The notes beneath the pieces are model-generated. The model saw only the letters and a list, made by a program, of their open reading frames with translations. It was not told the DNA's origin and made no database searches. Positions 1 to 64,000 of a DNA stretch of 64,000 nt are shown here, piece after piece. Numbering within the stretch: position 1 is the first letter of the stretch; every line of letters starts with the position of its first letter. The position numbers and the translations under genes are program-made. Source of the DNA: Pseudomonadota bacterium (lineage in GTDB: Bacteria; Pseudomonadota; Gammaproteobacteria; Steroidobacterales; Steroidobacteraceae); contig JAJZSQ010000001.1 of assembly GCA_021849615.1 (NCBI GenBank), positions 1-64,000 on the forward strand. The letters run 5' to 3'.

Positions 1-626
1 CCGTGATGGGCGCGCAGGTTCGCGGCGAACGCCTCGACGGTCATCGCCTCCTTCCCCTCGGCCACTAAGATCTCGAGCCGCCGTGTCGGATCCGGGTCTG
101 CATCGGCGAAGAGCGTCACGTACTCCTGCCCCTTGGCACGGGAGGTCTCATCCAGTGCCACCCGTCGGACCTCGCTGAGGTCGGCTGCACTGACCGCCTC
201 GTTCACGTACCGCTCGCACAGCGCCATGACCCGGTGCACCGAAAGTCCGGTGATGCGCGAGGCGCCCGTGAAGGTCCTCTCCCGCGCCAGCAGCAGCACG
301 AACGCCTCGAACAGCAGCGTAAAGCCGGAGAGCTTGCCGGCCCACAGCGGGGTGACCTGCATGACCTTACCGTCCGGCAGCTTCACGCTGGGGACTCGCA
401 CCTCGAGCTCGCACTCGTGCTGGAAGAAGTTCAGGTGCCGGTAGCTCTTGGTCACCGTGTCATGCACCGGATGCTCCCCGCTGTGCCCCGGCACGGCGAA
501 GCGGTTGCTGACCTCGAAGTCGACGCGGATATTGAGCTTCCTCTGGCTCTGCTCGAAGTTCATCCCTGCAATGAACCAGGGGCTGCTGATGCCAAGCGCT
601 GCCTCGAAGATCTTTTCTGTGACCAT
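1..626 (-). CDS. ISL3 family transposase, N-terminal part (partial)
   Basis: An open frame runs from ATG at 624-626 off the left edge, giving about 208 residues without a stop. It starts MVTEKIFEAALGISSPWF and contains the blocks HPVHDTVTKSYRHLNFFQ and WAGKLSGFTLLFEAFVLLLA. The same blocks occur in the transposase of copy 2 at 2016-3293, with many substitutions. The N-terminus of ISL3 transposases carries DNA-binding functions and the DDE catalytic core follows, so most of the core is outside this window. This copy has no interruption in the part visible, unlike copy 2. ISL3 membership is by family recognition. Confidence 0.8.
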   Translation of the reverse strand, partial: MVTEKIFEAALGISSPWFIAGMNFEQSQRKLNIRVDFEVSNRFAVPGHSGEHPVHDTVTKSYRHLNFFQHECELEVRVPSVKLPDGKVMQVTPLWAGKLSGFTLLFEAFVLLLARERTFTGASRITGLSVHRVMALCERYVNEAVSAADLSEVRRVALDETSRAKGQEYVTLFADADPDPTRRLEILVAEGKEAMTVEAFAANLRAHH

Positions 627-850
627 TGCGACCGATCCACCTGTTGCCAGCGGAAATGGTGCCGCAGCACAGGATGCGCAGCGCCAGATCGAGGCGGCTT
701 CCCCGGTGGGTCCACAGCCGCTCGCTGCGCTCGCCCGGCCACTTGGCCCGGCTGCAAGAAGCGCCGGGCAATCGACCAGCTGCGGCACCGTGGACTACCG
801 GGAAAATCGTGCCACCTCAGGCCCCATTACCCACTCGAGATTCAATAGAG
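1..850 (-). mobile_element. ISL3-type insertion sequence, copy 1 (cut by window edge)
   Basis: This is the transposase-proximal part of an ISL3-family element that continues past the left edge. The transposase reads leftward from 626. The outer end is at about 850, where the minus strand reads CTCTATTGAATCTCGAGTGG (831-850). That resembles the ends of the second ISL3 element at 2040-3518. The transposase differs clearly from that of copy 2, so these are two related elements and not a fresh duplication. No target-site duplication can be judged because the other end lies outside the window. Confidence 0.75.
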
Positions 851-989
851 GCCAATGATGGCCATGGCCAAGCGATCACAGACTGATTGCCGCCGTGACC
901 CCTGCTCCGATCAAGCCCCTGGCGCACCCCACCAGTCCGATATCATGTTAGAAATACGAAGACCGAAACGAACAATCCAGCCAGAAGCC
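627..989. other. Non-coding: IS copy 1 leader and end, then spacer
   Basis: The first part (627-850) is the untranslated leader and terminal repeat of IS copy 1. A similar leader precedes the transposase of copy 2 at 3294-3518, so it belongs to the element. From 851 to 989 I see no gene, RNA or repeat. The ankyrin gene ends here, reading toward the IS. Confidence 0.5.
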
Positions 990-1823
990 TCACTGACCCG
1001 CGCCAGGTGGTGGCCATTTTTTCTCCGTCCGAAGCACTACCACCTCCTTCGGCGGTGGCGGTGGCCATGGGAATCCGGCGCGTTTCAACCGCTCGATAAC
1101 ATCCGCCAAAGCGCGCCCCTGCGCGCTGTCCGGGGCCACATGACTAAATTCCGCCGATAAACCAAGCGTTCCGCCTACGTCGTCGGTTGCCCATAATGAG
1201 GCCCCCCGATCCAACAAATACAGCACCAGCTCCCAATTATTCGTATCAGCCGCCGCTTCCGTTATCGGCTCACCAAGGCTATTGCGCGCATTGATATCAG
1301 CTTTATACTCCAACAATAAATCGACAGCAGCACGTTGATTGAGCAGCACGGCGTTATACAATGCAGTCTCGCCGCCAGCGCGGCCATTCGGATCAGCCCC
1401 CGCCCGCAATAACATTCGTGCAATCGTCAAATCGCGTGCCATCACCGCCGTATACAGTGGCGCGCTGCCCGCCGCCCCATTCGGGTTCGCGCCGACCCGC
1501 AGCAAAGCCGCAACATCATCAGGGCGTAGGCGCGCCACCGCAATCAATAATGCCGTAATCCCATCCGGCGACGCAGTATTAATCCCCTCCGGCAACCCCT
1601 TCGCCAACATCACCGCCCGATCAATGTCCCCTGCCGCAACCGCATCAGCAAATTGTCGCGCCGGCCCCGCTGGGAAATTATGCAAATCTAGAACAACCGG
1701 CCCATTGCGAACATACCGCGTCATTCTAACAGTCCTTTCATACCTTGATTTCCCACCAGCCTGGCCGCGCAACGTCAAAAGCGGAGCGATCAGCCACCAC
1801 CGCAAAAATGACCGGCGTTTCAC
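990..1823 (-). CDS. Exported ankyrin-repeat protein
   Basis: The protein has about 277 residues from the GTG at 1821-1823. I prefer this start over the ATG at 1871 because it puts a twin-arginine-like signal at the very N-terminus: KRRSFLRWWLIAPLLTL, matching the Tat pattern R-R-x-F-L. Ankyrin repeats fill the middle, with repeated units such as GADPNGRAGGETALYNAVL and KADINARNSLGEPITEAA. The tail is proline-rich (PWPPPPPKEV). Exported ankyrin proteins often bind a partner protein, and some act as immunity proteins for secreted toxins; no toxin gene is visible next to it. The gene uses more AT-rich codons than its neighbours and sits between two insertion sequences, which suggests horizontal acquisition. 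Function unknown. Confidence 0.7.
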   Translation of the reverse strand: MKRRSFLRWWLIAPLLTLRGQAGGKSRYERTVRMTRYVRNGPVVLDLHNFPAGPARQFADAVAAGDIDRAVMLAKGLPEGINTASPDGITALLIAVARLRPDDVAALLRVGANPNGAAGSAPLYTAVMARDLTIARMLLRAGADPNGRAGGETALYNAVLLNQRAAVDLLLEYKADINARNSLGEPITEAAADTNNWELVLYLLDRGASLWATDDVGGTLGLSAEFSHVAPDSAQGRALADVIERLKRAGFPWPPPPPKEVVVLRTEKKWPPPGAGQ

Positions 1824-2015
1824 GTGCAGCCCAACTCTCGCTGTTTGGCCCTGATCCCATTTTGCACTCACGGCATTTTATGGTGATCAAGCGGACTATA
1901 CTTTGCTAACCCCGTTGTTCCGGCCGGCGGGTCCGCTGGCAGCACATAATCATTTTTCGCAGCGGACGGCAGAAATTTGTTGCCTCGTATCAACTTGACA
2001 GGCACTAGCAATGGT

Positions 2016-3293
2016 TCAACAGGCGGATAGGAATTCCCTCTCTATTGAAAAACGAGTGGGTAACGCTGCCGTGTAAGGGTTGATCCGGGAGAAGTCAAGC
2101 TTGCCTGCGATCATGAAGATGACGGTGCGGATGGTGCCGAAGCGGGTGTATTCAAGGGCCTTGCGTTTGGCGGCCTGGAAGAGCCCGTTGATCGCTTCGA
2201 GGAAGCCGTTGGTCTGGTGAGGGTGTGCCCACGCGAGGATACCCTCGAAATGACGACGGATCATCTCGGCAACCTCCTTCATCGGCTCGACCTTTGAGCG
2301 CAGCACATTACTGCACCAGCCATTGAGGAGCCGGCGCACGATGTTTGGCTGCTTTCGGGCGCGTAGGTCCCGCAGCTGCTCGCGATAGTGCCAGGCACGC
2401 GCGGTGCGCGTGGTGGTCATGTGCGCAAGCAGTCCGTCGAGCTCGGCGCGTTGCGCGGCGGTGAGCTCGCCGCGGTCCTTCAGCAGCACCCAGCGGAAAC
2501 CCTTCAGGCTGGGATCGAGCTTCTGCTCGGTCCGGCGCATCTTGTCGATGGCCTCGGAGGCATGGGCGATAATGTGAAATCTGTCGAAGGTGATCTGGGC
2601 GTTCGGCAGGTGATCGGTGACGCCGCGGATGAAGGCCGGCCACATATCCATGCTGACCGACTCGATCTCAGTGGGCTTACCGTGGTGGGCGCAGAGATTC
2701 TTTGCAAAGGCCACGATGGTGAGCGCCTCGTTTCCGTCGGCTACGAAGATCACTTTACTGGCCGCCTCGTCGGCGAACAAGGTCACGTACTCAAGGCGCT
2801 TGGCCTTGGAGGTCTCATCGATGGCCCGGCGGCGCGCCTCGCTGAAATCCGCCGTGCTGACGGCCTCATTCACGTAGCGCTGGCACAGCGCCATCACCCG
2901 ACGCACCGAGAGTCCGCTGATGCGGGGCGCTCCGGTGAACGTCGTCTCTCGGGCCAAAAGCAGCACGACGGCCTCAAACAGCAGCGTGACGCCGGAGAGC
3001 TTACCGGCCCAGGGAGCCGCCACCAGTACCACCTTGCCATCGAGCAGCTTCACCCGCGGCACCCGTACCGTCAGCTCGCAGTCGTGCTGGAAGAAATTCA
3101 GGTGCCGATAGGTCTTCGTCACCGTGTCATGCACCGGATGCTCGCCCGTCTGACCCGGCATGGCGAATCAGCTGCCGACCTCGAAGTTGACACGGATGTT
3201 CAGCTTCCGCTGGCTCGGCTCGAAGTTCATCCCAGCGATGAACCAGGGGCTGCTGATGCCCAGTGCTGACTCGAAGATCTTCTCTGTGACCAC
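2016..3293 (-). pseudogene. ISL3 family transposase, copy 2, interrupted by a stop codon
   Basis: The full reading frame runs from GTG at 3291-3293, aligned with the ATG of copy 1, to TGA at 2016. That is about 425 codons, a normal length for ISL3 transposases. Codon 42 (3168-3170) is TGA where copy 1 has CGC in the same protein context (E-V-x-x-R-F-A), consistent with a CGA-to-TGA transition. The remaining 381 codons from ATG 3159-3161 are open and include the catalytic region (SVSMDMWPAF, FDRFHIIAHA, HQTNGFLEAINGLFQAAKR). An N-terminally shortened protein could still be made from that ATG. The frame reads out through the terminal repeat, so its last residues come from flanking DNA. Confidence 0.8.
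2040..2060 (+). repeat. Left terminal inverted repeat of IS copy 2
   Basis: The imperfect repeat pairs with 3498-3518. The outer 11 bases CTCTATTGAAA and the inner GAGTGGG are shared by both ends, with three differences between them. Confidence 0.75.
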
Positions 3294-3497
3294 ATCAATC
3301 CTTCCGTCCAGTGTCCTCACAAACCTTACCACAGCGGAGTCGGCGCGGTGCCACCCGGAAGGGGTTTCCCCGTGGATCCTCAGGCGCTCGCTACGCTCGC
3401 CCGACCGCTTGGCCCGGTGCTGCAAAAGACGACGGGCCGTCGGCCGGCTGCGGCCTGTGGACTGGGGGGGGGGACCACGCCGCTTTCGACGGTTTTG

Positions 3498-3518
3498 CCC
3501 ACTCAGCTTTCAATAGAG
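3498..3518 (-). repeat. Right terminal inverted repeat of IS copy 2
   Basis: This is the partner of 2040-2060. On the minus strand it begins CTCTATTGAAAGCTGAGTGG. The outer end of IS copy 1 at 831-850 is a variant of the same repeat. Confidence 0.75.
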
Positions 3519-3584
3519 CCCAATATCTAGATGGTAGGTCCCTGTCTTGACGACATTGCCCACTCCGCGCCCGCCTCGGAGTAG

Positions 3585-3698
3585 CTCGACATGGCCATCA
3601 TCAACCGGAACCTCTATGATCTGGAGCGCGTGGAGGTTCTGCACGGCCCGCAGGGAACGTCGTACGGGTCGAGTTCCATGGGGGCACGGGCAGATTGA
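3585..3698 (+). pseudogene. TonB-dependent receptor remnant (plug domain fragment)
   Basis: A 37-codon fragment between stop codons encodes LYDLERVEVLHGPQGTSYG followed by SSMGA. This is the highly conserved end of the plug domain of TonB-dependent receptors (V-E-V-L-x-G-P-Q-G-T-x-Y-G). Neither the rest of the plug nor the beta barrel can be recognised on either side. The fragment starts only 67 bases from the right end of IS copy 2, so the receptor gene was probably destroyed by rearrangement around the element. It differs from the intact receptor at 31591-33918. Confidence 0.75.
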
Positions 3699-4116
3699 GT
3701 CCTGCCCGCCCGCGAGTTCCGCAAATTTGACGCCTCCGGAGAGACGATTGTCTCGGACACAGGGTTCGGCGGTGCTATGGCGCGTGGGTGCGCCATTCGC
3801 TATACCCGCTGGTGGGATTGATCGTGATTCTGGATGTCCTCGCCGCCATGGATCGAACGGTGGAAATTCCAGGTAGTTGCTGGAATGCCCTCGGAATTCT
3901 CTGCTACTTGGTCATGTCATTTTCGAGCCGTAGTCGTGGAGAGTTGTTCGGGCTCCCGCCAGACTGACTTCGGGGTGTGCGCATTCTGAAGCGCTACGTC
4001 TGGGTTTGCGTGGCAGACGCGCGAAGCTGCGAGCAGCCCGTCCCGGCGAATCGCGGCGTATTCTGGGAAAAAGCTCGATGAATGAGGTTCGTCGCGCTTG
4101 GTAGCGTATGCCCACA
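3699..4116. other. Degenerate spacer, no intact gene
   Basis: No open frame here looks real. Around 3803-3880 the plus strand reads YPLVGLIVILDVLAAMD, which loosely resembles the membrane start of small PLDc_N-type proteins, but no family match extends beyond it. I treat it as a possible gene scrap at best. Confidence 0.35.
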
Positions 4117-5214
4117 TTATCGGCGAGATTTCGGATCTCGGCTGACGAGGAGCGGTTGCTGCTCCGTCAGAAAACGTATCACAGCGACAATGAAGCTGAG
4201 TAGCACCGGGCCGAGGATTAATCCAAGAATCCCAAACGCGGTGACGCCGCCGACGGCACCGACGAATACCGCCAGGGTCGACACTTTTGCACGATGTGCG
4301 GTGAGCAATGGACGCACGATATTCTCGACCAAGCCCAGGCCGGCGCTCCACAGCGCAAGGAACAAAGCGGCGCCCCACTGTCCCTGCACGGCGAGATACA
4401 GGACGGCAGGTATGAGCACAACCGTTGCGCCGGCCGGGAGCAACGCGGTGATCATTGCGACGACGCCGAACACCATCGGCGAGGGCAGTCCGGCAATAGC
4501 AAAGCCGCCGGCGACGAACAGTCCTTGGACGATCGCGGTTACCGTCGAGCCGTACACGACGGCCCGCGTCACGTCGCCCAGGTATTTCAACAGCGATCCG
4601 CGCCGTTCGGCCGGCAGGGGGACGAGAGCCACGCTCTGACGGAGGTACGATTCGCCGTCGCGCAGGAGGAAGAATAGAAGGAACAGCATCATGAAGAAGC
4701 TGATGACGGTTCCGAACAGGACGAAGGCGACGTTGCCGCTTGCCGCCGCGGCGGAACGCAGGATTCCGGTGGTGGCAGTGGCGATCCAGTCGTGCACGTT
4801 CAGCGTTCCAGCAGGCAAATACTCGTCGATCCAGTGAATCGACGCACCAAACCAGGGATGCTGTTTGAGTCGCGCAATCAGCGCAGGGAAGCCAATAAAG
4901 GGGTGCGCCCGCAAATACCGTAGCAGGCCCATGGCCTGTTCAAAGAAGATGACGGACAGTACTGATACCGGTGCTAGAACCACGAACGGCGTCGCCACCG
5001 TCAGAAGCCCCGCCGAGAGTGCAGCGCGTCCCTTGAAGACACCGGTCAGCCGCTTATGCAGCGGGTGAAGCAGAAACGCCAGTACAGTGCCCCAGCCAAG
5101 CGCATCCTTCAGCGGGGCTAGGATCTCGAGCAGCAGATATCCGAAGACCGCGGCCGCGGCGACTGCGAAGAGTCGCCGGTAGAACGCAGAATCGGCTACG
5201 GCAGAGGAGTCCAT
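4117..5214 (-). CDS. AI-2E family transporter (YdiK/PerM type)
   Basis: This inner-membrane protein has about 365 residues with many hydrophobic segments. The pattern is that of the AI-2E/UPF0118 family: two N-terminal helices, a large soluble loop (LKQHPWFGASIHWIDEY), then a helix-rich C-terminal half with GGFAIAGLPSPMVFG and LGLVENIVRPLL. Family members are putative permeases or efflux proteins and the substrate is rarely known. The ATG at 5212-5214 is preferred to the one 84 bases upstream because it follows a GGGG element and gives a normal N-terminus. It stands with the small membrane gene at 5406-5846 on the same strand, about 190 bases apart. Confidence 0.8.
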   Translation of the reverse strand: MDSSAVADSAFYRRLFAVAAAAVFGYLLLEILAPLKDALGWGTVLAFLLHPLHKRLTGVFKGRAALSAGLLTVATPFVVLAPVSVLSVIFFEQAMGLLRYLRAHPFIGFPALIARLKQHPWFGASIHWIDEYLPAGTLNVHDWIATATTGILRSAAAASGNVAFVLFGTVISFFMMLFLLFFLLRDGESYLRQSVALVPLPAERRGSLLKYLGDVTRAVVYGSTVTAIVQGLFVAGGFAIAGLPSPMVFGVVAMITALLPAGATVVLIPAVLYLAVQGQWGAALFLALWSAGLGLVENIVRPLLTAHRAKVSTLAVFVGAVGGVTAFGILGLILGPVLLSFIVAVIRFLTEQQPLLVSRDPKSRR

Positions 5215-5405
5215 TATCGTACCCCGGGGCTGATGCAGTGTGAGCGGCGGTGTGCGGCATCCGCCTCGCGATGTCCGAAGGGCGCCATTGTGCGCCAACG
5301 ACCGTCCCGTCGCCTGTACTCAGTTGCGGCGTCCATGCGCCTGGGGCTGGGGGCTCGCCAACGCCAGGCGTCACCGTCTGAACCCGGTCCGGACCCCGAC
5401 ACTGA

Positions 5406-5846
5406 CTAGGCGCGATAGCGTCTGCTGAGGCGCTCTCGAATGGCTCCGACGAACACCGCGACCACCAGCAGTGCGCACAGGCCGACGACCACGAAGCTCA
5501 CGGCGGCATCCACCATCGCAGCGACCGCGGACGGCAGGCCAAGCCAGACGAATATGAGAGCGCTGAGAAAGCCAAGGGCGAGCAGGACGTAGTCAAACGT
5601 CGCTCGGAGCCACCCGAGCAGCAGCGAACCGCCGACCAGGAGCGCACCAATCCCGACGAGACCGAGGGTGATTGGCCAGCCGTCATAGGCCGCAATCACG
5701 GGCTGCAGTGCACCCTGAAAAGCGCTGTTCCACTGCGGGATCCCCCAGATCACACCATAGACCAGGGAGCCGCCGCACAGCAGCAGCGCGAGGAGCGCGA
5801 ATCCAATGAAGCGTGGTCGTCGCAGGGCCATCGGCACTTTCCCCAT
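5406..5846 (-). CDS. Small hydrophobic membrane protein, unknown function
   Basis: The protein has 146 residues and four likely transmembrane helices (about 13-33, 57-79, 84-104, 109-132), ending in a basic tail RERLSRRYRA. The start is supported by AGAGAGG eight bases before the ATG. I do not recognise the family. It lies upstream of the AI-2E-type permease in the same direction and may be co-transcribed with it. Confidence 0.65.
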   Translation of the reverse strand: MGKVPMALRRPRFIGFALLALLLCGGSLVYGVIWGIPQWNSAFQGALQPVIAAYDGWPITLGLVGIGALLVGGSLLLGWLRATFDYVLLALGFLSALIFVWLGLPSAVAAMVDAAVSFVVVGLCALLVVAVFVGAIRERLSRRYRA

Positions 5847-5984
5847 CGTCGAGCCTCTCTGAGGGACTATTTCATTGAAAGCCGGACAGGGCTGCCCGTC
5901 TGGGGCCCATGCCTTGGGACCGATGGTACTATGTCTGCAGGGATGTTTGGATCGCTGCTCAGAATGCCCGACTGTCGGACCCGG

Positions 5985-7229
5985 ATGACGTTACCGCCGT
6001 GGCGGCATTCTGTACGTGCAGTGCTTACGTTGCTGCTCGTGAGCGTGCTGGCCGCCTGCGTCACCCCCCGCCTGCCGGCACCACCGAAGCTGATCGATCA
6101 AGTGTCGCCGCCGGGATTTCCACGCGACGTGCGCTTCCTCAGCAGCGATCGTGACTACGTTGTCGCACACCTGTACCGCACTGTGCGCAACCTCAGTGCC
6201 GTTGCGCATGGCCCGATCCACCTCCTCGCTTTATCGGGGGGTGGTGCGGGCGGAGCGTTTGGAGCCGGGATCCTCTACGGGCTGGCTCGCGTCGGACAGC
6301 GGACCGATTTCCAGGTAGTGACCGGCGTCAGCGCCGGCGCGCTGCTCGCCCCGTTCGCGTTTCTGGGTCCGTCCTGGGATCCGCAAATGAAGGATGCATT
6401 TGACAGCAACCGAACCGACCATTTGCTGCAGTGGCGTTCGTGGTTGGGGTTCTTGTTTCGCCCGGGCATCTATAGTCGCGGCCCGCTGGTTGCCATGGTC
6501 GATCACTTCGTGACGCGGCGCATGATCAGGGCGGTGGCTGCACAGTCCCGCAAAGGTCGCATGCTGCTCGTGGCGACGACGGACCTCGATAAGCAGGAAT
6601 CGGTGATCTGGAACATGGGTCTCATCGCGCAACACGGTGGTCCGGCTGCACGCAAGCTGTTCGCCAAGGTGCTGGTCGCATCGGCGAGCATTCCCGGCGT
6701 GTTTCCGCCCGTCATGATCCGGGTGCAGGGTGGCGGAAGGACGTACGAGGAGATGCATGTAGATGGCGGTACGACGCTGCCGTTTTTCGTCGCGTCAAAC
6801 ATCGCCGACGTCATGCCGCTGCATCTGCCGCAACTGGAGGGGGCGAAAGTGTACGTCATCGTAAACGGGCAGCTGAGTACGTACCCGAGAACGACACTCC
6901 CGGAACCGATGGCGGTCCTCTCGCGAAGCTTCTCAGCGGCGTTAATGCACGCGTCCCGACGGGCGCTGGTCCTTGCCGCGGTGTTCGCTCGACATTTCGG
7001 AATGCGCTTCCGCTTCACCTATCTGCCGATGACCTACCCATTTGAAGGCTCGCTCGATTTCAAATACGACAACATGCATCAGCTGTTCGAGTATGGCGAG
7101 CATTGCGCAGAGTCCGGGCAGATCTGGAGCACGATCAACCAAGCCATCGACGAGGGTCAGCGAGCGGCCATGCAGTTGCCGCAGTTGTCGTACGAATGTC
7201 CAGGTGAACCGGGACGGACTCTGCACTGA
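5985..7229 (+). CDS. Patatin-like phospholipase lipoprotein
   Basis: This is probably an outer-membrane or periplasmic acyl hydrolase. From the ATG at 5985, preceded by GGA, the N-terminus is a lipoprotein signal with lipobox LAAC and lipidated Cys at residue 25. The patatin features follow: the glycine-rich oxyanion loop SGGGAGGAFGAG (84-95), the nucleophile elbow G-V-S-A-G with Ser116, and the catalytic Asp in VDGGTTLPF near residue 260. Ser-Asp dyad and order match the family. An in-frame ATG at 5931 would add 18 residues before the signal and is less likely. It is transcribed divergently from the membrane gene at 5846. The substrate is unknown. Confidence 0.85.
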   Translation: MTLPPWRHSVRAVLTLLLVSVLAACVTPRLPAPPKLIDQVSPPGFPRDVRFLSSDRDYVVAHLYRTVRNLSAVAHGPIHLLALSGGGAGGAFGAGILYGLARVGQRTDFQVVTGVSAGALLAPFAFLGPSWDPQMKDAFDSNRTDHLLQWRSWLGFLFRPGIYSRGPLVAMVDHFVTRRMIRAVAAQSRKGRMLLVATTDLDKQESVIWNMGLIAQHGGPAARKLFAKVLVASASIPGVFPPVMIRVQGGGRTYEEMHVDGGTTLPFFVASNIADVMPLHLPQLEGAKVYVIVNGQLSTYPRTTLPEPMAVLSRSFSAALMHASRRALVLAAVFARHFGMRFRFTYLPMTYPFEGSLDFKYDNMHQLFEYGEHCAESGQIWSTINQAIDEGQRAAMQLPQLSYECPGEPGRTLH

Positions 7230-7697
7230 ACGGCGGGACGTCCGGTCTTCCCGCGGGGAGGACGGCCGGCAGGTACGCATCTACATGTCCGCAGAGTTCC
7301 AGAATGCCGGTCCGTTCGGCTCAATTCGAATCGGTCCGGAGTCATCGCGCCGACTGGGGAGGCAATGACGTGAGGGATGGCCTTCTTTGCGGCATTGCAC
7401 GACCGTACGCCGTGCCGAGTGCGCGTACGTGCGAATTCGCTCTCCAGTTTGGTTCCCCCCCCCCCTGCGTGACGGTCCACATCACTTCCATAGCACGGAA
7501 GTTCTCCTGAATTTGCGCTGTCTCGCGCCCATTCCTCTCGCTGAACGAGGGCAGGTCCCGGCGCAAGAGCATCTCAAGGCTATGGCGGGCGCGAGACCTG
7601 ATTCCCGCCAAACAGACGCTCGGCGGCAGCCATCGACCGTGCCTTCGTGCCTCGCAATGCCTCGCGCAGTGCTGGCGCCGCCCGGTACAATTCCTCT
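7230..7697. other. Intergenic region without recognisable gene
   Basis: About 470 bases separate the patatin gene from the exporter. I see no supported open frame or RNA. A run of ten C residues lies around 7456-7465. The only recognisable element is the TACAAT box at the far right, next to the rhtA start. Confidence 0.5.
7686..7691 (+). promoter_or_regulatory. Likely -10 box of rhtA, leaderless arrangement
   Basis: TACAAT ends six bases before the GTG start at 7698, so transcription would begin at or beside the start codon. No ribosome binding site lies between them. Confidence 0.45.
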
Positions 7698-8579
7698 GTG
7701 CAATCCCCTCGCCGACCACTGCGTTCCTTTCTTCCCATTGCCGCAGTGGTGGCGGCCATGGTGTCGGTCCAGAGCGGAGCATCGCTCGCAAAATCGCTAT
7801 TCCCAATCGCTGGGCCCGTCGGAATAGTTACGGTGCGCATCGGCTTCGGTACGCTGATCCTGTGTGCCGTTCTGCGGCCCTGGCGGGCACGATTGACGCG
7901 CCGAGCGTTGATGCCCCTTGTCGCGTATGGACTGGCACTCGGGACGATGAATTTCCTGTATTACCAGGCACTTGACCGCCTGCCGGTCGGCGTTGCGGTG
8001 GCGATCGAGTTTCTCGGGCCGCTCGCGGTCGCAGTGCTCTCCTCCCGTCATCCAGTGGACTTTCTGTGGGTTCTGATTGCTGCCGCTGGTTTCACCCTTC
8101 TCTTGCCAGTCTTCTCGCAAGTGCGCCACGCGAACCTCATCGGTGCGCTGTTCGCCCTGGGCGCGGGTGGCTGCTGGGCCCTTTACATCGTCTTCGGTCA
8201 GAAGGTCGGCTATCACCTGGGTACTCAGGGGGTGGCGCTCGGTAGCGTGATCTCCGCCGTGCTCGTCCTCCCTTTCGGTGTCTTACACGCCTCGCCGAAC
8301 CTCTTTACACTCAAGGTTCTCCTGCCCGGGCTCGCTGTTGCAGTGCTTTCTACGGCACTGCCGTACACACTCGAGATGACGGCGCTGACGCGACTGCCGA
8401 CGCGTACTTTCGGCGTGCTGATGAGTCTGGAACCGGCTGTCGCGGCGCTCTCCGGCCTGATCTTCCTCGGGGAGACTCTCACGGGGGCGCAGTGGGGTGC
8501 AATCCTGCTCGTCGTCGTGGCATCGTTAGGAGCCACGGCGACGGCGACTCCGCATATGCCGGCGCCGGTCCCGGACTAA
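7698..8579 (+). CDS. rhtA: RhtA-type threonine/homoserine exporter (EamA/DMT family)
   Basis: This inner-membrane exporter has 293 residues and ten hydrophobic segments in two EamA repeats. Several stretches follow E. coli RhtA closely: SVQSGASLAKSLFP near the N-terminus, SSRHPVDFLWV in the middle, and ALTRLPTRTFGVLMSLEP in the second half. RhtA exports threonine, homoserine and related amino acids. The GTG at 7698 gives an N-terminus matching the family; an upstream in-frame ATG at 7647 would add 17 residues with no support. The gene stands alone, tail to tail with the dehydrogenase at 8609. Confidence 0.85.
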   Translation: MQSPRRPLRSFLPIAAVVAAMVSVQSGASLAKSLFPIAGPVGIVTVRIGFGTLILCAVLRPWRARLTRRALMPLVAYGLALGTMNFLYYQALDRLPVGVAVAIEFLGPLAVAVLSSRHPVDFLWVLIAAAGFTLLLPVFSQVRHANLIGALFALGAGGCWALYIVFGQKVGYHLGTQGVALGSVISAVLVLPFGVLHASPNLFTLKVLLPGLAVAVLSTALPYTLEMTALTRLPTRTFGVLMSLEPAVAALSGLIFLGETLTGAQWGAILLVVVASLGATATATPHMPAPVPD

Positions 8580-8608
8580 GCGTCACGGGACCTAGTGCCG
8601 GCGAAGCT

Positions 8609-10078
8609 TCATGTGCCGGCCAGCGGTTCGATGCCCCCGATGCACAGGTATTTGAGCTCGGTGTACTCGAGGATTCCATGCCGTGAGCCCTCGCGCCCCA
8701 TGCCGGACTCTTTGACTCCACCGAAAGGGGCAACTGCCGTAGATACGAGCCCCGTGTTGAGCCCGACCATGCCATATTCCAATGCTTCGGAAACACGCCA
8801 AGCCCGGGCAATGTCTCGGGTATAGACGTAGGACGCGAGGCCGAATTCCGTATCGTTTGCCATCTGCACAGCTTCAGATTCGCTCGTGAACCGGAACAGG
8901 GGGGCGACAGGGCCGAACGTCTCCTCCCGGGCGATGCGCATGTGCGGCGTGACTTCCGCGAGCACGGTGGGTTCGAAGAATGTTCCGCCAAGGGCATGGC
9001 GTTTCCCGCCGGCGACCACTCTGGCGCCCTTGCGGACGGCGTCATCGATCTGCGCCTCAACTTTCTGTACTGCTCTGGCATCGATGAGTGGGCCCTGCTC
9101 CACGTTCGCCTCCATGCCGTTGCCGACCCGCAGGTGCAGCGCCGCGGCGCTCAGCCGCGTCATGAACTCCTCGAAGATGCCATCCTGGACCAGGAAGCGG
9201 TTGGGGCATACGCAGGTCTGACCCGTATTGCGGAACTTGCCGTCAAGCGCCCCGCGCACCGCAGCGTCCACGTCGGCGTCTTCGAAAACGATGAAAGGTG
9301 CATTGCCACCGAGTTCCAGCGACAGCTTCTTCAGGGTGCCGGCGCACTGGGCCATCAGCAGCTTGCCGATGCGTGTCGATCCTGTAAATGAGAGCTTGCG
9401 CACGCGCGGGTTCGTGGCGAGCTCCCCGCCAACAACCTCGGCAGGGCCCGTCACGATATTGAACACGCCTGGCGGAATGCCGGCCCGCTGGGCAAGTTCC
9501 GCCAGCGCCAAAGCCGAGAACGGCGTTTGGGCGGCAGGCTTGCAGACGAACGTACAGCCCGCGGCAAGGGCGGGTGCGGCCTTGCGGGTGATCATCGCAG
9601 CAGGAAAGTTCCACGGCGTTATTGCAGCTGCAACCCCGATCGGCTGTCGAAGCACGAGTAGGCGCTTGTCGGCCGCGTGCGAGGGGATGATCTCACCGTA
9701 GATTCTTCGAGCCTCCTCGGCGAACCATTCGATGAATGACGCGGCAAAGGCGATTTCTCCCTTGGACTCCGAGAGCGGCTTACCTTGCTCGGCCGTCATC
9801 AGCGTCGCGAGGTCCGTCTGATGGGTCATCATCAGCTCGAACCAGCGGCGCAGCAGATCGCTACGCTCTTTTGCCGTACGTGCAGCCCAGCCTGGCTGCG
9901 CCCGCGCGGCAGCGTCGATGGCGCGACGGGTTTCCTCCACGGACAAATCCGGAACAGTACCCAGATTCTCCCCGGTGGCGGGGTTGACGATCGTCGTGAC
10001 AGCACCGCTGGCCGCATCCAGCCATTGGCCATCGAGGAAACATTTTTGGCGCAGCAGCGCCGGATCAGAAAGATTCAT
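8609..10078 (-). CDS. Aldehyde dehydrogenase, GabD family; likely sulfolactaldehyde dehydrogenase
   Basis: This NAD(P)-dependent aldehyde dehydrogenase has 489 residues from ATG 10076-10078, preceded by GGAG. It shows ITPWNFPAAMITRK (cofactor site), the catalytic Glu in LELGGNAPF, and the catalytic Cys in NTGQTCVCPNR. It resembles succinate-semialdehyde dehydrogenases. In Pseudomonas putida SQ1 a GabD-like enzyme oxidises sulfolactaldehyde to sulfolactate in the sulfo-Entner-Doudoroff pathway, and that role fits this cluster. It is the last gene of the minus-strand run that includes the SlcC-like, ComC-like and SuyAB-like genes, 80 bases after the slcC-like stop. Enzyme class is certain; the sulfonate substrate is inferred from context. 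Confidence 0.85.
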   Translation of the reverse strand: MNLSDPALLRQKCFLDGQWLDAASGAVTTIVNPATGENLGTVPDLSVEETRRAIDAAARAQPGWAARTAKERSDLLRRWFELMMTHQTDLATLMTAEQGKPLSESKGEIAFAASFIEWFAEEARRIYGEIIPSHAADKRLLVLRQPIGVAAAITPWNFPAAMITRKAAPALAAGCTFVCKPAAQTPFSALALAELAQRAGIPPGVFNIVTGPAEVVGGELATNPRVRKLSFTGSTRIGKLLMAQCAGTLKKLSLELGGNAPFIVFEDADVDAAVRGALDGKFRNTGQTCVCPNRFLVQDGIFEEFMTRLSAAALHLRVGNGMEANVEQGPLIDARAVQKVEAQIDDAVRKGARVVAGGKRHALGGTFFEPTVLAEVTPHMRIAREETFGPVAPLFRFTSESEAVQMANDTEFGLASYVYTRDIARAWRVSEALEYGMVGLNTGLVSTAVAPFGGVKESGMGREGSRHGILEYTELKYLCIGGIEPLAGT

Positions 10079-10158
10079 GGTGTGCTCCAGGTTCGAGGCA
10101 TCGCCGGCGGCATCACTCGGAGGTTTCGCCCGCCCGCATGGGCGCATCGGCAACTCTC

Positions 10159-11088
10159 TCACTTGCCGGACAGCGCATCCCGTACGGAACTCGCGATAAC
10201 TTCGCTGACGCGGACGTTCGATTCCACCGTGACGCCCGCTATATGCGGCGTCAAAATCGCGTTCGGCAGATCCTGCCACGCTGCGCCTGCCGCCGCACTG
10301 AGCGGCTCGGCTTCGAACACATCAATCGCTGCGCCGCCGAGACGTCCCGAGCGCAGCTCCTGAATCAGTGCGGCCTCATCGAGCACACCACCTCGCGCCG
10401 CATTCACGACGATCGCGCCCGCCTTCATCTGCGCAAGGGCTGCGGCATCGATCAGGTGCCGGGTCTTGGGCGTGAGCGGAGTATGCAGGCTGACGATATC
10501 GCTGCAGGCGAGCAATTCCGGTAATTCCATCCGTTCGATGCCACGCCACGCTGAGTCCGTCGCCGCTACAAAGGGATCGTGGGCAGCAACTTGCATTCCA
10601 AGAGCCAGGGCTTTGGCTGCCGTCAGGCGTGCGATCGCACCGAAGCCGATCAATCCAAGCCGCTTGCCAGACAATTCGTGGCCAATGAGATCCATGCGCG
10701 GCCAGGCGCCACCGGCAACCCTGTCGCTGGCGAACCAGGCGCGGCGCAGCAGGATCATGCCGGCGCAGATCACGTATTCCGCCACCGCCAGATCATTCGC
10801 CCCGGTCGCGGGGAACACTCGAATGCCACGGGCAGCGCAGGCGGGCATGTCGATATTGTCGAGCCCGACGCCCAGACGACCGACAACCTGAAGCTGCGGC
10901 GCGGCCTCGAGCAGCGCTGCGCGTACCTGGGTCCGGTTGCGAACGATGAGTGCGCGGCAATCGCTCAGCGCACCGATGAGCCGCTGCGGATCATCGACAA
11001 GTTTCGGATCGTACAGTACCTCGTATCCGCCGAGGTGTTCTTGAACGGCTTGTTCGTCCATGAACTCAGCAATCACGATATCGGTCAT
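10159..11088 (-). CDS. slcC: D-2-hydroxyacid dehydrogenase; likely (S)-sulfolactate dehydrogenase SlcC
   Basis: The protein has 309 residues of the SerA/D-isomer-specific 2-hydroxyacid dehydrogenase family. The nucleotide-binding loop is GLIGFGAIA (146-152) and the catalytic triad is Arg232 (NAARGG), Glu261 (DVFEAEP) and His282 (LTPHIAG). It lacks the C-terminal ACT domain of biosynthetic SerA. SlcC oxidises (S)-sulfolactate to sulfopyruvate in bacteria that degrade racemic sulfolactate. The start ATG overlaps the stop of the ComC-like gene (ATGA), and SuyA/SuyB-like genes lie just upstream, the same partners as in Paracoccus and Chromohalobacter. Without that context it would be called a phosphoglycerate or glyoxylate reductase homologue. 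Confidence 0.75.
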   Translation of the reverse strand: MTDIVIAEFMDEQAVQEHLGGYEVLYDPKLVDDPQRLIGALSDCRALIVRNRTQVRAALLEAAPQLQVVGRLGVGLDNIDMPACAARGIRVFPATGANDLAVAEYVICAGMILLRRAWFASDRVAGGAWPRMDLIGHELSGKRLGLIGFGAIARLTAAKALALGMQVAAHDPFVAATDSAWRGIERMELPELLACSDIVSLHTPLTPKTRHLIDAAALAQMKAGAIVVNAARGGVLDEAALIQELRSGRLGGAAIDVFEAEPLSAAAGAAWQDLPNAILTPHIAGVTVESNVRVSEVIASSVRDALSGK

Positions 11089-12101
11089 TGGGAAGCTCCC
11101 GCCGGTGAGGCGAGTTCGATCAGGGTCTGATGAAGTGCGGCGCCGATCTCGATCCCGGCGGATGCGGCGCGTGCACGGCTTGCCAGGCGACGGTCGCCGG
11201 GGATGCGCACCCCGCTCTCGCTGATCAGGGCAGCGAGCAGCTGACCCATCCGGCTGGCGAAATTGCCGGCCGAAAGTGGTTCGGCGTCCATCGCAAGCAG
11301 CAGCTGGCCGACGCCGGGCGAGGGGCCGCGGTCATCGAGGAATGAGCTGGCTTCCCAGCCGAAATGCCCGTTTGCCACCGCCCCGCACAGGACTTCGACG
11401 ATGAGCGCGAGCGCCGCGCCCTTCACACCGCCCGCCGGCGCCAGCGCTCCGGCAAGAGCCGCGTCTGGGTCGGTGGTGGGTTGACCGGATGCGTCCAGTG
11501 CCCATCCGGGCGGGATTGTCGCCCCGGCCTTCTTCGCCGCCACGATCCGGCTGCGTGCAACTTGGGAGAGCGCCATGTCGATCACCAGCGGTGCCCGATC
11601 AGTCAGTGGTGCGGCAAACGCGATCGGGTTGGTGCCCATCATGGGTTTGATGCCGCCCGCGAAGGGCATTGCTCGCGGGGTATTCGAGCAGACGAAGGCC
11701 ACGCAACCCTCGCGCGCAAGCCGCTCGGCGGTATATCCGGCAGCACCAATGTGATGAGAGCGGAAGATCGCCGCAACGGCAATGCCGCATTCCCGTGCCA
11801 TCGCCGGCAGTGCATTCACTGCCAGATCAAGTGCTGGATACGCAAAGCCGCCGGCCGCATCGATGCGCACTGCGCCGGCGCGCAATCGCCTGAGACTCGG
11901 CTGTGCGTGACCATCAACCTTCCCGGCCGTGACCTGGGCAGCATAGCTCGGTACCCGCCCGAGCCCGTGACCGGCCTGACCGTCAGCCTCCGCAGCGGCA
12001 AGGGCCCTTGCGGTCGAAACGCTCGGGCCCATCGCCGCGCCGCTCGCGGCGAGCGCCCGTTGTGCGAGTGTTTCGCATTCGGCAATGCTTAAAATGGGCA
12101 T
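11085..12101 (-). CDS. comC: Ldh2/MDH2 family oxidoreductase; likely (R)-sulfolactate dehydrogenase ComC
   Basis: The protein has 338 residues of the malate/L-lactate dehydrogenase type 2 family, which uses NAD(P) without a Rossmann fold. It shows HGLGRVPSY (45-53), the conserved histidine pair in FRSHHIGAAGY (His116/117), and MMGTNPIAFAAP. ComC reduces sulfopyruvate to (R)-sulfolactate. Paired with SlcC it inverts the stereocentre so that the (R)-specific sulfo-lyase can act. The gene lies between suyB-like (10-base gap) and slcC-like (4-base overlap), so the three are clearly one transcription unit. Family is secure; the sulfolactate specificity is inferred from neighbours. Confidence 0.75.
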   Translation of the reverse strand: MPILSIAECETLAQRALAASGAAMGPSVSTARALAAAEADGQAGHGLGRVPSYAAQVTAGKVDGHAQPSLRRLRAGAVRIDAAGGFAYPALDLAVNALPAMARECGIAVAAIFRSHHIGAAGYTAERLAREGCVAFVCSNTPRAMPFAGGIKPMMGTNPIAFAAPLTDRAPLVIDMALSQVARSRIVAAKKAGATIPPGWALDASGQPTTDPDAALAGALAPAGGVKGAALALIVEVLCGAVANGHFGWEASSFLDDRGPSPGVGQLLLAMDAEPLSAGNFASRMGQLLAALISESGVRIPGDRRLASRARAASAGIEIGAALHQTLIELASPAGASQ

Positions 12102-12110
12102 GCGGTTACT

Positions 12111-13286
12111 TTACGCACTTCGATAGAGCTTGGTCATTACGAACTCGTGATGTCCCAGCGCCTCGGCGGCGGTATAGCGCCCGTTTGCCGTTTGCACTAT
12201 CGCTTCGATCAGAGCGTCGCCAGCCTCTGCGATCGTCATTTCCCTGCGCACGACTCCGGAGACGTCCACATCGATATGCTCGCTCATGGTCCGTACCGTG
12301 CGGGGATTACCGCTGATCTTGATCACCGGCATGATCGGATTTCCAATGACGTTGCCTTGACCAGTCGGAAAGCAATGCACCACGTAGCCTGCCGCTGCCT
12401 GCAACGTGCAGCATTCGGCTGCTGCCGAGGAGGTATCCATGAAATAAAGTCCAGGACCGCGCGCGGGAGCTTCGGCCGGCTCGAGCACGTCGATGAACCG
12501 GACCTGCTTGCCGATCTTTTCCAGGTTGCCGAGCGCCTTCTCTTCGATAGTGGTCAGACCGCCGGCGATATTGCCTTTGGTCGGCTGGCTGTCGGAGAGG
12601 TCTGAGGTTTTGTGCGCTTCGATCACTTCATTCTGATAAGCGGTCCAGGTGCGCATGAATTTCTCGGCGATCTCGGGGCTTGCTGCACGCGCGGCGGCCA
12701 GATGTTCTGCGCCCGTGAGCTCGGAGGTCTCGCCGAAGCATCCGTACAGACCTGCCGGAATGAGCTTGTCGTACATGTTGCCGACCGTCGGGCACGATGC
12801 GAGCCCGGTCGTGGTGTCGCTCTCGCCACATTTTGCCGCCACCCACAGATCGGTCAACGGGCACTCCTCACGCACCTTTGCTGAAGCGAAATGCACGAAT
12901 TCCTTTGCCTTGCGCGACGCCGCTGCAATTGTCGCGATGTCACCGTTGCCCTCGATCGAGAAGCCTGCGACCGGCTTGCCAGTCTTCGCGATGCCATCGA
13001 CCACGTGTTGGGTCCACTGCGGTTCGATCCCGATGACGATGCATGCGGCAACATTGGGGTTTGCGCCGGTTCCGATCATCGTGCGAAAGTGCAATTCGAG
13101 ATCTTCACCGAACTGCAGACGTCCGTATGCATGGGGGAGCGCAATAGTGCCCTTGATGTGTGCAGCGACCGCTTCGCTGGCAGCGTTTGAAATGTCATCG
13201 AGCGGCAGGATTACGACGTGATTGCGCACGCCGACGCGGCCATTTTCGCGACGATAACCCCAGATGTTACTTTTTGCAGTTGCCAT
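12111..13286 (-). CDS. suyB: (R)-sulfolactate sulfo-lyase large subunit SuyB (UxaA family)
   Basis: The protein has 391 residues corresponding to the C-terminal part of altronate dehydratase UxaA. Family features are [38 protein letters not shown], and cysteines at 142, 153 (CGESDTT) and 165 that fit an iron-sulfur site. The second half has [20 protein letters not shown] and [17 protein letters not shown]. The separate small subunit next to it, and the dehydrogenases after it, match the split SuyA/SuyB organisation. SuyAB cleaves (R)-sulfolactate to pyruvate and sulfite. The alternative reading is a split altronate or galactarate dehydratase, but no hexuronate isomerase or aldonate reductase is nearby. 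Confidence 0.8.
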
Positions 13287-13290
13287 GATC

Positions 13291-13581
13291 TCACCAGCGC
13301 TTGGTCTTCAGGTTGTGGGTGTGCACGTGATCGCCGCGCCGGATCGGCGCCACGACTCGACCGATGTCCTGGCCGTACTTGATTACGGAGTCGCCGACCG
13401 CCAGATCGCGCAATGCAACCTTGTGGCCGATCGGTACGTCCTGATTGCACACAGCATGAATTTCACTGTTATCCTCGGTCACGACACCCAGGATGTCGCT
13501 TCCCGCGGAGAGATTCTCGACCACCACCACCCCGACGTTGTCGCGGCGGTCGTGGACGAGCAATTGGGGTTGGCTCGGCAT
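13291..13581 (-). CDS. suyA: (R)-sulfolactate sulfo-lyase small subunit SuyA (SAF domain)
   Basis: The protein has 96 residues consisting of one SAF domain, equivalent to the N-terminus of UxaA. It ends with the family signature [14 protein letters not shown] (residues 83-96), whose histidines line the active site. GAGGA lies about eight bases before the ATG at 13579-13581. Only four bases separate its stop from the suyB start, so the two subunits are translated together. It is the first gene of the minus-strand operon, and the proposed GntR operator lies 27 bases upstream of its start. Confidence 0.8.
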
Positions 13582-13607
13582 GGCGGAGATTCCTCAGTGG
13601 CACAGCT

Positions 13608-13624
13608 CTTATATAAGATATAAG
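13608..13624. promoter_or_regulatory. Palindromic operator between suyA and the dehydratase gene
   Basis: CTTATATAAGATATAAG sits in the 53-base gap between the divergent suyA and IlvD/Edd genes. The arms CTTATA and TATAAG are inverted around TAAGA, and the inner CTTATATAAG is itself a perfect palindrome. The identical 17 bases occur at 19585-19601 between gntR and the GH31 gene. The TATAAG arm can serve as -10 box for the rightward gene, so a bound repressor would block the promoters. Binding by the local GntR protein is inferred. Confidence 0.7.
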
Positions 13625-13634
13625 ATTACAGATT

Positions 13635-15410
13635 ATGATGACCAAGACAAGTCCCTCGCCGGGTCAGACTTCCGCCCGGCCGGAGGGGTCCTCGCGGACC
13701 CTGCGCAGCGCGCGCTGGTACCAGCGCGAGGACATGCGCGGCTTTGCACACCGCCAGCGCACCCAGCAGATGGGGTTGCGGCGCGAGGAGTTCCTGGGGC
13801 GCCCCGTCATCGCGATCATCAATACATGGAGTGAACTGAGCCCCTGCCACATTCATCTGCGGGACCGGGCCGAAGCCATCAAGCGGGGCGTCCTGCTGGC
13901 GGGTGGCTATCCAGTTGAGCTGCCGGCGCTGTCCGTCGGTGAGGTAATGGTCAAGCCGACGACCATGCTGTACCGCAATTTCCTCGCCATGGAAACCGAA
14001 GAGCTGTTGCGCTCCCATCCGGTGGATGGGGCGGTATTGCTCGGAGGATGCGACAAGTCGATTCCGGGCATGCTCATGGGCGCCTTCAGCATGGATCTGC
14101 CGGCGATCGTGTGCCCTGCTGGGCCGATGTCGACCGGGCAGTGGCGAGGCGTGCGCACGGGAGCGGGGACGCATACCAAGAAGTACTGGGACGAGCTGCG
14201 GGCGGGCAACATCACAGCAGATGACTGGATCGACCTCGAATCGCGCATGACCCGCTCGATTGGCACGTGCAATACCATGGGCACTGCTTCGACGATGAGC
14301 GGAATTGCCGAAGCTCTGGGAATGACGCTGTGCGGTGCGTCCTCGATTCCGGCGGCCGATTCCGGCCATGTGCGCATGGCGTCGGCCTGTGGCGCGCGGA
14401 TCGTCGCCATGGTGCAGGAAGACCTGCGTCCGTCCCGGATCGTTTCCCCGGCCTCGTTCAGGAATGCCGCGGTGATCTACATGGCGCTGGGCGGCTCGAC
14501 CAATGCGGCCATTCATCTCCTGGCGATGGCCGCCCGGGCCGGTGTCACGCTCACGCTCGACGATCTTGCTGCCATTGCGCGCGACATTCCCGTGTGCGCC
14601 AATCTGTTCCCCTCGGGCGACCGCCTCATGGAAGACTTTTACTTTGCCGGCGGACTGCCGGCGCTGCTGGCGAAGATCGCCTCGCGGCTGGAGCTCGGCT
14701 GCATGACCGTTGAGGGCCGCACGCTCGGTGAGGCGATCGCGGGGGCTCCTTGCCACGATGATGCCGTCATCCGCAACATCGATGATCCGGTGGTGCCGCT
14801 CAGTCGGGGGCGTACGCTTGACGTGCTGCGTGGCAATCTGTGTCCGGACGGTGCAGTACTGAAATCTAGTGCAGCCGACCCGCGGCTGATGCGCCATGAA
14901 GGTGCGGTACTCGTCTTTGATTCCCCGGGCGACATGGCCGCGCAGATTGATGACCCGGATCTCGCGATTGACGAAAATACGGTACTGGTGCTGCGCAACG
15001 CCGGGCCGGTCGGCGCCCCCGGAATGCCCGAGTGGGGCAACCTGCCGATCCCGCGTAAACTTCTCGCGCGGGGGGTACGCGACATGGTCCGACTCTGCGA
15101 TGGCAGGATGAGTGGCACGCATTACGGCTGCTGCATCGTGCATATTGCGCCTGAATCAGCGGTCGGCGGACCGCTCGCGCTGCTGCGTACCGGCGATCGT
15201 GTCCGCCTTGATGTAGCGGCAGGCCGTCTGGACATGCTCGTCCCGGACGAGGAGATCGCCGCTAGGCGTCGCGCGTGGCAGCCGCCGAGGCCTGCCTACC
15301 AGCGTTCGTATGCGGCGCTTTATCAGCAGCACGTCACGCAGGCTCCCGAGGGCTGCGATTTCGACTTCCTCGCAGGTCGGGCACCGACGCCGGAGCCCGA
15401 AATCTACTGA
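13635..15410 (+). CDS. IlvD/Edd family dehydratase; likely 6-deoxy-6-sulfogluconate dehydratase
   Basis: This iron-sulfur dehydratase has 591 residues. The cluster cysteines are visible at 71 (LSPCHIH), 139 (GGCDKSIPG) and 212 (TCNTMGTAS). The C-terminal signature DGRMSGTHYGCCIVHIAPE is also present. It is closest in style to the sugar-acid branch of the family (arabinonate, xylonate, 6-phosphogluconate dehydratases). In the sulfo-ED pathway such an enzyme makes 2-keto-3,6-dideoxy-6-sulfogluconate. It is the first gene of a five-gene operon with the aldolase, mutarotase, lactonase and SQ dehydrogenase. The ATG at 13635 has no ribosome binding site and lies 11 bases after the operator, which suggests a leaderless or nearly leaderless message. 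Confidence 0.85.
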   Translation: MMTKTSPSPGQTSARPEGSSRTLRSARWYQREDMRGFAHRQRTQQMGLRREEFLGRPVIAIINTWSELSPCHIHLRDRAEAIKRGVLLAGGYPVELPALSVGEVMVKPTTMLYRNFLAMETEELLRSHPVDGAVLLGGCDKSIPGMLMGAFSMDLPAIVCPAGPMSTGQWRGVRTGAGTHTKKYWDELRAGNITADDWIDLESRMTRSIGTCNTMGTASTMSGIAEALGMTLCGASSIPAADSGHVRMASACGARIVAMVQEDLRPSRIVSPASFRNAAVIYMALGGSTNAAIHLLAMAARAGVTLTLDDLAAIARDIPVCANLFPSGDRLMEDFYFAGGLPALLAKIASRLELGCMTVEGRTLGEAIAGAPCHDDAVIRNIDDPVVPLSRGRTLDVLRGNLCPDGAVLKSSAADPRLMRHEGAVLVFDSPGDMAAQIDDPDLAIDENTVLVLRNAGPVGAPGMPEWGNLPIPRKLLARGVRDMVRLCDGRMSGTHYGCCIVHIAPESAVGGPLALLRTGDRVRLDVAAGRLDMLVPDEEIAARRRAWQPPRPAYQRSYAALYQQHVTQAPEGCDFDFLAGRAPTPEPEIY

Positions 15411-15425
15411 TACAGGATCTATCCC

Positions 15426-16223
15426 ATGAGTGCAAACGCATTCAAGAAGACCGTGTTGAATTCTTCGGCCCGTCCGGCAGTGGGGTCATGGCTCATGTCG
15501 GCGTCTGCGACCATCGCAGAAGCGATGGGGCATAGCGGCTTCGACTTCCTGGTCGTGGACATGGAACACAGTCCCCTGCACATCGCCAATACCGTGGAAC
15601 TGCTGCGGGCAATCGCCGGTACCCCGGCGGTGCCGCTGGTGCGGATCGCAAACAATGACCAGGTGCTGGTCAAACAAGTGCTCGATTCCGGCGCGACCAG
15701 TGTGATGTTTCCGTTCATCCAGACGGTCGAGCAGGCGCGAGCGGCGGTAGGCTACACGCGCTACCCGCCTCACGGGGTGCGGGGTGTTGCAGCCATGCAT
15801 CGCGGATCAAAATACGGTTCCGAGAAAGGATATCTGCAGACGGCCAATGACGGCGTCGCGGTGGTGATCCAGCTCGAGACGCCGGAGGCGATCGAGCGCC
15901 TCGACGATATCGCTGCAGTACCGGGCGTCGACTCGCTGTTCGTCGGCCCGGGCGATCTGGCGGCGGCGATGGGACACATCGGCGATATCGGGCATGCGCA
16001 GGTACAAGCCCTGATCGAGCGCGCTGCGCGCGCTGCACGTGCCGTGGGCAAACCCATCGGCATCGTCGGAGGCACGCCACAGATGGTTCAGCGGTTCTTC
16101 GAGTATGGCTATACCTGGAGTGCGATTGCCTCGGACCTTGCATTGCTGACGGGACGTGCTGCCGAGTGGCTGGAGAGTCTCGGACGCGGTACCCGTGCGG
16201 CACCTGCGGCGCCCGCGTACTGA
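15426..16223 (+). CDS. HpcH/HpaI family aldolase; likely KDSG aldolase
   Basis: This class II, metal-dependent 2-keto-3-deoxy sugar acid aldolase has 265 residues. The family residues are in place: His48 in DMEHSP, Arg73 in LVRIANND, Glu151 in IQLETPEA and Asp177 in VGPGDLAAAMG. The last two are the metal ligands. In sulfo-ED it splits 2-keto-3,6-dideoxy-6-sulfogluconate into pyruvate and sulfolactaldehyde. AGGAT precedes the ATG, 15 bases after the dehydratase stop. The substrate is inferred from the cluster; the same family also cleaves 2-keto-3-deoxy-rhamnonate and related acids. Confidence 0.85.
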   Translation: MSANAFKKTVLNSSARPAVGSWLMSASATIAEAMGHSGFDFLVVDMEHSPLHIANTVELLRAIAGTPAVPLVRIANNDQVLVKQVLDSGATSVMFPFIQTVEQARAAVGYTRYPPHGVRGVAAMHRGSKYGSEKGYLQTANDGVAVVIQLETPEAIERLDDIAAVPGVDSLFVGPGDLAAAMGHIGDIGHAQVQALIERAARAARAVGKPIGIVGGTPQMVQRFFEYGYTWSAIASDLALLTGRAAEWLESLGRGTRAAPAAPAY

Positions 16224-16226
16224 TGA

Positions 16227-17114
16227 GTGAGTATGGGCGGGATTGAACTGCGGGCCGGCGGCTGGCACGCACTCATCGATGCGCAACTCGGTGGCTCGGT
16301 GCTGCAGTTGAGTCACGCCGGCGAGCCTGTGCTGCGACCGACCATGCCCGAGGAACTTCGCCGCAGTGGAGTTCGCGCCAGCGCCTGTTATCCGCTGGTC
16401 CCGTTTGCAAATCGCATCGGTTATGGACGCATGCGTGTCGCGGGGAAAGACTACTTGCTGCACGCAAACTTTCCGCCAGAGCCGCATGCCATTCACGGCA
16501 TCGGCTGGCAGCGAAGCTGGCATGTATCGATGCAGGCACCCTCGATGGCGGAGCTCATGCTGAGCTACGGTGGCGACAGCCCGCACGAGTGGCCCTTCGC
16601 GTTCGATGCACGTCAGCGCTTCGAGCTCACGCGGGGCGGATTGCAGATCATGCTCACGCTGGTCAACCGCGACAGCACAGCCTGGCCTGCAGGGATTGGG
16701 CTGCACCCGTATCTCCCGGCCTGTCCGGGGCAGACCCTGCAGTTCGAGTCTGACGGTGCGTGGCGGAACCGGCCGGACCGGTTGCCGGGGGCCTACGTCG
16801 CGGGTTCCGAGTGGGATTTCAGCGCCCCGAAGCTCGCCGGTCAGCTGGATCTGGATCACGATTTTCGCCAATGGCGGGGCTGGGTCCGCATTGGCGGTGG
16901 CTCTGCCGGTACCGTCCGCATTGCCGCGACCGACACCTTCCCGGTGCTGCGGGTTTTCACGCCACCGGGACGCGGATTCCTTGCAGTCGAGCCGGTCAGC
17001 CACGCCGCCGACGCGGTCAACCGCGCCTGGGAGGAGGGGGCAGGGTATCGGCTACTGGCGCCCGGCGAGGCGCTGACGGGCCGCGTGTCCATAGAATTGG
17101 AAGGCCGCGCATGA
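16227..17114 (+). CDS. Aldose 1-epimerase family protein; likely sulfoquinovose mutarotase
   Basis: The protein has 295 residues of the GalM fold. It shows PFANRIGYGRM near residue 60, the catalytic His in HAIHGIGW, a second His in GLHPYLP, and the catalytic Glu in LAVEPVSHAADAVN. Mutarotases equilibrate the anomers of a free sugar, which would link the alpha-SQ released by the GH31 enzyme to an anomer-specific SQ dehydrogenase. It starts with GTG three bases after the aldolase stop, or with ATG at 16233. Its stop overlaps the lactonase start (ATGA). The sugar is inferred from context. Confidence 0.8.
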   Translation: MSMGGIELRAGGWHALIDAQLGGSVLQLSHAGEPVLRPTMPEELRRSGVRASACYPLVPFANRIGYGRMRVAGKDYLLHANFPPEPHAIHGIGWQRSWHVSMQAPSMAELMLSYGGDSPHEWPFAFDARQRFELTRGGLQIMLTLVNRDSTAWPAGIGLHPYLPACPGQTLQFESDGAWRNRPDRLPGAYVAGSEWDFSAPKLAGQLDLDHDFRQWRGWVRIGGGSAGTVRIAATDTFPVLRVFTPPGRGFLAVEPVSHAADAVNRAWEEGAGYRLLAPGEALTGRVSIELEGRA

Positions 17115-17977
17115 GTTCATTCGAACTGGTCTATCCGGCGAATTGCCGGCTCGGGGAATCTCCGGTCTGGTGTGCACTTAGCGCCGAACTGCTGTTCGTC
17201 GACATCACAGGACAATCGCTGCATCGCTTCTCGCCTGCTTCCGGTACGCTCGCAACGCTCCGCGTCGAGGAAGATATCGGCTTCGTTGCGCCCACCCGTT
17301 CGGGCGGCTTCGTTGCCGGACTGCGTTCAGGCGTCTGGCTGCTGGACGAGCATGCACGGAAAGTGAGACTTCTGGCGACCAATCCTGGTGATGAGCGCAC
17401 GCTTCGATTCAATGACGGCGCAATTGATCCGTGCGGACGCTTGATCATCGGCACGATTGACCAGACGCGCCGCGCCGGCCGCGCCGGCCTGTATCGGCTC
17501 GGCGCCGACGGGTTAAGCGAAATCGCCTCGGGCCTTCTCACGTCCAACGGAGCGGCATTCGCGCCTGATGGGCGAACCCTGTACCATTCCGACACACCGC
17601 GTTTTGTCATCTATCGGCGTGATTATTCGGCACAGACAGGCAGTGCGGGACCCGCAGCCGTGTTTGCCCGTCTCGATCCGGATGCCCCAGATCGAGCGCG
17701 TCCCGATGGAGGCGCGGTCGACAGCGCCGGTAACTACTGGTCTGCCCTTTACGAGGGATCGCGTGTCCACTGCTACGATGCGCAGGGACGACTGCTCGCG
17801 GCCTATCCTGTTCCGGCGCGTATCCCGACCATGCCGGCGTTCGGCGGCAGCGATTTGAAAACGATATATCTCACGACTGCCATGGACGCCGACGACGGTG
17901 GCGGCCTTTATGCGATGCGTGTCGAGACGGCCGGAGTCCGGCCGAACTCATTCGATGAGGAGCCTTTCTTGCCATGA
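17111..17977 (+). CDS. SMP-30/gluconolactonase family; likely 6-deoxy-6-sulfogluconolactonase
   Basis: This six-bladed propeller lactonase has 288 residues. The divalent-metal and catalytic residues appear in order: Glu16 in RLGESPVW, Asn in RFNDGAIDP, Asn in TSNGAAFAPDGRTLYHSD, and Asp in DGGAVDSAGNYW. It would hydrolyse the sulfogluconolactone formed by SQ dehydrogenase. The ATG at 17111 overlaps the mutarotase stop, and the TGA overlaps the start of the dehydrogenase (ATGA). This tight coupling supports a shared pathway. The frame stays open upstream to 16760, but that part overlaps the mutarotase gene and is not coding. Confidence 0.85.
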   Translation: MSSFELVYPANCRLGESPVWCALSAELLFVDITGQSLHRFSPASGTLATLRVEEDIGFVAPTRSGGFVAGLRSGVWLLDEHARKVRLLATNPGDERTLRFNDGAIDPCGRLIIGTIDQTRRAGRAGLYRLGADGLSEIASGLLTSNGAAFAPDGRTLYHSDTPRFVIYRRDYSAQTGSAGPAAVFARLDPDAPDRARPDGGAVDSAGNYWSALYEGSRVHCYDAQGRLLAAYPVPARIPTMPAFGGSDLKTIYLTTAMDADDGGGLYAMRVETAGVRPNSFDEEPFLP

Positions 17978-18741
17978 TCCAGAGTGAATATTCTGGCGCG
18001 ACCTACCACTGCCTGCGCGACCGTTCGATTCTGATCACTGGCGGTGCCTCCGGCATTGGAGCGGAGCTGGTGCGCGCCTTCGCCGCGCAGCAGGCAAAGG
18101 TCACGTTTCTGGACATCGATGAAGAACGCGGCGAGTCGTTGGCACGGGATACCGGCAGCCGCTTTCTGTGCTGCGATCTGCTCGATCTCGATGCGCTGCG
18201 TGCTGCCGTCGTCAAGGTCGAGGAGCAATGCGGTGGAGTCGACGTTCTGGTCAACAACGCCGGTAGGGACGATCGACAGGCGTTTCTCGACATCCAGCCG
18301 CCACAGTGGCATCGGATGCTGGCGCTGAATCTGGATCATCAGTTCTTCGCTTCCCAGGCGGTCGCGTCGGGGATGGCCCGCCGCGGAGGTGGTTCGATCA
18401 TTATGCTCGGGTCGATATCCTGGATGCGAGGCCGACCCGGCATGGCCGGGTATACGACCGCAAAGGCCGCCATCAATGGTCTGACGCGAACCCTGGCGCG
18501 AGAACTCGGACCGTCTGGAATCCGCGTCAATTGCATCGTCCCCGGCGCCATACTGACGGAGCGACAGAAAGCGCTCTGGTTGACGCCGGAGCTCGATGCG
18601 GAGTTCCTCCGGTTGCAGGCCTTGAAATTCCGCCTGACGCCAGAGCATGTCGCGAAGTTGGCTCTATATCTCGGTTCGGACGAGAGCAACGGTTGCACCG
18701 GCGCGAATTTCGTCGTCGATGCCGGTTTGACGCAGAACTGA
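17974..18741 (+). CDS. Short-chain dehydrogenase; likely sulfoquinovose 1-dehydrogenase
   Basis: This classical SDR enzyme has 255 residues: cofactor loop TGGASGIG (22-29), NNAG (94-97), Asn119, active-site Ser (LGSIS, 147 or 149), Tyr160 and Lys164. SQ dehydrogenase of P. putida SQ1 belongs to this family and oxidises SQ to the lactone with NAD. The four-base overlap with the lactonase gene fits the next step in the pathway. It is the last gene of the rightward operon and faces gntR tail to tail with five bases between them. The sugar specificity is inferred. Confidence 0.85.
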   Translation: MIQSEYSGATYHCLRDRSILITGGASGIGAELVRAFAAQQAKVTFLDIDEERGESLARDTGSRFLCCDLLDLDALRAAVVKVEEQCGGVDVLVNNAGRDDRQAFLDIQPPQWHRMLALNLDHQFFASQAVASGMARRGGGSIIMLGSISWMRGRPGMAGYTTAKAAINGLTRTLARELGPSGIRVNCIVPGAILTERQKALWLTPELDAEFLRLQALKFRLTPEHVAKLALYLGSDESNGCTGANFVVDAGLTQN

Positions 18742-18746
18742 TCTGC

Positions 18747-19466
18747 TCAGGTGAGCGTGACGGCGTACACGAGATTCTCGGAGCTGACCCGGCTCAAGCG
18801 CCACTCGACTTTGCGGTCCGTGAGGCCTACGGCAATACGATCGATGACCAGGATGGGTGCGCCCGTGGAAATTCCGAGTTCCTCATGATCCTCGTCGGTG
18901 GCCAGCTGCGCACTGAGTTCCTCGTGTGTCGCAACGATGGTCACGCCGAAGCCCGATTGGTAGAGCGTGTACAGGCTGTTCGGCAGCGGCATCTGCTTTT
19001 CGATGCCGGGAAAAATGGCTGCCGGCAGGATGATCAATTCGCGGATCGCCGGCACACCCTCGATAAGCCGAACTCTGGAGAGTTCGACGACACGGGCGTC
19101 GCGGTCAAGCTCGAGCCGGGTGCGCTCGCTTGCTCGCGCCGCCCGAACGCGGGCACTTTCGGTGCCCAGCGAGGGGGTCAGGCGCTTGCCACCAGGGCGA
19201 GCGAGGCGGAAGAACCTGAACTGGGTCCGCTCCTGGGTGCTCTCGGCAATGAAAGTGCCCTTGCCCTGGCGGCGCTCGAGTACTTTCTCTGCGGTGAGCG
19301 CATCGAGTACCTTGCGCATCGTGCCCTGGCTGACTCCCAGTTCGCGCGCCAGATTCTGCTCGCTGGGCAGGGCTTCTCCGGGTCGCCATGCACCCTCCGC
19401 CACGCGGCGGATCACGATGTCATACACCTGACGGTATAAGGGCCGGTATCCGGGGGTCTCGCTCAC
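18747..19466 (-). CDS. GntR/HutC family regulator of the sulfosugar cluster
   Basis: The protein has about 239 residues. An N-terminal winged helix (PLYRQVYDIVIRRVAEGAWRPG, then LPSEQNLARELGVSQGTMRK) is followed by a UTRA effector domain of the HutC subgroup. I chose GTG 19464-19466 because AGGA precedes it and it gives the usual HutC N-terminus. The frame is open to an ATG at 19577, which would add 37 basic residues. The gene is divergent from the GH31 gene, and the shared gap contains the 17-base palindrome repeated at the suyA/dehydratase promoter. UTRA domains bind small metabolites such as sugars, so an SQ-derived inducer is likely but not shown. Confidence 0.85.
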   Translation of the reverse strand: MSETPGYRPLYRQVYDIVIRRVAEGAWRPGEALPSEQNLARELGVSQGTMRKVLDALTAEKVLERRQGKGTFIAESTQERTQFRFFRLARPGGKRLTPSLGTESARVRAARASERTRLELDRDARVVELSRVRLIEGVPAIRELIILPAAIFPGIEKQMPLPNSLYTLYQSGFGVTIVATHEELSAQLATDEDHEELGISTGAPILVIDRIAVGLTDRKVEWRLSRVSSENLVYAVTLT

Positions 19467-19584
19467 TGCTGTCCTGTCTTTTTGAGTGTGCGCGGATCGT
19501 CCGCGCGCCGTTACTTTACCTGTCTGACCGTACCGCCGGGGCCGCGCCCGTATCCGTGCGGCACTATTGCGTCTCACGGCTAGT

Positions 19585-19601
19585 CTTATATAAGATATAA
19601 G
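19585..19601. promoter_or_regulatory. Palindromic operator between gntR and the GH31 gene
   Basis: CTTATATAAGATATAAG is an exact copy of the site at 13608-13624. It lies 17 bases before the GH31 ATG and upstream of gntR, so it could serve both autoregulation and control of the sulfoquinovosidase operon. Confidence 0.7.
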
Positions 19602-19618
19602 TCTACTCTGCGCCCATT

Positions 19619-21637
19619 ATGAATATTATAGAGCTTGCTGACGGTTTCGAGTTGCTGCTGGGGGGGCGGGTGCTGTTGCGACACCGCACCAGTGATCCGT
19701 GCCTGTTCGTCGGCGCGGGCACGGGGCGTTACCACATGCGCCAGGGGCACTTTCAGGTCGAGGACGAAGTCTCGGCCCGGCTGCCCCTGGCACATGCGGT
19801 CGTAACGAGAGACGACACGGGATTCCGGGTGCAGCTGGCGCAGAGCCGCGACACCCCGGTGCTCCTCGAGCTACGCTGCAGCGGCAGCGACGAACATGCC
19901 ACGGTGCATCTTCAGTCGCGTGAGCCAGAGTTCGATCGGCTGTGGCTGCGGATTCTCGCCGAGGAAAGCGAACACGTCTGGGGCGGCGGTGAGCAGATGT
20001 CGTACTTCGACCTGCGCGGGCGCCGCTTCCCGTTATGGACGTCCGAACCGGGCGTCGGACGTGACAAGAGCACGGAGATTACCTTCCAGGCCGACCGGGC
20101 CTCCGGCGCCGGCGGGGACTATTACACGACCAATTATCCCCAGCCGACCTACCTATCGTCGCGCCGCTACGCGCTACACGTGCACAGCACCGCGTACAGC
20201 GCATTCGATTTCCGTCATGCGACGTTTCATGAGATCGAGGTGTGGGCCATCCCCGAGCGCATCGAGCTGTGGGGGCGTGCACATTATACCGCTCTGGTCT
20301 CGGCGCTGTCAGAGCACTTCGGTCGCCAGCCCGTGCTGCCGGAGTGGATCCGCCAAGGAGCGATTATCGGCCTGAAGGACGGCGCTCGCAGCTTTGAGCG
20401 TCTGGAGAAGATCGAAGCAGCCGGTGCGGCGGTCTCAGGGCTATGGTGCGAGGATTGGGTGGGGGTCCGTCAGACCAGCTTCGGCACCCGTCTGTTCTGG
20501 GACTGGAAGTGGAATGGCGATCGCTATCCGGCACTTGCTGAGCGCATCACGTCTCTGCGTGCGCGTGGCATCCGCTTTCTCGGATACGTCAACCCATATT
20601 TGTGTACCGACGGCACACTGTACCCGCAGGCTGCGAGCGCCGGATATCTGGTCCGGCAACTCGAGTGCGACGAACCTTATCTCGTCGATTTTGGCGAATT
20701 CGTCTGCGGCATGGTCGACTTCACCCAGCCGCAGGCCTGTGAATGGTTCGAAGATCAGGTCATCGGTCGAAATCTCATCGACTTCGGACTGTCTGGCTGG
20801 ATGGCCGACTTCGGTGAGTACCTGCCCGTGGACGTACGGCTGTCCTCCGGCGAAAGTGGCGAGCTTGCACACAATGCATGGCCGGTCCATTGGGCCCGGG
20901 TCAACGCGCAGGCCGTCGCACGCCGCGGCAAAATGGCCGAGGCGGTTTTCTTCATGCGCGCCGGCTTCTCGGGTGTCCAGCGTTACTGCCCATTGCTGTG
21001 GGCCGGCGATCAGTCGGTCGACTTCACCCGTCACGATGGTCTGCAGACCGTCATCTGCGCAGCGCTCTCATCAGGGCTTCTCGGCAACGCATATCACCAC
21101 AGCGATATTGGCGGCTATACCAGTCTGTTTGGCAATGTACGCACCGCTGAACTGCTGCAGCGCTGGGCGGAAATGGCAGTGTTTACGGCCGTGATGCGAA
21201 CCCACGAGGGAAACCGGCCACGCGAGAATCTCCAAATCGACGAGGATCCGCAGGTCCTCGAACACTTCGCGCGCATGACGCGAATGCACCGGCACCTGGC
21301 GCCGTATCTGCGCGCTCTGAGCGAAGAGGCGGCCGCAACCGGACTGCCCCTTCAGCGGCCCCTGTTTCTGCATTTCGAGGGCGATCTGCGGTGCTATGAA
21401 ACGCAGACCACGTATCTTCTGGGAAGCGATCTGCTCGTTTCACCCGTGATCACGGCCGGCAAAAATCTCTGGCGCACGTATCTGCCGGCGGGTGCCCGCT
21501 GGCGGCACGTGTGGAGCGGATCGGAATTCGACGGCGGGCTTGAAGTGCAGGTCGATGCCCCGATAGGGCAGCCTCCGGTCTTCTACCGAACGGACAGTAG
21601 GTACACGGACCTGTTTGCCGGGCTGGCGGGCTGCTGA
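19619..21637 (+). CDS. yihQ: GH31 sulfoquinovosidase (YihQ type, KERWY subgroup)
   Basis: This glycoside hydrolase family 31 protein has 672 residues. It carries the nucleophile Asp397 in GWMADFGEYLP and acid/base Asp464 in WAGDQSVDF, at places equivalent to D405 and D472 of E. coli YihQ. The sulfonate-recognition set reads Lys253 (GLKDG), Glu278 (WCEDW), Arg291 and Trp294 (TRLFWDW) and Tyr500 (SDIGGYTSLF). This is the KERWY variant described for the Agrobacterium sulfoquinovosidase, against QQRWY in YihQ. Ordinary GH31 alpha-glucosidases lack the Arg/Trp pair. It releases SQ from sulfoquinovosyl glycerol. There is no signal peptide, so it acts in the cytoplasm. It is followed by an MFS carrier and glpD. 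Confidence 0.9.
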   Translation: MNIIELADGFELLLGGRVLLRHRTSDPCLFVGAGTGRYHMRQGHFQVEDEVSARLPLAHAVVTRDDTGFRVQLAQSRDTPVLLELRCSGSDEHATVHLQSREPEFDRLWLRILAEESEHVWGGGEQMSYFDLRGRRFPLWTSEPGVGRDKSTEITFQADRASGAGGDYYTTNYPQPTYLSSRRYALHVHSTAYSAFDFRHATFHEIEVWAIPERIELWGRAHYTALVSALSEHFGRQPVLPEWIRQGAIIGLKDGARSFERLEKIEAAGAAVSGLWCEDWVGVRQTSFGTRLFWDWKWNGDRYPALAERITSLRARGIRFLGYVNPYLCTDGTLYPQAASAGYLVRQLECDEPYLVDFGEFVCGMVDFTQPQACEWFEDQVIGRNLIDFGLSGWMADFGEYLPVDVRLSSGESGELAHNAWPVHWARVNAQAVARRGKMAEAVFFMRAGFSGVQRYCPLLWAGDQSVDFTRHDGLQTVICAALSSGLLGNAYHHSDIGGYTSLFGNVRTAELLQRWAEMAVFTAVMRTHEGNRPRENLQIDEDPQVLEHFARMTRMHRHLAPYLRALSEEAAATGLPLQRPLFLHFEGDLRCYETQTTYLLGSDLLVSPVITAGKNLWRTYLPAGARWRHVWSGSEFDGGLEVQVDAPIGQPPVFYRTDSRYTDLFAGLAGC

Positions 21638-21644
21638 GCGGCTC

Positions 21645-22883
21645 ATGACCGAGTCACGCCGACGCTGGCTGCTGTTCCTGCTCATCGTCTCCGGCGTGCT
21701 GAATTACGCCGATCGCCAGATCATTGCGGTTCTCAAGCCCATGCTGCAGCGGGACCTGCACTGGACCGACGTCGACTACGGCAACATCACCTCGCTATTT
21801 CAGCTGGCTACAGCGTGCGCCTATCTCGGCGCAGGACGCCTGGTCGATCGTCTGGGCTGGAGGCGGGCCAACAGTTGGGGCGTCGGCGCCTGGAGTCTGG
21901 CTGCAATGAGCCATGCGTTCGCACGCACCGTGGGACAATTCTCTGCAGCGCGCGTCGCCTTGGGGGTCACCGAGTCGCTGGGAACGCCGGCCGCAGTCAA
22001 GACAGTCGCTGTCCTGTTCGCCGCACGCACCCGCTCCGTCGCGCTGGGTGCGATGAATGCGGCCAGCAATCTCGGCGCGATCCTCACGGCACTTGCGGTG
22101 CCGCCACTGGCGCTTGCGGCCGGCTGGCAGCCGGCGTTCCTCGTCATCGGCGGGCTGGGACTGCTTTGGGTCTTCGGGTGGGAATGGGTCACCCGCAAGC
22201 ATGACTTGATCGACACGCCGGCCACTAAGATTGCGGCGTCGCCGGCGCGACGCAACGAGTGGAGCGCCTGGCGGGATTTGCTGCACGACCGCAGAACCTG
22301 GGCGGTCATTGGCGCAAAGATGCTTTCCGATCAGGTGTGGTGGTTCCTGCTGTTCTGGATTCCGGACTTTTTTCATACCGTCTTCCATCTCGACATGGTG
22401 CAGTTCGCCGCACCTGTTGCCGTCATTTACGCAGCAGCGGCCGCGGGATCCGTGATTGGTGGATATGCGTCTGGTCGACTCATCGGCCGCGGCCGCGATC
22501 CCGTCGCGGCCCGCAAGCTCACCATGCTCGTGTGCGCACTCGTCGTCACACCGCTGCCGCTCGCCCTGGCAACCCATTCGCCGTGGCTGGCTGTCGCATT
22601 GCTCAGCACAACGCTCGCGGCACACCAGGGTTACGCAGTGAGCCTGTTTGCATTGGCCACGGATGTCACGCCCAGTGCGCGTATCGGAACGCTGATCAGC
22701 ATCGCAGCGTTGTGCGGAAATATCGCCGGTATCGCAATCTTGCAGGCGGCGGGGTGGCTGATTGGCGGCGGCCACGGGTACCTGCCGCTTTTCCTGGTCG
22801 CGGCATGCTCGTATCTGCTCGGACTTCTGTGGCTGCAGCTATTGCTGCCGCGCACTGACCAGGCCCGCACGGAGGGAGTATGA
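21645..22883 (+). CDS. MFS transporter, ACS/ExuT-like; likely sulfosugar uptake
   Basis: The protein has about 412 residues and twelve membrane segments. The anion:cation symporter group is suggested by LNYADRQIIAVLKPMLQ in helix 1 and by VTESLGTPAAVKTV in the first half. Members of this group carry hexuronates, sugar acids and other anionic sugars, which suits SQ or its glycerol glycoside. I chose ATG 21645, eight bases after the GH31 stop. The in-frame ATG at 21615 would overlap the GH31 gene. The stop overlaps the glpD start. It is clearly a paralogue of the carrier at 26084-27334. Confidence 0.8.
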   Translation: MTESRRRWLLFLLIVSGVLNYADRQIIAVLKPMLQRDLHWTDVDYGNITSLFQLATACAYLGAGRLVDRLGWRRANSWGVGAWSLAAMSHAFARTVGQFSAARVALGVTESLGTPAAVKTVAVLFAARTRSVALGAMNAASNLGAILTALAVPPLALAAGWQPAFLVIGGLGLLWVFGWEWVTRKHDLIDTPATKIAASPARRNEWSAWRDLLHDRRTWAVIGAKMLSDQVWWFLLFWIPDFFHTVFHLDMVQFAAPVAVIYAAAAAGSVIGGYASGRLIGRGRDPVAARKLTMLVCALVVTPLPLALATHSPWLAVALLSTTLAAHQGYAVSLFALATDVTPSARIGTLISIAALCGNIAGIAILQAAGWLIGGGHGYLPLFLVAACSYLLGLLWLQLLLPRTDQARTEGV

Positions 22884-24475
22884 CGATCGCCCAAGCGCCG
22901 GCACCTGGCACATCTGGCAACAGCTCACCGATCGACAACGAGCTCTACGACGTCGTCGTGGTCGGCGGTGGGGTCAATGGTGTGGGGATCGCGCGTGATG
23001 CCGCCGGAAGGGGCGTTAAAACTCTACTGCTTGAACGCACCGACCTTGCGGGTGCTACGTCGTCAGCCTCATCGAAGCTCATTCACGGCGGACTTCGCTA
23101 CCTTGAGCAAAGCGAATTCCGTCTCGTCCGCGAGAGTCTCAAGGAACGAGAGGTTCTCTGGGCAGCCGCGCCACACATTGTGCACCCGTTGCGCTTCGTT
23201 CTTCCCGTACGTCACGGTATGCGACCTGCCTGGATGCTCCGTACCGGGCTGTTTCTCTACGACCACATCGGGGAGCGCAAGCGCCTTGCCGCGACGCGCA
23301 CGCTCAAGCGAGGCCGCGATGCAGCTCTCGAGCCACTGCGCGAACCGATCCGCCTCGCATTCGAATACTCCGATTGTTGGGTCGACGATTCGCGGATGGT
23401 TGTCCTCAATGCGATTGATGCGCACGAGCGCGGCGCTGCCATCGCGGTAGGTTGGACACTGGTCCAGGCATCGCGGGAGGGGGCAACCTGGCGCGTTCGG
23501 GCCGAAGGGCCTGGCGGCACGTCCATCACGGTACGCGCGCGAGCGCTGGTGAATGCCGCCGGTCCATGGGTGGAGCAGGTTCTGGAGCGAACCAATGCAC
23601 CACGTCGCAGCGCTCTGCGCCTTGTCAAGGGTAGTCACATCGTCGTCCCGCAGCTGTATCCGGGTCCACACGCGTACACATTCCAGGGCGACGACGGGCG
23701 CGTGGTCTTCGCGATTCCGTATGAGCGCAATTTCACGCTGATCGGAACGACGGACGTTCCGTACGACGATGATCCGGCGCAGGTGCAAACCAGTGCCGAC
23801 GAGGTCCGCTATCTGTGTAGTGTGCTCAGCGAGTACGTGCGCATGACGGTCACGCCTGAACAGGTGGTCTGGCAATACTCCGGAGTGCGGCCGCTCTACG
23901 ACGACGGCGGCGTCAGTGCATCAACGGTGACGCGTGACTACGTATTCGATCTCGATGCTCCACAGGACGCCGCACCGGTGTTGTCGGTCTTTGGTGGCAA
24001 ACTCACGACGTACCGGAAGCTCGCCGAACATGCGCTGGCAGAACTGCTGCCAAAGTTGCAGATCGCCACAGCTGCCTGGACCCGAGGAGCCGTTCTTCCG
24101 GGCGGCGATATCCCCGACTTGGACATCGAGCGGTTCTGCGCTGAGCAGGTCGCTCGGTACCCGTTCGTCGAGCCGACCATGATTCGCCGCATGTGTCGCG
24201 CCTACGGCACCAGGATCGAGCGGATCCTCGGTGATGTACACAGCGCGGTGGGCCTCGGCGAGATGATTGCCCCGCAGCTTTACGAAGCCGAACTCGACTA
24301 CCTTCGGACGAGCGAATGGGCCCGCCGCGCCGACGACGTCTTGTGGCGCCGCTCCAAGCTCGGGCTCACCACGGTCCTGTCAGACGTGCAGCGCATCAAC
24401 CGGTGGTTTGCAGAACCTTCTGATCCGCTGCGCCAATCGGCCCCACCCTCTGCACCGCACGATGCCAGCCCTTGA
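22880..24475 (+). CDS. glpD: Aerobic glycerol-3-phosphate dehydrogenase
   Basis: This FAD enzyme has 531 residues and oxidises glycerol-3-phosphate to dihydroxyacetone phosphate with electrons to quinone. FAD-binding VVVVGGGVNGVGIARDAAGR is near residue 25, followed by SSASSKLIHGGLRYLE and later LIGTTDVPYDDDP and VFGGKLTTYRKLAEHAL, all typical of GlpD. The start overlaps the MFS stop by four bases, so it shares the GH31 transcription unit. Its last 80 bases overlap the end of glpK on the other strand. Placed here it would process glycerol freed from sulfoquinovosyl glycerol. No glpF or glpR is visible. Confidence 0.92.
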   Translation: MTIAQAPAPGTSGNSSPIDNELYDVVVVGGGVNGVGIARDAAGRGVKTLLLERTDLAGATSSASSKLIHGGLRYLEQSEFRLVRESLKEREVLWAAAPHIVHPLRFVLPVRHGMRPAWMLRTGLFLYDHIGERKRLAATRTLKRGRDAALEPLREPIRLAFEYSDCWVDDSRMVVLNAIDAHERGAAIAVGWTLVQASREGATWRVRAEGPGGTSITVRARALVNAAGPWVEQVLERTNAPRRSALRLVKGSHIVVPQLYPGPHAYTFQGDDGRVVFAIPYERNFTLIGTTDVPYDDDPAQVQTSADEVRYLCSVLSEYVRMTVTPEQVVWQYSGVRPLYDDGGVSASTVTRDYVFDLDAPQDAAPVLSVFGGKLTTYRKLAEHALAELLPKLQIATAAWTRGAVLPGGDIPDLDIERFCAEQVARYPFVEPTMIRRMCRAYGTRIERILGDVHSAVGLGEMIAPQLYEAELDYLRTSEWARRADDVLWRRSKLGLTTVLSDVQRINRWFAEPSDPLRQSAPPSAPHDASP

Positions 24476-25916
24476 TCTGCCCCTCGCGCGCACGGGCATC
24501 CAGACGCGGTCGAAAATCCGCCTCAGCGGACCACAGCCGCGCGATATCCTCAATGGAGCTGAACACGCCGCAACCCAGTCCCGCGAGGCACGCGGCGCCC
24601 CATGCGGTCGCTTCGGCAAGCTTGGGTCGTCGGATGGGTATGGCCAGTACATCGGCCAGCCGTTGCAGAAACAGGGCGTTGCGCGCCATGCCGCCATCCA
24701 CCTTCAGAAGCCCGGGCGCGACACCGTCGGCCGCCATCGCGTCGAGAAGATCTCGCGTCTGGTACACGACACTATCGAGGCCCGCTCGAACGATTTGGGC
24801 CCGCTCGCTCGCCCTGGTCAGTCCGACAATCGCTCCGCGAGCGTCCGGATCCCAGTAGGGCGCACCAAGGCCGGTGAATGCAGGGACCAGGTAAACGCCC
24901 CCGGTATCACTAACCGAACCGGCCAGCGCTTCGACTTCTCCCGCTGCGGTGAACAAACCAAGACCATCGCGCAGCCACTGAATCGTTGCGCCAGCCGACA
25001 GTATCGAGCCTTCAAGCGCATAGGTCGTCCTGCCGTTCATTCGATATGCAATGGTGCCGAGCAATCGGGAGCGGGACTCGACCAGCTTCTCTCCGGTATT
25101 CAGCATCAAGAAAGCACCCGTGCCATACGTGCTCTTGACGTCTCCTTGCGAGAAACCCGCTTGTCCGACCAAAGCGGACTGTTGATCGCCCGCCACCCCA
25201 CAAATCGGAAACGAAGCACCGAGTATGCCCGGATCCGTCTCGCCGAAATTGTCCGTGCAGTCCAGCACGAGCGGCAATCCATTCTCAGGAATACCGAACG
25301 TCGAGCAGAGTTCCGGATCCCAGCGATTCCGAACGACATCGAACAGCGCGGTGCGACTGGCGTTGGTCGCGTCGGTGACATGATGGCGACCAGCGGTCAG
25401 GCGCCAAATGAGGAAAGAATCGACTGTGCCAAAGGCCAGTTCACCTCGTGCGGAGGCCGCACGCGCATCGGGCACATTCCGGAGAATCCAGGCCATCTTT
25501 GTCGCCGAAAAATACGGATCAAGCCGAAGGCCCGTCTTCGCCGTGAGTCCGGGCTCGTGGCCGGCGCGTTCGAGCTCGCGGCAAAATTCCGCTGTTCGTC
25601 GGTCTTGCCATACGATCGCGTTATAAAGCGGCACGCCAGTTCGCCGGTTCCACGCAATCGTGGTTTCACGCTGGTTTGTCACGCCGATCGCAGCGACGGG
25701 AACTTCTCTGGCTCGAAGCTTCTCCAGAATCCATCGCGTCGCCGACAGCACGGTCGCCCAGAGTACTTCGGGGTCATGTTCGACCCAGCCGGAGTTCGGG
25801 TAGATCTGCTCGAATGGTATTTGCACAGATTCCAGGATCTCTCCCTGGGGCGAAAACGCTATCGCTCGGCTCGAGCTCGTCCCCTGGTCAATCGCCAGCA
25901 GCGCCACTGTCTTCAT
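24396..25916 (-). CDS. glpK: Glycerol kinase
   Basis: This FGGY-family kinase has 506 residues and converts glycerol to glycerol-3-phosphate. It shows LAIDQGTSSSRAIAF at the N-terminus, NAIVWQDRRT (the substrate region), STYGTGAFLMLNTG, and VDGGMARNALFLQRLADVL in the ATP domain. It is convergent with glpD, sharing 80 bp of coding sequence at their 3' ends, and divergent from the MFS gene at 26084. Together with glpD it completes glycerol use inside the sulfosugar island. Confidence 0.92.
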   Translation of the reverse strand: MKTVALLAIDQGTSSSRAIAFSPQGEILESVQIPFEQIYPNSGWVEHDPEVLWATVLSATRWILEKLRAREVPVAAIGVTNQRETTIAWNRRTGVPLYNAIVWQDRRTAEFCRELERAGHEPGLTAKTGLRLDPYFSATKMAWILRNVPDARAASARGELAFGTVDSFLIWRLTAGRHHVTDATNASRTALFDVVRNRWDPELCSTFGIPENGLPLVLDCTDNFGETDPGILGASFPICGVAGDQQSALVGQAGFSQGDVKSTYGTGAFLMLNTGEKLVESRSRLLGTIAYRMNGRTTYALEGSILSAGATIQWLRDGLGLFTAAGEVEALAGSVSDTGGVYLVPAFTGLGAPYWDPDARGAIVGLTRASERAQIVRAGLDSVVYQTRDLLDAMAADGVAPGLLKVDGGMARNALFLQRLADVLAIPIRRPKLAEATAWGAACLAGLGCGVFSSIEDIARLWSAEADFRPRLDARAREGQIKGWHRAVQRVGPIGAADQKVLQTTG

Positions 25917-26083
25917 CGCCCATACCCCCCGGGGAGTTGATCTGCCTGTGGGTCAAGTTATGTCAGTGCGGCGGGCGGGTCAACCGGCTTCGGCGCATTT
26001 GTTCAGAGATTTTATGCGCAAGGGGTTGTTCGGGTGACAAGGGGCGAAATGAATCGCGCTAATCATGAGTGGGTGTTCGTCTC

Positions 26084-27334
26084 ATGAGTGGGGTAATCGA
26101 GGCAGCAGAACCCGCCGACGATCGCGCGGCCTATCGAAGCAAGCTCGTTCTCCTGCTCTCGCTCGCCGGACTCATCAATTACGCAGACCGTCAGATCATC
26201 GCGATTCTAAAGCCTCTGATCGAGCACAGCGTCGGATGGACTGACGCCACGTACGGCACGATCGTGGCGGCTTTCCAGCTTGCAACGGCGATATCTTGTC
26301 TCTTTGTTGGGGAAATCGTCGATCGGATCGGCGTCAAATGGGCCAATCCCCTGAGTGTCGGCTCCTTTAGTGTCATCTCGGCAGCCCACGCGTTGGCGCG
26401 CACTACGGCACAATTCGTGATTGCACGCACGGGCCTGGGCGTGACCGAGGCGCTCGCGGCACCGGCGATAATCAAGACGGTCGGCGAGTGCTTTGCGCCC
26501 GAACGGCGTGCCAGAGCCCTGGGCGTGATCATTGCATCGAACAGTCTTGGAGCGATCCTGACGCCGCTGATCGTGCCGGCAGTGGCGGTTGGTGTCGGGT
26601 GGCGGACGGCATTCGTGGTCGTCGGGGGCATCGGCATCGCATGGACCGTCGCGTGGCTCCTTGCCATGCGCGGCTTCAAATCCTCTACGATGCCAAAGGC
26701 GGTGCCGAAGTCGGGATGGCACGGACGGTATGCTGCGCTCCTTCGGCAACGCCGGACATGGGCAATTCTCGGAGCCAAGGCATTGATCGATCAGGTCTGG
26801 TGGCTCCTGCTCTTCTGGACGCCGGACCTTTTGCATCGGCAATTCGGTCTGTCCGTGGAATCGATGGGAGTGCCGTTGGCCGCCATCTATGCGGCGGCAA
26901 TTGCCGGCTCGGTCTGCGGTGGCTGGGCATCATCGCGTCTGATCTCCGGTGGCATGAGCATCCTCGCAGGCCGATACGCGGTGATGATGGCCTGCGCGGT
27001 GATCGCCATGTCGTTGTGGGGCGCGACTGATGTGCATGCGCTTTGGTATGTCGTAGCCCTCCTTGCTATCGGTATCGTGGCTCATCAGGGATTTTCGGTG
27101 AATCTCTTTGCATTGATCACCGACGTCATTGAGCCGAACCTCGTTGGCACGGTTACCAGCCTCGGGGCATTGACCGGCAATCTCGCTGGCATGGCGGTCG
27201 TCTGGTTGATCGGTGTTCATTTGTCCGCGGGCGGACACTATGCGCCGTTCCTTATCTTCGCGGCGCTGTCCTTTCCGTTGGCGCTTCTGTGCTTGCGCTT
27301 GCTCCTGCCGGCGCCGACGAGAACGTGCCGGTGA
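26084..27334 (+). CDS. MFS transporter, ACS/ExuT-like, second copy
   Basis: The protein has about 416 residues and twelve hydrophobic segments. It starts LINYADRQIIAILKPLIE and continues with GVTEALAAPAIIKTVGE, parallel to the carrier at 21645. The two are paralogues that diverged well before this cluster reached its present form. ATG 26084 is chosen; an in-frame GTG at 26069 is possible. It opens a tight operon: its TGA overlaps the GTG of the Gfo/Idh gene. It may carry the oxidised (3-keto) sugar or another glycoside rather than SQ itself. Confidence 0.8.
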   Translation: MSGVIEAAEPADDRAAYRSKLVLLLSLAGLINYADRQIIAILKPLIEHSVGWTDATYGTIVAAFQLATAISCLFVGEIVDRIGVKWANPLSVGSFSVISAAHALARTTAQFVIARTGLGVTEALAAPAIIKTVGECFAPERRARALGVIIASNSLGAILTPLIVPAVAVGVGWRTAFVVVGGIGIAWTVAWLLAMRGFKSSTMPKAVPKSGWHGRYAALLRQRRTWAILGAKALIDQVWWLLLFWTPDLLHRQFGLSVESMGVPLAAIYAAAIAGSVCGGWASSRLISGGMSILAGRYAVMMACAVIAMSLWGATDVHALWYVVALLAIGIVAHQGFSVNLFALITDVIEPNLVGTVTSLGALTGNLAGMAVVWLIGVHLSAGGHYAPFLIFAALSFPLALLCLRLLLPAPTRTCR

Positions 27335-28347
27335 GCAGGCCGACGAAAGTACTTCGATGGGGTGTGCTTGGCGCAGCCAGGATCGCCGTTAGCCGGGTGC
27401 TCCCGGCTTTCGATACCGCGGCGCATTCACGCGCAGTGGCCATTGCGGCACGGAATCCCGAACGTGCCTGGTCCGTTGCGAAGACGTTTGGGATTCGCCA
27501 CGTACACGCCACGTACGAGTCGCTTTTGGCCGATCCACAGATCGACGCGGTGTATGTTCCGCTGCCGAACGACCTGCACGTGCACTGGACGATTCGGGCA
27601 CTTGAGGCGCACAAGCATGTGCTGTGTGAAAAGCCGATTGCAATGAATTGTACGGAGGCGCGTCTGATCGCCGACGCGTCCAGAAGAACTGGATATCACG
27701 TCGCCGAAGCCTACATGATGCGGTTTCACCCGCAGTGGGTGCGCGCAGCGGAGCTGGTTCGTTCCGGCACTCTGGGTGAAATGCGAGCCATGCAATGCTG
27801 GTTTGCCTACGACAATCCACCAGGGGAAAACCTGCGCAACAGCGTGACGCATGGGGGCGGGGCGCTCTATGACGTTGGTGGCTATGCGATTGTGGCGGGG
27901 AGGCTGCTTTCTGGAGCAGACCCGTTGCGGGTAATCGGTCTCTTCGACAGGCGAGTGCCTGCAGGCGTCGATTCGATGACAAGCGGGCTGATGGAATTTC
28001 CCGGAGGCATGCAGCTTGCCTTTGGCGTATCGACCGGTCTGGTGCGACTGCAGTCCACGACTGTTTACGGCTCTCTCGGTCGAATGCAGGTGGAGGTGCC
28101 CTTCAATCCGCTGCCGGACCGACCCAGTCGCCTGCTCATCGATGATGGTCGAAATCTCTATGGGGAAGGTGCGCGGGTTGAAATCATTCCTGCAGCCGAT
28201 CAGTACGCTGTGCAACTTGATGCGTTTTCGCTGGCAGTGCTCGCGGGGCAGTCGCCACCGTATGGCATCGAAGACGCGATCGAGAATATGCGCGTACTGG
28301 ATGCGCTGTTCCGCTCAGAGCGTTCGGGTGCATGGGAGAGACCGTGA
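27331..28347 (+). CDS. Gfo/Idh/MocA family oxidoreductase; possible 3-keto-sugar reductase
   Basis: The protein has 338 residues. The Rossmann loop is WGVLGAARIAVSRVLPAF near residue 10, followed by the family motif CEKPIAMN and AEAYMMRFHPQWVRAAEL, a style seen in xylose dehydrogenase and dihydrodiol dehydrogenase relatives. There is no signal peptide. The GTG start overlaps the MFS stop. In other bacteria Gfo/Idh enzymes interconvert sugars and their 3-keto forms, and the next genes encode the matching oxidase and 3-keto-glycoside hydrolase. An NAD-dependent sulfoquinovosidase (SqgA type) is related to this family, so direct glycosidase activity is a second possibility. Confidence 0.75.
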   Translation: MSRPTKVLRWGVLGAARIAVSRVLPAFDTAAHSRAVAIAARNPERAWSVAKTFGIRHVHATYESLLADPQIDAVYVPLPNDLHVHWTIRALEAHKHVLCEKPIAMNCTEARLIADASRRTGYHVAEAYMMRFHPQWVRAAELVRSGTLGEMRAMQCWFAYDNPPGENLRNSVTHGGGALYDVGGYAIVAGRLLSGADPLRVIGLFDRRVPAGVDSMTSGLMEFPGGMQLAFGVSTGLVRLQSTTVYGSLGRMQVEVPFNPLPDRPSRLLIDDGRNLYGEGARVEIIPAADQYAVQLDAFSLAVLAGQSPPYGIEDAIENMRVLDALFRSERSGAWERP

Positions 28348-28391
28348 GGGGAATTCCAGTACTGAAGGGATCACGTCAAACAGGGGGGAGC

Positions 28392-29168
28392 ATGAGTAGG
28401 AGCGGCGCGTTATGGGCGATCATTGGCTTCATATACGTGGGCACGGTGGCTGCCGCAGTCCCTGGACACTGGGCTCCCATGGACCCGAACCGGCCGCAGC
28501 CGCCGCTCCTGAGCGTGGCGTCGGCTCCGCTCGGAACACCGCCACCACCGGACGCGACGGTGCTGTTTGATGGACACGGCCTGAAGCAATGGAATCTCAA
28601 GGACGACCCCGGCAGCGGCTGGCATCAGTCCCGCGGGGTGATGCTGCCCGGAGGCAAGGTGTTCAACTGGCTGTTTACGAAGCGACGCTTTGGCAGCGTA
28701 CAGGTTCATTTAGAGTTTCGTGAACCGTATCCGGCGCATGGCGTCGGTCAGGAACGAGGCAACAGCGGGGTGCGCCTGATGGGTGTCTACGAGGTCCAGA
28801 TCCTCGATGCGGATCACAATCGCACCTATGCGGACGGTGTTCTCGGCGCGATTTATGCGCAGTCTCCGCCACTGGTCGTGCCTGTACGGCCTTCCGGGAC
28901 GTGGCAGAGCATGGACATCCTGTTTGACGCTCCGCGGTTCCACGGTGCAAAACTGCTGCGTCCACCTTACGTCACCGTGCTGGTGGACGGCATCGTGGTG
29001 CAGGATCACCAGGAAATCTATGGGAACACGAGTGCGAACAAGATTCCGCTGGGTTTCGTGACCCATAAGGATCGGGGACCACTCGGTCTGCAAGACCACG
29101 GGCAGCCGACCTCGATGGTGGCATTTCGCAATATCTGGATCCGGCCTCTGCACGATCATGGCCGCTGA
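28392..29168 (+). CDS. Secreted DUF1080 protein (3-keto-disaccharide hydrolase domain)
   Basis: The protein has 258 residues from ATG 28392, which follows a strong GGGGGGAG site. The N-terminus is a signal peptide (ALWAIIGFIYVGTVAAA). The rest is one DUF1080 beta-sandwich: ATVLFDGHGLKQWN at the start, EFREPYPAHGVGQERGNSG and GVYEVQILDADHN in the middle, and a final strand PTSMVAFRNIWIRPL. Characterised members cleave glycosides after the sugar has been oxidised at C3. The gene overlaps the GMC oxidoreductase by 11 bases, which fits consecutive steps in the periplasm. Confidence 0.8.
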   Translation: MSRSGALWAIIGFIYVGTVAAAVPGHWAPMDPNRPQPPLLSVASAPLGTPPPPDATVLFDGHGLKQWNLKDDPGSGWHQSRGVMLPGGKVFNWLFTKRRFGSVQVHLEFREPYPAHGVGQERGNSGVRLMGVYEVQILDADHNRTYADGVLGAIYAQSPPLVVPVRPSGTWQSMDILFDAPRFHGAKLLRPPYVTVLVDGIVVQDHQEIYGNTSANKIPLGFVTHKDRGPLGLQDHGQPTSMVAFRNIWIRPLHDHGR

Positions 29169-30852
29169 ACCGTTCGATGTCATAGTCGTCGGCTCAGGGG
29201 CCGCCGGCGGGACCGCTGCCTACGCGCTGACGCGTGCGGGTATGCGCGTGTGTCTGCTTGAGGCCGGCCGGTTTTACGACCCTGAGCGCGAAACGCCGAT
29301 GTTCCAGCGAACCGCTGCCGCGCCGCTTCGCGATGCGGGTACCCCGGACAAGCCGTTCGGCTTCTACGACGCAACGGTCGATGGCGGGTGGGTGTTGCCC
29401 GAGGAGCCGTTTGCAACTGCTCCGGGAACGGAGTTTCGCTGGTTTCGCGCGCGCATGCTCGGTGGGCGAACGAATCACTGGGGGCGGGTTGCGCTGCGCT
29501 ATGCGGATCACGACTTCAAGGCCTATTCCCGCGACGGATATGGTGCAGATTGGCCGTTCACGTATGCCGAGTTTGCGTCCTGGTACGATCAGGCGGAGCG
29601 ACTCGTCGGCGTGTTCGGTTCCAATCCGGGACTGCCCGATCAACCCGATTCGCCGCCTGGCTGTCTGCAGCCACCTCCCGTTCCGCGTTCTTTCGAGCGA
29701 CTCATCATGGCGGGTGGGCGGAAGTTGGGTCGTCCGGTCGTGGCCAGCCATACCGCGGTGATCACGCGCCCGAGCAATGGCCGTCAGGCCTGTTTTTATG
29801 CCACGCCGTGTCTGCGCGGGTGCTCGATCCGGGCAAATTTCCAGTCGCCTACGGTGCTGCTGCCACCGGCACGTGAGACGGGCCGTTTGACCACGATCAC
29901 GCATGCCCAGGCGTATGAGGTCGAGCTGGGGCGGGATGGCAAGGCACGAGGTGTTCATTACGTCGACCGTCTTACCCATCGGCACCACTTTGTGGCAGGT
30001 CGCGCGGTGATGCTCGGTGCAAGCGCCATGGAGTCGGTGCGAATGTTGTTCAATTCAAAGAACTCGCGCTATCCGCAGGGGATTGGGGCAGATAGCGGCC
30101 TGCTCGGATGCGGCGTCATGGACAGTACGGGGAGTAATGTGTGGGGACAATTCCCGCAGATGGAAAACCTGCCGCCCTTCAATGACGATGGCGCATGGCT
30201 TCCACATGTCTATATTCCCTGGTGGGCCTGGCCTGAGCAGCGGGCCGGGAAGCTGCCGTTCGCGCGTGGCTACCATCTCGAGCTCTACGGCGGACGCCTC
30301 GAGCCCTCGGCCGATACATTTGATTTCTTCGATTCGGTCTCGCCGTTCACTTATGGGCGCAAACTCAAGGCGGAGGCGCGCCGATACTATGGAAGTTTCG
30401 TGCGTCTCTCTCAGCGCGGAGAGATGATTCCTCGGGAGCACAACCGGGTGCAGATTGATCCGGTGCTCAAGGATGCGTGGGGCATTCCCAGTCTGCGCTT
30501 CGACGTGCGCTGGAGTGAGCAGGAGCTGCGCCAGACGGCGCACGCACAGCAGAGCATGGCGGAGTTCATCGAGGCGTCAGGCGGCAAATTGGTCGCGCCG
30601 TTGCCGCAAGATCCCGCACAGGCCATTCTGCCGCCCGGGCGGATCATTCACGAGGTGGGTGGGGCGCGCGCCGGTGTCGATCCTGAAAAATCGGTGACCG
30701 ACGCATTCGGGCGTGTCTGGGGCGTGCCGAACCTCTACGTGATCGACGGTGGAGTCTTCGCAAGCAGCGCGCACAAGAACCCCACGCTCACCATCGTTGC
30801 ATTTGCACTTCGCGCAAGCGACCACCTGAAGCGGGAGCTGCACCATGCCTGA
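29158..30852 (+). CDS. GMC family FAD sugar oxidoreductase (catalytic subunit)
   Basis: The protein has 564 residues. The FAD site VIVVGSGAAGGTAAYAL is at the N-terminus, ARMLGGRTNHWGR near residue 100, and the catalytic pair is His498 (RIIHEVGGARAG) and His539/Asn541 (AHKNPTLTI). It resembles the large subunit of membrane-linked gluconate, fructose and glucoside 3-dehydrogenases. It has no signal of its own and is probably co-exported with the Tat-type small subunit that follows (8-base overlap). A likely role is C3 oxidation of a glycoside. No cytochrome c subunit is encoded nearby. Confidence 0.82.
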   Translation: MAAEPFDVIVVGSGAAGGTAAYALTRAGMRVCLLEAGRFYDPERETPMFQRTAAAPLRDAGTPDKPFGFYDATVDGGWVLPEEPFATAPGTEFRWFRARMLGGRTNHWGRVALRYADHDFKAYSRDGYGADWPFTYAEFASWYDQAERLVGVFGSNPGLPDQPDSPPGCLQPPPVPRSFERLIMAGGRKLGRPVVASHTAVITRPSNGRQACFYATPCLRGCSIRANFQSPTVLLPPARETGRLTTITHAQAYEVELGRDGKARGVHYVDRLTHRHHFVAGRAVMLGASAMESVRMLFNSKNSRYPQGIGADSGLLGCGVMDSTGSNVWGQFPQMENLPPFNDDGAWLPHVYIPWWAWPEQRAGKLPFARGYHLELYGGRLEPSADTFDFFDSVSPFTYGRKLKAEARRYYGSFVRLSQRGEMIPREHNRVQIDPVLKDAWGIPSLRFDVRWSEQELRQTAHAQQSMAEFIEASGGKLVAPLPQDPAQAILPPGRIIHEVGGARAGVDPEKSVTDAFGRVWGVPNLYVIDGGVFASSAHKNPTLTIVAFALRASDHLKRELHHA

Positions 30853-31486
30853 CCGACGCGAAACTCTGCTGTGGCTCCTGCGCGCGCTCGCCCTGTCAGC
30901 GGCCCCCGGAATGGCTATAGGTTCTCTCAATGCGGAACCGCGCGTCATCGGTGGGACCGCGGGTGCGGCGGGGCCGCCCGCGGCGATCCACGGAATTGAC
31001 GCGGACGGGTACGGGCGAGATCCCGATTTGCGCCATCCCCGGGTAACCTGGCCTTTGACGCTCGAGCCCGAACAGAAGACTGCAGTGGCTGCACTTGCAG
31101 ATGCTCTGCTTCCCGCAGAGGAGGGCTCTCCGGCGGCGAGCGCGCTGGGCGTTCCAGACTTCCTCGACGAATGGATCAGTGCGCCTTACCCGCAACAGCG
31201 GACCGACCGAGAAGTGATTCTCGCGGGTCTGACGTGGATCCACTCGCAAACCGCGCATGCACACCTGAGCGCGGCCTCTGCCGAAGCGGTGGTGGCGCGC
31301 CTCAGTGCGCTCGCTGCCGCGGGCCGGGAGCCGCAGGCGCACTTTTTCAGCCGACTTCGCAACGTATGCCTCATCGGCTATTACACCTCGATGAGCGGCG
31401 TTGCGCAGCTCGGCTACGTGGGATACCAGCCCTCTGCGACCTTCAAGGGGCCGCCGCCCGAAGTTCTGGCCCTGCTCGGCGTGTGA
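30845..31486 (+). CDS. Gluconate 2-dehydrogenase subunit 3 family protein
   Basis: The protein has 213 residues and a twin-arginine-like N-terminus (DRRETLLWLLRALAL). The domain typical of the small subunit follows: LEPEQKTAVAALADALLPAEEG, then FLDEWISAPY and LRNVCLIGYYTSMSGVAQLGY. This subunit escorts the GMC catalytic subunit through the Tat system and helps pass electrons on. It ends the operon 26084-31486. Between it and the TonB receptor gene lies the third operator-like site. Confidence 0.82.
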   Translation: MPDRRETLLWLLRALALSAAPGMAIGSLNAEPRVIGGTAGAAGPPAAIHGIDADGYGRDPDLRHPRVTWPLTLEPEQKTAVAALADALLPAEEGSPAASALGVPDFLDEWISAPYPQQRTDREVILAGLTWIHSQTAHAHLSAASAEAVVARLSALAAAGREPQAHFFSRLRNVCLIGYYTSMSGVAQLGYVGYQPSATFKGPPPEVLALLGV

Positions 31487-31550
31487 GGCGCTCTGCTCGC
31501 CGCAAGGCGGCTTCGGCGGCCTGCTTGCTTCTTGCCGCCCGCTCTTCTAT

Positions 31551-31567
31551 CTTATATAAGACGTATG
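31551..31567. promoter_or_regulatory. Operator-like palindrome before the TonB receptor gene
   Basis: CTTATATAAGACGTATG shares its first 11 bases with the two exact sites at 13608 and 19585 and keeps the perfect inner palindrome CTTATATAAG; the outer right arm has changed. It lies 24 bases before the receptor ATG, where a promoter is expected. Control by the same GntR protein is inferred. Confidence 0.6.
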
Positions 31568-31590
31568 GGTTAAATATCAGAGGGGGGGTC

Positions 31591-33918
31591 ATGATATTTC
31601 GTCGTACTGGAATGCTGCTTCTCGCAGCATTGCTTCTTTCATCGCCGAGCTTTGCGGCATCGCCAACCTCGGACGCGACTGTGCAGAAATCCAGCGGGGC
31701 CACGCTCGCTGAAATCGTAGTAACCGCCGAGAAACGTCACCAGTCACTGCTGGAAGTTCCAGCTGCCCTCAGCGTCGTCACCGGTTCGGCGCTGCGGACC
31801 GCGGGGATCGATAGTGCCGAAAGTCTGCAGCAGCTCGTGCCGACGCTGACTTTCGAGCGCGGCTCAACCAATTCCAACGCTACATTGGCGATCCGCGGCA
31901 TTGGTACCCAATCATTCTCGCCGGCGGCCCAGCCGAGCGTTGCGGTCGTCATCGATGGCGTAGTCATGGGACGGCCGGGAATGGCTTTTGGTGCCTTCAC
32001 TGACGTTAATCGCGTGGAAGTTCTCAATGGTCCCCAGGGCACCCTCTACGGAATGAACGCCACAGCCGGCGTGCTCAATGTCGTGACGCCAGATCCCACA
32101 CGCCATTTTGAGGGACATGCGAGCGTTTCATGGTACGAAGGGCATGAATACCATGCGAACTTGAATCTCTCCGGCCCTCTCAACGATCACATCGGGTACC
32201 AGGTCTCGGCCATCTACCAGGATTTCCCCGGGAACATCTATAACGTCTACAATCATCAGCAGACGAATGGATATCGTCGGCAGGGCATTCGCGGGAAGAT
32301 CGTCGACGATGTCAGCAATGTATTGAAGGTGACCCTTGAGGGTAATTACTATCACTCGGACGATCATTGCTGCGCGGACGTGCTCGGCGCCTATATCCCG
32401 AACTCTGCGTGGACGAATGTTTTCCTGCCGGAGCTGCAGCCATCAGTTCCGGGGCCAAAGTCTCTCAACATCAACAACGACACGATTCCGAGCCAGATCA
32501 ACACCAACGCCGGTGTTTCAGCTACGGTCGAGTGGAATCTGGGCAAGGACACATTGACGTCAATCTCTGCTTTCCAGCGCTGGTACAACTTCCAGGGCCG
32601 AGATGGCGACTTCCATGCAGGCTGCTGCAGTTACGTCAATCCGCTCGACATCAAAATGCACGATCGCGGCGGACTGGACTTCAAACAGTACAGCGAGGAG
32701 ATCCGTCTTGCATCTCCTGTCAACCAGTTTGCCAGCTATACGGTCGGTGCATTCATCTGGCACTCCGATGAGCAGGACTATTTCAGTCGCCATGTTGAGC
32801 AATGCACTGCCTCAACGCTGCCTGCCGATGCGACTGGCTTTCAGCCTTGCGCGGTCGGCATGAGTACGTATCTAAACACGACCGGAACAGCCCATTTTGA
32901 TACTCGAAACGACAGCCAGGCACTGTTTGGCCAGACGACGATTCATCTGACTAAACGTCTCAGCCTTATCGCCGGTGGACGCTACACTCACGATTACGTC
33001 GCTTACACATTCAATCGCGCGGATTCTCCGGCCACTGGGCCCGGCATCGCCCCCGGTTATACGGGAACGGGCAATACAGCGAACAATGGCTGGTCCGCGA
33101 AGGGCGGGGTCAAATACGATATCACGCCGAACTCCGTTGCTTACGCCACATACAGTCGCGGTTGGCTGGGTCCGGCCTACAATGTCTTTTTCAATATGTC
33201 GGCATTGAACGCGGCTCCGGTCGCTCCGGAGACTGCCAATGACTTCGAGCTCGGGCTGAAGAATCAGTTCTTTGACCACACGCTGGTCGTCAATCTTGCG
33301 GCATGGTACGAGACATTCAACAATTTCCAGGCAAACAGCTTCGTAGTCACCAATGGCTCCGTGACGACGAGCCTGACCAACGCGGGTACTGTACGTTCCA
33401 CCGGCGTTTCGGCCGACTTTGACTGGCAGCCAACCCGCAGGTTCTCCGTCTCTGGCGGCTACTCCTACGACAAAGCTTACATCGTGTCGTATACCTGCGC
33501 CGGGCAAGTGGGCGCGGCGCTGACCAGTTGCCGAGATTCGCATCAAGGGGAGATGTTCCCCTTTGCGCCGAAGAACAAGCTCACCATCATGCCGAGCTGG
33601 TTGTTGCCGCTGCACGACGTCTCGTACACGGCACGACTTAACTTGACATACTCGTACACCAGTCGCACGAACTTTGACATCGATCCGAATCCGATGGCGC
33701 AGCAGCCGGCGTACTCGCTGCTCGGCGCGTCCTTGGTCTTCGGGTTCCATCATGGCAAATACCATCTGAGCTTGATCGGACGCAACCTGACGAACCAGTT
33801 CTATACTGTCTTCATCACGCCGACTGGAAATGGAATTTCTCCGGGCTCGTACCAGCGCTTGCAGGTGCCCCGCGACGCCTTCCGCTACTGGGGAGTGAAA
33901 TTTTCGACTAATTTCTGA
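31591..33918 (+). CDS. TonB-dependent outer membrane receptor
   Basis: The protein has 775 residues from ATG 31591, preceded by GGGGGGG. It has a signal peptide (MLLLAALLLSSPSFA), then the TonB-box-like segment LAEIVVTAEKR, the plug domain with LAIRGIGTQSFSP and VEVLNGPQGTLYGMNATAG, and a beta barrel ending in the aromatic residue of KFSTNF. It belongs to the large group with the FecA/BtuB-like plug that includes many sugar receptors. Position at the end of the catabolic island and the operator-like site upstream suggest it imports sulfoquinovosyl glycerol or another glycoside across the outer membrane. The frame is open upstream to 31171, but that part overlaps the previous gene. Confidence 0.88.
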   Translation: MIFRRTGMLLLAALLLSSPSFAASPTSDATVQKSSGATLAEIVVTAEKRHQSLLEVPAALSVVTGSALRTAGIDSAESLQQLVPTLTFERGSTNSNATLAIRGIGTQSFSPAAQPSVAVVIDGVVMGRPGMAFGAFTDVNRVEVLNGPQGTLYGMNATAGVLNVVTPDPTRHFEGHASVSWYEGHEYHANLNLSGPLNDHIGYQVSAIYQDFPGNIYNVYNHQQTNGYRRQGIRGKIVDDVSNVLKVTLEGNYYHSDDHCCADVLGAYIPNSAWTNVFLPELQPSVPGPKSLNINNDTIPSQINTNAGVSATVEWNLGKDTLTSISAFQRWYNFQGRDGDFHAGCCSYVNPLDIKMHDRGGLDFKQYSEEIRLASPVNQFASYTVGAFIWHSDEQDYFSRHVEQCTASTLPADATGFQPCAVGMSTYLNTTGTAHFDTRNDSQALFGQTTIHLTKRLSLIAGGRYTHDYVAYTFNRADSPATGPGIAPGYTGTGNTANNGWSAKGGVKYDITPNSVAYATYSRGWLGPAYNVFFNMSALNAAPVAPETANDFELGLKNQFFDHTLVVNLAAWYETFNNFQANSFVVTNGSVTTSLTNAGTVRSTGVSADFDWQPTRRFSVSGGYSYDKAYIVSYTCAGQVGAALTSCRDSHQGEMFPFAPKNKLTIMPSWLLPLHDVSYTARLNLTYSYTSRTNFDIDPNPMAQQPAYSLLGASLVFGFHHGKYHLSLIGRNLTNQFYTVFITPTGNGISPGSYQRLQVPRDAFRYWGVKFSTNF

Positions 33919-33927
33919 CCCGTTGAT

Positions 33928-33961
33928 GGCTGCCGGCGCAGAGCAATGAGCGCCGGCAGCC
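33928..33961 (+). terminator. Hairpin terminator after the TonB receptor gene
   Basis: GGCTGCCGGCGC and GCGCCGGCAGCC form a perfect 12-base stem with a 10-base loop, followed by CTTTG. It lies 10 bases after the receptor stop. The T tract is short. Confidence 0.65.
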
Positions 33962-34136
33962 CTTTGCGCGCCGCCCAGATTTCCACTTAAATTGCAGGCG
34001 TTCCGAATAGGTTGCGCTGCCATCCGGCGCTCGCCGGCTGTGCCATCGCGCAATCGCTCCTCCGCGCAGTGACCGGGGGACGCACGGCTGTGTGCTACCA
34101 TCGCTCCCCTCAATCTGGCCGGGGGGCGGGAAGTAG

Positions 34137-36326
34137 ATGAAAACCATAATTCGCGTCGCGTTTCTGCCGTTGCTGCTCGCTGCCTGCTCGAGTTCGCACG
34201 CAACTCACCCGGTGTCTCTGCACTACCCGCATGCGCGACGGGATAAGACCGTCGATGTTTATTTTGGAACGCGCGTGTCGGCTCCCTATCAGTGGATGGA
34301 GAACATGAAGAGCCCGGCGCTGCATCGCTGGGTGCAGGCCGAGAACCGGCTGACGAATGCCTATCTCGCCAAAATCCCGGTGCGCGGATGGATCAAGCAG
34401 CGGCTGACGCAGCTGGCCAATTTCGCCAAAGAGACGACGCCAGTACAGGTTGCCGGGTCCCGGATCTTTTTCCGGCGCAACTCCGGCCTGCAGAATCAGT
34501 CGGTCCTGTACGTACAGGATTCGCCGTCTGCGAAGCCGCGGGTGCTCATCGACCCGAACAAGCTTTCACCGAATGGTTCAATTGCGCTGGCGGATTTCGA
34601 GCCATCGCCGGACGGGAAGTATCTCGCCTACGCCTTGTCCAAAGGCGGCTCGGACTGGGAAACGGTTCACGTCATGGATGTGGCTACAGGCAAGACCCTG
34701 CCGGACGCGGTGCGGTGGGTAAAGTTCTCGAATATCGCCTGGACGAACGGCGATAACGGCTTCTTCTACTCACGCTACCCGAAGCCACCAAAGAATGACC
34801 GGATCAATGACGCGGTCGTAAATCAGGCGCTATATTTTCACTTGCTCGGCACGCCCCAGCGCGAGGACAAGCTCATCTACCGACGGCCGGATCTGCCGCG
34901 GTGGATCATCGAGGGTCAGGTGAGTGAGAACGGGCGCTACTTGTTCGTGACGCTCGTGAATGGTACCTCGACGCACAATGAGCTTTACGTCGCGAATCTT
35001 GGCAATCCCCGTCGTCCAAATGTGACGGCCCACCTGCGGCCTCTTTACACGAAGAACGATGCCGAATACGCCTTCGTCGGTATCGTTGGACGTACTGTCT
35101 ATCTGCAGACAACTCTGGATGCGCCGCGGGGGCGCATCGTAGCGGCGAATCTGAGCACGCCGGCCGCGGTTCACTGGCGAACCGTGGTGCCGCAAGGCAA
35201 AGGGGTCATCCAGGGAGCGGCGCTGTCTGCCGGGCACCTGGCGGTCGATGCGCAGATTGTAGCGACCAGCCGACTGCGCCTATATGACCTGAATGGGAAG
35301 AAGCTACGCGGGGTGCCACTGCCGACGCTCGGCACGGTCACCTCGGTGTCGGCGCGGATGGATTCGCCGGCGATTTATTATGGTTTCACGTCATTTCTGT
35401 ACCCGGAGCGCATCTATCGCTATGAGGTGCGCAGTGGCAGCGAATCCACGGTGTTCAAGCCGAAACTGAACTTCGACGCTGCACCTTATGAAGTCCGCCA
35501 AGTCTTTTATCATTCGAAAGACGGGGCCCAGGTGCCGATGTTCATCGTTTCCGCGCGTGGCGTTAAACTCGATGGACACAATCCCACGATCCTTTATGGG
35601 TACGGTGGGTTCGACATCACCATCACGCCGTATTTCAATCCCATGCTGGCAGTCTGGCTGGAACTCGGCGGCGTCTATGCCGTTCCCAATCTGCGCGGGG
35701 GTGGCGTCTATGGACAGAAGTGGCACCGAGCCGGCATGTTGGGCAACAAGCAGAACGTGTTCAATGATTTCGCCTGGGCGGCGAAGTATCTGATCAAGAA
35801 CGGCTACACCTCTTCGGCGCGCCTGGGCATCCAGGGCTATTCGAACGGCGGACTGTTGACGGGTGCGTCCATTACGCAACGGCCTAAGCTGTTCGGCGCG
35901 GCGTACATCGGGCACGGTGTGCTCGATATGCTTCGCTATCAGGACTTCTCCGGCGGTGCGCTCTGGGCGCCCGAATATGGCTTATCCAGCAATCCCAAAG
36001 CGTTCAAGTGGCTGTACGCCTACTCACCGCTGCAGAATGTGAAGCAGGGCACTTGTTATCCCCCAACGTTGATCACGACCTCGTGGGATGACGACCGGGT
36101 GGTGCCGATGCACGAATTCAAATTCACGGCTGCGATGCAGCATGCGCAGGCCTGTGCCAACCCGATTCTGCTGCACACGACCGGTGCGACCAGCCACATC
36201 TATATGCCGCTCGACAAGCAGATCGCTCAATCGGCAGACGTCTGGGGATTCGAGGCCTACAATCTCGGCATCAAGCAGGTGCCTGCGGCCCTGCTCAAAT
36301 CCGCGGCTCCGTCGGCGACGCACTGA
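34137..36326 (+). CDS. Prolyl oligopeptidase family serine peptidase (S9), lipoprotein
   Basis: The protein has 729 residues. The lipobox LLAAC puts the lipidated Cys at residue 17, so it is anchored in the envelope. An N-terminal propeller is followed by an alpha/beta hydrolase domain with Ser569 (GIQGYSNGGLL), Asp near 651-653 (TSWDDDRVVP) and His687 (TGATSHIYMP). The order Ser-Asp-His and size match the family. It cuts short peptides after proline. The next gene encodes an amino-acid permease, which suggests peptide use. There is no sign of a link to the sulfosugar cluster; a terminator separates them. Confidence 0.88.
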   Translation: MKTIIRVAFLPLLLAACSSSHATHPVSLHYPHARRDKTVDVYFGTRVSAPYQWMENMKSPALHRWVQAENRLTNAYLAKIPVRGWIKQRLTQLANFAKETTPVQVAGSRIFFRRNSGLQNQSVLYVQDSPSAKPRVLIDPNKLSPNGSIALADFEPSPDGKYLAYALSKGGSDWETVHVMDVATGKTLPDAVRWVKFSNIAWTNGDNGFFYSRYPKPPKNDRINDAVVNQALYFHLLGTPQREDKLIYRRPDLPRWIIEGQVSENGRYLFVTLVNGTSTHNELYVANLGNPRRPNVTAHLRPLYTKNDAEYAFVGIVGRTVYLQTTLDAPRGRIVAANLSTPAAVHWRTVVPQGKGVIQGAALSAGHLAVDAQIVATSRLRLYDLNGKKLRGVPLPTLGTVTSVSARMDSPAIYYGFTSFLYPERIYRYEVRSGSESTVFKPKLNFDAAPYEVRQVFYHSKDGAQVPMFIVSARGVKLDGHNPTILYGYGGFDITITPYFNPMLAVWLELGGVYAVPNLRGGGVYGQKWHRAGMLGNKQNVFNDFAWAAKYLIKNGYTSSARLGIQGYSNGGLLTGASITQRPKLFGAAYIGHGVLDMLRYQDFSGGALWAPEYGLSSNPKAFKWLYAYSPLQNVKQGTCYPPTLITTSWDDDRVVPMHEFKFTAAMQHAQACANPILLHTTGATSHIYMPLDKQIAQSADVWGFEAYNLGIKQVPAALLKSAAPSATH

Positions 36327-36346
36327 ATTGCGCCCCATCCGCTCGT

Positions 36347-36385
36347 GCCGTACCGCTCCCGGTGTCTTGCCGGTGGCGGTACGGC
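36347..36385 (+). terminator. Hairpin after the prolyl oligopeptidase gene
   Basis: GCCGTACCGC (36347-36356) pairs with GCGGTACGGC (36376-36385) over a 19-base loop that can fold further. No T tract follows, so termination may need Rho or the hairpin may only stabilise the mRNA end. Confidence 0.4.
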
Positions 36386-36480
36386 GCAGAGGGTGCGGCA
36401 CAGAGCGTTTGACGAAAATTATCGACCGATGGGACGTGAGCGACCGTTCGCGACTCCATCCATCAGTTTGAGGTGCACTC

Positions 36481-38118
36481 ATGGCAGGCCCCGCAAAACT
36501 CAGGCGCGATGCAGGATTGATCGGTCTTCTGTATGCCAGTCTCGGCAGTATTATTGGCTCGGGATGGCTGTTCGGTGCGTTGCACGCTGCGACGCAGGCC
36601 GGGCCGCGTAGTGTGTGGTCCTGGATTATCGGTGCGGTTTCGATCCTCTTCCTGGCATTCGTGTTTGCCGAACTCGCCACAATGTTCCCGAATTCCGGCG
36701 CCCTCGTGCACATGACTCACGTCAGTCACGGCGACTTCGTCGGAAAGATCTGGACCTGGATTCTATTTCTGGCATTCGTGTCCATACCGCCAGTCGAGGT
36801 CAGTGCAGTACTGACTTATGCCAACAATTACCTGCCGGGACTCATTAACCCGCATTCCGGTCTGATGACCAGCCGCGGCATAGCAATCGCGGCGTTCTTG
36901 CTGGCTGTAACCGTGGCGCTGAATTTTCTTGCTGTTCGTTGGGTCATTGCCATCAACAGCATCGCCACCTGGTGGAAGGTGATCATTCCTATAGCCACCA
37001 TTGGCGTTTTGATGGCGTACTCGTTTCATCCGCACAACATGGTTTCTCATGTCCACAGCACGCCGGTGAGCGGTGTGTTCACCGCGGTTGCGACGGCCGG
37101 CATCATCTTCAGCTTCTTTGGATTCCAGCAAGCCATTGCGCTGGCCGGTGAAACGCGAAACCCCAGTCGATATGTGCCCATCGCGCTCATTATCTCCGTC
37201 GTGATCGGCATGCTGATCTACGTCGGGCTGCAGGTGTCATTCATCACGGCGCTGCGGCCCCAGGATATGAGTGCCGGGTGGGGACACCTGCATTTTTCAG
37301 GCATGTTTGGCCCCCTGGCGGCGATTGCAGTGACCGTGGGCGCAGTGTGGTGGGCCGTGCTGCTATACGTTGATGCACTCATCTCGCCACTCGGAACGGC
37401 GTTCATCTATATTGCCGCAAGTCCGCGCATCATCATGGCGGCCGGCGAGATGGGCAATGCGCCTCAACAGGTGACGCACCTGAATCGACACGGCGTGCCC
37501 TGGGTGGGGTTGGTGGTCACCTACATCGTCGGGGTGATGTTCTTCTTTCCGTTCCCGTCCTGGCAGAAGCTGGTGTCGGCGGTCTCGCTGATCACGGTGC
37601 TGTCGTACAGCATCGGTCCGGTCATTCTCCTGAGACTGCGCGCCGCGCTGCCGGATGCGCCGCGCCCTTTTCGCCTCAAGGCAGCCGGAGTGCTCGCACC
37701 GATTGCTTTCATCGCATCGAACTGGATCATCTACTGGACCGGCTACACGGTCGCTAAGTGGATGTTCAGCGCGGTCTTCGCCTACATCATTGCGTACCTG
37801 GTGTGGTTCTTCCTGATCCGCCGCAGGCCTGCGAGCAAGCTTGGTTGGCAACAGGCGTGGTGGACGATCCCGTATCTGGGCGGCATGTGGCTGGTGAGCG
37901 ACCTGGGTCCGAGCGGAGTCATGGGAGGACGCGGAGTGATCGGATTTTTCACCGGAATGTGGATCATTGCGGGATTCAGTCTCGTCGTGCTGTGGCTCGC
38001 ATTGCGCTCGGGCCAGAGCCCCGTTGAAGCGCAACATTGTGCGGATCGGGTCAAGACGCTGGGTTCGAGCGGGGTGGATTCGCGCGCGCTCGCCGAGGAT
38101 GTGGAGCCTGCGCCGTGA
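36481..38118 (+). CDS. APC family amino acid permease
   Basis: This inner-membrane transporter has 545 residues and about twelve to fourteen hydrophobic segments. The APC signature is at the N-terminus (LIGLLYASLGSIIGSGWLFG) with FAELATMFPNSGALVHM after helix 2. The middle reads FSFFGFQQAIALAGETRNPSRYVPIAL, as in bacterial amino-acid/polyamine antiporters. It follows the prolyl oligopeptidase by 150 bases on the same strand. The substrate cannot be told from the sequence. Confidence 0.85.
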   Translation: MAGPAKLRRDAGLIGLLYASLGSIIGSGWLFGALHAATQAGPRSVWSWIIGAVSILFLAFVFAELATMFPNSGALVHMTHVSHGDFVGKIWTWILFLAFVSIPPVEVSAVLTYANNYLPGLINPHSGLMTSRGIAIAAFLLAVTVALNFLAVRWVIAINSIATWWKVIIPIATIGVLMAYSFHPHNMVSHVHSTPVSGVFTAVATAGIIFSFFGFQQAIALAGETRNPSRYVPIALIISVVIGMLIYVGLQVSFITALRPQDMSAGWGHLHFSGMFGPLAAIAVTVGAVWWAVLLYVDALISPLGTAFIYIAASPRIIMAAGEMGNAPQQVTHLNRHGVPWVGLVVTYIVGVMFFFPFPSWQKLVSAVSLITVLSYSIGPVILLRLRAALPDAPRPFRLKAAGVLAPIAFIASNWIIYWTGYTVAKWMFSAVFAYIIAYLVWFFLIRRRPASKLGWQQAWWTIPYLGGMWLVSDLGPSGVMGGRGVIGFFTGMWIIAGFSLVVLWLALRSGQSPVEAQHCADRVKTLGSSGVDSRALAEDVEPAP

Positions 38119-38280
38119 ATTTGTGATAGATGGGACCAGTCGAGGCAGAGGCGCGCTCGTAACTCCGCGCCATGATCGGTTGAGGCCTGCGGGTTGACGT
38201 GGGGAGTTATCCGGCATGAGATCCGGGCAATCGCCGCCGGCGCGAGTGACGCTTGGTGCCGTGGGCGAAGGAGGCCTCCC

Positions 38281-39144
38281 GTGAATTCGATTCTCAATGC
38301 GGCGGCCGGCGGACCGCTTGCGCTCGGCGGCGAACTCTCTATTCATCGCCTCGGATTCGGGGCGATGCGCATCACTGGACCGGGCGTGTGGGGCCACCCG
38401 CCAGACATTTCATTAGCCGTACGACTGCTGCGCAGGGCGGTGCATCTCGGAGTCAATTTCATCGATACGGCTGATGCCTATGGTCCGGAGGTCAGTGAGA
38501 ATCTCCTGGCCCGCGCGTTGTATCCCTATCCGGCGGATCTGGTCATCGCCACTAAAGGGGGCTTGGTCCGCCCCGGCCCCGGGGAGTGGGTGCGCGACGG
38601 TCGACCGGTGCACCTGCGCGGGGCGTGCGAGGCGAGTCTCAAGCGGCTAAGGCGCGAGCGCATCGATTTGTATCAGCTGCACGCACTGGATCCCGCCGTG
38701 CCCCTGGAGGAATCCGTCGGTGAACTCGGGCGACTGCGCGCCGAGGGGAAGGTGCGTCATATCGGTGTCTCCAATGTGACCCTCGAGGAGTTGCGTCGCT
38801 GCGAGCGCGTGGTCCCGGTGGTTGCGGTGCAGAATCGCTTCAACATTCGGGACCGCCACGGTGATGACGTCCTCGAGCATTGTGCTGCGCGTGGCACGGC
38901 GTTCCTGCCCTGGGCACCCCTGGGTTCGGGTCGGCATGCCGGTGGCGGAGAGGTCCCTGCGGCATTGGCGCATCTCGCCGAGCGTCGGGGGATTTCCGCC
39001 GCACAGGCCGCGATTGCGTGGCTGCTGCAGCGGGCATCCGTCGTGGTGCCGATTCCGGGGACCGCCTCCATGGGGCACTTGGAGGAGAACATCGCCGCAG
39101 CAGGCATTGTGTTGACCGCGGAGGAACTCCGGAGCATCGGCTGA
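38281..39144 (+). CDS. Aldo/keto reductase
   Basis: This NADP-dependent AKR-family TIM barrel has 287 residues. It shows the catalytic residues Asp and Tyr in FIDTADAYGPEVSENL, Lys in VIATKGGL and His in IDLYQLHALDP. SNVTLEELRR and VPIPGTASMGHLEEN are also typical. The GTG at 38281 is preferred because AAGGAGG lies six bases upstream; the frame is open to 38194 without support. It is closest to the group of oxidoreductases acting on small aldehydes. The natural substrate is unknown. Confidence 0.85.
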   Translation: MNSILNAAAGGPLALGGELSIHRLGFGAMRITGPGVWGHPPDISLAVRLLRRAVHLGVNFIDTADAYGPEVSENLLARALYPYPADLVIATKGGLVRPGPGEWVRDGRPVHLRGACEASLKRLRRERIDLYQLHALDPAVPLEESVGELGRLRAEGKVRHIGVSNVTLEELRRCERVVPVVAVQNRFNIRDRHGDDVLEHCAARGTAFLPWAPLGSGRHAGGGEVPAALAHLAERRGISAAQAAIAWLLQRASVVVPIPGTASMGHLEENIAAAGIVLTAEELRSIG

Positions 39145-39343
39145 TCATGCGGGCCGGTGTCCTGCGCGACCCGTGAGGCACGCCTTTTTGTACCCGCCTA
39201 GGTAGTTTCTCTGATGCGCCGTCTTTCGGACCGTAGGAAAGTTCGCCTCGTGTGGTGATCGCCTGGGTGCAGCGCCTGATCTCGGGTGCGCGCAACATGC
39301 TGGGCGAAGCGGGCTGCAATCCTTTTCGATTTGGGAGAGACTC

Positions 39344-40054
39344 ATGGCAGTACATCCCTTCAAGCGCGCACTGCAAAGTGCCGCACTCGCCGCGTGCGTC
39401 CTCGGAGCAGTCCAGAGCGCTGCCGTGGCGCAGGTGAGCATCGGTGTGGGTGTCGCCGTGCCGGGCATGCGGATCGGGATCAATGTACCGGCCTATCCGT
39501 ATCTGGTGCCGGTGCCTGGTTATCCCGTCTATTACGCCCCGGATCTCGACGTCAATTTGTTCTTCTACGACGGCTACTACTGGACGTTCGCGGATGATGC
39601 GTGGTATTCGAGCACCTGGTACAACGGTCCGTGGTATCTGGTGCCTCCGGAGCGTGTGCCGGATTTCATTCTGCGGGTTCCGGTCGGCTTCTATCGACGT
39701 CCGCCGCCATTCTTCCTGCATTGGAGTCGCAATGAGCCGCCGCGCTGGGCACAGCATTGGGGCCCGCGCTGGCAGCACAGCCGCCCTGACTGGGATCGAT
39801 GGAACCGACGCGCGCCGCCGCCCCGTGCACCGCTGCCGCGCTATCAGCGCAGCTACCCACAACAGCGCTACCCGGGGCCGGGCGAGCAGCGGACCCTGGA
39901 GAATCGCTATTACCGCTTCCCGCAGCATCCCGGGCCGCAGGGCCGTGAACGTCCCCGCCCGCAGCCGCGCTATCAGCAGCAGCGCCCGAACCCCCAACAG
40001 CAGCAGCGCGAGCGGGAGCGTCAGCCTCGACGAGGTGAACATCCGCCCGTCTGA
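39344..40054 (+). CDS. Secreted Tyr/Trp-rich protein, conserved but uncharacterised
   Basis: The protein has 236 residues. A signal peptide (LQSAALAACVLGAVQSAAVA) is followed by a domain rich in Tyr, Trp and Pro (VPVPGYPVYYAPDLDVNLFF, then YYWTFADDAWYSSTWYNGPW). A low-complexity tail is rich in Pro, Gln and Arg. Similar proteins occur widely in Proteobacteria without a known role, probably in the periplasm or at the envelope. GGGAGAG precedes the ATG. The strong charge and repeats of the tail suggest binding to nucleic acid or polysaccharide, but nothing proves it. Confidence 0.7.
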   Translation: MAVHPFKRALQSAALAACVLGAVQSAAVAQVSIGVGVAVPGMRIGINVPAYPYLVPVPGYPVYYAPDLDVNLFFYDGYYWTFADDAWYSSTWYNGPWYLVPPERVPDFILRVPVGFYRRPPPFFLHWSRNEPPRWAQHWGPRWQHSRPDWDRWNRRAPPPRAPLPRYQRSYPQQRYPGPGEQRTLENRYYRFPQHPGPQGRERPRPQPRYQQQRPNPQQQQRERERQPRRGEHPPV

Positions 40055-40080
40055 CGGTACGCCGTGAACACGCAACTCGA

Positions 40081-42396
40081 TTGAGCAGATCTCCCGCCAC
40101 TGCCGTGCTGCGCGCGATTGCGGACCAGCCGTTTACGCTGCTGGGCGTCGTGCTTGTTGCCCTGGCTGCGGCGGGCGTGGCCGCGGCAGTCGGCGACCTC
40201 GCGCTGAGCCGGATTGTCCTTGGGGCCGTAACGAGCGTCGTCATCGCCGTCACCGCTTATCACACCGCTCGGGGCCTTCTGCGTGGGGACATCGGCGTCG
40301 ATCTCATCGCGCTGCTGGCGATGCTCGGAGCGTTACTGCTCAGGCAGTACCTGGCCGGCGCGATCATCGCGGCCATGCTGGCAAGCGGGGTGACGCTCGA
40401 GCAGTACGCCACGGCGCGCGCACGGCGCGAACTGAGCAGTCTGGTCAGCCGTGCGCCGCGCATCGCGCATCGAGGAAGCGGCGACGCTTACGCCGATGTT
40501 GCGGTTCAGGACGTAACGGTAGGGGACGTCCTGCTGGTCAAATCAGGCGAGGTCGTTCCTGTCGACGGTCTCGTCGGTCCACAGGGCGCGGTCGTCGACG
40601 AGTCCTCGCTCACCGGGGAGTCACGGCCGGTCAAGATCGCCGCCGGTGCGCCAGTGCGCAGCGGCGCGAGCAACGCCGGCGGTCCGTTCGAACTGCGGGT
40701 GACGGCTGCGGTGGCCGACAGCACGTACGCCGCAATCGTTCGACTGGTGCAGGCGGCCGAGACCTCCAAGGCCCCCGTGGCACGACTCGCGGATCGATAC
40801 GCGCTGGCCTTTCTCGCGGCGACCCTGGCCGTGTCCGCGGCGGCATGGTGGGTGTCCGGGGACGCGCAGCGCGCGCTGGCCGTGCTGGTGGTCGCGACGC
40901 CCTGTCCGCTGATTCTCGCCGTGCCCGCGGCCATCATGGCCGGGGTGTCCCGTGCGGCTCGCATGGGCATCATCATGAAGGGCGGCGCGCCCCTGGAGGG
41001 CTTGGCGCGCACCGAGGTCGTTCTACTCGACAAGACCGGCACGGTGACAGCGGCCCGTCCCGCAGTAGTTGCCGTGGACACGACTGGGGAGCTCTCGGTC
41101 GATGAGCTCCTGCGCCATGCCGCAGCCCTCGAACAGATGTCGGTTCATCCCTTCGCCCCGGCGATTCTGGAGGCGGCGCGCGCCCGCCAGCTGACGCTGG
41201 ATTTCCCGGGCGAGGTCCACGAGCAGATGGGATTTGGCATCAGTGGAACTGTTGCCGGACGCCGCGTCGCCGTCGGGCAGTACGAATACGTGACGCCCGG
41301 TGTCGATCGTACTGAAGCCGTTCGATCGATCGAGCTTCGGGCGGCGGCGGATGGATCCTCGTGCGTCTTCGTTGCCATCGACGGCGCGCTCGCCGGCGCC
41401 ATGCTTCTGCAAGATCACATCCGGCCCGAGGCGCCCCGAGTCCTGCGCACGCTGCGCCAGAGCGGTGTGCGACGGATTCACCTCGTCACCGGAGACCATC
41501 CCGATGTGGCGGAGCTCGTCGGCGATGCGCTCGGCATCGATCGGGTGTTCGCCGAGCGCGCGCCAGACGAAAAAGTCGAAGTCGTCCGTACGGCTCGCCG
41601 CGAGGGCATCACGACGATGGTCGGGGACGGGATCAACGACGCGCCTGCTCTGGCCCTGGCCGATGTCGGCATTGCCATGGGCGCCAGAGGAGCCACCGCG
41701 GCCTCCGAGGCGGCCGACATCGTTCTCACCTCGGACCGCTTTGAAGACGTCGCGCGCGCGCTGAGCATCGCGCGCCGCACGCGAAACATTGCGCTGCAGA
41801 GCGTCTGGACGGGCATGGGCCTGTCCGTTGTGGCGATGGGGTTCGCCGCGGCAGGCTTCCTTCCGCCGATCGCCGGGGCGTTGCTGCAAGAAGTCATCGA
41901 TGTCCTGGTGATTCTGAATGCACTGCGGGCGCTCGGCGGTCGCTTGCCGGGCGCGGCGGTGAGTCCCGAGGCGGCCCAGCTGGCCCGGGCGCTCGACAAG
42001 ACCCACCAGTCGCTGCGCCCGCGCGTCAGCGAACTCGCCGAGCTGGCGGTGCGTCTCGATGCGCTGCCCCCAGTGGAAGCGCGGGCACAGCTGCAGCGGA
42101 CGGCGCAGATGCTCGAGGAAGAGTTGCTGCCCCACGAGAACCACGAACAGCAGACGGTGTATCCCATCCTCGAGAGCCTGCTCGCTGGGGAGAACCCGAC
42201 CGGCCCGCTGATCCACACCCACGGTGAAATCCGTCGGTTGAGTCGATTGTTTGCGCGGCGGGTCGCACAGCTGCCGTCGACCGGTCCCTCGCCGGAGGAT
42301 CTGCGCGACATGCACCGGCTGCTGTACGGCTTGCATGCCATCCTCAGTCTTCACTTCGCGCAGGAGGACGAGCTCTATAGCCTGCTGACCGCGTGA
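40081..42396 (+). CDS. P1B-type metal ATPase with C-terminal hemerythrin domain
   Basis: The protein has 771 residues. The ATPase core has TGES (178-181), the membrane metal motif TPCP (273-276), the phosphorylated Asp317 in LLDKTGTVTA, and VGDGINDAPALA. TPC rather than CPC places it in the P1B-5 group, which exports Ni or Fe. There is no N-terminal metal domain. From about residue 625 a hemerythrin-like four-helix domain follows, with iron-ligand candidates in LLPHENHEQQ, LIHTHGEIRRL and ILSLHFAQEDEL. Such tails are known for P1B-5 pumps and may sense metal or oxygen. TTG at 40081 is the start that fits, without a clear ribosome site. Confidence 0.88.
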   Translation: MSRSPATAVLRAIADQPFTLLGVVLVALAAAGVAAAVGDLALSRIVLGAVTSVVIAVTAYHTARGLLRGDIGVDLIALLAMLGALLLRQYLAGAIIAAMLASGVTLEQYATARARRELSSLVSRAPRIAHRGSGDAYADVAVQDVTVGDVLLVKSGEVVPVDGLVGPQGAVVDESSLTGESRPVKIAAGAPVRSGASNAGGPFELRVTAAVADSTYAAIVRLVQAAETSKAPVARLADRYALAFLAATLAVSAAAWWVSGDAQRALAVLVVATPCPLILAVPAAIMAGVSRAARMGIIMKGGAPLEGLARTEVVLLDKTGTVTAARPAVVAVDTTGELSVDELLRHAAALEQMSVHPFAPAILEAARARQLTLDFPGEVHEQMGFGISGTVAGRRVAVGQYEYVTPGVDRTEAVRSIELRAAADGSSCVFVAIDGALAGAMLLQDHIRPEAPRVLRTLRQSGVRRIHLVTGDHPDVAELVGDALGIDRVFAERAPDEKVEVVRTARREGITTMVGDGINDAPALALADVGIAMGARGATAASEAADIVLTSDRFEDVARALSIARRTRNIALQSVWTGMGLSVVAMGFAAAGFLPPIAGALLQEVIDVLVILNALRALGGRLPGAAVSPEAAQLARALDKTHQSLRPRVSELAELAVRLDALPPVEARAQLQRTAQMLEEELLPHENHEQQTVYPILESLLAGENPTGPLIHTHGEIRRLSRLFARRVAQLPSTGPSPEDLRDMHRLLYGLHAILSLHFAQEDELYSLLTA

Positions 42397-42495
42397 GTCA
42401 CCCGCGCATGCCATTCGCGAAACGGCATACGCACAAACGCTGCTTACGACCTGCGCGCTGCGGACTTATCGTCTCCTGCAGAGAGCGCAGCACCG

Positions 42496-43746
42496 ATGGA
42501 CACCCCCGCAGAGCCCGCCGACACGACGGCGCAGCCCAAGGCGCCGCGTTGGCGGCTGAGTTCGCGGCGGCGCTGGGTCTGGGTCGCGATCGTGGCCGTG
42601 CTGCTGATCGCGATGGCGATCGGTCTGTGGCGATCGTTCCGGCCCAACGAGCGCATCACGTACGTCACCGCGCAGGTGACCCGCGGCGCCGTCGAGCCTT
42701 ACGTCACTGCCAGCGGCAGCGTCAACCCGGTCGTGACCATTCAGGTCGGCACCTACGTTTCCGGGGTCATCCAGGGTCTGTATTGCGATTACAACACACG
42801 GGTGAAAGCCGGTCAGCTCTGCGCGCGCATCGACCCGCGGCCCTACCAGGTCGTCGTCGACCAGGACCGCGCCGCGCTGATCGCGGCCCGGGCACAGCTC
42901 GTCAAGGATGAAGCGAACCTCACGTACGCCCGGGCGGCGTCTGAGCGGCAGTCGCGTCTGCTCACCGATCACCTGACTTCGCAGGATGCCGCGGACGCGG
43001 CACGCAGCACCTACCAGCAGGTGAGCGCTCAGGTCAATCTGGATCGAGCGACCATCGGCCAGCGTGAGGCGAGTCTGCGAGCTGCGGAGGTCAATCTCGG
43101 CTACACGCGGATTACCTCGCCGGTTGACGGCATCGTGGTCACTCGAAACATCACCCAGGGACAGACGGTTGCTGCCAGCTTTCAGACGCCGACCCTCTTT
43201 CTCATCGCGACCGATCTGACGCAGATGCAGGTGGATGCGAACGTCAGCGAATCGGATATCGGCCAGATCAAGGCCGGGGACACGGCCACGTTCACCGTGG
43301 AGGCATTCCCGTCAAATCTCTTTCGCGGCCGCGTCACCCAGGTGCGCCAGTCTCCGCAGACGATCCAGAATGTCGTGACCTACGACGTGGTGGTGAGCGC
43401 GCCGAATCCGCAGCTGCTCCTGAAGCCCGGGATGACCGCCGACGTGCGGATCGTGACGGCGGATGTTCGCGATGCGCTGCGCGTGCCGGTGGAAGCGCTG
43501 CGCTATTGGCCGGCCTCGGTGCCGAAGCCGAACCAGAATCAGTCGGAGACTCAGACCGTCTGGACGCTGAGCGACGGGAGTCCGGTCGCCGTACGGGTGG
43601 GCGCGGGTCTCTCCGATGATGTCTACGCGCAGATCATCTCCGGTGCGCTGCGGCCCGGAGAGCCGGTGATCATCGGGGAGCGATCGGGCAACGGCACCGC
43701 ACCCTCATCTGCAGCGGCCCCGCGGCGCCGCTCGCCCTTCCTGTAA
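42496..43746 (+). CDS. macA: MacA-type periplasmic adaptor of an ABC efflux pump
   Basis: This membrane-fusion protein has 416 residues. One N-terminal helix (WVWVAIVAVLLIAMAIGLW) is followed by the lipoyl half motif ASGSVNPVVTIQVGTYVSG, a coiled-coil hairpin of about 80 residues, the second lipoyl half (LGYTRITSPVDGIVVTRNI), and beta-barrel and membrane-proximal domains. It couples MacB in the inner membrane to an outer-membrane channel, which is not encoded here. The macB GTG lies 17 bases downstream. Confidence 0.85.
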   Translation: MDTPAEPADTTAQPKAPRWRLSSRRRWVWVAIVAVLLIAMAIGLWRSFRPNERITYVTAQVTRGAVEPYVTASGSVNPVVTIQVGTYVSGVIQGLYCDYNTRVKAGQLCARIDPRPYQVVVDQDRAALIAARAQLVKDEANLTYARAASERQSRLLTDHLTSQDAADAARSTYQQVSAQVNLDRATIGQREASLRAAEVNLGYTRITSPVDGIVVTRNITQGQTVAASFQTPTLFLIATDLTQMQVDANVSESDIGQIKAGDTATFTVEAFPSNLFRGRVTQVRQSPQTIQNVVTYDVVVSAPNPQLLLKPGMTADVRIVTADVRDALRVPVEALRYWPASVPKPNQNQSETQTVWTLSDGSPVAVRVGAGLSDDVYAQIISGALRPGEPVIIGERSGNGTAPSSAAAPRRRSPFL

Positions 43747-43763
43747 TACTGCGGCCGACGCCG

Positions 43764-45842
43764 GTGAACAGTCCAGTCATCGAGACTCGGGATCTGCAGC
43801 GGGTGTATCGCTCCGGAGACCTCGAAGTCGTCGCCCTCGCGGGCGTCAGTCTGACCCTCGAGCGCGGCGAGTTGGTGGCGATCATGGGCGCCTCCGGATC
43901 GGGCAAGTCGACGCTTATGGCCGTGCTCGGCTGTCTGGATCGGCCCACCGGCGGGGAATATCGGCTCGAAGGTGCAGATGTCGCCGCCCTCGGTGAGAGT
44001 GCCCTGGCGCGCGTGCGCAGCGAGCGGCTGGGATTTGTATTCCAGAGCTTCAATCTCCTGGCGCGCACCAGCGCCCTCGACAATGTGGCGCTGCCGCTCT
44101 ACTACGATCCGCGGGGTGGTGCGAGCGCGGCGCAGCGCTCACTGCGCGCTCGAGCCGCGCTCGCCCAGGTCGGACTCGCTGGCCGCGAACGCAACACGCC
44201 GGCGCAGTTGTCCGGCGGAGAACAGCAGCGAGTGGCCATCGCACGGGCGTTGATCAATGCACCGGCCGTCGTGCTGGCCGATGAGCCCACCGGTAACCTC
44301 GATACGCGCAGTTCCCATGAGGTCATGGGGATTCTGGTGCGCCTCAATCGCGAACAGCACGTGACGGTCGTCGTGGTGACCCATGAGGCGGACATCGCGG
44401 CTTACGCGGACCGGGTGATCACGATGCGAGACGGCCGCATCGTGTCCGATGAGCGGCGCAATCCCCCCCCCGCCCCGCCGCCGTCCCCGCCGCCGGGGAC
44501 CGCGCCGACGGCCGTGCCCCGTCGCAGTACGCTGCCGTTTGCCCGCATGATCCTCAGCAGCGCGCGGCAGGCCATCGTCCGCAACAAGATGCGCTCCGGG
44601 TTGACCACACTCGGGGTGCTGATCGGTGTCGCCGCGCTCATCGCCATGATGGCGGTCGGGATGGGTGCCAATCGGGCGGTCGGGGAGCTGATTCAGAGCC
44701 TCGGCACGAATATGCTCATCGTGCTGCCGGGGGCGACCACCGCCGGAGGGGTGCGCGCGGGTTTCGGTAGTGCCTCGACCCTGACGGTGGCCGATGCGGA
44801 CGCAGTGCGCCGCGACGATGCCGCCGTGGCCAAGGTGGGCTACATCATCCGCCAGAGCGCTCAAGTGCAGTATCGCAATCAGAACTGGAGCACGCTCGTG
44901 CTCGGTACCAGCGCCAATTATGCCGAGATCACCAATTGGCACATCGCGAGCGGCCGGGCGTTCGACGCCGCGGATGTCGATGCTGCGGCACTGGTGGCGG
45001 ACATCGGGCAGACCGTCGTTCACGAGCTGTTCCAGCCGTACGAGAATCCCGTCGGCGCGACCATTCTCATCAAGGGCGTGCCGATCAAAGTCATCGGCGT
45101 CTACCAGGCGAAAGGTCAGTCGCCCATGGGCCAGGATCAGGACGATCTGATCGTCATCCCGTTCACCACGGCCGAACGGCGAGTGCTCGGGGTCGCCGCA
45201 CCGATTCAATCGCAGGCGCAGAACGCCGGAACGACCTATCTCGCGCCGCCGAACCCGTTCGCGGTACAGCCGCGCCTGACCGGGTACGTGAACGCTATTT
45301 TCGTGCAGGCAGCAAGCGCATCCCAGGTCCAACGTGCCATGGACGAGGTGAGTGCCACGCTGCGCCGACGCCATAACATTCGTCGGGGGGACACGGATGA
45401 CTTCAGCGTGCGCAACCTCAGTCAGATTGCGACCGCGGCGCAGGGCAGCAGCCGGGTGATGGCACTCCTGCTGGCGACCGTTGCATCGATTTCACTGCTG
45501 GTCGGCGGCATCGGCATCATGAACATCCTGCTCGTATCGGTCACCGAGCGCACGCGCGAGATCGGTCTGCGCATGGCGCTTGGCGCTCGGCGTGCCCACG
45601 TCATGCTGCAGTTCCTCGCCGAGGCGGTGTTTCTGAGCGCGGCGGGCGGTACGGCCGGGATTGTGCTCGGGATCGGCACCTCGGAGCTGGTCGCCGTGAT
45701 TGCGGGCTGGCCGATCGAACAGTCGCTCACCGCCGTGCTCGGCGGATTCCTGTTTTCGGCTATCGTCGGGGTGTTTTTCGGTTACTACCCGGCGCGCAAG
45801 GCCGCGGCGCTGAACCCGATCGAGGCGCTCCGCTACGAATGA
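43764..45842 (+). CDS. macB: MacB-type ABC transporter, ATPase and permease in one chain
   Basis: The protein has 692 residues. The ATPase domain comes first: Walker A GASGSGKST near residue 45, signature LSGGEQQR, Walker B VLADEPTGNLD. After a proline-rich linker come the first membrane helix, a large periplasmic MacB_PCD domain (residues about 290-540) and the FtsX-like permease domain with three helices and a C-terminal PARKAAALNPIEALRYE. It exports macrolides, peptides or envelope compounds in a mechanotransmission mechanism with MacA. It starts with GTG and is tail to tail with the PAP2 genes. Confidence 0.88.
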   Translation: MNSPVIETRDLQRVYRSGDLEVVALAGVSLTLERGELVAIMGASGSGKSTLMAVLGCLDRPTGGEYRLEGADVAALGESALARVRSERLGFVFQSFNLLARTSALDNVALPLYYDPRGGASAAQRSLRARAALAQVGLAGRERNTPAQLSGGEQQRVAIARALINAPAVVLADEPTGNLDTRSSHEVMGILVRLNREQHVTVVVVTHEADIAAYADRVITMRDGRIVSDERRNPPPAPPPSPPPGTAPTAVPRRSTLPFARMILSSARQAIVRNKMRSGLTTLGVLIGVAALIAMMAVGMGANRAVGELIQSLGTNMLIVLPGATTAGGVRAGFGSASTLTVADADAVRRDDAAVAKVGYIIRQSAQVQYRNQNWSTLVLGTSANYAEITNWHIASGRAFDAADVDAAALVADIGQTVVHELFQPYENPVGATILIKGVPIKVIGVYQAKGQSPMGQDQDDLIVIPFTTAERRVLGVAAPIQSQAQNAGTTYLAPPNPFAVQPRLTGYVNAIFVQAASASQVQRAMDEVSATLRRRHNIRRGDTDDFSVRNLSQIATAAQGSSRVMALLLATVASISLLVGGIGIMNILLVSVTERTREIGLRMALGARRAHVMLQFLAEAVFLSAAGGTAGIVLGIGTSELVAVIAGWPIEQSLTAVLGGFLFSAIVGVFFGYYPARKAAALNPIEALRYE

Positions 45843-45866
45843 GCGTGCCGAGGGCCCGTGCGGTGC

Positions 45867-46673
45867 TCAGCGGCCGAGCGTCATGGAGAAGGAGAGCAGG
45901 CCGCCGCCCGGCAGCGGCGAGAACGCGATCCGCTGGCTCGGGACGCGGTTCAGGCCCATGAACGCATCGGTGAAGAACTCGGCGCAGAAGTTGCCGAGCG
46001 CCATTCCGAACAGCGTGTCCGAGGGATAGTGCCAGCCACCCTCGATGCGCGCCCAGGCCGTGGCGAAGGTCAGTCCGTGCAAACCCGCATCGAGCGCGAC
46101 GCGCACGCCGTGCGTGAGCGGAATCTGGCGCAGGTTGATCATCGCAAGCCGCGTGTACACGGCGGACGCCGTCGTGTGATTGGATGGGAAGCTGTGATCG
46201 TTGGCACGATTCGGCCGCTCTCGGTGCACCATGCGGCTGATCAGTGTATTGGATTCGATCGCGGTGGTTGCGGCGACGAGGTTGACCAGATAGCCCTTGG
46301 CCTTGTCTTCGAGCCACGTCTCGCCGAACGGCCCGCTGGGGGCAAGCAGCAGCGCGGCGATGTCGACGCCGACCGAGGCGCTGCGCAGCCGGTAACTCCA
46401 GCGGGTCGCATTGGCCTCGGAGCCGAAGATCGGGTTATGGGTGCGTCCCCAGCGGGAGATGCGCTGATCGAAGTGGCCCACCTGCAGCACCGCGGCGCCG
46501 GCGAGCGGTCCCCACACCCACGGGTCAGAGGCGGTCGTAGCCGCGGCGCGGCGCACTCGCGCCCAGCCCGGGCGTACCGTCACGTTCTGTCCCCAGCGCG
46601 CAGTGTCCGGCAGCGTCGCGCAGCCGCCGAGCGCGAGTGCGGCCAGCAGCGCGAGCGCCCGGAGCCGGCACAT
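45867..46673 (-). CDS. PAP2 family phosphatase, lipoprotein
   Basis: The protein has 268 residues. The lipobox LGGC puts the lipidated Cys near residue 18. The acid phosphatase motifs are present in order: HRERPNR, FPSNHTTAS and RIEGGWHYPSDTLFG, with the catalytic histidines in the last two. Such enzymes dephosphorylate lipid or undecaprenyl pyrophosphates or other phosphate esters in the envelope. The start ATG directly follows the stop of the next PAP2 gene (no spacing), so the two are translated as a pair. Confidence 0.82.
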   Translation of the reverse strand: MCRLRALALLAALALGGCATLPDTARWGQNVTVRPGWARVRRAAATTASDPWVWGPLAGAAVLQVGHFDQRISRWGRTHNPIFGSEANATRWSYRLRSASVGVDIAALLLAPSGPFGETWLEDKAKGYLVNLVAATTAIESNTLISRMVHRERPNRANDHSFPSNHTTASAVYTRLAMINLRQIPLTHGVRVALDAGLHGLTFATAWARIEGGWHYPSDTLFGMALGNFCAEFFTDAFMGLNRVPSQRIAFSPLPGGGLLSFSMTLGR

Positions 46674-47525
46674 TCAGAAGCTCTTGTAGAAGCCGACGGA
46701 CACGCCGCGCGGCAGGATTTCGACCAGCAGGGGGACCTTGCGCTGGGATGCCCAATAGCCAAAGGCCGTCCCGAGCAGCCAGCCGGCGAGCACGTCGGAC
46801 TGCCAGTGACCCTGGCTCTTCATGCGGCCATAAGCATCGTAGACCGGCAGCAGCTCGGCGGCCCAGATCCAGGGATAGCGGTGGCGGTAGTGCAGAATGA
46901 AAGGGGTGACGAAACTGGCCTGCAGCGTGACTTCGCCGCTCGGGAAGCTCTGATCGGTGCCCCGGAAAAACGCGTTAGGACCCTGGTTCTGGTAGGGGCG
47001 TGCGCGGCGGAACGTGTATTTCAACGCGTCTGCCGCGAAGCCCGCGAACACCGACGCGTCGGCGGATTGCCAGAACACGTGGCCGAGTCCCTTGTGATTG
47101 CCGAAAAACAGCGCGCCGGCCGCTTCGGCGGCAACGGTGCCGAATTCCAGGCCCAATTGGTTCGACCGGGAGAAAATCCCGTTGTTGTCCTGCGGCTTGA
47201 GTTTGTAATCGATGCCGAAGGGCCCGTGACTGCTGCCTTCGTGGATGCGCATGGCGGCGAGGAACGCGACGGCGCCGGCCGTCGGCAGCACCCAGCGCTT
47301 GCGCCACCAGGCGCGAGCGCCCAGATGCATCTTCTTGCCGGTCGCCGGGCTCGATGTCACCGTCGTGGTGCTCGAGTGTGCGGATCGGTTCCGGGGCGCG
47401 CCGCCGGCCACGGCTCGCACCGGCGCGCACAACTGCAGCATGACCAGTGGCACCGCCGGCAGCAGCTTGCGCAACGCCGTGTTCCGTGTGGTGATCGCGG
47501 TTTCCGCTCCGACGGCTGCGTTCAT
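46674..47525 (-). CDS. PAP2 family phosphatase, second copy
   Basis: The protein has 283 residues. The phosphatase motifs are KYTFRRARP, SFPSGEVTLQ and RMKSQGHWQSDVLAG. The N-terminus is hydrophobic (LPAVPLVMLQLCAPVRAVAGG) and looks like an export signal. It is first in a two-gene unit with the PAP2 lipoprotein at 45867-46673. The two proteins differ too much to be a recent duplication. Confidence 0.8.
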   Translation of the reverse strand: MNAAVGAETAITTRNTALRKLLPAVPLVMLQLCAPVRAVAGGAPRNRSAHSSTTTVTSSPATGKKMHLGARAWWRKRWVLPTAGAVAFLAAMRIHEGSSHGPFGIDYKLKPQDNNGIFSRSNQLGLEFGTVAAEAAGALFFGNHKGLGHVFWQSADASVFAGFAADALKYTFRRARPYQNQGPNAFFRGTDQSFPSGEVTLQASFVTPFILHYRHRYPWIWAAELLPVYDAYGRMKSQGHWQSDVLAGWLLGTAFGYWASQRKVPLLVEILPRGVSVGFYKSF

Positions 47526-47821
47526 AAGGCCCCCAGATCACGCGCTGCGATTGACCCGGTTCGCACGGCCCCGAGGGGTCATGCGCCGAACTTCAGGTCC
47601 GGATGTGCTGAACCGGCATCGACGGGCGTCGTAGACCGCGGGATGCCCCACGGCGCGGTACCCGACGACGCTTAGAAGGCGAGCGGGGCGGATGGTTCCC
47701 CCTGGAACGCGTGCTCACGTCGCACCGCGCCGGTGTGTCGCAAAATCATCACATCTGCTCGACGGCCGCCGCGGGTGTGGCACGCATTGTCCTGCGGCGC
47801 GCCGCTGGTAAGCTGGCGGGC

Positions 47822-48457
47822 ATGCACACCGCTTCGCCACCGGGCTTCGATGACGCGCAGCAGCGCTGGAATGAACGGTTCTCACAGCCGGGCTACCTGT
47901 TCGGGCGCGAGCCCAATGCCTTCCTGGTCCAGCAGAGCGCACGGCTGGCGCCGCGCTCGCGTGTCCTGTGCGTGGCCGACGGAGAGGGCCGCAACAGCAC
48001 GTGGCTCGCCGCACGCGGTCACGAGGTGACCGCATTCGATCTGTCCCCGGTCGCGGTGCAAAAGGCGCAGGCCCTGGCCGCCGAGCAGGGCGTTCCGGTC
48101 GAGTATCTCATCGCGGGTGCCGACACCTGGACGTGGACGGAAGCGAAGTATGACGCGGTCGCGGCGATCTTCATCCAGTTTGCCGCGCCCGCGCTGCGCA
48201 CCGCGCTGTTCGCGGGGATGTGGCAGACCCTCAAGTCCGGTGGACTGCTGTTGATTCAAGGCTACACGCCGAAGCAGCTGCAGTACCGGACAGGTGGACC
48301 TGGGCAGCTCGATCATCTGTATACGGCGGATCTGCTGCGTGAACTGCTGCCCGAGGCGCAGTGGCTCGAGCTGCGCGAGCACGATGCGGTGCTCGGTGAA
48401 GGCAGTGCCCATCGGGGTCCTTCTGCGCTCATCGATGCGGTGGCGCGCAAGCCGTAG
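47822..48457 (+). CDS. SAM-dependent methyltransferase (TehB-like)
   Basis: This class I methyltransferase has 211 residues. It shows WNERFSQPGYLFGREPNAFL at the N-terminus, the SAM loop VLCVADGEGRNSTWLA, HEVTAFDLSPVAVQKA and later GLLLIQGYTPKQLQY. This is the style of the TehB and thiopurine methyltransferase groups. The ATG at 47822 is chosen over an in-frame upstream ATG at 47711 because family similarity starts there. It is followed by an MFS gene 40 bases later. Confidence 0.8.
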   Translation: MHTASPPGFDDAQQRWNERFSQPGYLFGREPNAFLVQQSARLAPRSRVLCVADGEGRNSTWLAARGHEVTAFDLSPVAVQKAQALAAEQGVPVEYLIAGADTWTWTEAKYDAVAAIFIQFAAPALRTALFAGMWQTLKSGGLLLIQGYTPKQLQYRTGGPGQLDHLYTADLLRELLPEAQWLELREHDAVLGEGSAHRGPSALIDAVARKP

Positions 48458-48497
48458 TTCCGAGCCGAACGAGCGGCATTACAGGAGAGTCACCCGC

Positions 48498-49679
48498 GTG
48501 AATACTCGACCCTTGCCCCGGGACGCCTGGCTGCTGTGCTTCTCCGCATTCAGCGCCGATCTCGGCTATCAGGGCGTTACGGCGCTCTTTCCGCTGTACC
48601 TGGTGTTCCAGCTGCACGCATCGCTCTATGCGTACGGAGTCGTCACCGCAATTGCCTTCGGCGGCGGCGCTTTCGTCGGCTATCTCGGTGGACTGGCCGG
48701 AGATCGCTTCGACCGCAAGGCGGTGGCGGTGGCGGGCAATGTGCTGATTCCGCTGATGGCGCTCGCGGGGCTTGCCCACTCGCTCGACCTGTCAGCGCTG
48801 CTGTACGTGCTGGGCTGGTGGGCGCGGTACTTCCGCAGCCCGCCGCGCCGGGCGCTGCTGGTGAGCGCGACGCCGCCGCAGGAACGCTCGCGCGCCTTCG
48901 GCACGCTCCACGCGCTCGACATCGGCGGCGGGATGCTCTCGGCGCTGCTGGCGCTCGGGGCGCTGTGGATGAAGATCCCGATCGCGACGATGATGCTCTG
49001 GGCGGTCGTGCCGCTGCTCGCCTCCACGGTGCTGCTGCTGCTCGTGCGCCGCGAGGAGGTGTATGGGCAACAGACTCCCGGCGCGCCGAGTGCCCATGCC
49101 CGTGTGCCGCGCCAGACGGTGCTGCTGGCGCTGCTGGTGTCCGCCACGTTGTACGGCTTCAGCTTCTACAACCTGGGCTTTCCGATCGTCACGGCCACCG
49201 CCGAGCATGCCGCGGCACGCTACGAGTGGGGTGTGCTCGCCTATGTGGTCTATCTCGGGGTCTCGGCGCTCAGCGGCTACGTGCTCGGCACGCGACGCAC
49301 CTCCTCGGGCCGCGCCGTGTGGCTGTTCGGCTATCTGCCCTCGGCGCTCGGATCCGGTCTGATCGGCCTCACTGTGGCATGGCATCTGCAGCCGGCGGCA
49401 ATCTATCTCGCCGTCGCGGTGCTGGGGTTCGGCATGGGGGCGGTGGAGACCTTTGAGCCGACGCTGGTGTCCTCGCTCGTCAGCCACACGCGCCTCGGGC
49501 GCGGCATGGGCTTCCTGTCGGTCTCGCGTGCCCTCGGGCAGTTCCTCTCGAACCTGGTCATGGGGCTGTTGTTCGTGTTCGGGCCCGCGGTGCCGTATGC
49601 CTATGCATTCGCCTCCGCGCTGCTGGCCGCGCTGGTCTTTGGCAGCGTCGAGCTCCTCGCACGGCGCCCCGCGGCGTAG
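48498..49679 (+). CDS. MFS transporter, multidrug-type
   Basis: The protein has 393 residues and twelve hydrophobic segments. The MFS loop motif between helices 2 and 3 is GGLAGDRFDRKAVAVAGN, and helix 5 carries RSPPRRALLVSATPPQERSRAFG. The GTG at 48498 is preceded by AGGAGA. It may be co-transcribed with the methyltransferase just upstream. The substrate cannot be told. Confidence 0.82.
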   Translation: MNTRPLPRDAWLLCFSAFSADLGYQGVTALFPLYLVFQLHASLYAYGVVTAIAFGGGAFVGYLGGLAGDRFDRKAVAVAGNVLIPLMALAGLAHSLDLSALLYVLGWWARYFRSPPRRALLVSATPPQERSRAFGTLHALDIGGGMLSALLALGALWMKIPIATMMLWAVVPLLASTVLLLLVRREEVYGQQTPGAPSAHARVPRQTVLLALLVSATLYGFSFYNLGFPIVTATAEHAAARYEWGVLAYVVYLGVSALSGYVLGTRRTSSGRAVWLFGYLPSALGSGLIGLTVAWHLQPAAIYLAVAVLGFGMGAVETFEPTLVSSLVSHTRLGRGMGFLSVSRALGQFLSNLVMGLLFVFGPAVPYAYAFASALLAALVFGSVELLARRPAA

Positions 49680-49690
49680 CGGGCCGCAAG

Positions 49691-49723
49691 CAAAAAAAAA
49701 GAAGACCCCGCGCGGGCGGGGTC
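49691..49723 (-). terminator. Intrinsic terminator pointing leftward
   Basis: Read on the minus strand, GACCCCGC and GCGGGGTC form an 8-base stem with a 4-base loop, followed by TTC and nine T residues. This is a strong Rho-independent terminator for leftward transcription, or an end for the rightward MFS message only if read in reverse. No leftward gene is known to its right for several kilobases. Confidence 0.7.
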
Positions 49724-50156
49724 GGTCGCTTGCTTGCATCGAGTCGTGCTTCTTTATTTTTCTAACGTGGCACGGTACGGCATACGTCTGTGTTCGCAGC
49801 GTGCCCGTGCTTTCTCGGAATTTCCTTACTGTCGCTTGTTCTTCCCCCCGTGGACCCTCGGGCGGTCCGCAGTGAGCAAATACCAGCAAACCCTGTGCCA
49901 GGGAGTCCTTCAATGCCGGTCCAATGACATATCGGCACTGTATCGGCGCCCGAATGTGACGTAATGTCCACTTACGTGAAATGATTTCCCATATTCTTTG
50001 CGCGATGATTCGCCCCGGAGGGGTACGCGGCGCCCGGAATTGGCTCGATTGTAAGAAAAATCGACTTTTTCTCGGCGCCTCAGTGCCCCAAAAGACTGCT
50101 GTGTTGTCGTTAAGTCAATGAGTTTAAAGGCTATTTTTATATAGCTTGAGGTGTAA
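49724..50156. other. Intergenic region, candidate leftward small RNA
   Basis: About 430 bases lie between the MFS and the lytic transglycosylase genes. There is no convincing open frame. The segment is richer in A and T toward 50060-50156, where promoters for both directions could lie. The leftward terminator at 49691-49723 implies a transcript entering it from this region. I could not match it to 6S RNA, tmRNA, RNase P RNA or SRP RNA by eye. Confidence 0.35.
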
Positions 50157-52544
50157 ATGAAATCGACGGGCAACTTCAGGACGGTGCCCGGCGTGTTGCG
50201 CCTGCTCTGGACGGCTTTTCTGGCGACATTCGCCGCCCGGGCCCTAGCGGCCGACGCGGTTCTGCCCTGTCCGCCGCAGCTGCGCACCGCAGTGCACTTC
50301 TGGATCCGCGTCTATACGCAGATCGACACGAATGAAGGGTTCCTGCACGACCCGAACCATCTCGGGGTCGTCTATGCGACCGTGCGCTTTGCGCCGGGCA
50401 GTCCGCCTGCGCAGCGCCAGCGCATCGTCGATCGCCAGCGCGACCGCATCGCCGCGCAGCTGCGCAGCATCGCCGCCGGCGTTCGGCCGCTCACGCCCGA
50501 GGAGCGGCGCCTTCGGGCGTTGTGGGGGCCGCACCCCAGTCCCTCGCTGCTGCGCGAGGCGGCCGGCGAGATCCGCTTCCAGCTCGGCCAGTCGAACCGC
50601 TTCGAAGCCGGGTTGATCCGCTCGGGCGCCTGGCAGCATGCGATTGCCCGGGCGCTCGCGGCGCACGGCTTGCCGCCGCAGCTGGCCGCGCTGCCGCTGG
50701 TGGAGTCCGCCTACAATCCGCGCGCGTATTCAAAGGATGGCGCGGCCGGCCTGTGGCAGTTCATGCCCGGCACGGCCGAGCGCTTCCTGCATATCGACGC
50801 CGCGCTCGATCAGCGCTTCGATCCGTTCAGCGCCACCGTAGCGGCCGCGCAGCTGCTGTCGTACAACTACCGCATTCTCGGCACGTGGCCGCTCGCGATC
50901 ACCGCCTATAACCAGGGCGTCGCCGGCATGCTGCGTGCCGTGCACGTGGAGGGCACCCGCGATCTGGGCATCATCGTGCGGCGCTATCACACGGCGATGT
51001 TCGGGTTCGCCTCGCGCAATTTCTACGCATCGTTCCTGGCCGCGCTATACGTCGATCAGCACGCGCAGCGCTACTTCGGGTCGCTGCGACGGCTTCCGGA
51101 GGAGCACTTCCAGGAGCTGACCCTTCCGGGCTACGTCTCCGTGGATGCGATCGAGCGGGCTGCGGACGTCGGCGCGGCCCGGTTGCGCGAGCTGAATCCG
51201 GGCCTGCGCCCCCCCGTGTGGGGCGGCGAACTCGACGTGCCGAAGGGGTACCGGCTGCGTCTGCCGGCCGCCGGTGTGCACTGGACCGTTGCAGCACTGC
51301 GGGCGCGTCTGGGCGCGCAGGCGATCCTGGCTGCGCAATTGCGCCCGCCGGTGTACCGCGTGCAGCCGGGCGATACGCTCTCGGGCATTGCGGCGCGTTA
51401 CCACATCGACATGTGGGCCCTCGCGCGCTTCAACGGCATGCCGGTCGGCGGCATGTTGCGGATCGGGGAGCAGCTGCGATTGCCAGGCGCCTCGCGGCCG
51501 CCCGCGCAGGTGGTGGCCCAGGCAGCGCCCGTGAGCGCCTCTCCCGGGGCGCGCACGGCGCTCTATCGGGTGCGTCCGGGCGATACCCTGACCGGAATCG
51601 CGGCTCGGTACGGCATCAGCCCGGCCGCATTGGCGCAGCGCAACGGGATTGGGCTCACTACCCTGCTGCACGTCGGTGAGCCGCTGCGCCTGGCGACCCC
51701 GGTGCCCTCGAGCGCGCCTGCCGCAAGCGGCGCGCTCGCCGCGGTTTACCGAGTCCGCGCCGGCGATACGCTCAGCGCGATTGCGGCCCATTACGGCCTC
51801 AGTCCGCGCGCATTGGCGCAGCGCAACGGCATTGCCGTGAATGCGCTCCTGCGGGTCGGCGAGCCGCTGCAGCTGCCGGGCCGCGCCCCGAGCGCCACTG
51901 TGCTGGCCTCGAATGTCACGGCTGGACATGCGCCGTTGCCGGCGGCGGCTTCGCCGGTGGCTGCCGGTAAGGCCTTGGCGGTCGCCCAGGCCGTCACGCA
52001 CGCCGCGCCGGCGGCGCCGGCGGCGGACCCGCAGCCGGTCTCGGCGCGCCAGGCCAAGGCCATCGGGCCGATGCTCGGGCCCGAAGCCGATCCGGCGCGC
52101 AGCGTGGATCCGGCCAACTACCGGGTGGCCGCGAACGGCACGATCCGCGTGGCGCCGGCGGAGTCGCTCGGCTACTACGCGCAGTGGCTCGGCGTCAGCG
52201 CCATGGACCTGCGTCGTTTGAATCACCTGACCTTTCATCAGCCGGTGCGCATCGGGGAGCGCATCCGACTCGATTTTCATTCTGTGACGCCCCAGGAATT
52301 TACGGCCCGGCGCCTCGCCTACCATCAGGCGCTGGAACAGAGCTACTTTGCCCGCTACCGGATCGATGGAACGCGCAAGTACGTCACGCGCAGCGGCGAC
52401 TCACTGTGGACGCTGACGCGCCGCTTCAGCGATCTGCCAGCGTGGTTGCTGCGCCAGTACAATCCGCACACGGACTTTTTCACCTTGCACCCCGGAACCC
52501 CGCTGGTGATTCCGCGCATCGTGCCGGCCGGTGCCGCCGGCTGA
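50157..52544 (+). CDS. LysM lytic transglycosylase (MltD-like)
   Basis: The protein has 795 residues. After a signal peptide it has an SLT domain with catalytic Glu183 (LPLVESAYNPRAYSKDGAAG), then WQFMPGTAERF and AITAYNQGVAG. Three LysM repeats follow (VYRVQPGDTLSGIA, LYRVRPGDTLTGIA, VYRVRAGDTLSAIA), each with a linker. Then comes an Ala/Pro-rich spacer, a degenerate LysM, and a last LysM-like unit (KYVTRSGDSLWTLTRRF). It cleaves peptidoglycan glycan strands in the periplasm. MltD of E. coli has two LysM and is much shorter, so this version has an extended wall-binding tail. An L,D-transpeptidase gene follows. Confidence 0.88.
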   Translation: MKSTGNFRTVPGVLRLLWTAFLATFAARALAADAVLPCPPQLRTAVHFWIRVYTQIDTNEGFLHDPNHLGVVYATVRFAPGSPPAQRQRIVDRQRDRIAAQLRSIAAGVRPLTPEERRLRALWGPHPSPSLLREAAGEIRFQLGQSNRFEAGLIRSGAWQHAIARALAAHGLPPQLAALPLVESAYNPRAYSKDGAAGLWQFMPGTAERFLHIDAALDQRFDPFSATVAAAQLLSYNYRILGTWPLAITAYNQGVAGMLRAVHVEGTRDLGIIVRRYHTAMFGFASRNFYASFLAALYVDQHAQRYFGSLRRLPEEHFQELTLPGYVSVDAIERAADVGAARLRELNPGLRPPVWGGELDVPKGYRLRLPAAGVHWTVAALRARLGAQAILAAQLRPPVYRVQPGDTLSGIAARYHIDMWALARFNGMPVGGMLRIGEQLRLPGASRPPAQVVAQAAPVSASPGARTALYRVRPGDTLTGIAARYGISPAALAQRNGIGLTTLLHVGEPLRLATPVPSSAPAASGALAAVYRVRAGDTLSAIAAHYGLSPRALAQRNGIAVNALLRVGEPLQLPGRAPSATVLASNVTAGHAPLPAAASPVAAGKALAVAQAVTHAAPAAPAADPQPVSARQAKAIGPMLGPEADPARSVDPANYRVAANGTIRVAPAESLGYYAQWLGVSAMDLRRLNHLTFHQPVRIGERIRLDFHSVTPQEFTARRLAYHQALEQSYFARYRIDGTRKYVTRSGDSLWTLTRRFSDLPAWLLRQYNPHTDFFTLHPGTPLVIPRIVPAGAAG

Positions 52545-52570
52545 GCGCACCTGCCCGATTCGAGCGATGT

Positions 52571-52576
52571 CTATAA
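52571..52576 (+). promoter_or_regulatory. Likely -10 box of the L,D-transpeptidase gene
   Basis: A consensus TATAAT with an upstream TG lies nine bases before the ATG at 52585. A transcript starting from it would be leaderless. Confidence 0.45.
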
Positions 52577-52584
52577 TGTCTGCC

Positions 52585-53121
52585 ATGCGCCTGCCCAAAA
52601 TCACCCTGACACTCTCGCTGCTTGTCGCCGCCGCAGCGCATGCCGCACCGACTCCGCGGGCCGGGCGAGTGCCGCTGCTCGCCGATCCGCACCTGCCGCA
52701 CGTGCAGTACGTGCTGGTGAAGAAGTCCGCCCGGCGCCTGTACCTGATGAACGGTGATCAGGTGGTGCGCTCCTTTCGCATCCATCTCGGCCTGATGCCC
52801 AATGGACCGAAAGAGCGCTCCGGGGACTACCGCACGCCGGTCGGCTGGTACCACCTGGTGCGGCGCGACCCGCGCAGCGAGTTCTTCCTGTCGATCCAGA
52901 TCTCCTATCCGAACCGGGCCGATCGGGCCCGCGCGCGTGCGCATCATTGGCAGCCGGGCGGGGAGATCATGATCCACGGCCTGCCGAACCACCTGCACAG
53001 TTCGCTCTCGTACTACCTGCACAGCGACTGGACCGATGGCTGCATCGCGCTGTCGGATGCCAACATGATGCAGATCTGGATGATGACGCGTGACGGCATG
53101 CCGATCGACATCCAGCCCTGA
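52585..53121 (+). CDS. L,D-transpeptidase family protein (YkuD domain)
   Basis: The protein has 178 residues. It has a signal peptide (MRLPKITLTLSLLVAAAAHA) and a YkuD domain with YVLVKKSARRLYLMNGDQVV, GDYRTPVGWYHL, the His of MIHGLPN, and the catalytic Cys in DWTDGCIALSDANM. Such enzymes make 3-3 crosslinks in peptidoglycan or attach proteins to it. I chose the ATG at 52585 because it gives a clean signal peptide; ATGs at 52567 and 52576 are in frame. It directly follows the transglycosylase gene, so both act on the cell wall. Confidence 0.85.
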   Translation: MRLPKITLTLSLLVAAAAHAAPTPRAGRVPLLADPHLPHVQYVLVKKSARRLYLMNGDQVVRSFRIHLGLMPNGPKERSGDYRTPVGWYHLVRRDPRSEFFLSIQISYPNRADRARARAHHWQPGGEIMIHGLPNHLHSSLSYYLHSDWTDGCIALSDANMMQIWMMTRDGMPIDIQP

Positions 53122-53139
53122 GGCGGCGCGCGGTACCTG

Positions 53140-54525
53140 ATGGAAAATCACGACTCCGAACCGGAATTCATCGAAGCGCGCGTCCACCCTCGCGGCAGTC
53201 TCGAGAACCTCTCACAGGACGAAATCGCCAAGTTGCTCGATTCCGGGCAGGGCGGCCTTTACTCCCTGTTCCGCAAGTGCGCCCTGGCGGTGCTCAACAG
53301 CGGCGCCGATACGGACAACGCCAAGGAAATCTTCGACCGCTTCCGCGACTTCGACATTCGCATCATGCGTCAGCCCTGGGGCGTGCGCCTCGAGATGCAT
53401 CACGCGCCCGCGGCCGCATTCGTCGACGGGCAGATGATCCGTGGCATCAAGGAGCATCTGTTCGCGGTGCTGCGCGACGTGGTGTTCACCTCGAACGAGA
53501 TCGTGGCTTCCGGCCGCTTCGATCTGGAGGATTCTGCCTCGATCACCAACGCGGTGTTCCACATCCTGCGCAATGCGCAGCTGCTCGAGTGCCGCATGCA
53601 TCCGAACCTGGTGGTTTGCTGGGGCGGGCATTCCATCGGCTCTGAGGAGTACAAATACTCCAAGCGCGTCGGCTACGAACTCGGTCTACGCGGGCTCGAT
53701 GTGTGCACGGGCTGCGGGCCGGGCGCCATGAAAGGACCGATGAAGGGTGCGACCATCGGACATGCGAAGCAGCGGATCGCGCACGGGCGTTATATCGGCA
53801 TCACCGAGCCCGGCATCATCGCTGCGGAGCCGCCCAATCCGATCGTCAATCACCTCGTGATCATGCCGGACATCGAGAAGCGCCTCGAGGCCTTCGTGCG
53901 CTTCGCGCACGGCATCGTCGTGTTTCCGGGCGGGGCTGGAACGCTCGAGGAAATCCTCTATCTGCTCGGCATCCTGCTCGATCCGCCCAACCGCGAGCAG
54001 CCCTTTCCGGTGGTGCTCACCGGGCCGCGCACGAGCGCGGCGTATTTCGAGCATATCCGCCATTTCATCCGTGGCACGCTCGGTGAGGCGGCGCTCGAGC
54101 GGCTGAAGATCATCATTGACGATCCTGCCGAAGTCGGCCGGCACATGGTGCGCGGCATCCAGTCGGTGCGGGATTATCGCCACCGCATGAAGGACTCGTA
54201 CAACTTCAACTGGCTGCTCTCGGTTCCGCCCCGGTTTCAGCACCCCTTCGCCGTGACCCACGAGTCGATGCGCGCACTCGCGCTCGGCCGCGATCAGCCC
54301 GTGCATGAGCTCGCCGCCAATCTGCGCCGCGCGTTCTCCGGGATCGTCACCGGCAACGTCAAGGAACACGGTATCCATGCGATCGAGCAGTTCGGCCCGT
54401 ACGAACTCGCCGGCGACCGGCACATCATGCAGTTGCTGGATGAGCTGCTGGCGGCGTTCGTCGAGCAGGGCCGTATGAAGCTGCCGGGCAGCGTCTATCG
54501 TCCCGTGTACCGCCTGGTGGCCTAG
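53140..54525 (+). CDS. ppnN: Nucleotide 5'-monophosphate nucleosidase PpnN
   Basis: This YgdH/PpnN-type LOG-family enzyme has 461 residues. The central LOG domain has VVCWGGHSIGSEEYKYSKRV, CTGCGPGAMKGPMKGA and the signature VFPGGAGTLEEILY. N- and C-terminal extensions match PpnN, not the short LOG proteins. PpnN cleaves purine and pyrimidine nucleoside monophosphates to base and ribose-5-phosphate and binds (p)ppGpp in E. coli. The gene follows the L,D-transpeptidase by 18 bases. Confidence 0.92.
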   Translation: MENHDSEPEFIEARVHPRGSLENLSQDEIAKLLDSGQGGLYSLFRKCALAVLNSGADTDNAKEIFDRFRDFDIRIMRQPWGVRLEMHHAPAAAFVDGQMIRGIKEHLFAVLRDVVFTSNEIVASGRFDLEDSASITNAVFHILRNAQLLECRMHPNLVVCWGGHSIGSEEYKYSKRVGYELGLRGLDVCTGCGPGAMKGPMKGATIGHAKQRIAHGRYIGITEPGIIAAEPPNPIVNHLVIMPDIEKRLEAFVRFAHGIVVFPGGAGTLEEILYLLGILLDPPNREQPFPVVLTGPRTSAAYFEHIRHFIRGTLGEAALERLKIIIDDPAEVGRHMVRGIQSVRDYRHRMKDSYNFNWLLSVPPRFQHPFAVTHESMRALALGRDQPVHELAANLRRAFSGIVTGNVKEHGIHAIEQFGPYELAGDRHIMQLLDELLAAFVEQGRMKLPGSVYRPVYRLVA

Positions 54526-54701
54526 CCGGGCTCGAATCCGCGCACCATTGCGCGGGCTGTACGTGACATAATGAGGCGCAATGTTGCATAACGCCGCCGC
54601 CGCGGCTCGTCGTGCGCTGCCAGAGAGAATGCTTGTGAACCAGTACCTGCGCACGGAACGCCCGGACCGTACCCTGAGGACTCGTTGTCCGAGGTGCGTC
54701 C

Positions 54702-54977
54702 ATGAGTTCATCGTTCAGGGAGCGCAGCGTTCCGCCCCGCGCTCCAGAGAAGACCGGCGGCAGCGCTGGCGCGACCGGCACGCCCTCGGCGCCGTTTCCG
54801 AGCTGGCTCGACCGCGTGCAGAATGTCCGGGCGCGTCACGATGCGATTACCCGCAACCTCAATACCTGGTCGAACTACAAGAACTGGGCCGAGCGGGTGC
54901 GCACCGCGTGGAGCGAGGAGGCGCCTGCAGCCGAGGACGCGCCGCCGTTCACCGATCCCACGCTGCCGAATCACTGA
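54702..54977 (+). CDS. Small hypothetical protein
   Basis: The protein has 91 residues with no recognisable domain. The N-terminal third is rich in Pro, Ser and Gly, and the rest looks helical (WLDRVQNVRARHDAITRNLN). There is no signal peptide or membrane segment. GAGGTG precedes the ATG at a fair distance. It lies in the same direction as the next small gene and htpG. Codon use is consistent with its neighbours, so I think it is real. Confidence 0.5.
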   Translation: MSSSFRERSVPPRAPEKTGGSAGATGTPSAPFPSWLDRVQNVRARHDAITRNLNTWSNYKNWAERVRTAWSEEAPAAEDAPPFTDPTLPNH

Positions 54978-54993
54978 GCGCAGGAAAACGCTG

Positions 54994-55146
54994 ATGGAAC
55001 GCCTCCTGCTCCTGTGGGACGAGATCGATGACCTCACTGGCGCCGTACGCCATCTCGCGCGCGCGGCGCTCGAGGAGGTCCGTGCATTCCCGCCCCCGCC
55101 CGCCTGGGGCACGCGCATCGGTCAGTGGCTGCGCCTGCCGGCCTGA
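54994..55146 (+). CDS. Very small hypothetical protein
   Basis: The protein has 50 residues. MERLLLLWDEIDDLTGAVRH suggests one amphipathic helix, followed by RIGQWLRLPA. Proteins of similar length and N-terminus are familiar as unnamed small proteins in related bacteria. AGGA lies nine bases before the ATG, 16 bases after the previous stop. Function unknown. Confidence 0.5.
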   Translation: MERLLLLWDEIDDLTGAVRHLARAALEEVRAFPPPPAWGTRIGQWLRLPA

Positions 55147-55274
55147 GTTCGAGCGGCCGGGCGAGCCCCTGAGCGGCTTTCGCCGCGGCAGTTCGCCGCA
55201 GCCGGCCGGTGCCGATTGAAAATCGGCGGATCGCGCCCACAATGCTCCGCTCCGGAATGAATCAGGAGCGGACC

Positions 55275-57191
55275 GTGACGAGCCCAGAGACCCCTTCGAG
55301 CCCAGCTTCCGACCGACAGACGCACGGCTTTCAGGCCGAGGTGCGTGAGCTGCTGAAGCTCATGATCCACTCCCTGTATAGCCACAGGGAGATCTTCCTG
55401 CGCGAGCTGATCTCGAACGCCTCCGACGCCAATGACCGACTGCGGTTCGCGGCCATCAGCGCCCCGGCGCTGCTCGAGAGCGATCCGGAGCTGGCGATCC
55501 GCATCGAGGCCGATCCGACCGCCGGAACGGTCACGATCACCGACAATGGCATCGGCATGACGCGCGAGGAGGCCGTCGCCAATCTCGGGACCATCGCCCG
55601 TTCGGGGACCTCGGAGTTCTTCCGCTCGCTCTCGGGCGATCAGCAAAAGGACGCGCAGTTGATCGGACAGTTTGGCGTGGGGTTCTACTCCGCGTTCATC
55701 GTCGCTGATCGGGTCGAAGTGCTCTCGCGTCGCGCCGGGCAGCCGGCGGCGGACGGCGTGCGCTGGGAGTCGCGCGCCGACGGGGAGTTCTCCGTCGAGT
55801 CGGTGACCCGCGAGGCGCGCGGCACGGCCGTGAAGCTGTACCTGAAGCCAGAAGCGAAGGAGTTCGCCGATCCGTTCCGGCTGCGCGCACTGATCCGCCG
55901 CTACTCGGACCACATCGCCTTCCCGGTGCGCATGCCCAAGGAGGGCGAAGCGTCGCTCGAGGAGGAGACGGTCAACCAGGCCACGGCCCTGTGGGTGCGC
56001 CCGCGCGCGGAGATCAGCGACGAGGAATACCGCCAGTTCTACCAGCACCTGGCGCACGATTTCACCGATCCGCTCGCCTGGAGCCACAACCGGGTCGAGG
56101 GCAAGCGCGAGTACACCAGTCTGCTGTTCATCCCCGGCCGCGCGCCGTTCGACCTGTGGCAGCGCGACGCGGTGCACGGGCTGAAACTGTACGTACGGCG
56201 CGTGTTCATCATGGATGACGCCGAGCAGTTCCTCCCGCAGTACCTGCGCTTCGTCAAGGGCGTGGTGGATTCGAGTGATCTGCCGCTGAACGTCTCGCGC
56301 GAGCTGCTGCAGCGCGAGCCGGAAGTCGACGCTATTCGCGCTAGTCTGACGAAGCGCGTGCTCGACATGCTCGCGAAGCTCGCGGCGGACGAGCCGGGCA
56401 AATACGTCGAGTTCTGGAAGGAATTCGGCGCGGTTCTGAAGGAGGGAATCGGCCAGGACGTCACGAACCGCGCCACGCTGCTGCCGCTGCTGCGCTTTGC
56501 CAGTACGCACGAGTCCGCCGATGAGCCGCAGGTGAGTCTGGCGCAGTACGTGGCGCGGATGAAGGCCGGTCAGGAGCGCATTTATTTCGTCACCGCCGAG
56601 AGCGTCGCGGCGGCCCGGCGCAGCCCCTACATCGAGCGGCTCACCGAGCGCGGCATCGAGGTGCTGCTGCTCGGGGAGCGGATCGACGAGTGGATGATGG
56701 GTCAGCTTGAGCAGTTCGAGGATAAGCGCTTCAAGGATGCCTCGCGCGGCGAGCTCGAGCTCGGCCCGCTGGAAAGCGAAACGGAACGGCACGAGCGCGA
56801 TACGGCGCTGAAGGAGAGCAAAGGGCTGCTGAAGCGGATCAAGGATGCCGTCGGGGAACGCGTGACCGAGGTGCGCCTCAGCACACGCCTGAAGGACTCC
56901 CCCGCCTGCCTGGTGCGCGCCGAGCACGAACTCGGCGCGAGCATGCGCAAGATCCTCGCCGCAGCCGGGCAGAAGGTGCCGGACAGCACCCCGGCACTGG
57001 AACTCAATGCCCAGCACCCGCTGGTGAAATATCTCGACGGGCTGACGGACACCGGGCGGTTCGAGGCGCTCTCGCTGTTGCTCTACGAGCAGGCCGAATT
57101 GGCTGAAGGCGGCGAACTCAGCAATCCGGCGGATTTCGTGCAGCGCCTGAACCGCCTGCTGGTGGAACTGGCTGCGGCGCACACCGCGTGA
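55275..57191 (+). CDS. htpG: Chaperone protein HtpG (Hsp90)
   Basis: The protein has 638 residues. The GHKL ATPase motifs are present: LFLREL-type helix (EIFLRELISNASDANDRLRF), TITDNGIGMTREE, GTIARSGTSEFF and IGQFGVGFYSAFIVAD. Middle and C-terminal domains complete the Hsp90 architecture (LPLNVSRELLQ, QHPLVKYLDGL). I chose the GTG at 55275 because AGGAG lies six bases upstream; an ATG at 55257 is in frame. The next gene overlaps by four bases. Confidence 0.93.
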   Translation: MTSPETPSSPASDRQTHGFQAEVRELLKLMIHSLYSHREIFLRELISNASDANDRLRFAAISAPALLESDPELAIRIEADPTAGTVTITDNGIGMTREEAVANLGTIARSGTSEFFRSLSGDQQKDAQLIGQFGVGFYSAFIVADRVEVLSRRAGQPAADGVRWESRADGEFSVESVTREARGTAVKLYLKPEAKEFADPFRLRALIRRYSDHIAFPVRMPKEGEASLEEETVNQATALWVRPRAEISDEEYRQFYQHLAHDFTDPLAWSHNRVEGKREYTSLLFIPGRAPFDLWQRDAVHGLKLYVRRVFIMDDAEQFLPQYLRFVKGVVDSSDLPLNVSRELLQREPEVDAIRASLTKRVLDMLAKLAADEPGKYVEFWKEFGAVLKEGIGQDVTNRATLLPLLRFASTHESADEPQVSLAQYVARMKAGQERIYFVTAESVAAARRSPYIERLTERGIEVLLLGERIDEWMMGQLEQFEDKRFKDASRGELELGPLESETERHERDTALKESKGLLKRIKDAVGERVTEVRLSTRLKDSPACLVRAEHELGASMRKILAAAGQKVPDSTPALELNAQHPLVKYLDGLTDTGRFEALSLLLYEQAELAEGGELSNPADFVQRLNRLLVELAAAHTA

Positions 57192-57856
57192 GGCCTCCGC
57201 GTGCCGAGCGACTCGTGATCCCCGGCCCGGCGGGGGATCTCGAGGCCGTTGTGGAGACGCCGCTCAGCGAGGCGCCGGCACCGCCGGCGCCGGCGGCCTT
57301 CGGGGTGGTGTGCCATCCCCATCCGCTCTACGGCGGGACGCTCGACAATAAAGTCGTCTACACCCTGGCCCGAGCCTTCCAAGAGTGTGGTGCGCCCGTA
57401 GTGCGTTTCAATTTTCGCGGTGTTGGATCGAGTGCGGGGCGCTACGACGAGGGTCGGGGGGAGACCGAGGATGCGCTCGCGGCGATCGCTTACGGCCGCG
57501 CGCGCTGGCCGGGGTCGGCGCTGTGGCTGGCCGGCTTTTCCTTCGGAGCGGCCGTCGCGGTGCGCGCCGCGGCGCATGCCGCGCCGGCGCGGATGGTGCT
57601 AGTGGCGCCCGGGGTGACCCGGGTGGCGATGCAGGGCGTGCCCTCGCCGCAGTGTCCTTGGATGCTGATCCAGGGCGATGCCGATGAGGTCATCGAGCCG
57701 CAGGACGTGCTCGAGTGGGCAGCGCGCCAATCCCCGGCGCCGCGGCTCAGCACCTTCTCAGGGGCGGGGCATTTCTTTCATGGACGGCTGCACGAGTTGC
57801 GCCAGGAGGTCGTGCAGTTCATGAGTATGGCCGCTCAGGCCGCGACCGGCGCCTGA
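57188..57856 (+). CDS. Alpha/beta hydrolase, dienelactone hydrolase-like
   Basis: The protein has 222 residues starting with GTG inside the htpG stop. The fold features are CHPHPLYGGTLDNKVVY, RFNFRGVGSSAGRYDEG and the nucleophile Ser in LAGFSFGAAVAV. The acid is probably in GDADEVI and the His in GAGHFFHGRL. This family of small cytoplasmic hydrolases is common in Proteobacteria, and its substrate is unknown. Overlap with htpG suggests translational coupling. Confidence 0.85.
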   Translation: MRPPRAERLVIPGPAGDLEAVVETPLSEAPAPPAPAAFGVVCHPHPLYGGTLDNKVVYTLARAFQECGAPVVRFNFRGVGSSAGRYDEGRGETEDALAAIAYGRARWPGSALWLAGFSFGAAVAVRAAAHAAPARMVLVAPGVTRVAMQGVPSPQCPWMLIQGDADEVIEPQDVLEWAARQSPAPRLSTFSGAGHFFHGRLHELRQEVVQFMSMAAQAATGA

Positions 57857-57869
57857 TCGCCGGGAAATG

Positions 57870-57896
57870 AACGGGGTTCGCTCCGCGAACCCCGTT
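57870..57896. terminator. Bidirectional hairpin terminator
   Basis: AACGGGGTTCGC and GCGAACCCCGTT form a perfect 12-base stem with a 3-base loop between two convergent genes, the hydrolase (+) and the HU-like gene (-). T tracts on either side are weak. Confidence 0.65.
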
Positions 57897-57917
57897 GAAC
57901 CTTACGGCTCAGCGCGA

Positions 57918-58232
57918 TCAGGAATTGACCATCGCCTTGAGGTTCTTCAGCGGCATCACGCGGACCTTCTTGCTGGCCGGCTTTGCCTTGAACATCATCT
58001 TCTCGCCCGTGAAGGGGTTGACGCCTTCGCGTGCCTTCGTGGCCGGCTTTTTCACGACCTTCATCTTCAGCAGACCCGGCATGGTGAACAGGCCGTTGCT
58101 GCGCAGGCTCTTCTTGATCACGCCGTTCAGCGAATCGAACACGCTGCCGACCTGCTTGCGCGAGAGCCCCGTGTCTTTGGAAATTTGAGTCAGGACTTCC
58201 GACTTGGTCGGAGCGCTACCCTTTTTCGCCAT
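57918..58232 (-). CDS. HU-family DNA-binding protein (variant)
   Basis: The protein has 104 residues starting MAKKGSAPTKSEVLTQIS. The HU fold is visible: an N-terminal helical part, then a beta arm region with GLLKMKVVKKPATKAREGVNPFTGEKMMFKAKPA. The end is MPLKNLKAMV. This lineage of HU variants differs from canonical HU alpha/beta and is common in Xanthomonadales relatives. GAGGAG precedes the ATG at 58230-58232. It stands alone with its own promoter and a terminator hairpin. Confidence 0.85.
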   Translation of the reverse strand: MAKKGSAPTKSEVLTQISKDTGLSRKQVGSVFDSLNGVIKKSLRSNGLFTMPGLLKMKVVKKPATKAREGVNPFTGEKMMFKAKPASKKVRVMPLKNLKAMVNS

Positions 58233-58303
58233 ATTGCGCCACTCCTCGAATAAATGAATGTGCGTGCTGTTGTGCAGCGACGCAAAGCTAAGAATCGCCG
58301 CGG

Positions 58304-58331
58304 AAAATAGCACATAAGCGCACCTGCGCAA
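58304..58331 (-). promoter_or_regulatory. Predicted sigma-70 promoter of the HU-like gene
   Basis: On the minus strand TTGCGC (58331-58326) and TATTTT (58309-58304) are 16 bases apart, and TGC precedes the -10 box. The start codon is about 70 bases downstream. Confidence 0.45.
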
Positions 58332-58404
58332 CTGGTTTTTTTGCGTACGCGAGTGCTGAAACGGCTTTTTTCAAAGGGTTTTGCGTCGCACGCGGTTCGG
58401 CGGG

Positions 58405-58725
58405 TCAGAATTTGGCGACGAGTTGCGCCGCCGCGGCCGCCGCGCCCCGGATCAAAACCTCTTTGTCACGACTTTTCGGGCCGCGCAGCAGCGAAACGTG
58501 CGTCTTAGGCACGCCAAGTGCATGCGCGAGAACGCGTACGAGTCGATCGTTGGCGGCGCCGTCGATGGGTGGTGCGCTGACCCGCACGAGAAGTCTGCCG
58601 TCGCGCCACCCGTCGATGCCCTCACGCGAAGAACGCGGCTGAATCCGAATGTGCAGCACACAATCGGCCCCGCGAATTTCCAACCCGTTCCGGGCCTTGG
58701 CGGCGCTGGTTGATGTATCGCGCAT
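58405..58725 (-). CDS. yggU: DUF167/YggU family protein
   Basis: The protein has about 106 residues. The family signature is ADCVLHIRIQPRSSREGIDG and VRVSAPPIDGAANDRLVRVLAHAL. It is found in many bacteria next to yggT and has no known function. The start is ATG 58723-58725 or GTG at 58758; neither has a clear ribosome site. It ends the minus-strand cluster yggS-proC-yggT-yggU. Confidence 0.82.
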   Translation of the reverse strand: MRDTSTSAAKARNGLEIRGADCVLHIRIQPRSSREGIDGWRDGRLLVRVSAPPIDGAANDRLVRVLAHALGVPKTHVSLLRGPKSRDKEVLIRGAAAAAAQLVAKF

Positions 58726-58771
58726 GGCGCGGTTCAGTTTCCCTGCATGCGCCAGCACGCGGCGCGGCGCC

Positions 58772-59302
58772 TCAGGTGCGCAGCAGGATCAGCAGCGCCT
58801 GGATCAGAATGCACACCCACAGCGGTGACAGATCGATACCGGCGATCGCCGGAATGAGCCGGCGGAACGGCCGCAGCACCGGTTCGCACAGCGTGGCGAG
58901 CAGGGACTGCAGGGGCGAGTAGCCGCCGGGCGCGACCAGGCTGAGCAGCGCATAGAGGATGATGGCGTAAAAATACGTCCACAGCCCCATGCGCGCGATG
59001 TCGAGCGCAACCGCGTGCACCCAGAACCAGGGGCCCACGCGCATGATCCCCTCGAAGGCGAACGTCGCGGCGACCTGCAGCACGGCGAGCAGGACGACCG
59101 CCACCACGGAGGCCGTATCGACCTTGCCCATCGGCGGCAGGACGCGCCGCAACGGCATGATCAGCGGATTGGTCAGGCGGACGATCGCCTGGCAGATCGG
59201 GTTGCGGAAGTCCGCGCGCGTCAGCTGCAGCAGCAGCCGTGCCAGCACGACGAACAAGGCCAGTTCGAGCAGGGTTTCAATGATGTAGATGAGGGCGCTC
59301 AT
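58772..59302 (-). CDS. yggT: YggT family membrane protein
   Basis: The protein has 176 residues with two YggT repeats, each of two hydrophobic helices with a motif such as RLTNPLIMPLRRVLPPMG and LCEPVLRPFRRLIPAIAG. It is an inner-membrane protein, associated with osmotic response or cell division in other bacteria. The frame is open upstream through proC, but that part is shadow. It starts 20 bases after the proC stop. Confidence 0.88.
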   Translation of the reverse strand: MSALIYIIETLLELALFVVLARLLLQLTRADFRNPICQAIVRLTNPLIMPLRRVLPPMGKVDTASVVAVVLLAVLQVAATFAFEGIMRVGPWFWVHAVALDIARMGLWTYFYAIILYALLSLVAPGGYSPLQSLLATLCEPVLRPFRRLIPAIAGIDLSPLWVCILIQALLILLRT

Positions 59303-59322
59303 GTCGGCTTCCGCGGGGCCGC

Positions 59323-60150
59323 TCAGGCGGCCCCATACTGATCGGCCAGTTCCCGGCTGCGCTGCGCCGCGGCTGCAACCGCGCGCGCGACGATCTGATC
59401 CAGGCCCGCAGCGGCGAAGGTGCGCAGTGCCGCTTCGGTGGTTCCGCCCTTGGAGGTGACCTCGGCGCGCAGCTGCGCGAGCTCGCCGGTGCCGCTGCGG
59501 GCGAGCTCGCCGGCGCCGTGCAGCGTCGCCACGCTCAACGCGCGCGCCGCCTGCGCGCTCAGTCCGAGCGCCGTGCCCGCGGCGGCCATCAGCTCGGCCA
59601 GCAGGAAGAAGTAGGCCGGCCCGCTGCCGGAGAGCGCGGTAACCACATCGAGCGCCTCTTCGGATTCGACCCGGACCACTTCGCCCACCGAACGCAGGAC
59701 CTGCTCGGCGAGCTGTGCGTGCGATGCCGCAATGCCCTCGGGAACGTACAGTCCCGTCACGCCCGCCCCGAGCAGCGCCGGCCGGTTGGGCATGGCGCGC
59801 ACGATGGGCACTTCGGGCCCGCACCACTGCCGCAGGGCCGCGACGCGGATGCCGGCGGCAACCGAGAGCACCAGCGGGCGTGTGCGCGCGAACTCGGCCG
59901 CGAGCGGCCGCAGCACTTCGTTCACGTTCTGCGGCTTCACCGCCACCACGATCACCTTGGCCGTGCGCACGGCGGCAGCATTGTCGGCCGTGGCTGCGAC
60001 GGCGAATTCGCGCTCGAGAGCCGCGCGCGCCGCCGCGTCGTGCTCGCCCACGGCGAGCCGCTCGGGGCGCAGGCCCTGGCGCAGCAGCCCGCCGATCAGG
60101 GCGCGGCCCATGTTGCCGCCGCCGAGTATCGCCAGATCGAGGTGATTCAT
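59323..60150 (-). CDS. proC: Pyrroline-5-carboxylate reductase
   Basis: The protein has 275 residues. It reduces pyrroline-5-carboxylate to proline with NAD(P)H, the last step of proline synthesis. It shows LAILGGGNMGRALIGGLL at the N-terminus, VKPQNVNEVL, RAMPNRPALLGAGVTGL and the C-terminal signature ALSGSGPAYFFLLAELM with VTSKGGTTEAAL. I chose ATG 60148-60150; the frame is open 30 bases further. A TACAAT box lies nine bases before this ATG. Confidence 0.92.
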   Translation of the reverse strand: MNHLDLAILGGGNMGRALIGGLLRQGLRPERLAVGEHDAAARAALEREFAVAATADNAAAVRTAKVIVVAVKPQNVNEVLRPLAAEFARTRPLVLSVAAGIRVAALRQWCGPEVPIVRAMPNRPALLGAGVTGLYVPEGIAASHAQLAEQVLRSVGEVVRVESEEALDVVTALSGSGPAYFFLLAELMAAAGTALGLSAQAARALSVATLHGAGELARSGTGELAQLRAEVTSKGGTTEAALRTFAAAGLDQIVARAVAAAAQRSRELADQYGAA

Positions 60151-60159
60151 AGGCCGAGG

Positions 60160-60165
60160 ATTGTA
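60160..60165 (-). promoter_or_regulatory. Possible -10 box of proC
   Basis: On the minus strand TACAAT ends nine bases before the proC ATG. This would give a leaderless or nearly leaderless transcript within the yggS-proC gap. Confidence 0.35.
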
Positions 60166-60193
60166 GCGGCTGGCGCGCACCGCCGTGCTGCGT

Positions 60194-60898
60194 TCATGCG
60201 CGCGGCGGTCGCTCGCCGAACAGCGCGGTGCCGACGCGCACGAGGGTGGAGCCCTCGAGGATGGCGTTCGGAAAGTCCGAGCTCATGCCCATCGAGAGCG
60301 TATCGAGCGCTGCGCCCGCGGCATTCAGCCCGTCACGCAACTGGCGCAGCTGCGCAAACCAGGCGCGCTGGGCTTGCGGGTCGGTCTCGGGCGGCGGAAT
60401 GCACATCAGTCCGCGCAGCCGCAGCCGCGCGAGCGCCGCGACCGCGGCGGCGAGCGCGGGGAGCTCCGCGGGCGTCACGCCGGCCTTGCTGCGCTCGCCG
60501 GCGAGATTGACCTGGAGGCATACGTTCAGCGGCGGGGCATGCACGGGGCGCTGCTGCGCAAGCCGCTCGGCAATATGCAGTCGATCGATCCCGTGCACCC
60601 ACTGAAACCGTTCGGCGATCGGGCGGGTTTTGTTCGCCTGCAGCCGGCCGATGAAGTGCCAGGTGAGCGGCAGGTCCTGAAGCGCCTCGAGCTTGGCGAG
60701 CGCTTCGTTCAGGTAGCTCTCGCCGAAGTCCGTGAGCCCCGCGGCGAACGCGGCGCGCACCGCCTCGGCGGGCTGGGCCTTGGACACGGCCAGAAGTGTG
60801 ATGTCGGACACATTTCGCCCGGCGCTCGCCGCGGCAGCGGCGATCTCGGCGCGCACGACTCGTACGCGCTCGGGCAAATTCTGCGAAGCCCTTATCAT
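60194..60898 (-). CDS. yggS: Pyridoxal-phosphate homeostasis protein YggS
   Basis: The protein has 234 residues of the COG0325 PLP-binding TIM barrel. It shows LLAVSKAQPAEAV (PLP lysine), FGESYLNEALAKL, WHFIGRLQANK, and SMGMSSDFPNAILEGSTLVRVGTALFG. It keeps cellular PLP levels balanced. GGAGGGG lies upstream of the ATG. It is divergent from pilT, as in many Gammaproteobacteria. Confidence 0.92.
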   Translation of the reverse strand: MIRASQNLPERVRVVRAEIAAAAASAGRNVSDITLLAVSKAQPAEAVRAAFAAGLTDFGESYLNEALAKLEALQDLPLTWHFIGRLQANKTRPIAERFQWVHGIDRLHIAERLAQQRPVHAPPLNVCLQVNLAGERSKAGVTPAELPALAAAVAALARLRLRGLMCIPPPETDPQAQRAWFAQLRQLRDGLNAAGAALDTLSMGMSSDFPNAILEGSTLVRVGTALFGERPPRA

Positions 60899-60920
60899 AT
60901 GGATGACCGAACCCCTCCGT

Positions 60921-60926
60921 TATACT
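60921..60926 (+). promoter_or_regulatory. Possible -10 box for pilT
   Basis: TATACT lies about 55 bases before the pilT start in the yggS-pilT gap. I see no good -35 box. Confidence 0.35.
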
Positions 60927-60980
60927 GCAACGACCGGTCCGGCGCAGGCAGCGCCCCACCCGACTTCGATCGGAGACCCG

Positions 60981-62018
60981 ATGGTCGATATCGCGCAACT
61001 GCTGGCCTTCGCCGTCAAGAACAACGCCTCCGACCTGCACCTGTCGGCCGGGGTACCGCCCATGATCCGCGTCGACGGCGACATGAAGCGGATCAATATG
61101 CCACCGCTGGCGCACAAGGAAGTGCACAGCATGGTGTATGACATCATGAACGACAAGCAGAGGAAGGCATTCGAGGAGTTCTTCGAGACCGATTTTTCCT
61201 TCGAGATCCCGAAGTTGGCGCGCTTTCGCGTCAACGCCTTCAACCAGAACCGCGGCGCCGGCGCCGTCTTCCGCACGATTCCCTCGAACATCCTCTCGCT
61301 CGATGACCTGAACGCGCCGAAGATCTTTCGCGACCTGTGCATGCTGCCGCGCGGACTGGTTCTGGTCACGGGTCCCACCGGCTCGGGCAAATCGACCACG
61401 CTCGCCGGCATGGTCAATCACTGCAACGACAACCGACCCGATCACATCATCACCATCGAAGACCCCATCGAATTCGTGCACGAATCGAAGCGCTGCCTGG
61501 TGAATCAGCGCGAAGTGCACCGCGACACGCTCGGCTTCAGCGAAGCGCTGCGTTCGGCACTGCGCGAAGACCCCGACGTGGTGCTGGTCGGAGAAATGCG
61601 CGACCTGGAGACGATCCGGCTGGCGCTGACCGCCGCCGAAACCGGCCACCTGGTGTTCGGCACGCTGCACACCAGCTCGGCGGCCAAGACCATCGACCGC
61701 ATCGTTGACGTGTTCCCGGCCGCCGAGAAGGACATGGTCCGCTCGATGCTCTCGGAGTCGCTGCGCGCAGTCATCTCCCAGACGCTGCTGAAGCGCATGG
61801 GCGGCGGCCGGGTGGCGGCCCACGAAATCATGATCGGCACCCCTGCGATCCGCAACCTGATCCGCGAAGGCAAGATCGCGCAGATGTACTCGGCGATCCA
61901 GACCGGCCAGGCCTCGGGTATGCAGACGCTCGATCAGTGTCTGGCGGAACTGCTCGCCAAGGGCCAGGTGAGCAAGGAAGAGGCCCGCTTCAAGGCCCAG
62001 AACAAGGACAGCCTGTGA
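60981..62018 (+). CDS. pilT: Type IV pilus retraction ATPase PilT
   Basis: The hexameric retraction motor has 345 residues. It shows MVDIAQLLAFAVKNNASDLHLSAG at the N-terminus (read in two parts), Walker A GPTGSGKSTT, the Asp box IEDPIEFVH, Walker B VLVGEMRDLET and the His box FGTLHTSSA. The C-terminal region with AIRNLIREGK is also present. GGAG lies six bases before the ATG at 60981. The frame is open upstream to 60732 inside yggS, but this is shadow. It drives pilus retraction and twitching motility. Confidence 0.94.
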   Translation: MVDIAQLLAFAVKNNASDLHLSAGVPPMIRVDGDMKRINMPPLAHKEVHSMVYDIMNDKQRKAFEEFFETDFSFEIPKLARFRVNAFNQNRGAGAVFRTIPSNILSLDDLNAPKIFRDLCMLPRGLVLVTGPTGSGKSTTLAGMVNHCNDNRPDHIITIEDPIEFVHESKRCLVNQREVHRDTLGFSEALRSALREDPDVVLVGEMRDLETIRLALTAAETGHLVFGTLHTSSAAKTIDRIVDVFPAAEKDMVRSMLSESLRAVISQTLLKRMGGGRVAAHEIMIGTPAIRNLIREGKIAQMYSAIQTGQASGMQTLDQCLAELLAKGQVSKEEARFKAQNKDSL

Positions 62019-62063
62019 GACCGCCCCGAGCGCAGCAGCCGTGAACCGAAAGGGTGCTTCCTG

Positions 62064-63221
62064 ATGCCCATGGACCGCGATCAAGCCATCAAGCTGATTC
62101 ATGATCTGCTGCGGCGCATGGTCGAGCGCAAAGCCTCGGACCTGTTCCTCACGGCGGGCTTCCCACCGGCGCTGAAGATCGACGGCGAGGTACGCCCGCA
62201 GAGCGAACGGGTGCTCACCGCCGAGCAGTCCGCCACCCTGGTGCGCTCGCTGATGAACGACCGTCAAACGCGCGAGTTCGACGCCACCAAGGAGAGCAAT
62301 TTCGCGATCGGACCGCCGGGCATCGGGCGCTTTCGCGTCAGCGCATTCATGCAGCAGAGCGCCGCCGGCTGCGTCATCCGCATGATCAATGCCGAGATTC
62401 CGAGTTTCGAGGATCTGGACCTGCCGCCGATCCTGAAGGAGCTCTCGCTCTCCAAGCGCGGTCTGGTGGTGGTGGTCGGCGGCACCGGCTCGGGCAAGTC
62501 GACGACGCTCGCAGCCATGATCGGCTACCGCAACGAGAAAACCCGCGGGCACATCGTCACCGTGGAGGATCCGGTCGAGTTCATTCACCAGCACAAGGGC
62601 TGCGTCATTACGCACCGCGACGTCGGCGTCGATACCGAGTCCTGGCAGATCGCGCTGAAGAACGTGCTGCGCCAGGCGCCGGACGTCATCTACATCGGCG
62701 AGATCCGCGACCGTGAAACGATGGAGTATGCTGTGCAGTTCGCCGAAACCGGCCACCTGGTGTTCTCGACCCTGCACGCGAACAACGCCAACCAGGCCCT
62801 CGACCGCATCATCAATTTCTTCCCCGACGAACGGCGCGAGCAGCTGCTGATGGATCTGTCGCTGAACATCCGCGCCTTCGTCTCCCAGCGCTTGGTGGCG
62901 CGCGAGAGCGGTTCGGGCCGCATTGCCGCGATGGAGATCATGCTCAACTCGCCGCTGATCCAGGACCTGATCTTCAAGGGCGAGGTGGTCAAGATCCGCG
63001 ACGTGATGGCACGCTCGAATCGCCTCGGCATGAAGACTTTCGATCAGTCGCTGTTTGAGCTGTACGAGGCCGGGTTCATCTCCTACGAAGATGCGCTGCG
63101 CAACGCCGACTCGAAGAACGAGCTGCGACTGCGGGTGAAGCTCGAGAGTCACCGTGATGCCCCGTCGCTCGAGGAGGGGAGCCTCGCGATCATGGACGAA
63201 CAGGAGGATCGGCCCTCATGA
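62064..63221 (+). CDS. pilU: PilU-type pilus retraction ATPase
   Basis: The protein has 385 residues. PilU is a PilT paralogue that helps PilT and needs it in other species. It shows Walker A GGTGSGKSTT, VEDPVEFIHQHKGC, Walker B YIGEIRDRET and FSTLHANNANQALDRI. The C-terminus is acidic (EEGSLAIMDEQEDRPS), longer than in PilT. It follows pilT by 45 bases, and its stop overlaps the next gene's start. Confidence 0.92.
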   Translation: MPMDRDQAIKLIHDLLRRMVERKASDLFLTAGFPPALKIDGEVRPQSERVLTAEQSATLVRSLMNDRQTREFDATKESNFAIGPPGIGRFRVSAFMQQSAAGCVIRMINAEIPSFEDLDLPPILKELSLSKRGLVVVVGGTGSGKSTTLAAMIGYRNEKTRGHIVTVEDPVEFIHQHKGCVITHRDVGVDTESWQIALKNVLRQAPDVIYIGEIRDRETMEYAVQFAETGHLVFSTLHANNANQALDRIINFFPDERREQLLMDLSLNIRAFVSQRLVARESGSGRIAAMEIMLNSPLIQDLIFKGEVVKIRDVMARSNRLGMKTFDQSLFELYEAGFISYEDALRNADSKNELRLRVKLESHRDAPSLEEGSLAIMDEQEDRPS

Positions 63222-64000
63222 GCGCGCCGCCCGGTGCTGAGCCGCTCGAGCCCGCGGCCGAGCCGCGCGCCGATGAGGCGGCGCTGCAGATCAACACCAA
63301 GCCGCTGTTCAAGCTGATGGTCGAGCGGCGCGCGTCCGATCTGTTCTTTACCAGCAACGCACCGATCAAGATCAAGATCGAAGGGCAGATCTACCCGATC
63401 AACAAGCAGGTGCTCAGCCCGGCAATGGTGCGCCAGGCGGCGCTCGCGTTGATGACCCCCGAGCAGCGCGAGGAATTCGCGCGCGAGCTCGAGCTTGATT
63501 TCGCTATTTCCGAGCCCGGTCTCGGCCGCTTCCGCGTCAACGTGTTCATGCAGCGGGGCTCCCCTGCGGTGGTGCTGCGCTACATCACCGCGGAGATGCC
63601 GCGCTTCGAGACGCTGGGGTTGCCGGAGGCGGTGGCGGAGCTCGCCCAGCACAAGCGCGGCCTGGTGCTGGTGGTGGGCGCAGCCGGCTCGGGAAAATCC
63701 ACGACGCTCGCGTCCATGATCAACCTGCGCAATGAGACGGCCTCGGACCACATTCTCACCATCGAGGATCCGGTCGAGTTCCTGCATGCCAACAAGCGCT
63801 CGATCGTCAATCAGCGCGAGGTGGGCAGTGATACGAAATCGTTCGCGCGCGCGCTGCGCGGTGCGCTGCGCGCCGCCCCGGACGTGATCCTGGTCGGGGA
63901 GATCCGCGATCGCGACAGCATGGAGGCGGCGATCCACCTCGCGGGCACCGGCCATCTGGTGCTCGCCACGCTGCATGCGAACAACTGTGCGCAGACGCTC
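63218..64000 (+). CDS. Third PilT/PilU-family ATPase (partial, runs off window)
   Basis: The first 261 codons are visible from ATG 63218, which overlaps the PilU stop (ATGA). After a Pro/Ala/Glu-rich start it has MVERRASDLFFTSNAPIKIK, Walker A GAAGSGKSTT, IEDPVEFLHANKRS, Walker B LVGEIRDRDS and the His box ATLHANNCAQT. It is closer to PilU than to PilT. A third retraction-type ATPase in one operon with pilT and pilU is not the usual arrangement. Confidence 0.88.
   Translation, partial: MSAPPGAEPLEPAAEPRADEAALQINTKPLFKLMVERRASDLFFTSNAPIKIKIEGQIYPINKQVLSPAMVRQAALALMTPEQREEFARELELDFAISEPGLGRFRVNVFMQRGSPAVVLRYITAEMPRFETLGLPEAVAELAQHKRGLVLVVGAAGSGKSTTLASMINLRNETASDHILTIEDPVEFLHANKRSIVNQREVGSDTKSFARALRGALRAAPDVILVGEIRDRDSMEAAIHLAGTGHLVLATLHANNCAQTL

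What the first reader, a model, noticed from the sequence alone, without database searches (positions are those of the whole stretch)
8609..22883. One cluster appears to carry sulfoquinovose to pyruvate plus sulfite
In the described sulfo-Entner-Doudoroff system (Pseudomonas putida SQ1) SQ is converted to sulfolactate, which is excreted and then desulfonated by other bacteria with SuyAB. Here the rightward operon encodes dehydratase, aldolase, mutarotase, lactonase and SQ dehydrogenase. The leftward operon, 53 bases away, encodes SuyA/SuyB, ComC-like, SlcC-like and a GabD-like aldehyde dehydrogenase. A GH31 sulfoquinovosidase and carriers follow. The gene set covers every step from SQ to two pyruvates and sulfite. 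I know of no described sulfo-ED cluster with the sulfo-lyase attached, though I cannot search.
Basis: partly seen in the sequence, partly recalled or inferred. Interest (0 to 1): 0.95.

Follow-up and report, generated by a model that had tools for sequence, protein, structure and literature searches.

The report
Sulfosugar-to-sulfite pathway under one switch
A draft proteobacterial genome carries, side by side and with the same short DNA motif (a likely control site) in front of its main gene blocks, every gene predicted to be needed to break the plant-lipid sugar sulfoquinovose down to pyruvate and sulfite by a route that is usually described as shared between two species.

Summary
In detail: the 11 enzyme genes named are at the stated places, SuyA and the dehydratase 53 bp apart. 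The substrate is most likely sulfoquinovose (SQ): the dehydrogenase is closest to a solved SQ dehydrogenase and keeps its sulfonate-binding arginines, the GH31 enzyme is closest to solved sulfoquinovosidases, and the dehydratase is IlvD-type, not the type of the published sulfofucose pathway. SuyB groups with SuyBs of sulfonate operons, away from GarD/UxaA. Sulfo-lyase and sulfo-ED genes sit together in 14 of 80 related loci, in two gene orders. New here: a GntR regulator related to those beside suyAB elsewhere, and a 12-bp palindrome found three times in the 3.19-Mb genome, all at promoters of this cluster (suyA/dehydratase, gntR/GH31, a TonB receptor). Sulfosugar-plus-SuyAB clusters are already in print (sulfofucose in Paracoccus, sulfo-TAL in Thermotogae/Chloroflexi, an EMP-like one in an actinobacterium), and other single-cell SQ-to-sulfite routes (SQ mono- and dioxygenases) are known. 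So this is a new variant: canonical SQ sulfo-ED plus SuyAB, which none of nine paper searches turned up. No activity is shown; the fate of the sulfite is open.

The parts
8609..10078 (-). GabD/SSADH-type aldehyde dehydrogenase, predicted sulfolactaldehyde dehydrogenase
   Evidence: PF00171 and NCBIfam SSADH above cut-off; by motif spacing the W-N-F, two Arg, Cys and Glu positions named for RlGabD in passages of PMC10599462 are present; best PDB match is a succinate-semialdehyde dehydrogenase, 8c54 (recalled as RlGabD) ranks sixth, so sequence does not decide the substrate
10159..11088 (-). SlcC-like 2-hydroxyacid dehydrogenase, predicted (S)-sulfolactate dehydrogenase
   Evidence: PF02826/PF00389; homologues beside suyAB in other loci
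11085..12101 (-). ComC-like dehydrogenase, predicted (R)-sulfolactate dehydrogenase; with SlcC a predicted racemase
   Evidence: PF02615; best NCBIfam model L-sulfolactate dehydrogenase, 178 bits, below its cut-off of 500
12111..13286 (-). SuyB, catalytic subunit of predicted (R)-sulfolactate sulfo-lyase
   Evidence: PF04295/PF20629; tree; many near hits called sulfo-lyase beta by the jgi source, others only UxaA family hydrolase by ncbi
13291..13581 (-). SuyA, small subunit
   Evidence: 96-aa ORF directly before SuyB; SAF domain; kept in relatives
13607..13618 (.). likely operator copy 1, TCTTATATAAGA, in the divergent suyA/dehydratase gap
13635..15410 (+). IlvD/EDD-type dehydratase, predicted sulfogluconate dehydratase
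   Evidence: PF00920/PF24877; with 14 tandem loci and L081 one group, SH-aLRT 99
15426..16223 (+). HpcH/HpaI aldolase, predicted KDSG aldolase
   Evidence: PF03328
16227..17114 (+). aldose-1-epimerase, predicted SQ mutarotase
   Evidence: PF01263
17111..17977 (+). SMP-30 type lactonase, predicted sulfogluconolactonase
   Evidence: PF08450; start
17974..18741 (+). SDR dehydrogenase, predicted SQ 1-dehydrogenase
   Evidence: best PDB match 9gwu, named Sulfoquinovose 1-dehydrogenase, 294 bits against 220 for the next; binding and catalytic residues kept
18747..19577 (-). GntR-UTRA regulator, related to GntR proteins beside suyAB elsewhere
   Evidence: PF00392/PF07702; 39-47% identical to those in L066, L067, L077, L089, L096, L098
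19584..19595 (.). likely operator copy 2, in the divergent gntR/GH31 gap
19619..21637 (+). GH31 enzyme, predicted sulfoquinovosidase
   Evidence: 953 bits to 5ohy (recalled as the A. tumefaciens sulfoquinovosidase), 690 bits to 5aed, named Sulfoquinovosidase; five sulfonate-site positions kept in 60 of 60 rows
21615..22883 (+). MFS carrier, possible SQ or SQ-glycerol importer (true start probably a little downstream)
   Evidence: PF07690
22880..24475 (+). GlpD glycerol-3-phosphate dehydrogenase
   Evidence: NCBIfam above cut-off; follows GH31 in relatives
24396..25916 (-). GlpK glycerol kinase
   Evidence: NCBIfam TIGR01311 above cut-off
26069..27334 (+). second MFS carrier
   Evidence: PF07690; homologues in the same place in several relatives
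27289..28347 (+). Gfo/Idh oxidoreductase, sugar 3-ketoreductase-like; role here inferred
   Evidence: PF01408; second-best PDB sequence is a sugar 3-ketoreductase; 8qc2/8qc3 are not among the 60 of 82 matches shown
28332..29168 (+). 3-keto-disaccharide hydrolase family protein; role here inferred
   Evidence: PF06439
29158..30852 (+). GMC oxidoreductase, possible glycoside 3-dehydrogenase
   Evidence: PF05199
30845..31486 (+). gluconate 2-dehydrogenase subunit 3 family protein, likely partner of the GMC protein
   Evidence: PF13618
31550..31561 (.). likely operator copy 3, just upstream of the TonB receptor
31591..33918 (+). TonB-dependent receptor, possible outer-membrane uptake of SQ glycosides
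   Evidence: PF07715/PF00593; start and signal sequence by reading

Best explanation
This 25-kb stretch is predicted to encode one complete, jointly controlled route that would take sulfoquinovose all the way to two pyruvates and sulfite inside a single cell. Inferred steps: a TonB receptor and MFS carriers bring in SQ or SQ-glycerol; GH31 frees SQ, and GlpK/GlpD take the glycerol. The mutarotase, NAD-linked SQ dehydrogenase, lactonase, IlvD-type dehydratase and HpcH aldolase (sulfo-ED) give pyruvate and (S)-sulfolactaldehyde. The GabD-like enzyme makes (S)-sulfolactate; SlcC and ComC turn it over to (R)-sulfolactate through sulfopyruvate; SuyAB splits that to pyruvate and sulfite. The racemase pair has a reason to be here: the aldolase step leaves the S form while SuyAB takes the R form. 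A GntR protein of the kind found beside suyAB elsewhere probably binds TCTTATATAAGA at three promoters and keeps the set off until a sulfonate appears. Shown directly: the genes, their families and order, the three sites, and the recurrence in other genomes. Not shown: any activity, binding or growth.
For: Families. SQ specificity: SDR best to a solved SQ dehydrogenase; D99, R101, R152, Q198, N119, S147, Y160, K164 the same in 72 of 72 aligned rows, R154 in 68 of 72 (roles from passages of PMC12133307); GH31 953 bits to 5ohy, five sulfonate-site positions in 60 of 60 rows. SuyB: with SuyBs beside hps genes or sulfate exporters, away from GarD/UxaA. Linkage: 14 of 80 loci, 12 divergent and 2 co-directional. 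Order sample of 147 genomes: the 4 with a dehydratase of at least 80% identity all have SuyB within 0.4 kb; of 24 sampled in the family 4 have both, none SuyB alone; in the genus 3 of 10 have both and 7 neither. Shared site: 3 copies in the whole genome, also with 1 mismatch allowed; 20 exact copies in 9 relatives, all 20 at the suyA/dehydratase, gntR/GH31 or TonB-receptor gap; exact copies in 0 of 61 loci without SuyB; the same site before suyA in L089 and L096.
Against: No biochemistry and no isolate. The aldehyde dehydrogenase scores higher with ordinary SSADHs than with 8c54, and 8 of the 14 tandem loci show no such gene in the held stretch: L011, L012 and L021 have 2.3-6.5 kb of room, five end early. 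GH31 was found in 8 of 14, a fragment in L012; L021, L047 and L065 show none although 2.6-6.7 kb follow. L047 shows no GntR match. The only PF00174 protein of the genome looks like MsrP, not a sulfite dehydrogenase, so the sulfite outlet is unresolved; three TauE-family proteins say little, as TauE rings in 14 of 14 control genomes. The genome is 87% complete. No SuyAB-specific NCBIfam model fired. Four of the suyAB comparison loci (L077, L090, L097, L099) lack the site. Operator binding is inferred.
Confidence: 0.85

Rival explanations
1. The cluster is a sulfofucose pathway like the published tandem of Paracoccus wurundjeri, with SQ as a minor or no substrate.
For: Same overall plan: SDR, lactonase, aldolase, SlcC/ComC/SuyAB, and in the S. 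mexicanum locus L096 the same palindrome before both sets.
Against: The published pathway uses an MR/MLE-type dehydratase and no sulfofucosidase was identified; here the dehydratase is IlvD-type and a GH31 sulfoquinovosidase is predicted. L096 shows no IlvD or GH31 match at 1e-8 and its best SDR is 35% identical to this one.
Confidence: 0.05
2. Two neighbouring but separate pathways: sulfo-ED that excretes sulfolactate, and a SuyAB operon for scavenged sulfolactate.
For: Both modules exist alone in other genomes; in the order sample 12 of 16 genomes with a SuyB match lack the close dehydratase.
Against: Shared divergent gap with one palindrome, the same palindrome at the GH31 and TonB promoters and nowhere else in the genome; linkage kept through a change of gene order; of 24 sampled genomes of the family 4 have both and none has SuyB alone; one (G024) has only a 53% dehydratase relative.
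Confidence: 0.08
3. The linkage is a binning or assembly artefact.
For: The window comes from a draft genome in 218 contigs.
Against: All genes lie on one contig, C104, and the same divergent junction recurs in 12 contigs of other genomes.
Confidence: 0.01

Closest known systems
[quoted passage not shown]
   Same: SQ dehydrogenase, lactonase, IlvD-type dehydratase, HpcH aldolase and GabD-type sulfolactaldehyde dehydrogenase families
   Different: There sulfolactate is described as exported (PMC12890257 section 9); here SlcC, ComC and SuyAB are attached and share the palindrome
Tandem sulfofucolytic-sulfolactate sulfolyase pathway of Paracoccus wurundjeri Merri (PMC12421959)
   Same: ED-type sulfosugar cleavage joined to SlcC/ComC/SuyAB in one cluster; complete use of the carbon with sulfite release shown there
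   Different: Sulfofucose, and no growth on SQ; MR/MLE dehydratase, no glycosidase identified, sulfolactaldehyde dehydrogenase not identified; here IlvD dehydratase, GH31 and a GabD-like gene
Extended sulfo-TAL clusters with SuyAB in Thermotogae and Chloroflexi (PMC9594981, section 11)
   Same: SQ pathway with SuyAB in the cluster, complete carbon use proposed
   Different: Transaldolase route, not Entner-Doudoroff
GH188 Y160 cluster of Actinobacteria bacterium IMCC26103 (PMC11465081)
   Same: Predicted SQase with sulfolactaldehyde dehydrogenase and both sulfolactate sulfo-lyase subunits
   Different: Most like sulfo-EMP, with GH188
Sulfo-SMO/ASMO and sulfo-SDO/ASDO pathways
   Same: One organism takes SQ to sulfite (passages of PMC13372026 and PMC12890257)
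   Different: Oxygenase cuts the C-S bond of SQ itself, leading to glucose; no sulfolactate
suyAB operon on a Methylobacterium oryzae plasmid (L089)
   Same: SuyB 79% identical, related GntR, identical palindrome twice before suyA
   Different: No sulfosugar genes annotated in the 19-kb stretch

Membership tests
sulfo-ED pathway for SQ | SDR SQ dehydrogenase with Arg152/Arg154-type sulfonate pocket | tested here: met
sulfo-ED pathway for SQ | IlvD/EDD-type sulfogluconate dehydratase (PF00920) | tested here: met
sulfo-ED pathway for SQ | SMP-30 lactonase and HpcH aldolase in the cluster | tested here: met
sulfo-ED pathway for SQ | SQ turned to pyruvate and sulfolactaldehyde by these enzymes | not testable with these tools
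   needs assays
GH31 sulfoquinovosidase | sulfonate-site residues (K/E/R/W/Y set; set and numbering recalled) | tested here: met
(R)-sulfolactate sulfo-lyase SuyAB | separate small SuyA and large SuyB subunits | tested here: met
(R)-sulfolactate sulfo-lyase SuyAB | SuyB groups with SuyB of sulfonate operons, not with GarD/UxaA | tested here: met
(R)-sulfolactate sulfo-lyase SuyAB | desulfonation of (R)-sulfolactate | not testable with these tools
   needs assay
sulfofucolytic tandem pathway | MR/MLE-type (PF13378/PF02746) dehydratase | tested here: not met
   no such match among the cluster proteins scanned; IlvD instead
GabD/SlaB sulfolactaldehyde dehydrogenase | preference for sulfolactaldehyde over succinate semialdehyde | tested here: inconclusive
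   residues shared with both kinds
sulfite-oxidising outlet (SorA type) | molybdenum sulfite dehydrogenase in the genome | tested here: inconclusive
   one PF00174 match, MsrP-like by reading; genome 87% complete

The most novel reading that the evidence does not exclude
The regulator of the sulfolactate-lyase module has captured an entire sulfolipid-headgroup regulon: outer-membrane receptor, sulfoquinovosidase, glycerol use, sulfo-ED and desulfonation are one switchable unit that ends, for the sulfo-ED route, the division of labour between SQ degraders and sulfolactate mineralisers. The joining happened more than once (the GH31 form here, a suyAB-slcC-comC-dehydratase-SQDH-GH188 form in another family, and the sulfofucose form), and the GMC/3-keto-hydrolase/3-ketoreductase genes inside the cluster are a second, C3-oxidising way of cutting SQ glycosides.
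Probability: 0.3. Interest if true: 0.78.

Novelty: new variant of a known kind. Interest (0 to 1): 0.55.

Why it matters
SQ is made on a gigaton scale (abstract of PMC13372026), and in sulfoglycolytic routes its sulfur is usually drawn as passing to a second species as sulfolactate or DHPS. A single-cell sulfo-ED-to-sulfite route would change how sulfur release is read from genomes: a sulfo-ED cluster would no longer by itself mean sulfolactate excretion. The 12-bp palindrome and the GntR give a handle for finding further members and possibly unknown carriers, such as the TonB receptor that has the third copy.

Tried and rejected
Considered and rejected: SuyB as altronate/galactarate dehydratase; the cluster as sulfofucose-specific; the window's Gfo/Idh protein as a GH188 sulfoquinovosidase (8qc2/8qc3 not among the 60 of 82 matches shown), whereas the Gfo/Idh in L126 is GH188-like (452 bits to 8qc2). 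A simple sigma-70 and terminator scan found fewer sites than shuffles do. A test whether the GH31 and GH188 tandem SuyBs are one clade did not reject one clade (p-AU 0.166), so repeated origin is not shown. No aldolase or lactonase match at 1e-8 was found in the L126/L127 stretches, and none among five further L126 ORFs by Pfam, so that second form is incomplete as seen. Rows dropped: L007 and L074 (under 85% of SuyB) and L001 (the window itself) from the SuyB tree; four GarD/UxaA-type rows and L092 from the second SuyB tree; SQDH and GH31 rows under 50% identity, under 80% of the query, or with stops from the residue counts. In one search the column labelled Asp45 used residue 49 of the window protein by my slip (47 was meant); that row is not used. 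KERWY as a name is recalled; one search found no paper with it. In one search, L081 was labelled outside the tandem group because its SuyB lies on another contig of its genome (L124). The overall interest was lowered from 0.60 to 0.55 on rechecking, because passages already describe single-organism SQ-to-sulfite routes.


Full report
WHAT WAS CHECKED. The window lies on contig C104 of a 3.19-Mb draft genome in 218 contigs, 87% complete. Two starts were moved: the aldehyde dehydrogenase to 10078 and the lactonase to 17111. The genome has one match to the SuyB family PF04295, the one in the window. Among the 120 listed RpoB relatives, the ones with an organism name below phylum are two from Steroidobacteraceae at 88% identity; the best hits, 94%, are unnamed. 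The host is probably a gammaproteobacterium near that family.

WHICH SUGAR. The SDR matches 9gwu, named Sulfoquinovose 1-dehydrogenase, at 294 bits, the next chain at 220. The residues that passages of PMC12133307 name for SQ and the sulfonate (Asp99, Arg101, Arg152, Gln198) and the catalytic tetrad are the same in 72 of 72 rows aligned (window plus 71 of 80 loci that passed identity, length and stop limits); Arg154 in 68 of 72. The GH31 protein scores 953 bits with 5ohy (named yihQ; recalled as the A. tumefaciens enzyme) and 690 with 5aed, named Sulfoquinovosidase; the five sulfonate-site positions are kept in 60 of 60 rows (residue set and numbering recalled). The published sulfofucose tandem uses an MR/MLE dehydratase, its organism did not grow on SQ, and E. 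coli and A. tumefaciens sulfoquinovosidases are reported there as inactive on a sulfofucoside. Here the dehydratase is IlvD/EDD. The S. mexicanum locus L096, from a species that paper lists, shows no IlvD or GH31 match at 1e-8 and its best SDR is 35% identical to the window's. SQ is therefore the likely substrate.

THE SULFO-LYASE. In a tree of 30 rows, SuyB of the window and 13 sulfo-ED-linked loci form one group (100/99) inside a set with the SuyBs of C. pinatubonensis HN-2 (beside hpsN, hpsO), Paracoccus versutus (beside a sulfate exporter) and Methylobacterium oryzae (beside TauE, an NAD(P)-dependent oxidoreductase, an Ldh-family oxidoreductase, a GntR, a molybdopterin oxidoreductase and a sulfate exporter), and apart from GarD and UxaA. 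Several outgroup branches are long and their own places unsure. SlcC and ComC fit the stereochemistry: PMC12421959 and PMC9594981 describe the S form from sulfo-ED type cleavage and (R)-sulfolactate as the SuyAB substrate, with SlcC/ComC as proposed racemase.

RECURRENCE. The one scan of genome contigs with the dehydratase kept 80 loci of 367 relatives. By tblastn, SuyB lies in the held stretch of 18 of 80 (L002-L012, L021, L047, L065, L066, L067, L074, L077), next to the dehydratase block in 14 and 5-9 kb away in 4; in one more (L081) suyAB and the palindrome were found on another contig of the same genome. The other 61 show none in the stretch held. Of the 14, 13 also have aldolase, mutarotase, lactonase and SQDH matches (L002 ends before SQDH). 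Twelve are divergent like the window; L021 and L065 have suyA-suyB-comC-slcC running into the dehydratase in one direction. GH31 was found in 8 of 14 plus a fragment in L012; the GabD-like gene in 6 of 14. In a sample of 147 genomes of the order, 7 have a dehydratase match at 1e-150, 4 of them at 80% identity or more and 3 at 52-59%; 16 have SuyB at 1e-60; the 4 carry both within 0.4 kb. In the genus 3 of 10 have both and 7 neither. In a sample of 398 genomes of the phylum, 7 have the dehydratase at 1e-230, 17 have a SuyB match at 1e-60 (one of them, G210, only 37% identical), 4 have both, and 3 of these on one contig. Two of the three (L126, L127, one genus of another family) run suyA-suyB-slcC-comC-dehydratase-SQDH followed by a Gfo/Idh gene, which in L126 matches GH188 structures (452 bits to 8qc2; that 8QC2 is GH188 is from PMC11465081). 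No aldolase or lactonase match was seen there. SuyB of this form lies outside the window's group in the best tree, but one shared group is not rejected (p-AU 0.166).

ONE SWITCH. A GntR-UTRA gene lies between SQDH and GH31 and has a counterpart after SQDH in most relatives read; L047 shows none and L009 ends early. The palindrome TCTTATATAAGA stands in the 53-bp suyA/dehydratase gap, in the gntR/GH31 gap and 29 bp before the likely start of a TonB receptor. In the whole genome there are 3 copies, and still 3 when one mismatch is allowed; the reversed control gives 0 and 1; a mononucleotide estimate is 0.012 copies. Nine relatives have 1-3 exact copies each, 20 in all, and all 20 lie in one of these three kinds of gap. 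At least one exact copy is in 12 of the 14 adjacent loci (L012 has a near form; L065 begins inside suyA), and none in the 61 loci without SuyB. The GntR is 39-47% identical to GntR proteins beside suyAB in L066, L067, L077, L089, L096 and L098; none like it at 1e-5 in L090, L097, L099; among the 61 loci without SuyB only 3 weak matches occur. The same exact site stands before suyA in L089 (twice) and L096, and in L096 also about 120 bp before the aldolase of the sulfofucose-type set; L098, L067 and L066 have one-base variants; L077, L090, L097 and L099 have none. I infer that a regulator native to sulfolactate-lyase operons came to control sulfosugar genes.

WIDER SET. GlpD and GlpK beside GH31 suggest use of SQ-glycerol. 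The TonB receptor is a candidate importer; one paper search for sulfoquinovose with TonB-dependent listed 4 papers, none about SQ uptake by title or abstract start. The GMC oxidoreductase, its subunit-3 partner, the 3-keto-disaccharide hydrolase and the Gfo/Idh protein look like a glycoside C3-oxidation set; the first, third and fourth are kept in 3 relatives (L119, L121, L123) and missing between the same neighbours in L122 and L125. Its role here is open.

PRIOR ART. Read: PMC12421959 (abstract, introduction, results parts 1-2 of 3, section 11, discussion part 1 of 2), PMC9594981 (abstract, sections 11 and 12), PMC11465081 (part 1 of 2 of the text), PMC12890257 (section 9 and passages); passages only of PMC13372026, PMC12133307, PMC10599462, PMC12330013, PMC10755693, PMC8873060, PMC6278857. 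The 2015 sulfo-ED paper is not held. Searches, aimed at this question, and 93, 94 and 108, aimed at side questions, turned up no report of a canonical SQ sulfo-ED cluster with SuyAB; for most listed papers only titles and abstract starts were seen, and only open-licence papers are held. PMC12421959 mentions a Klebsiella strain that made sulfolactate and about 10% sulfate from SQ, mechanism unresolved. SQ mono- and dioxygenase routes already give sulfite in one organism. PMC13372026 mentions Elstera relatives with GH31 and a partial sulfo-ED cluster lacking a clear lactonase; here Niveispirillum (L047) has the tandem with a lactonase match.

VERDICT. The finding is real and its reading is well supported by sequence. 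It is a new variant of a known idea rather than the first of its kind; the shared palindrome is the strongest new evidence that the two halves work as one. What happens to the sulfite is not settled.

Noticed in passing
27289-31486: Gfo/Idh, 3-keto-disaccharide hydrolase, GMC oxidoreductase and subunit-3 genes inside the cluster look like a glycoside C3-oxidation set; the first three have counterparts in relatives L119, L121, L123 and are absent between the same neighbours in L122 and L125.
   Followed up: partly
31591-33918: TonB-dependent receptor with the third copy of the palindrome just upstream; candidate outer-membrane carrier for SQ glycosides.
   Followed up: partly
L126:2651-9795 and L127:6177-13316: suyA-suyB-slcC-comC-dehydratase-SQDH followed by a Gfo/Idh gene (GH188-like in L126) in two genomes of another family, without an aldolase or lactonase match nearby.
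   Followed up: partly
L096:13008 and L096:15671: In the S. mexicanum sulfofucose-type locus the same 12-bp site precedes both the aldolase-lactonase genes and suyAB.
   Followed up: partly
5931-7229: Patatin-like phospholipase with a lipoprotein-like start, near the cluster; could strip acyl chains from sulfolipid, no evidence beyond position.
   Followed up: no
2016-3161: ISL3-family transposase about 5.4 kb from the cluster's left end.
   Followed up: no
L086:1183-2972: The genome's only PF00174 protein looks like MsrP followed by an MsrQ-like membrane protein, not a sulfite dehydrogenase.
   Followed up: partly
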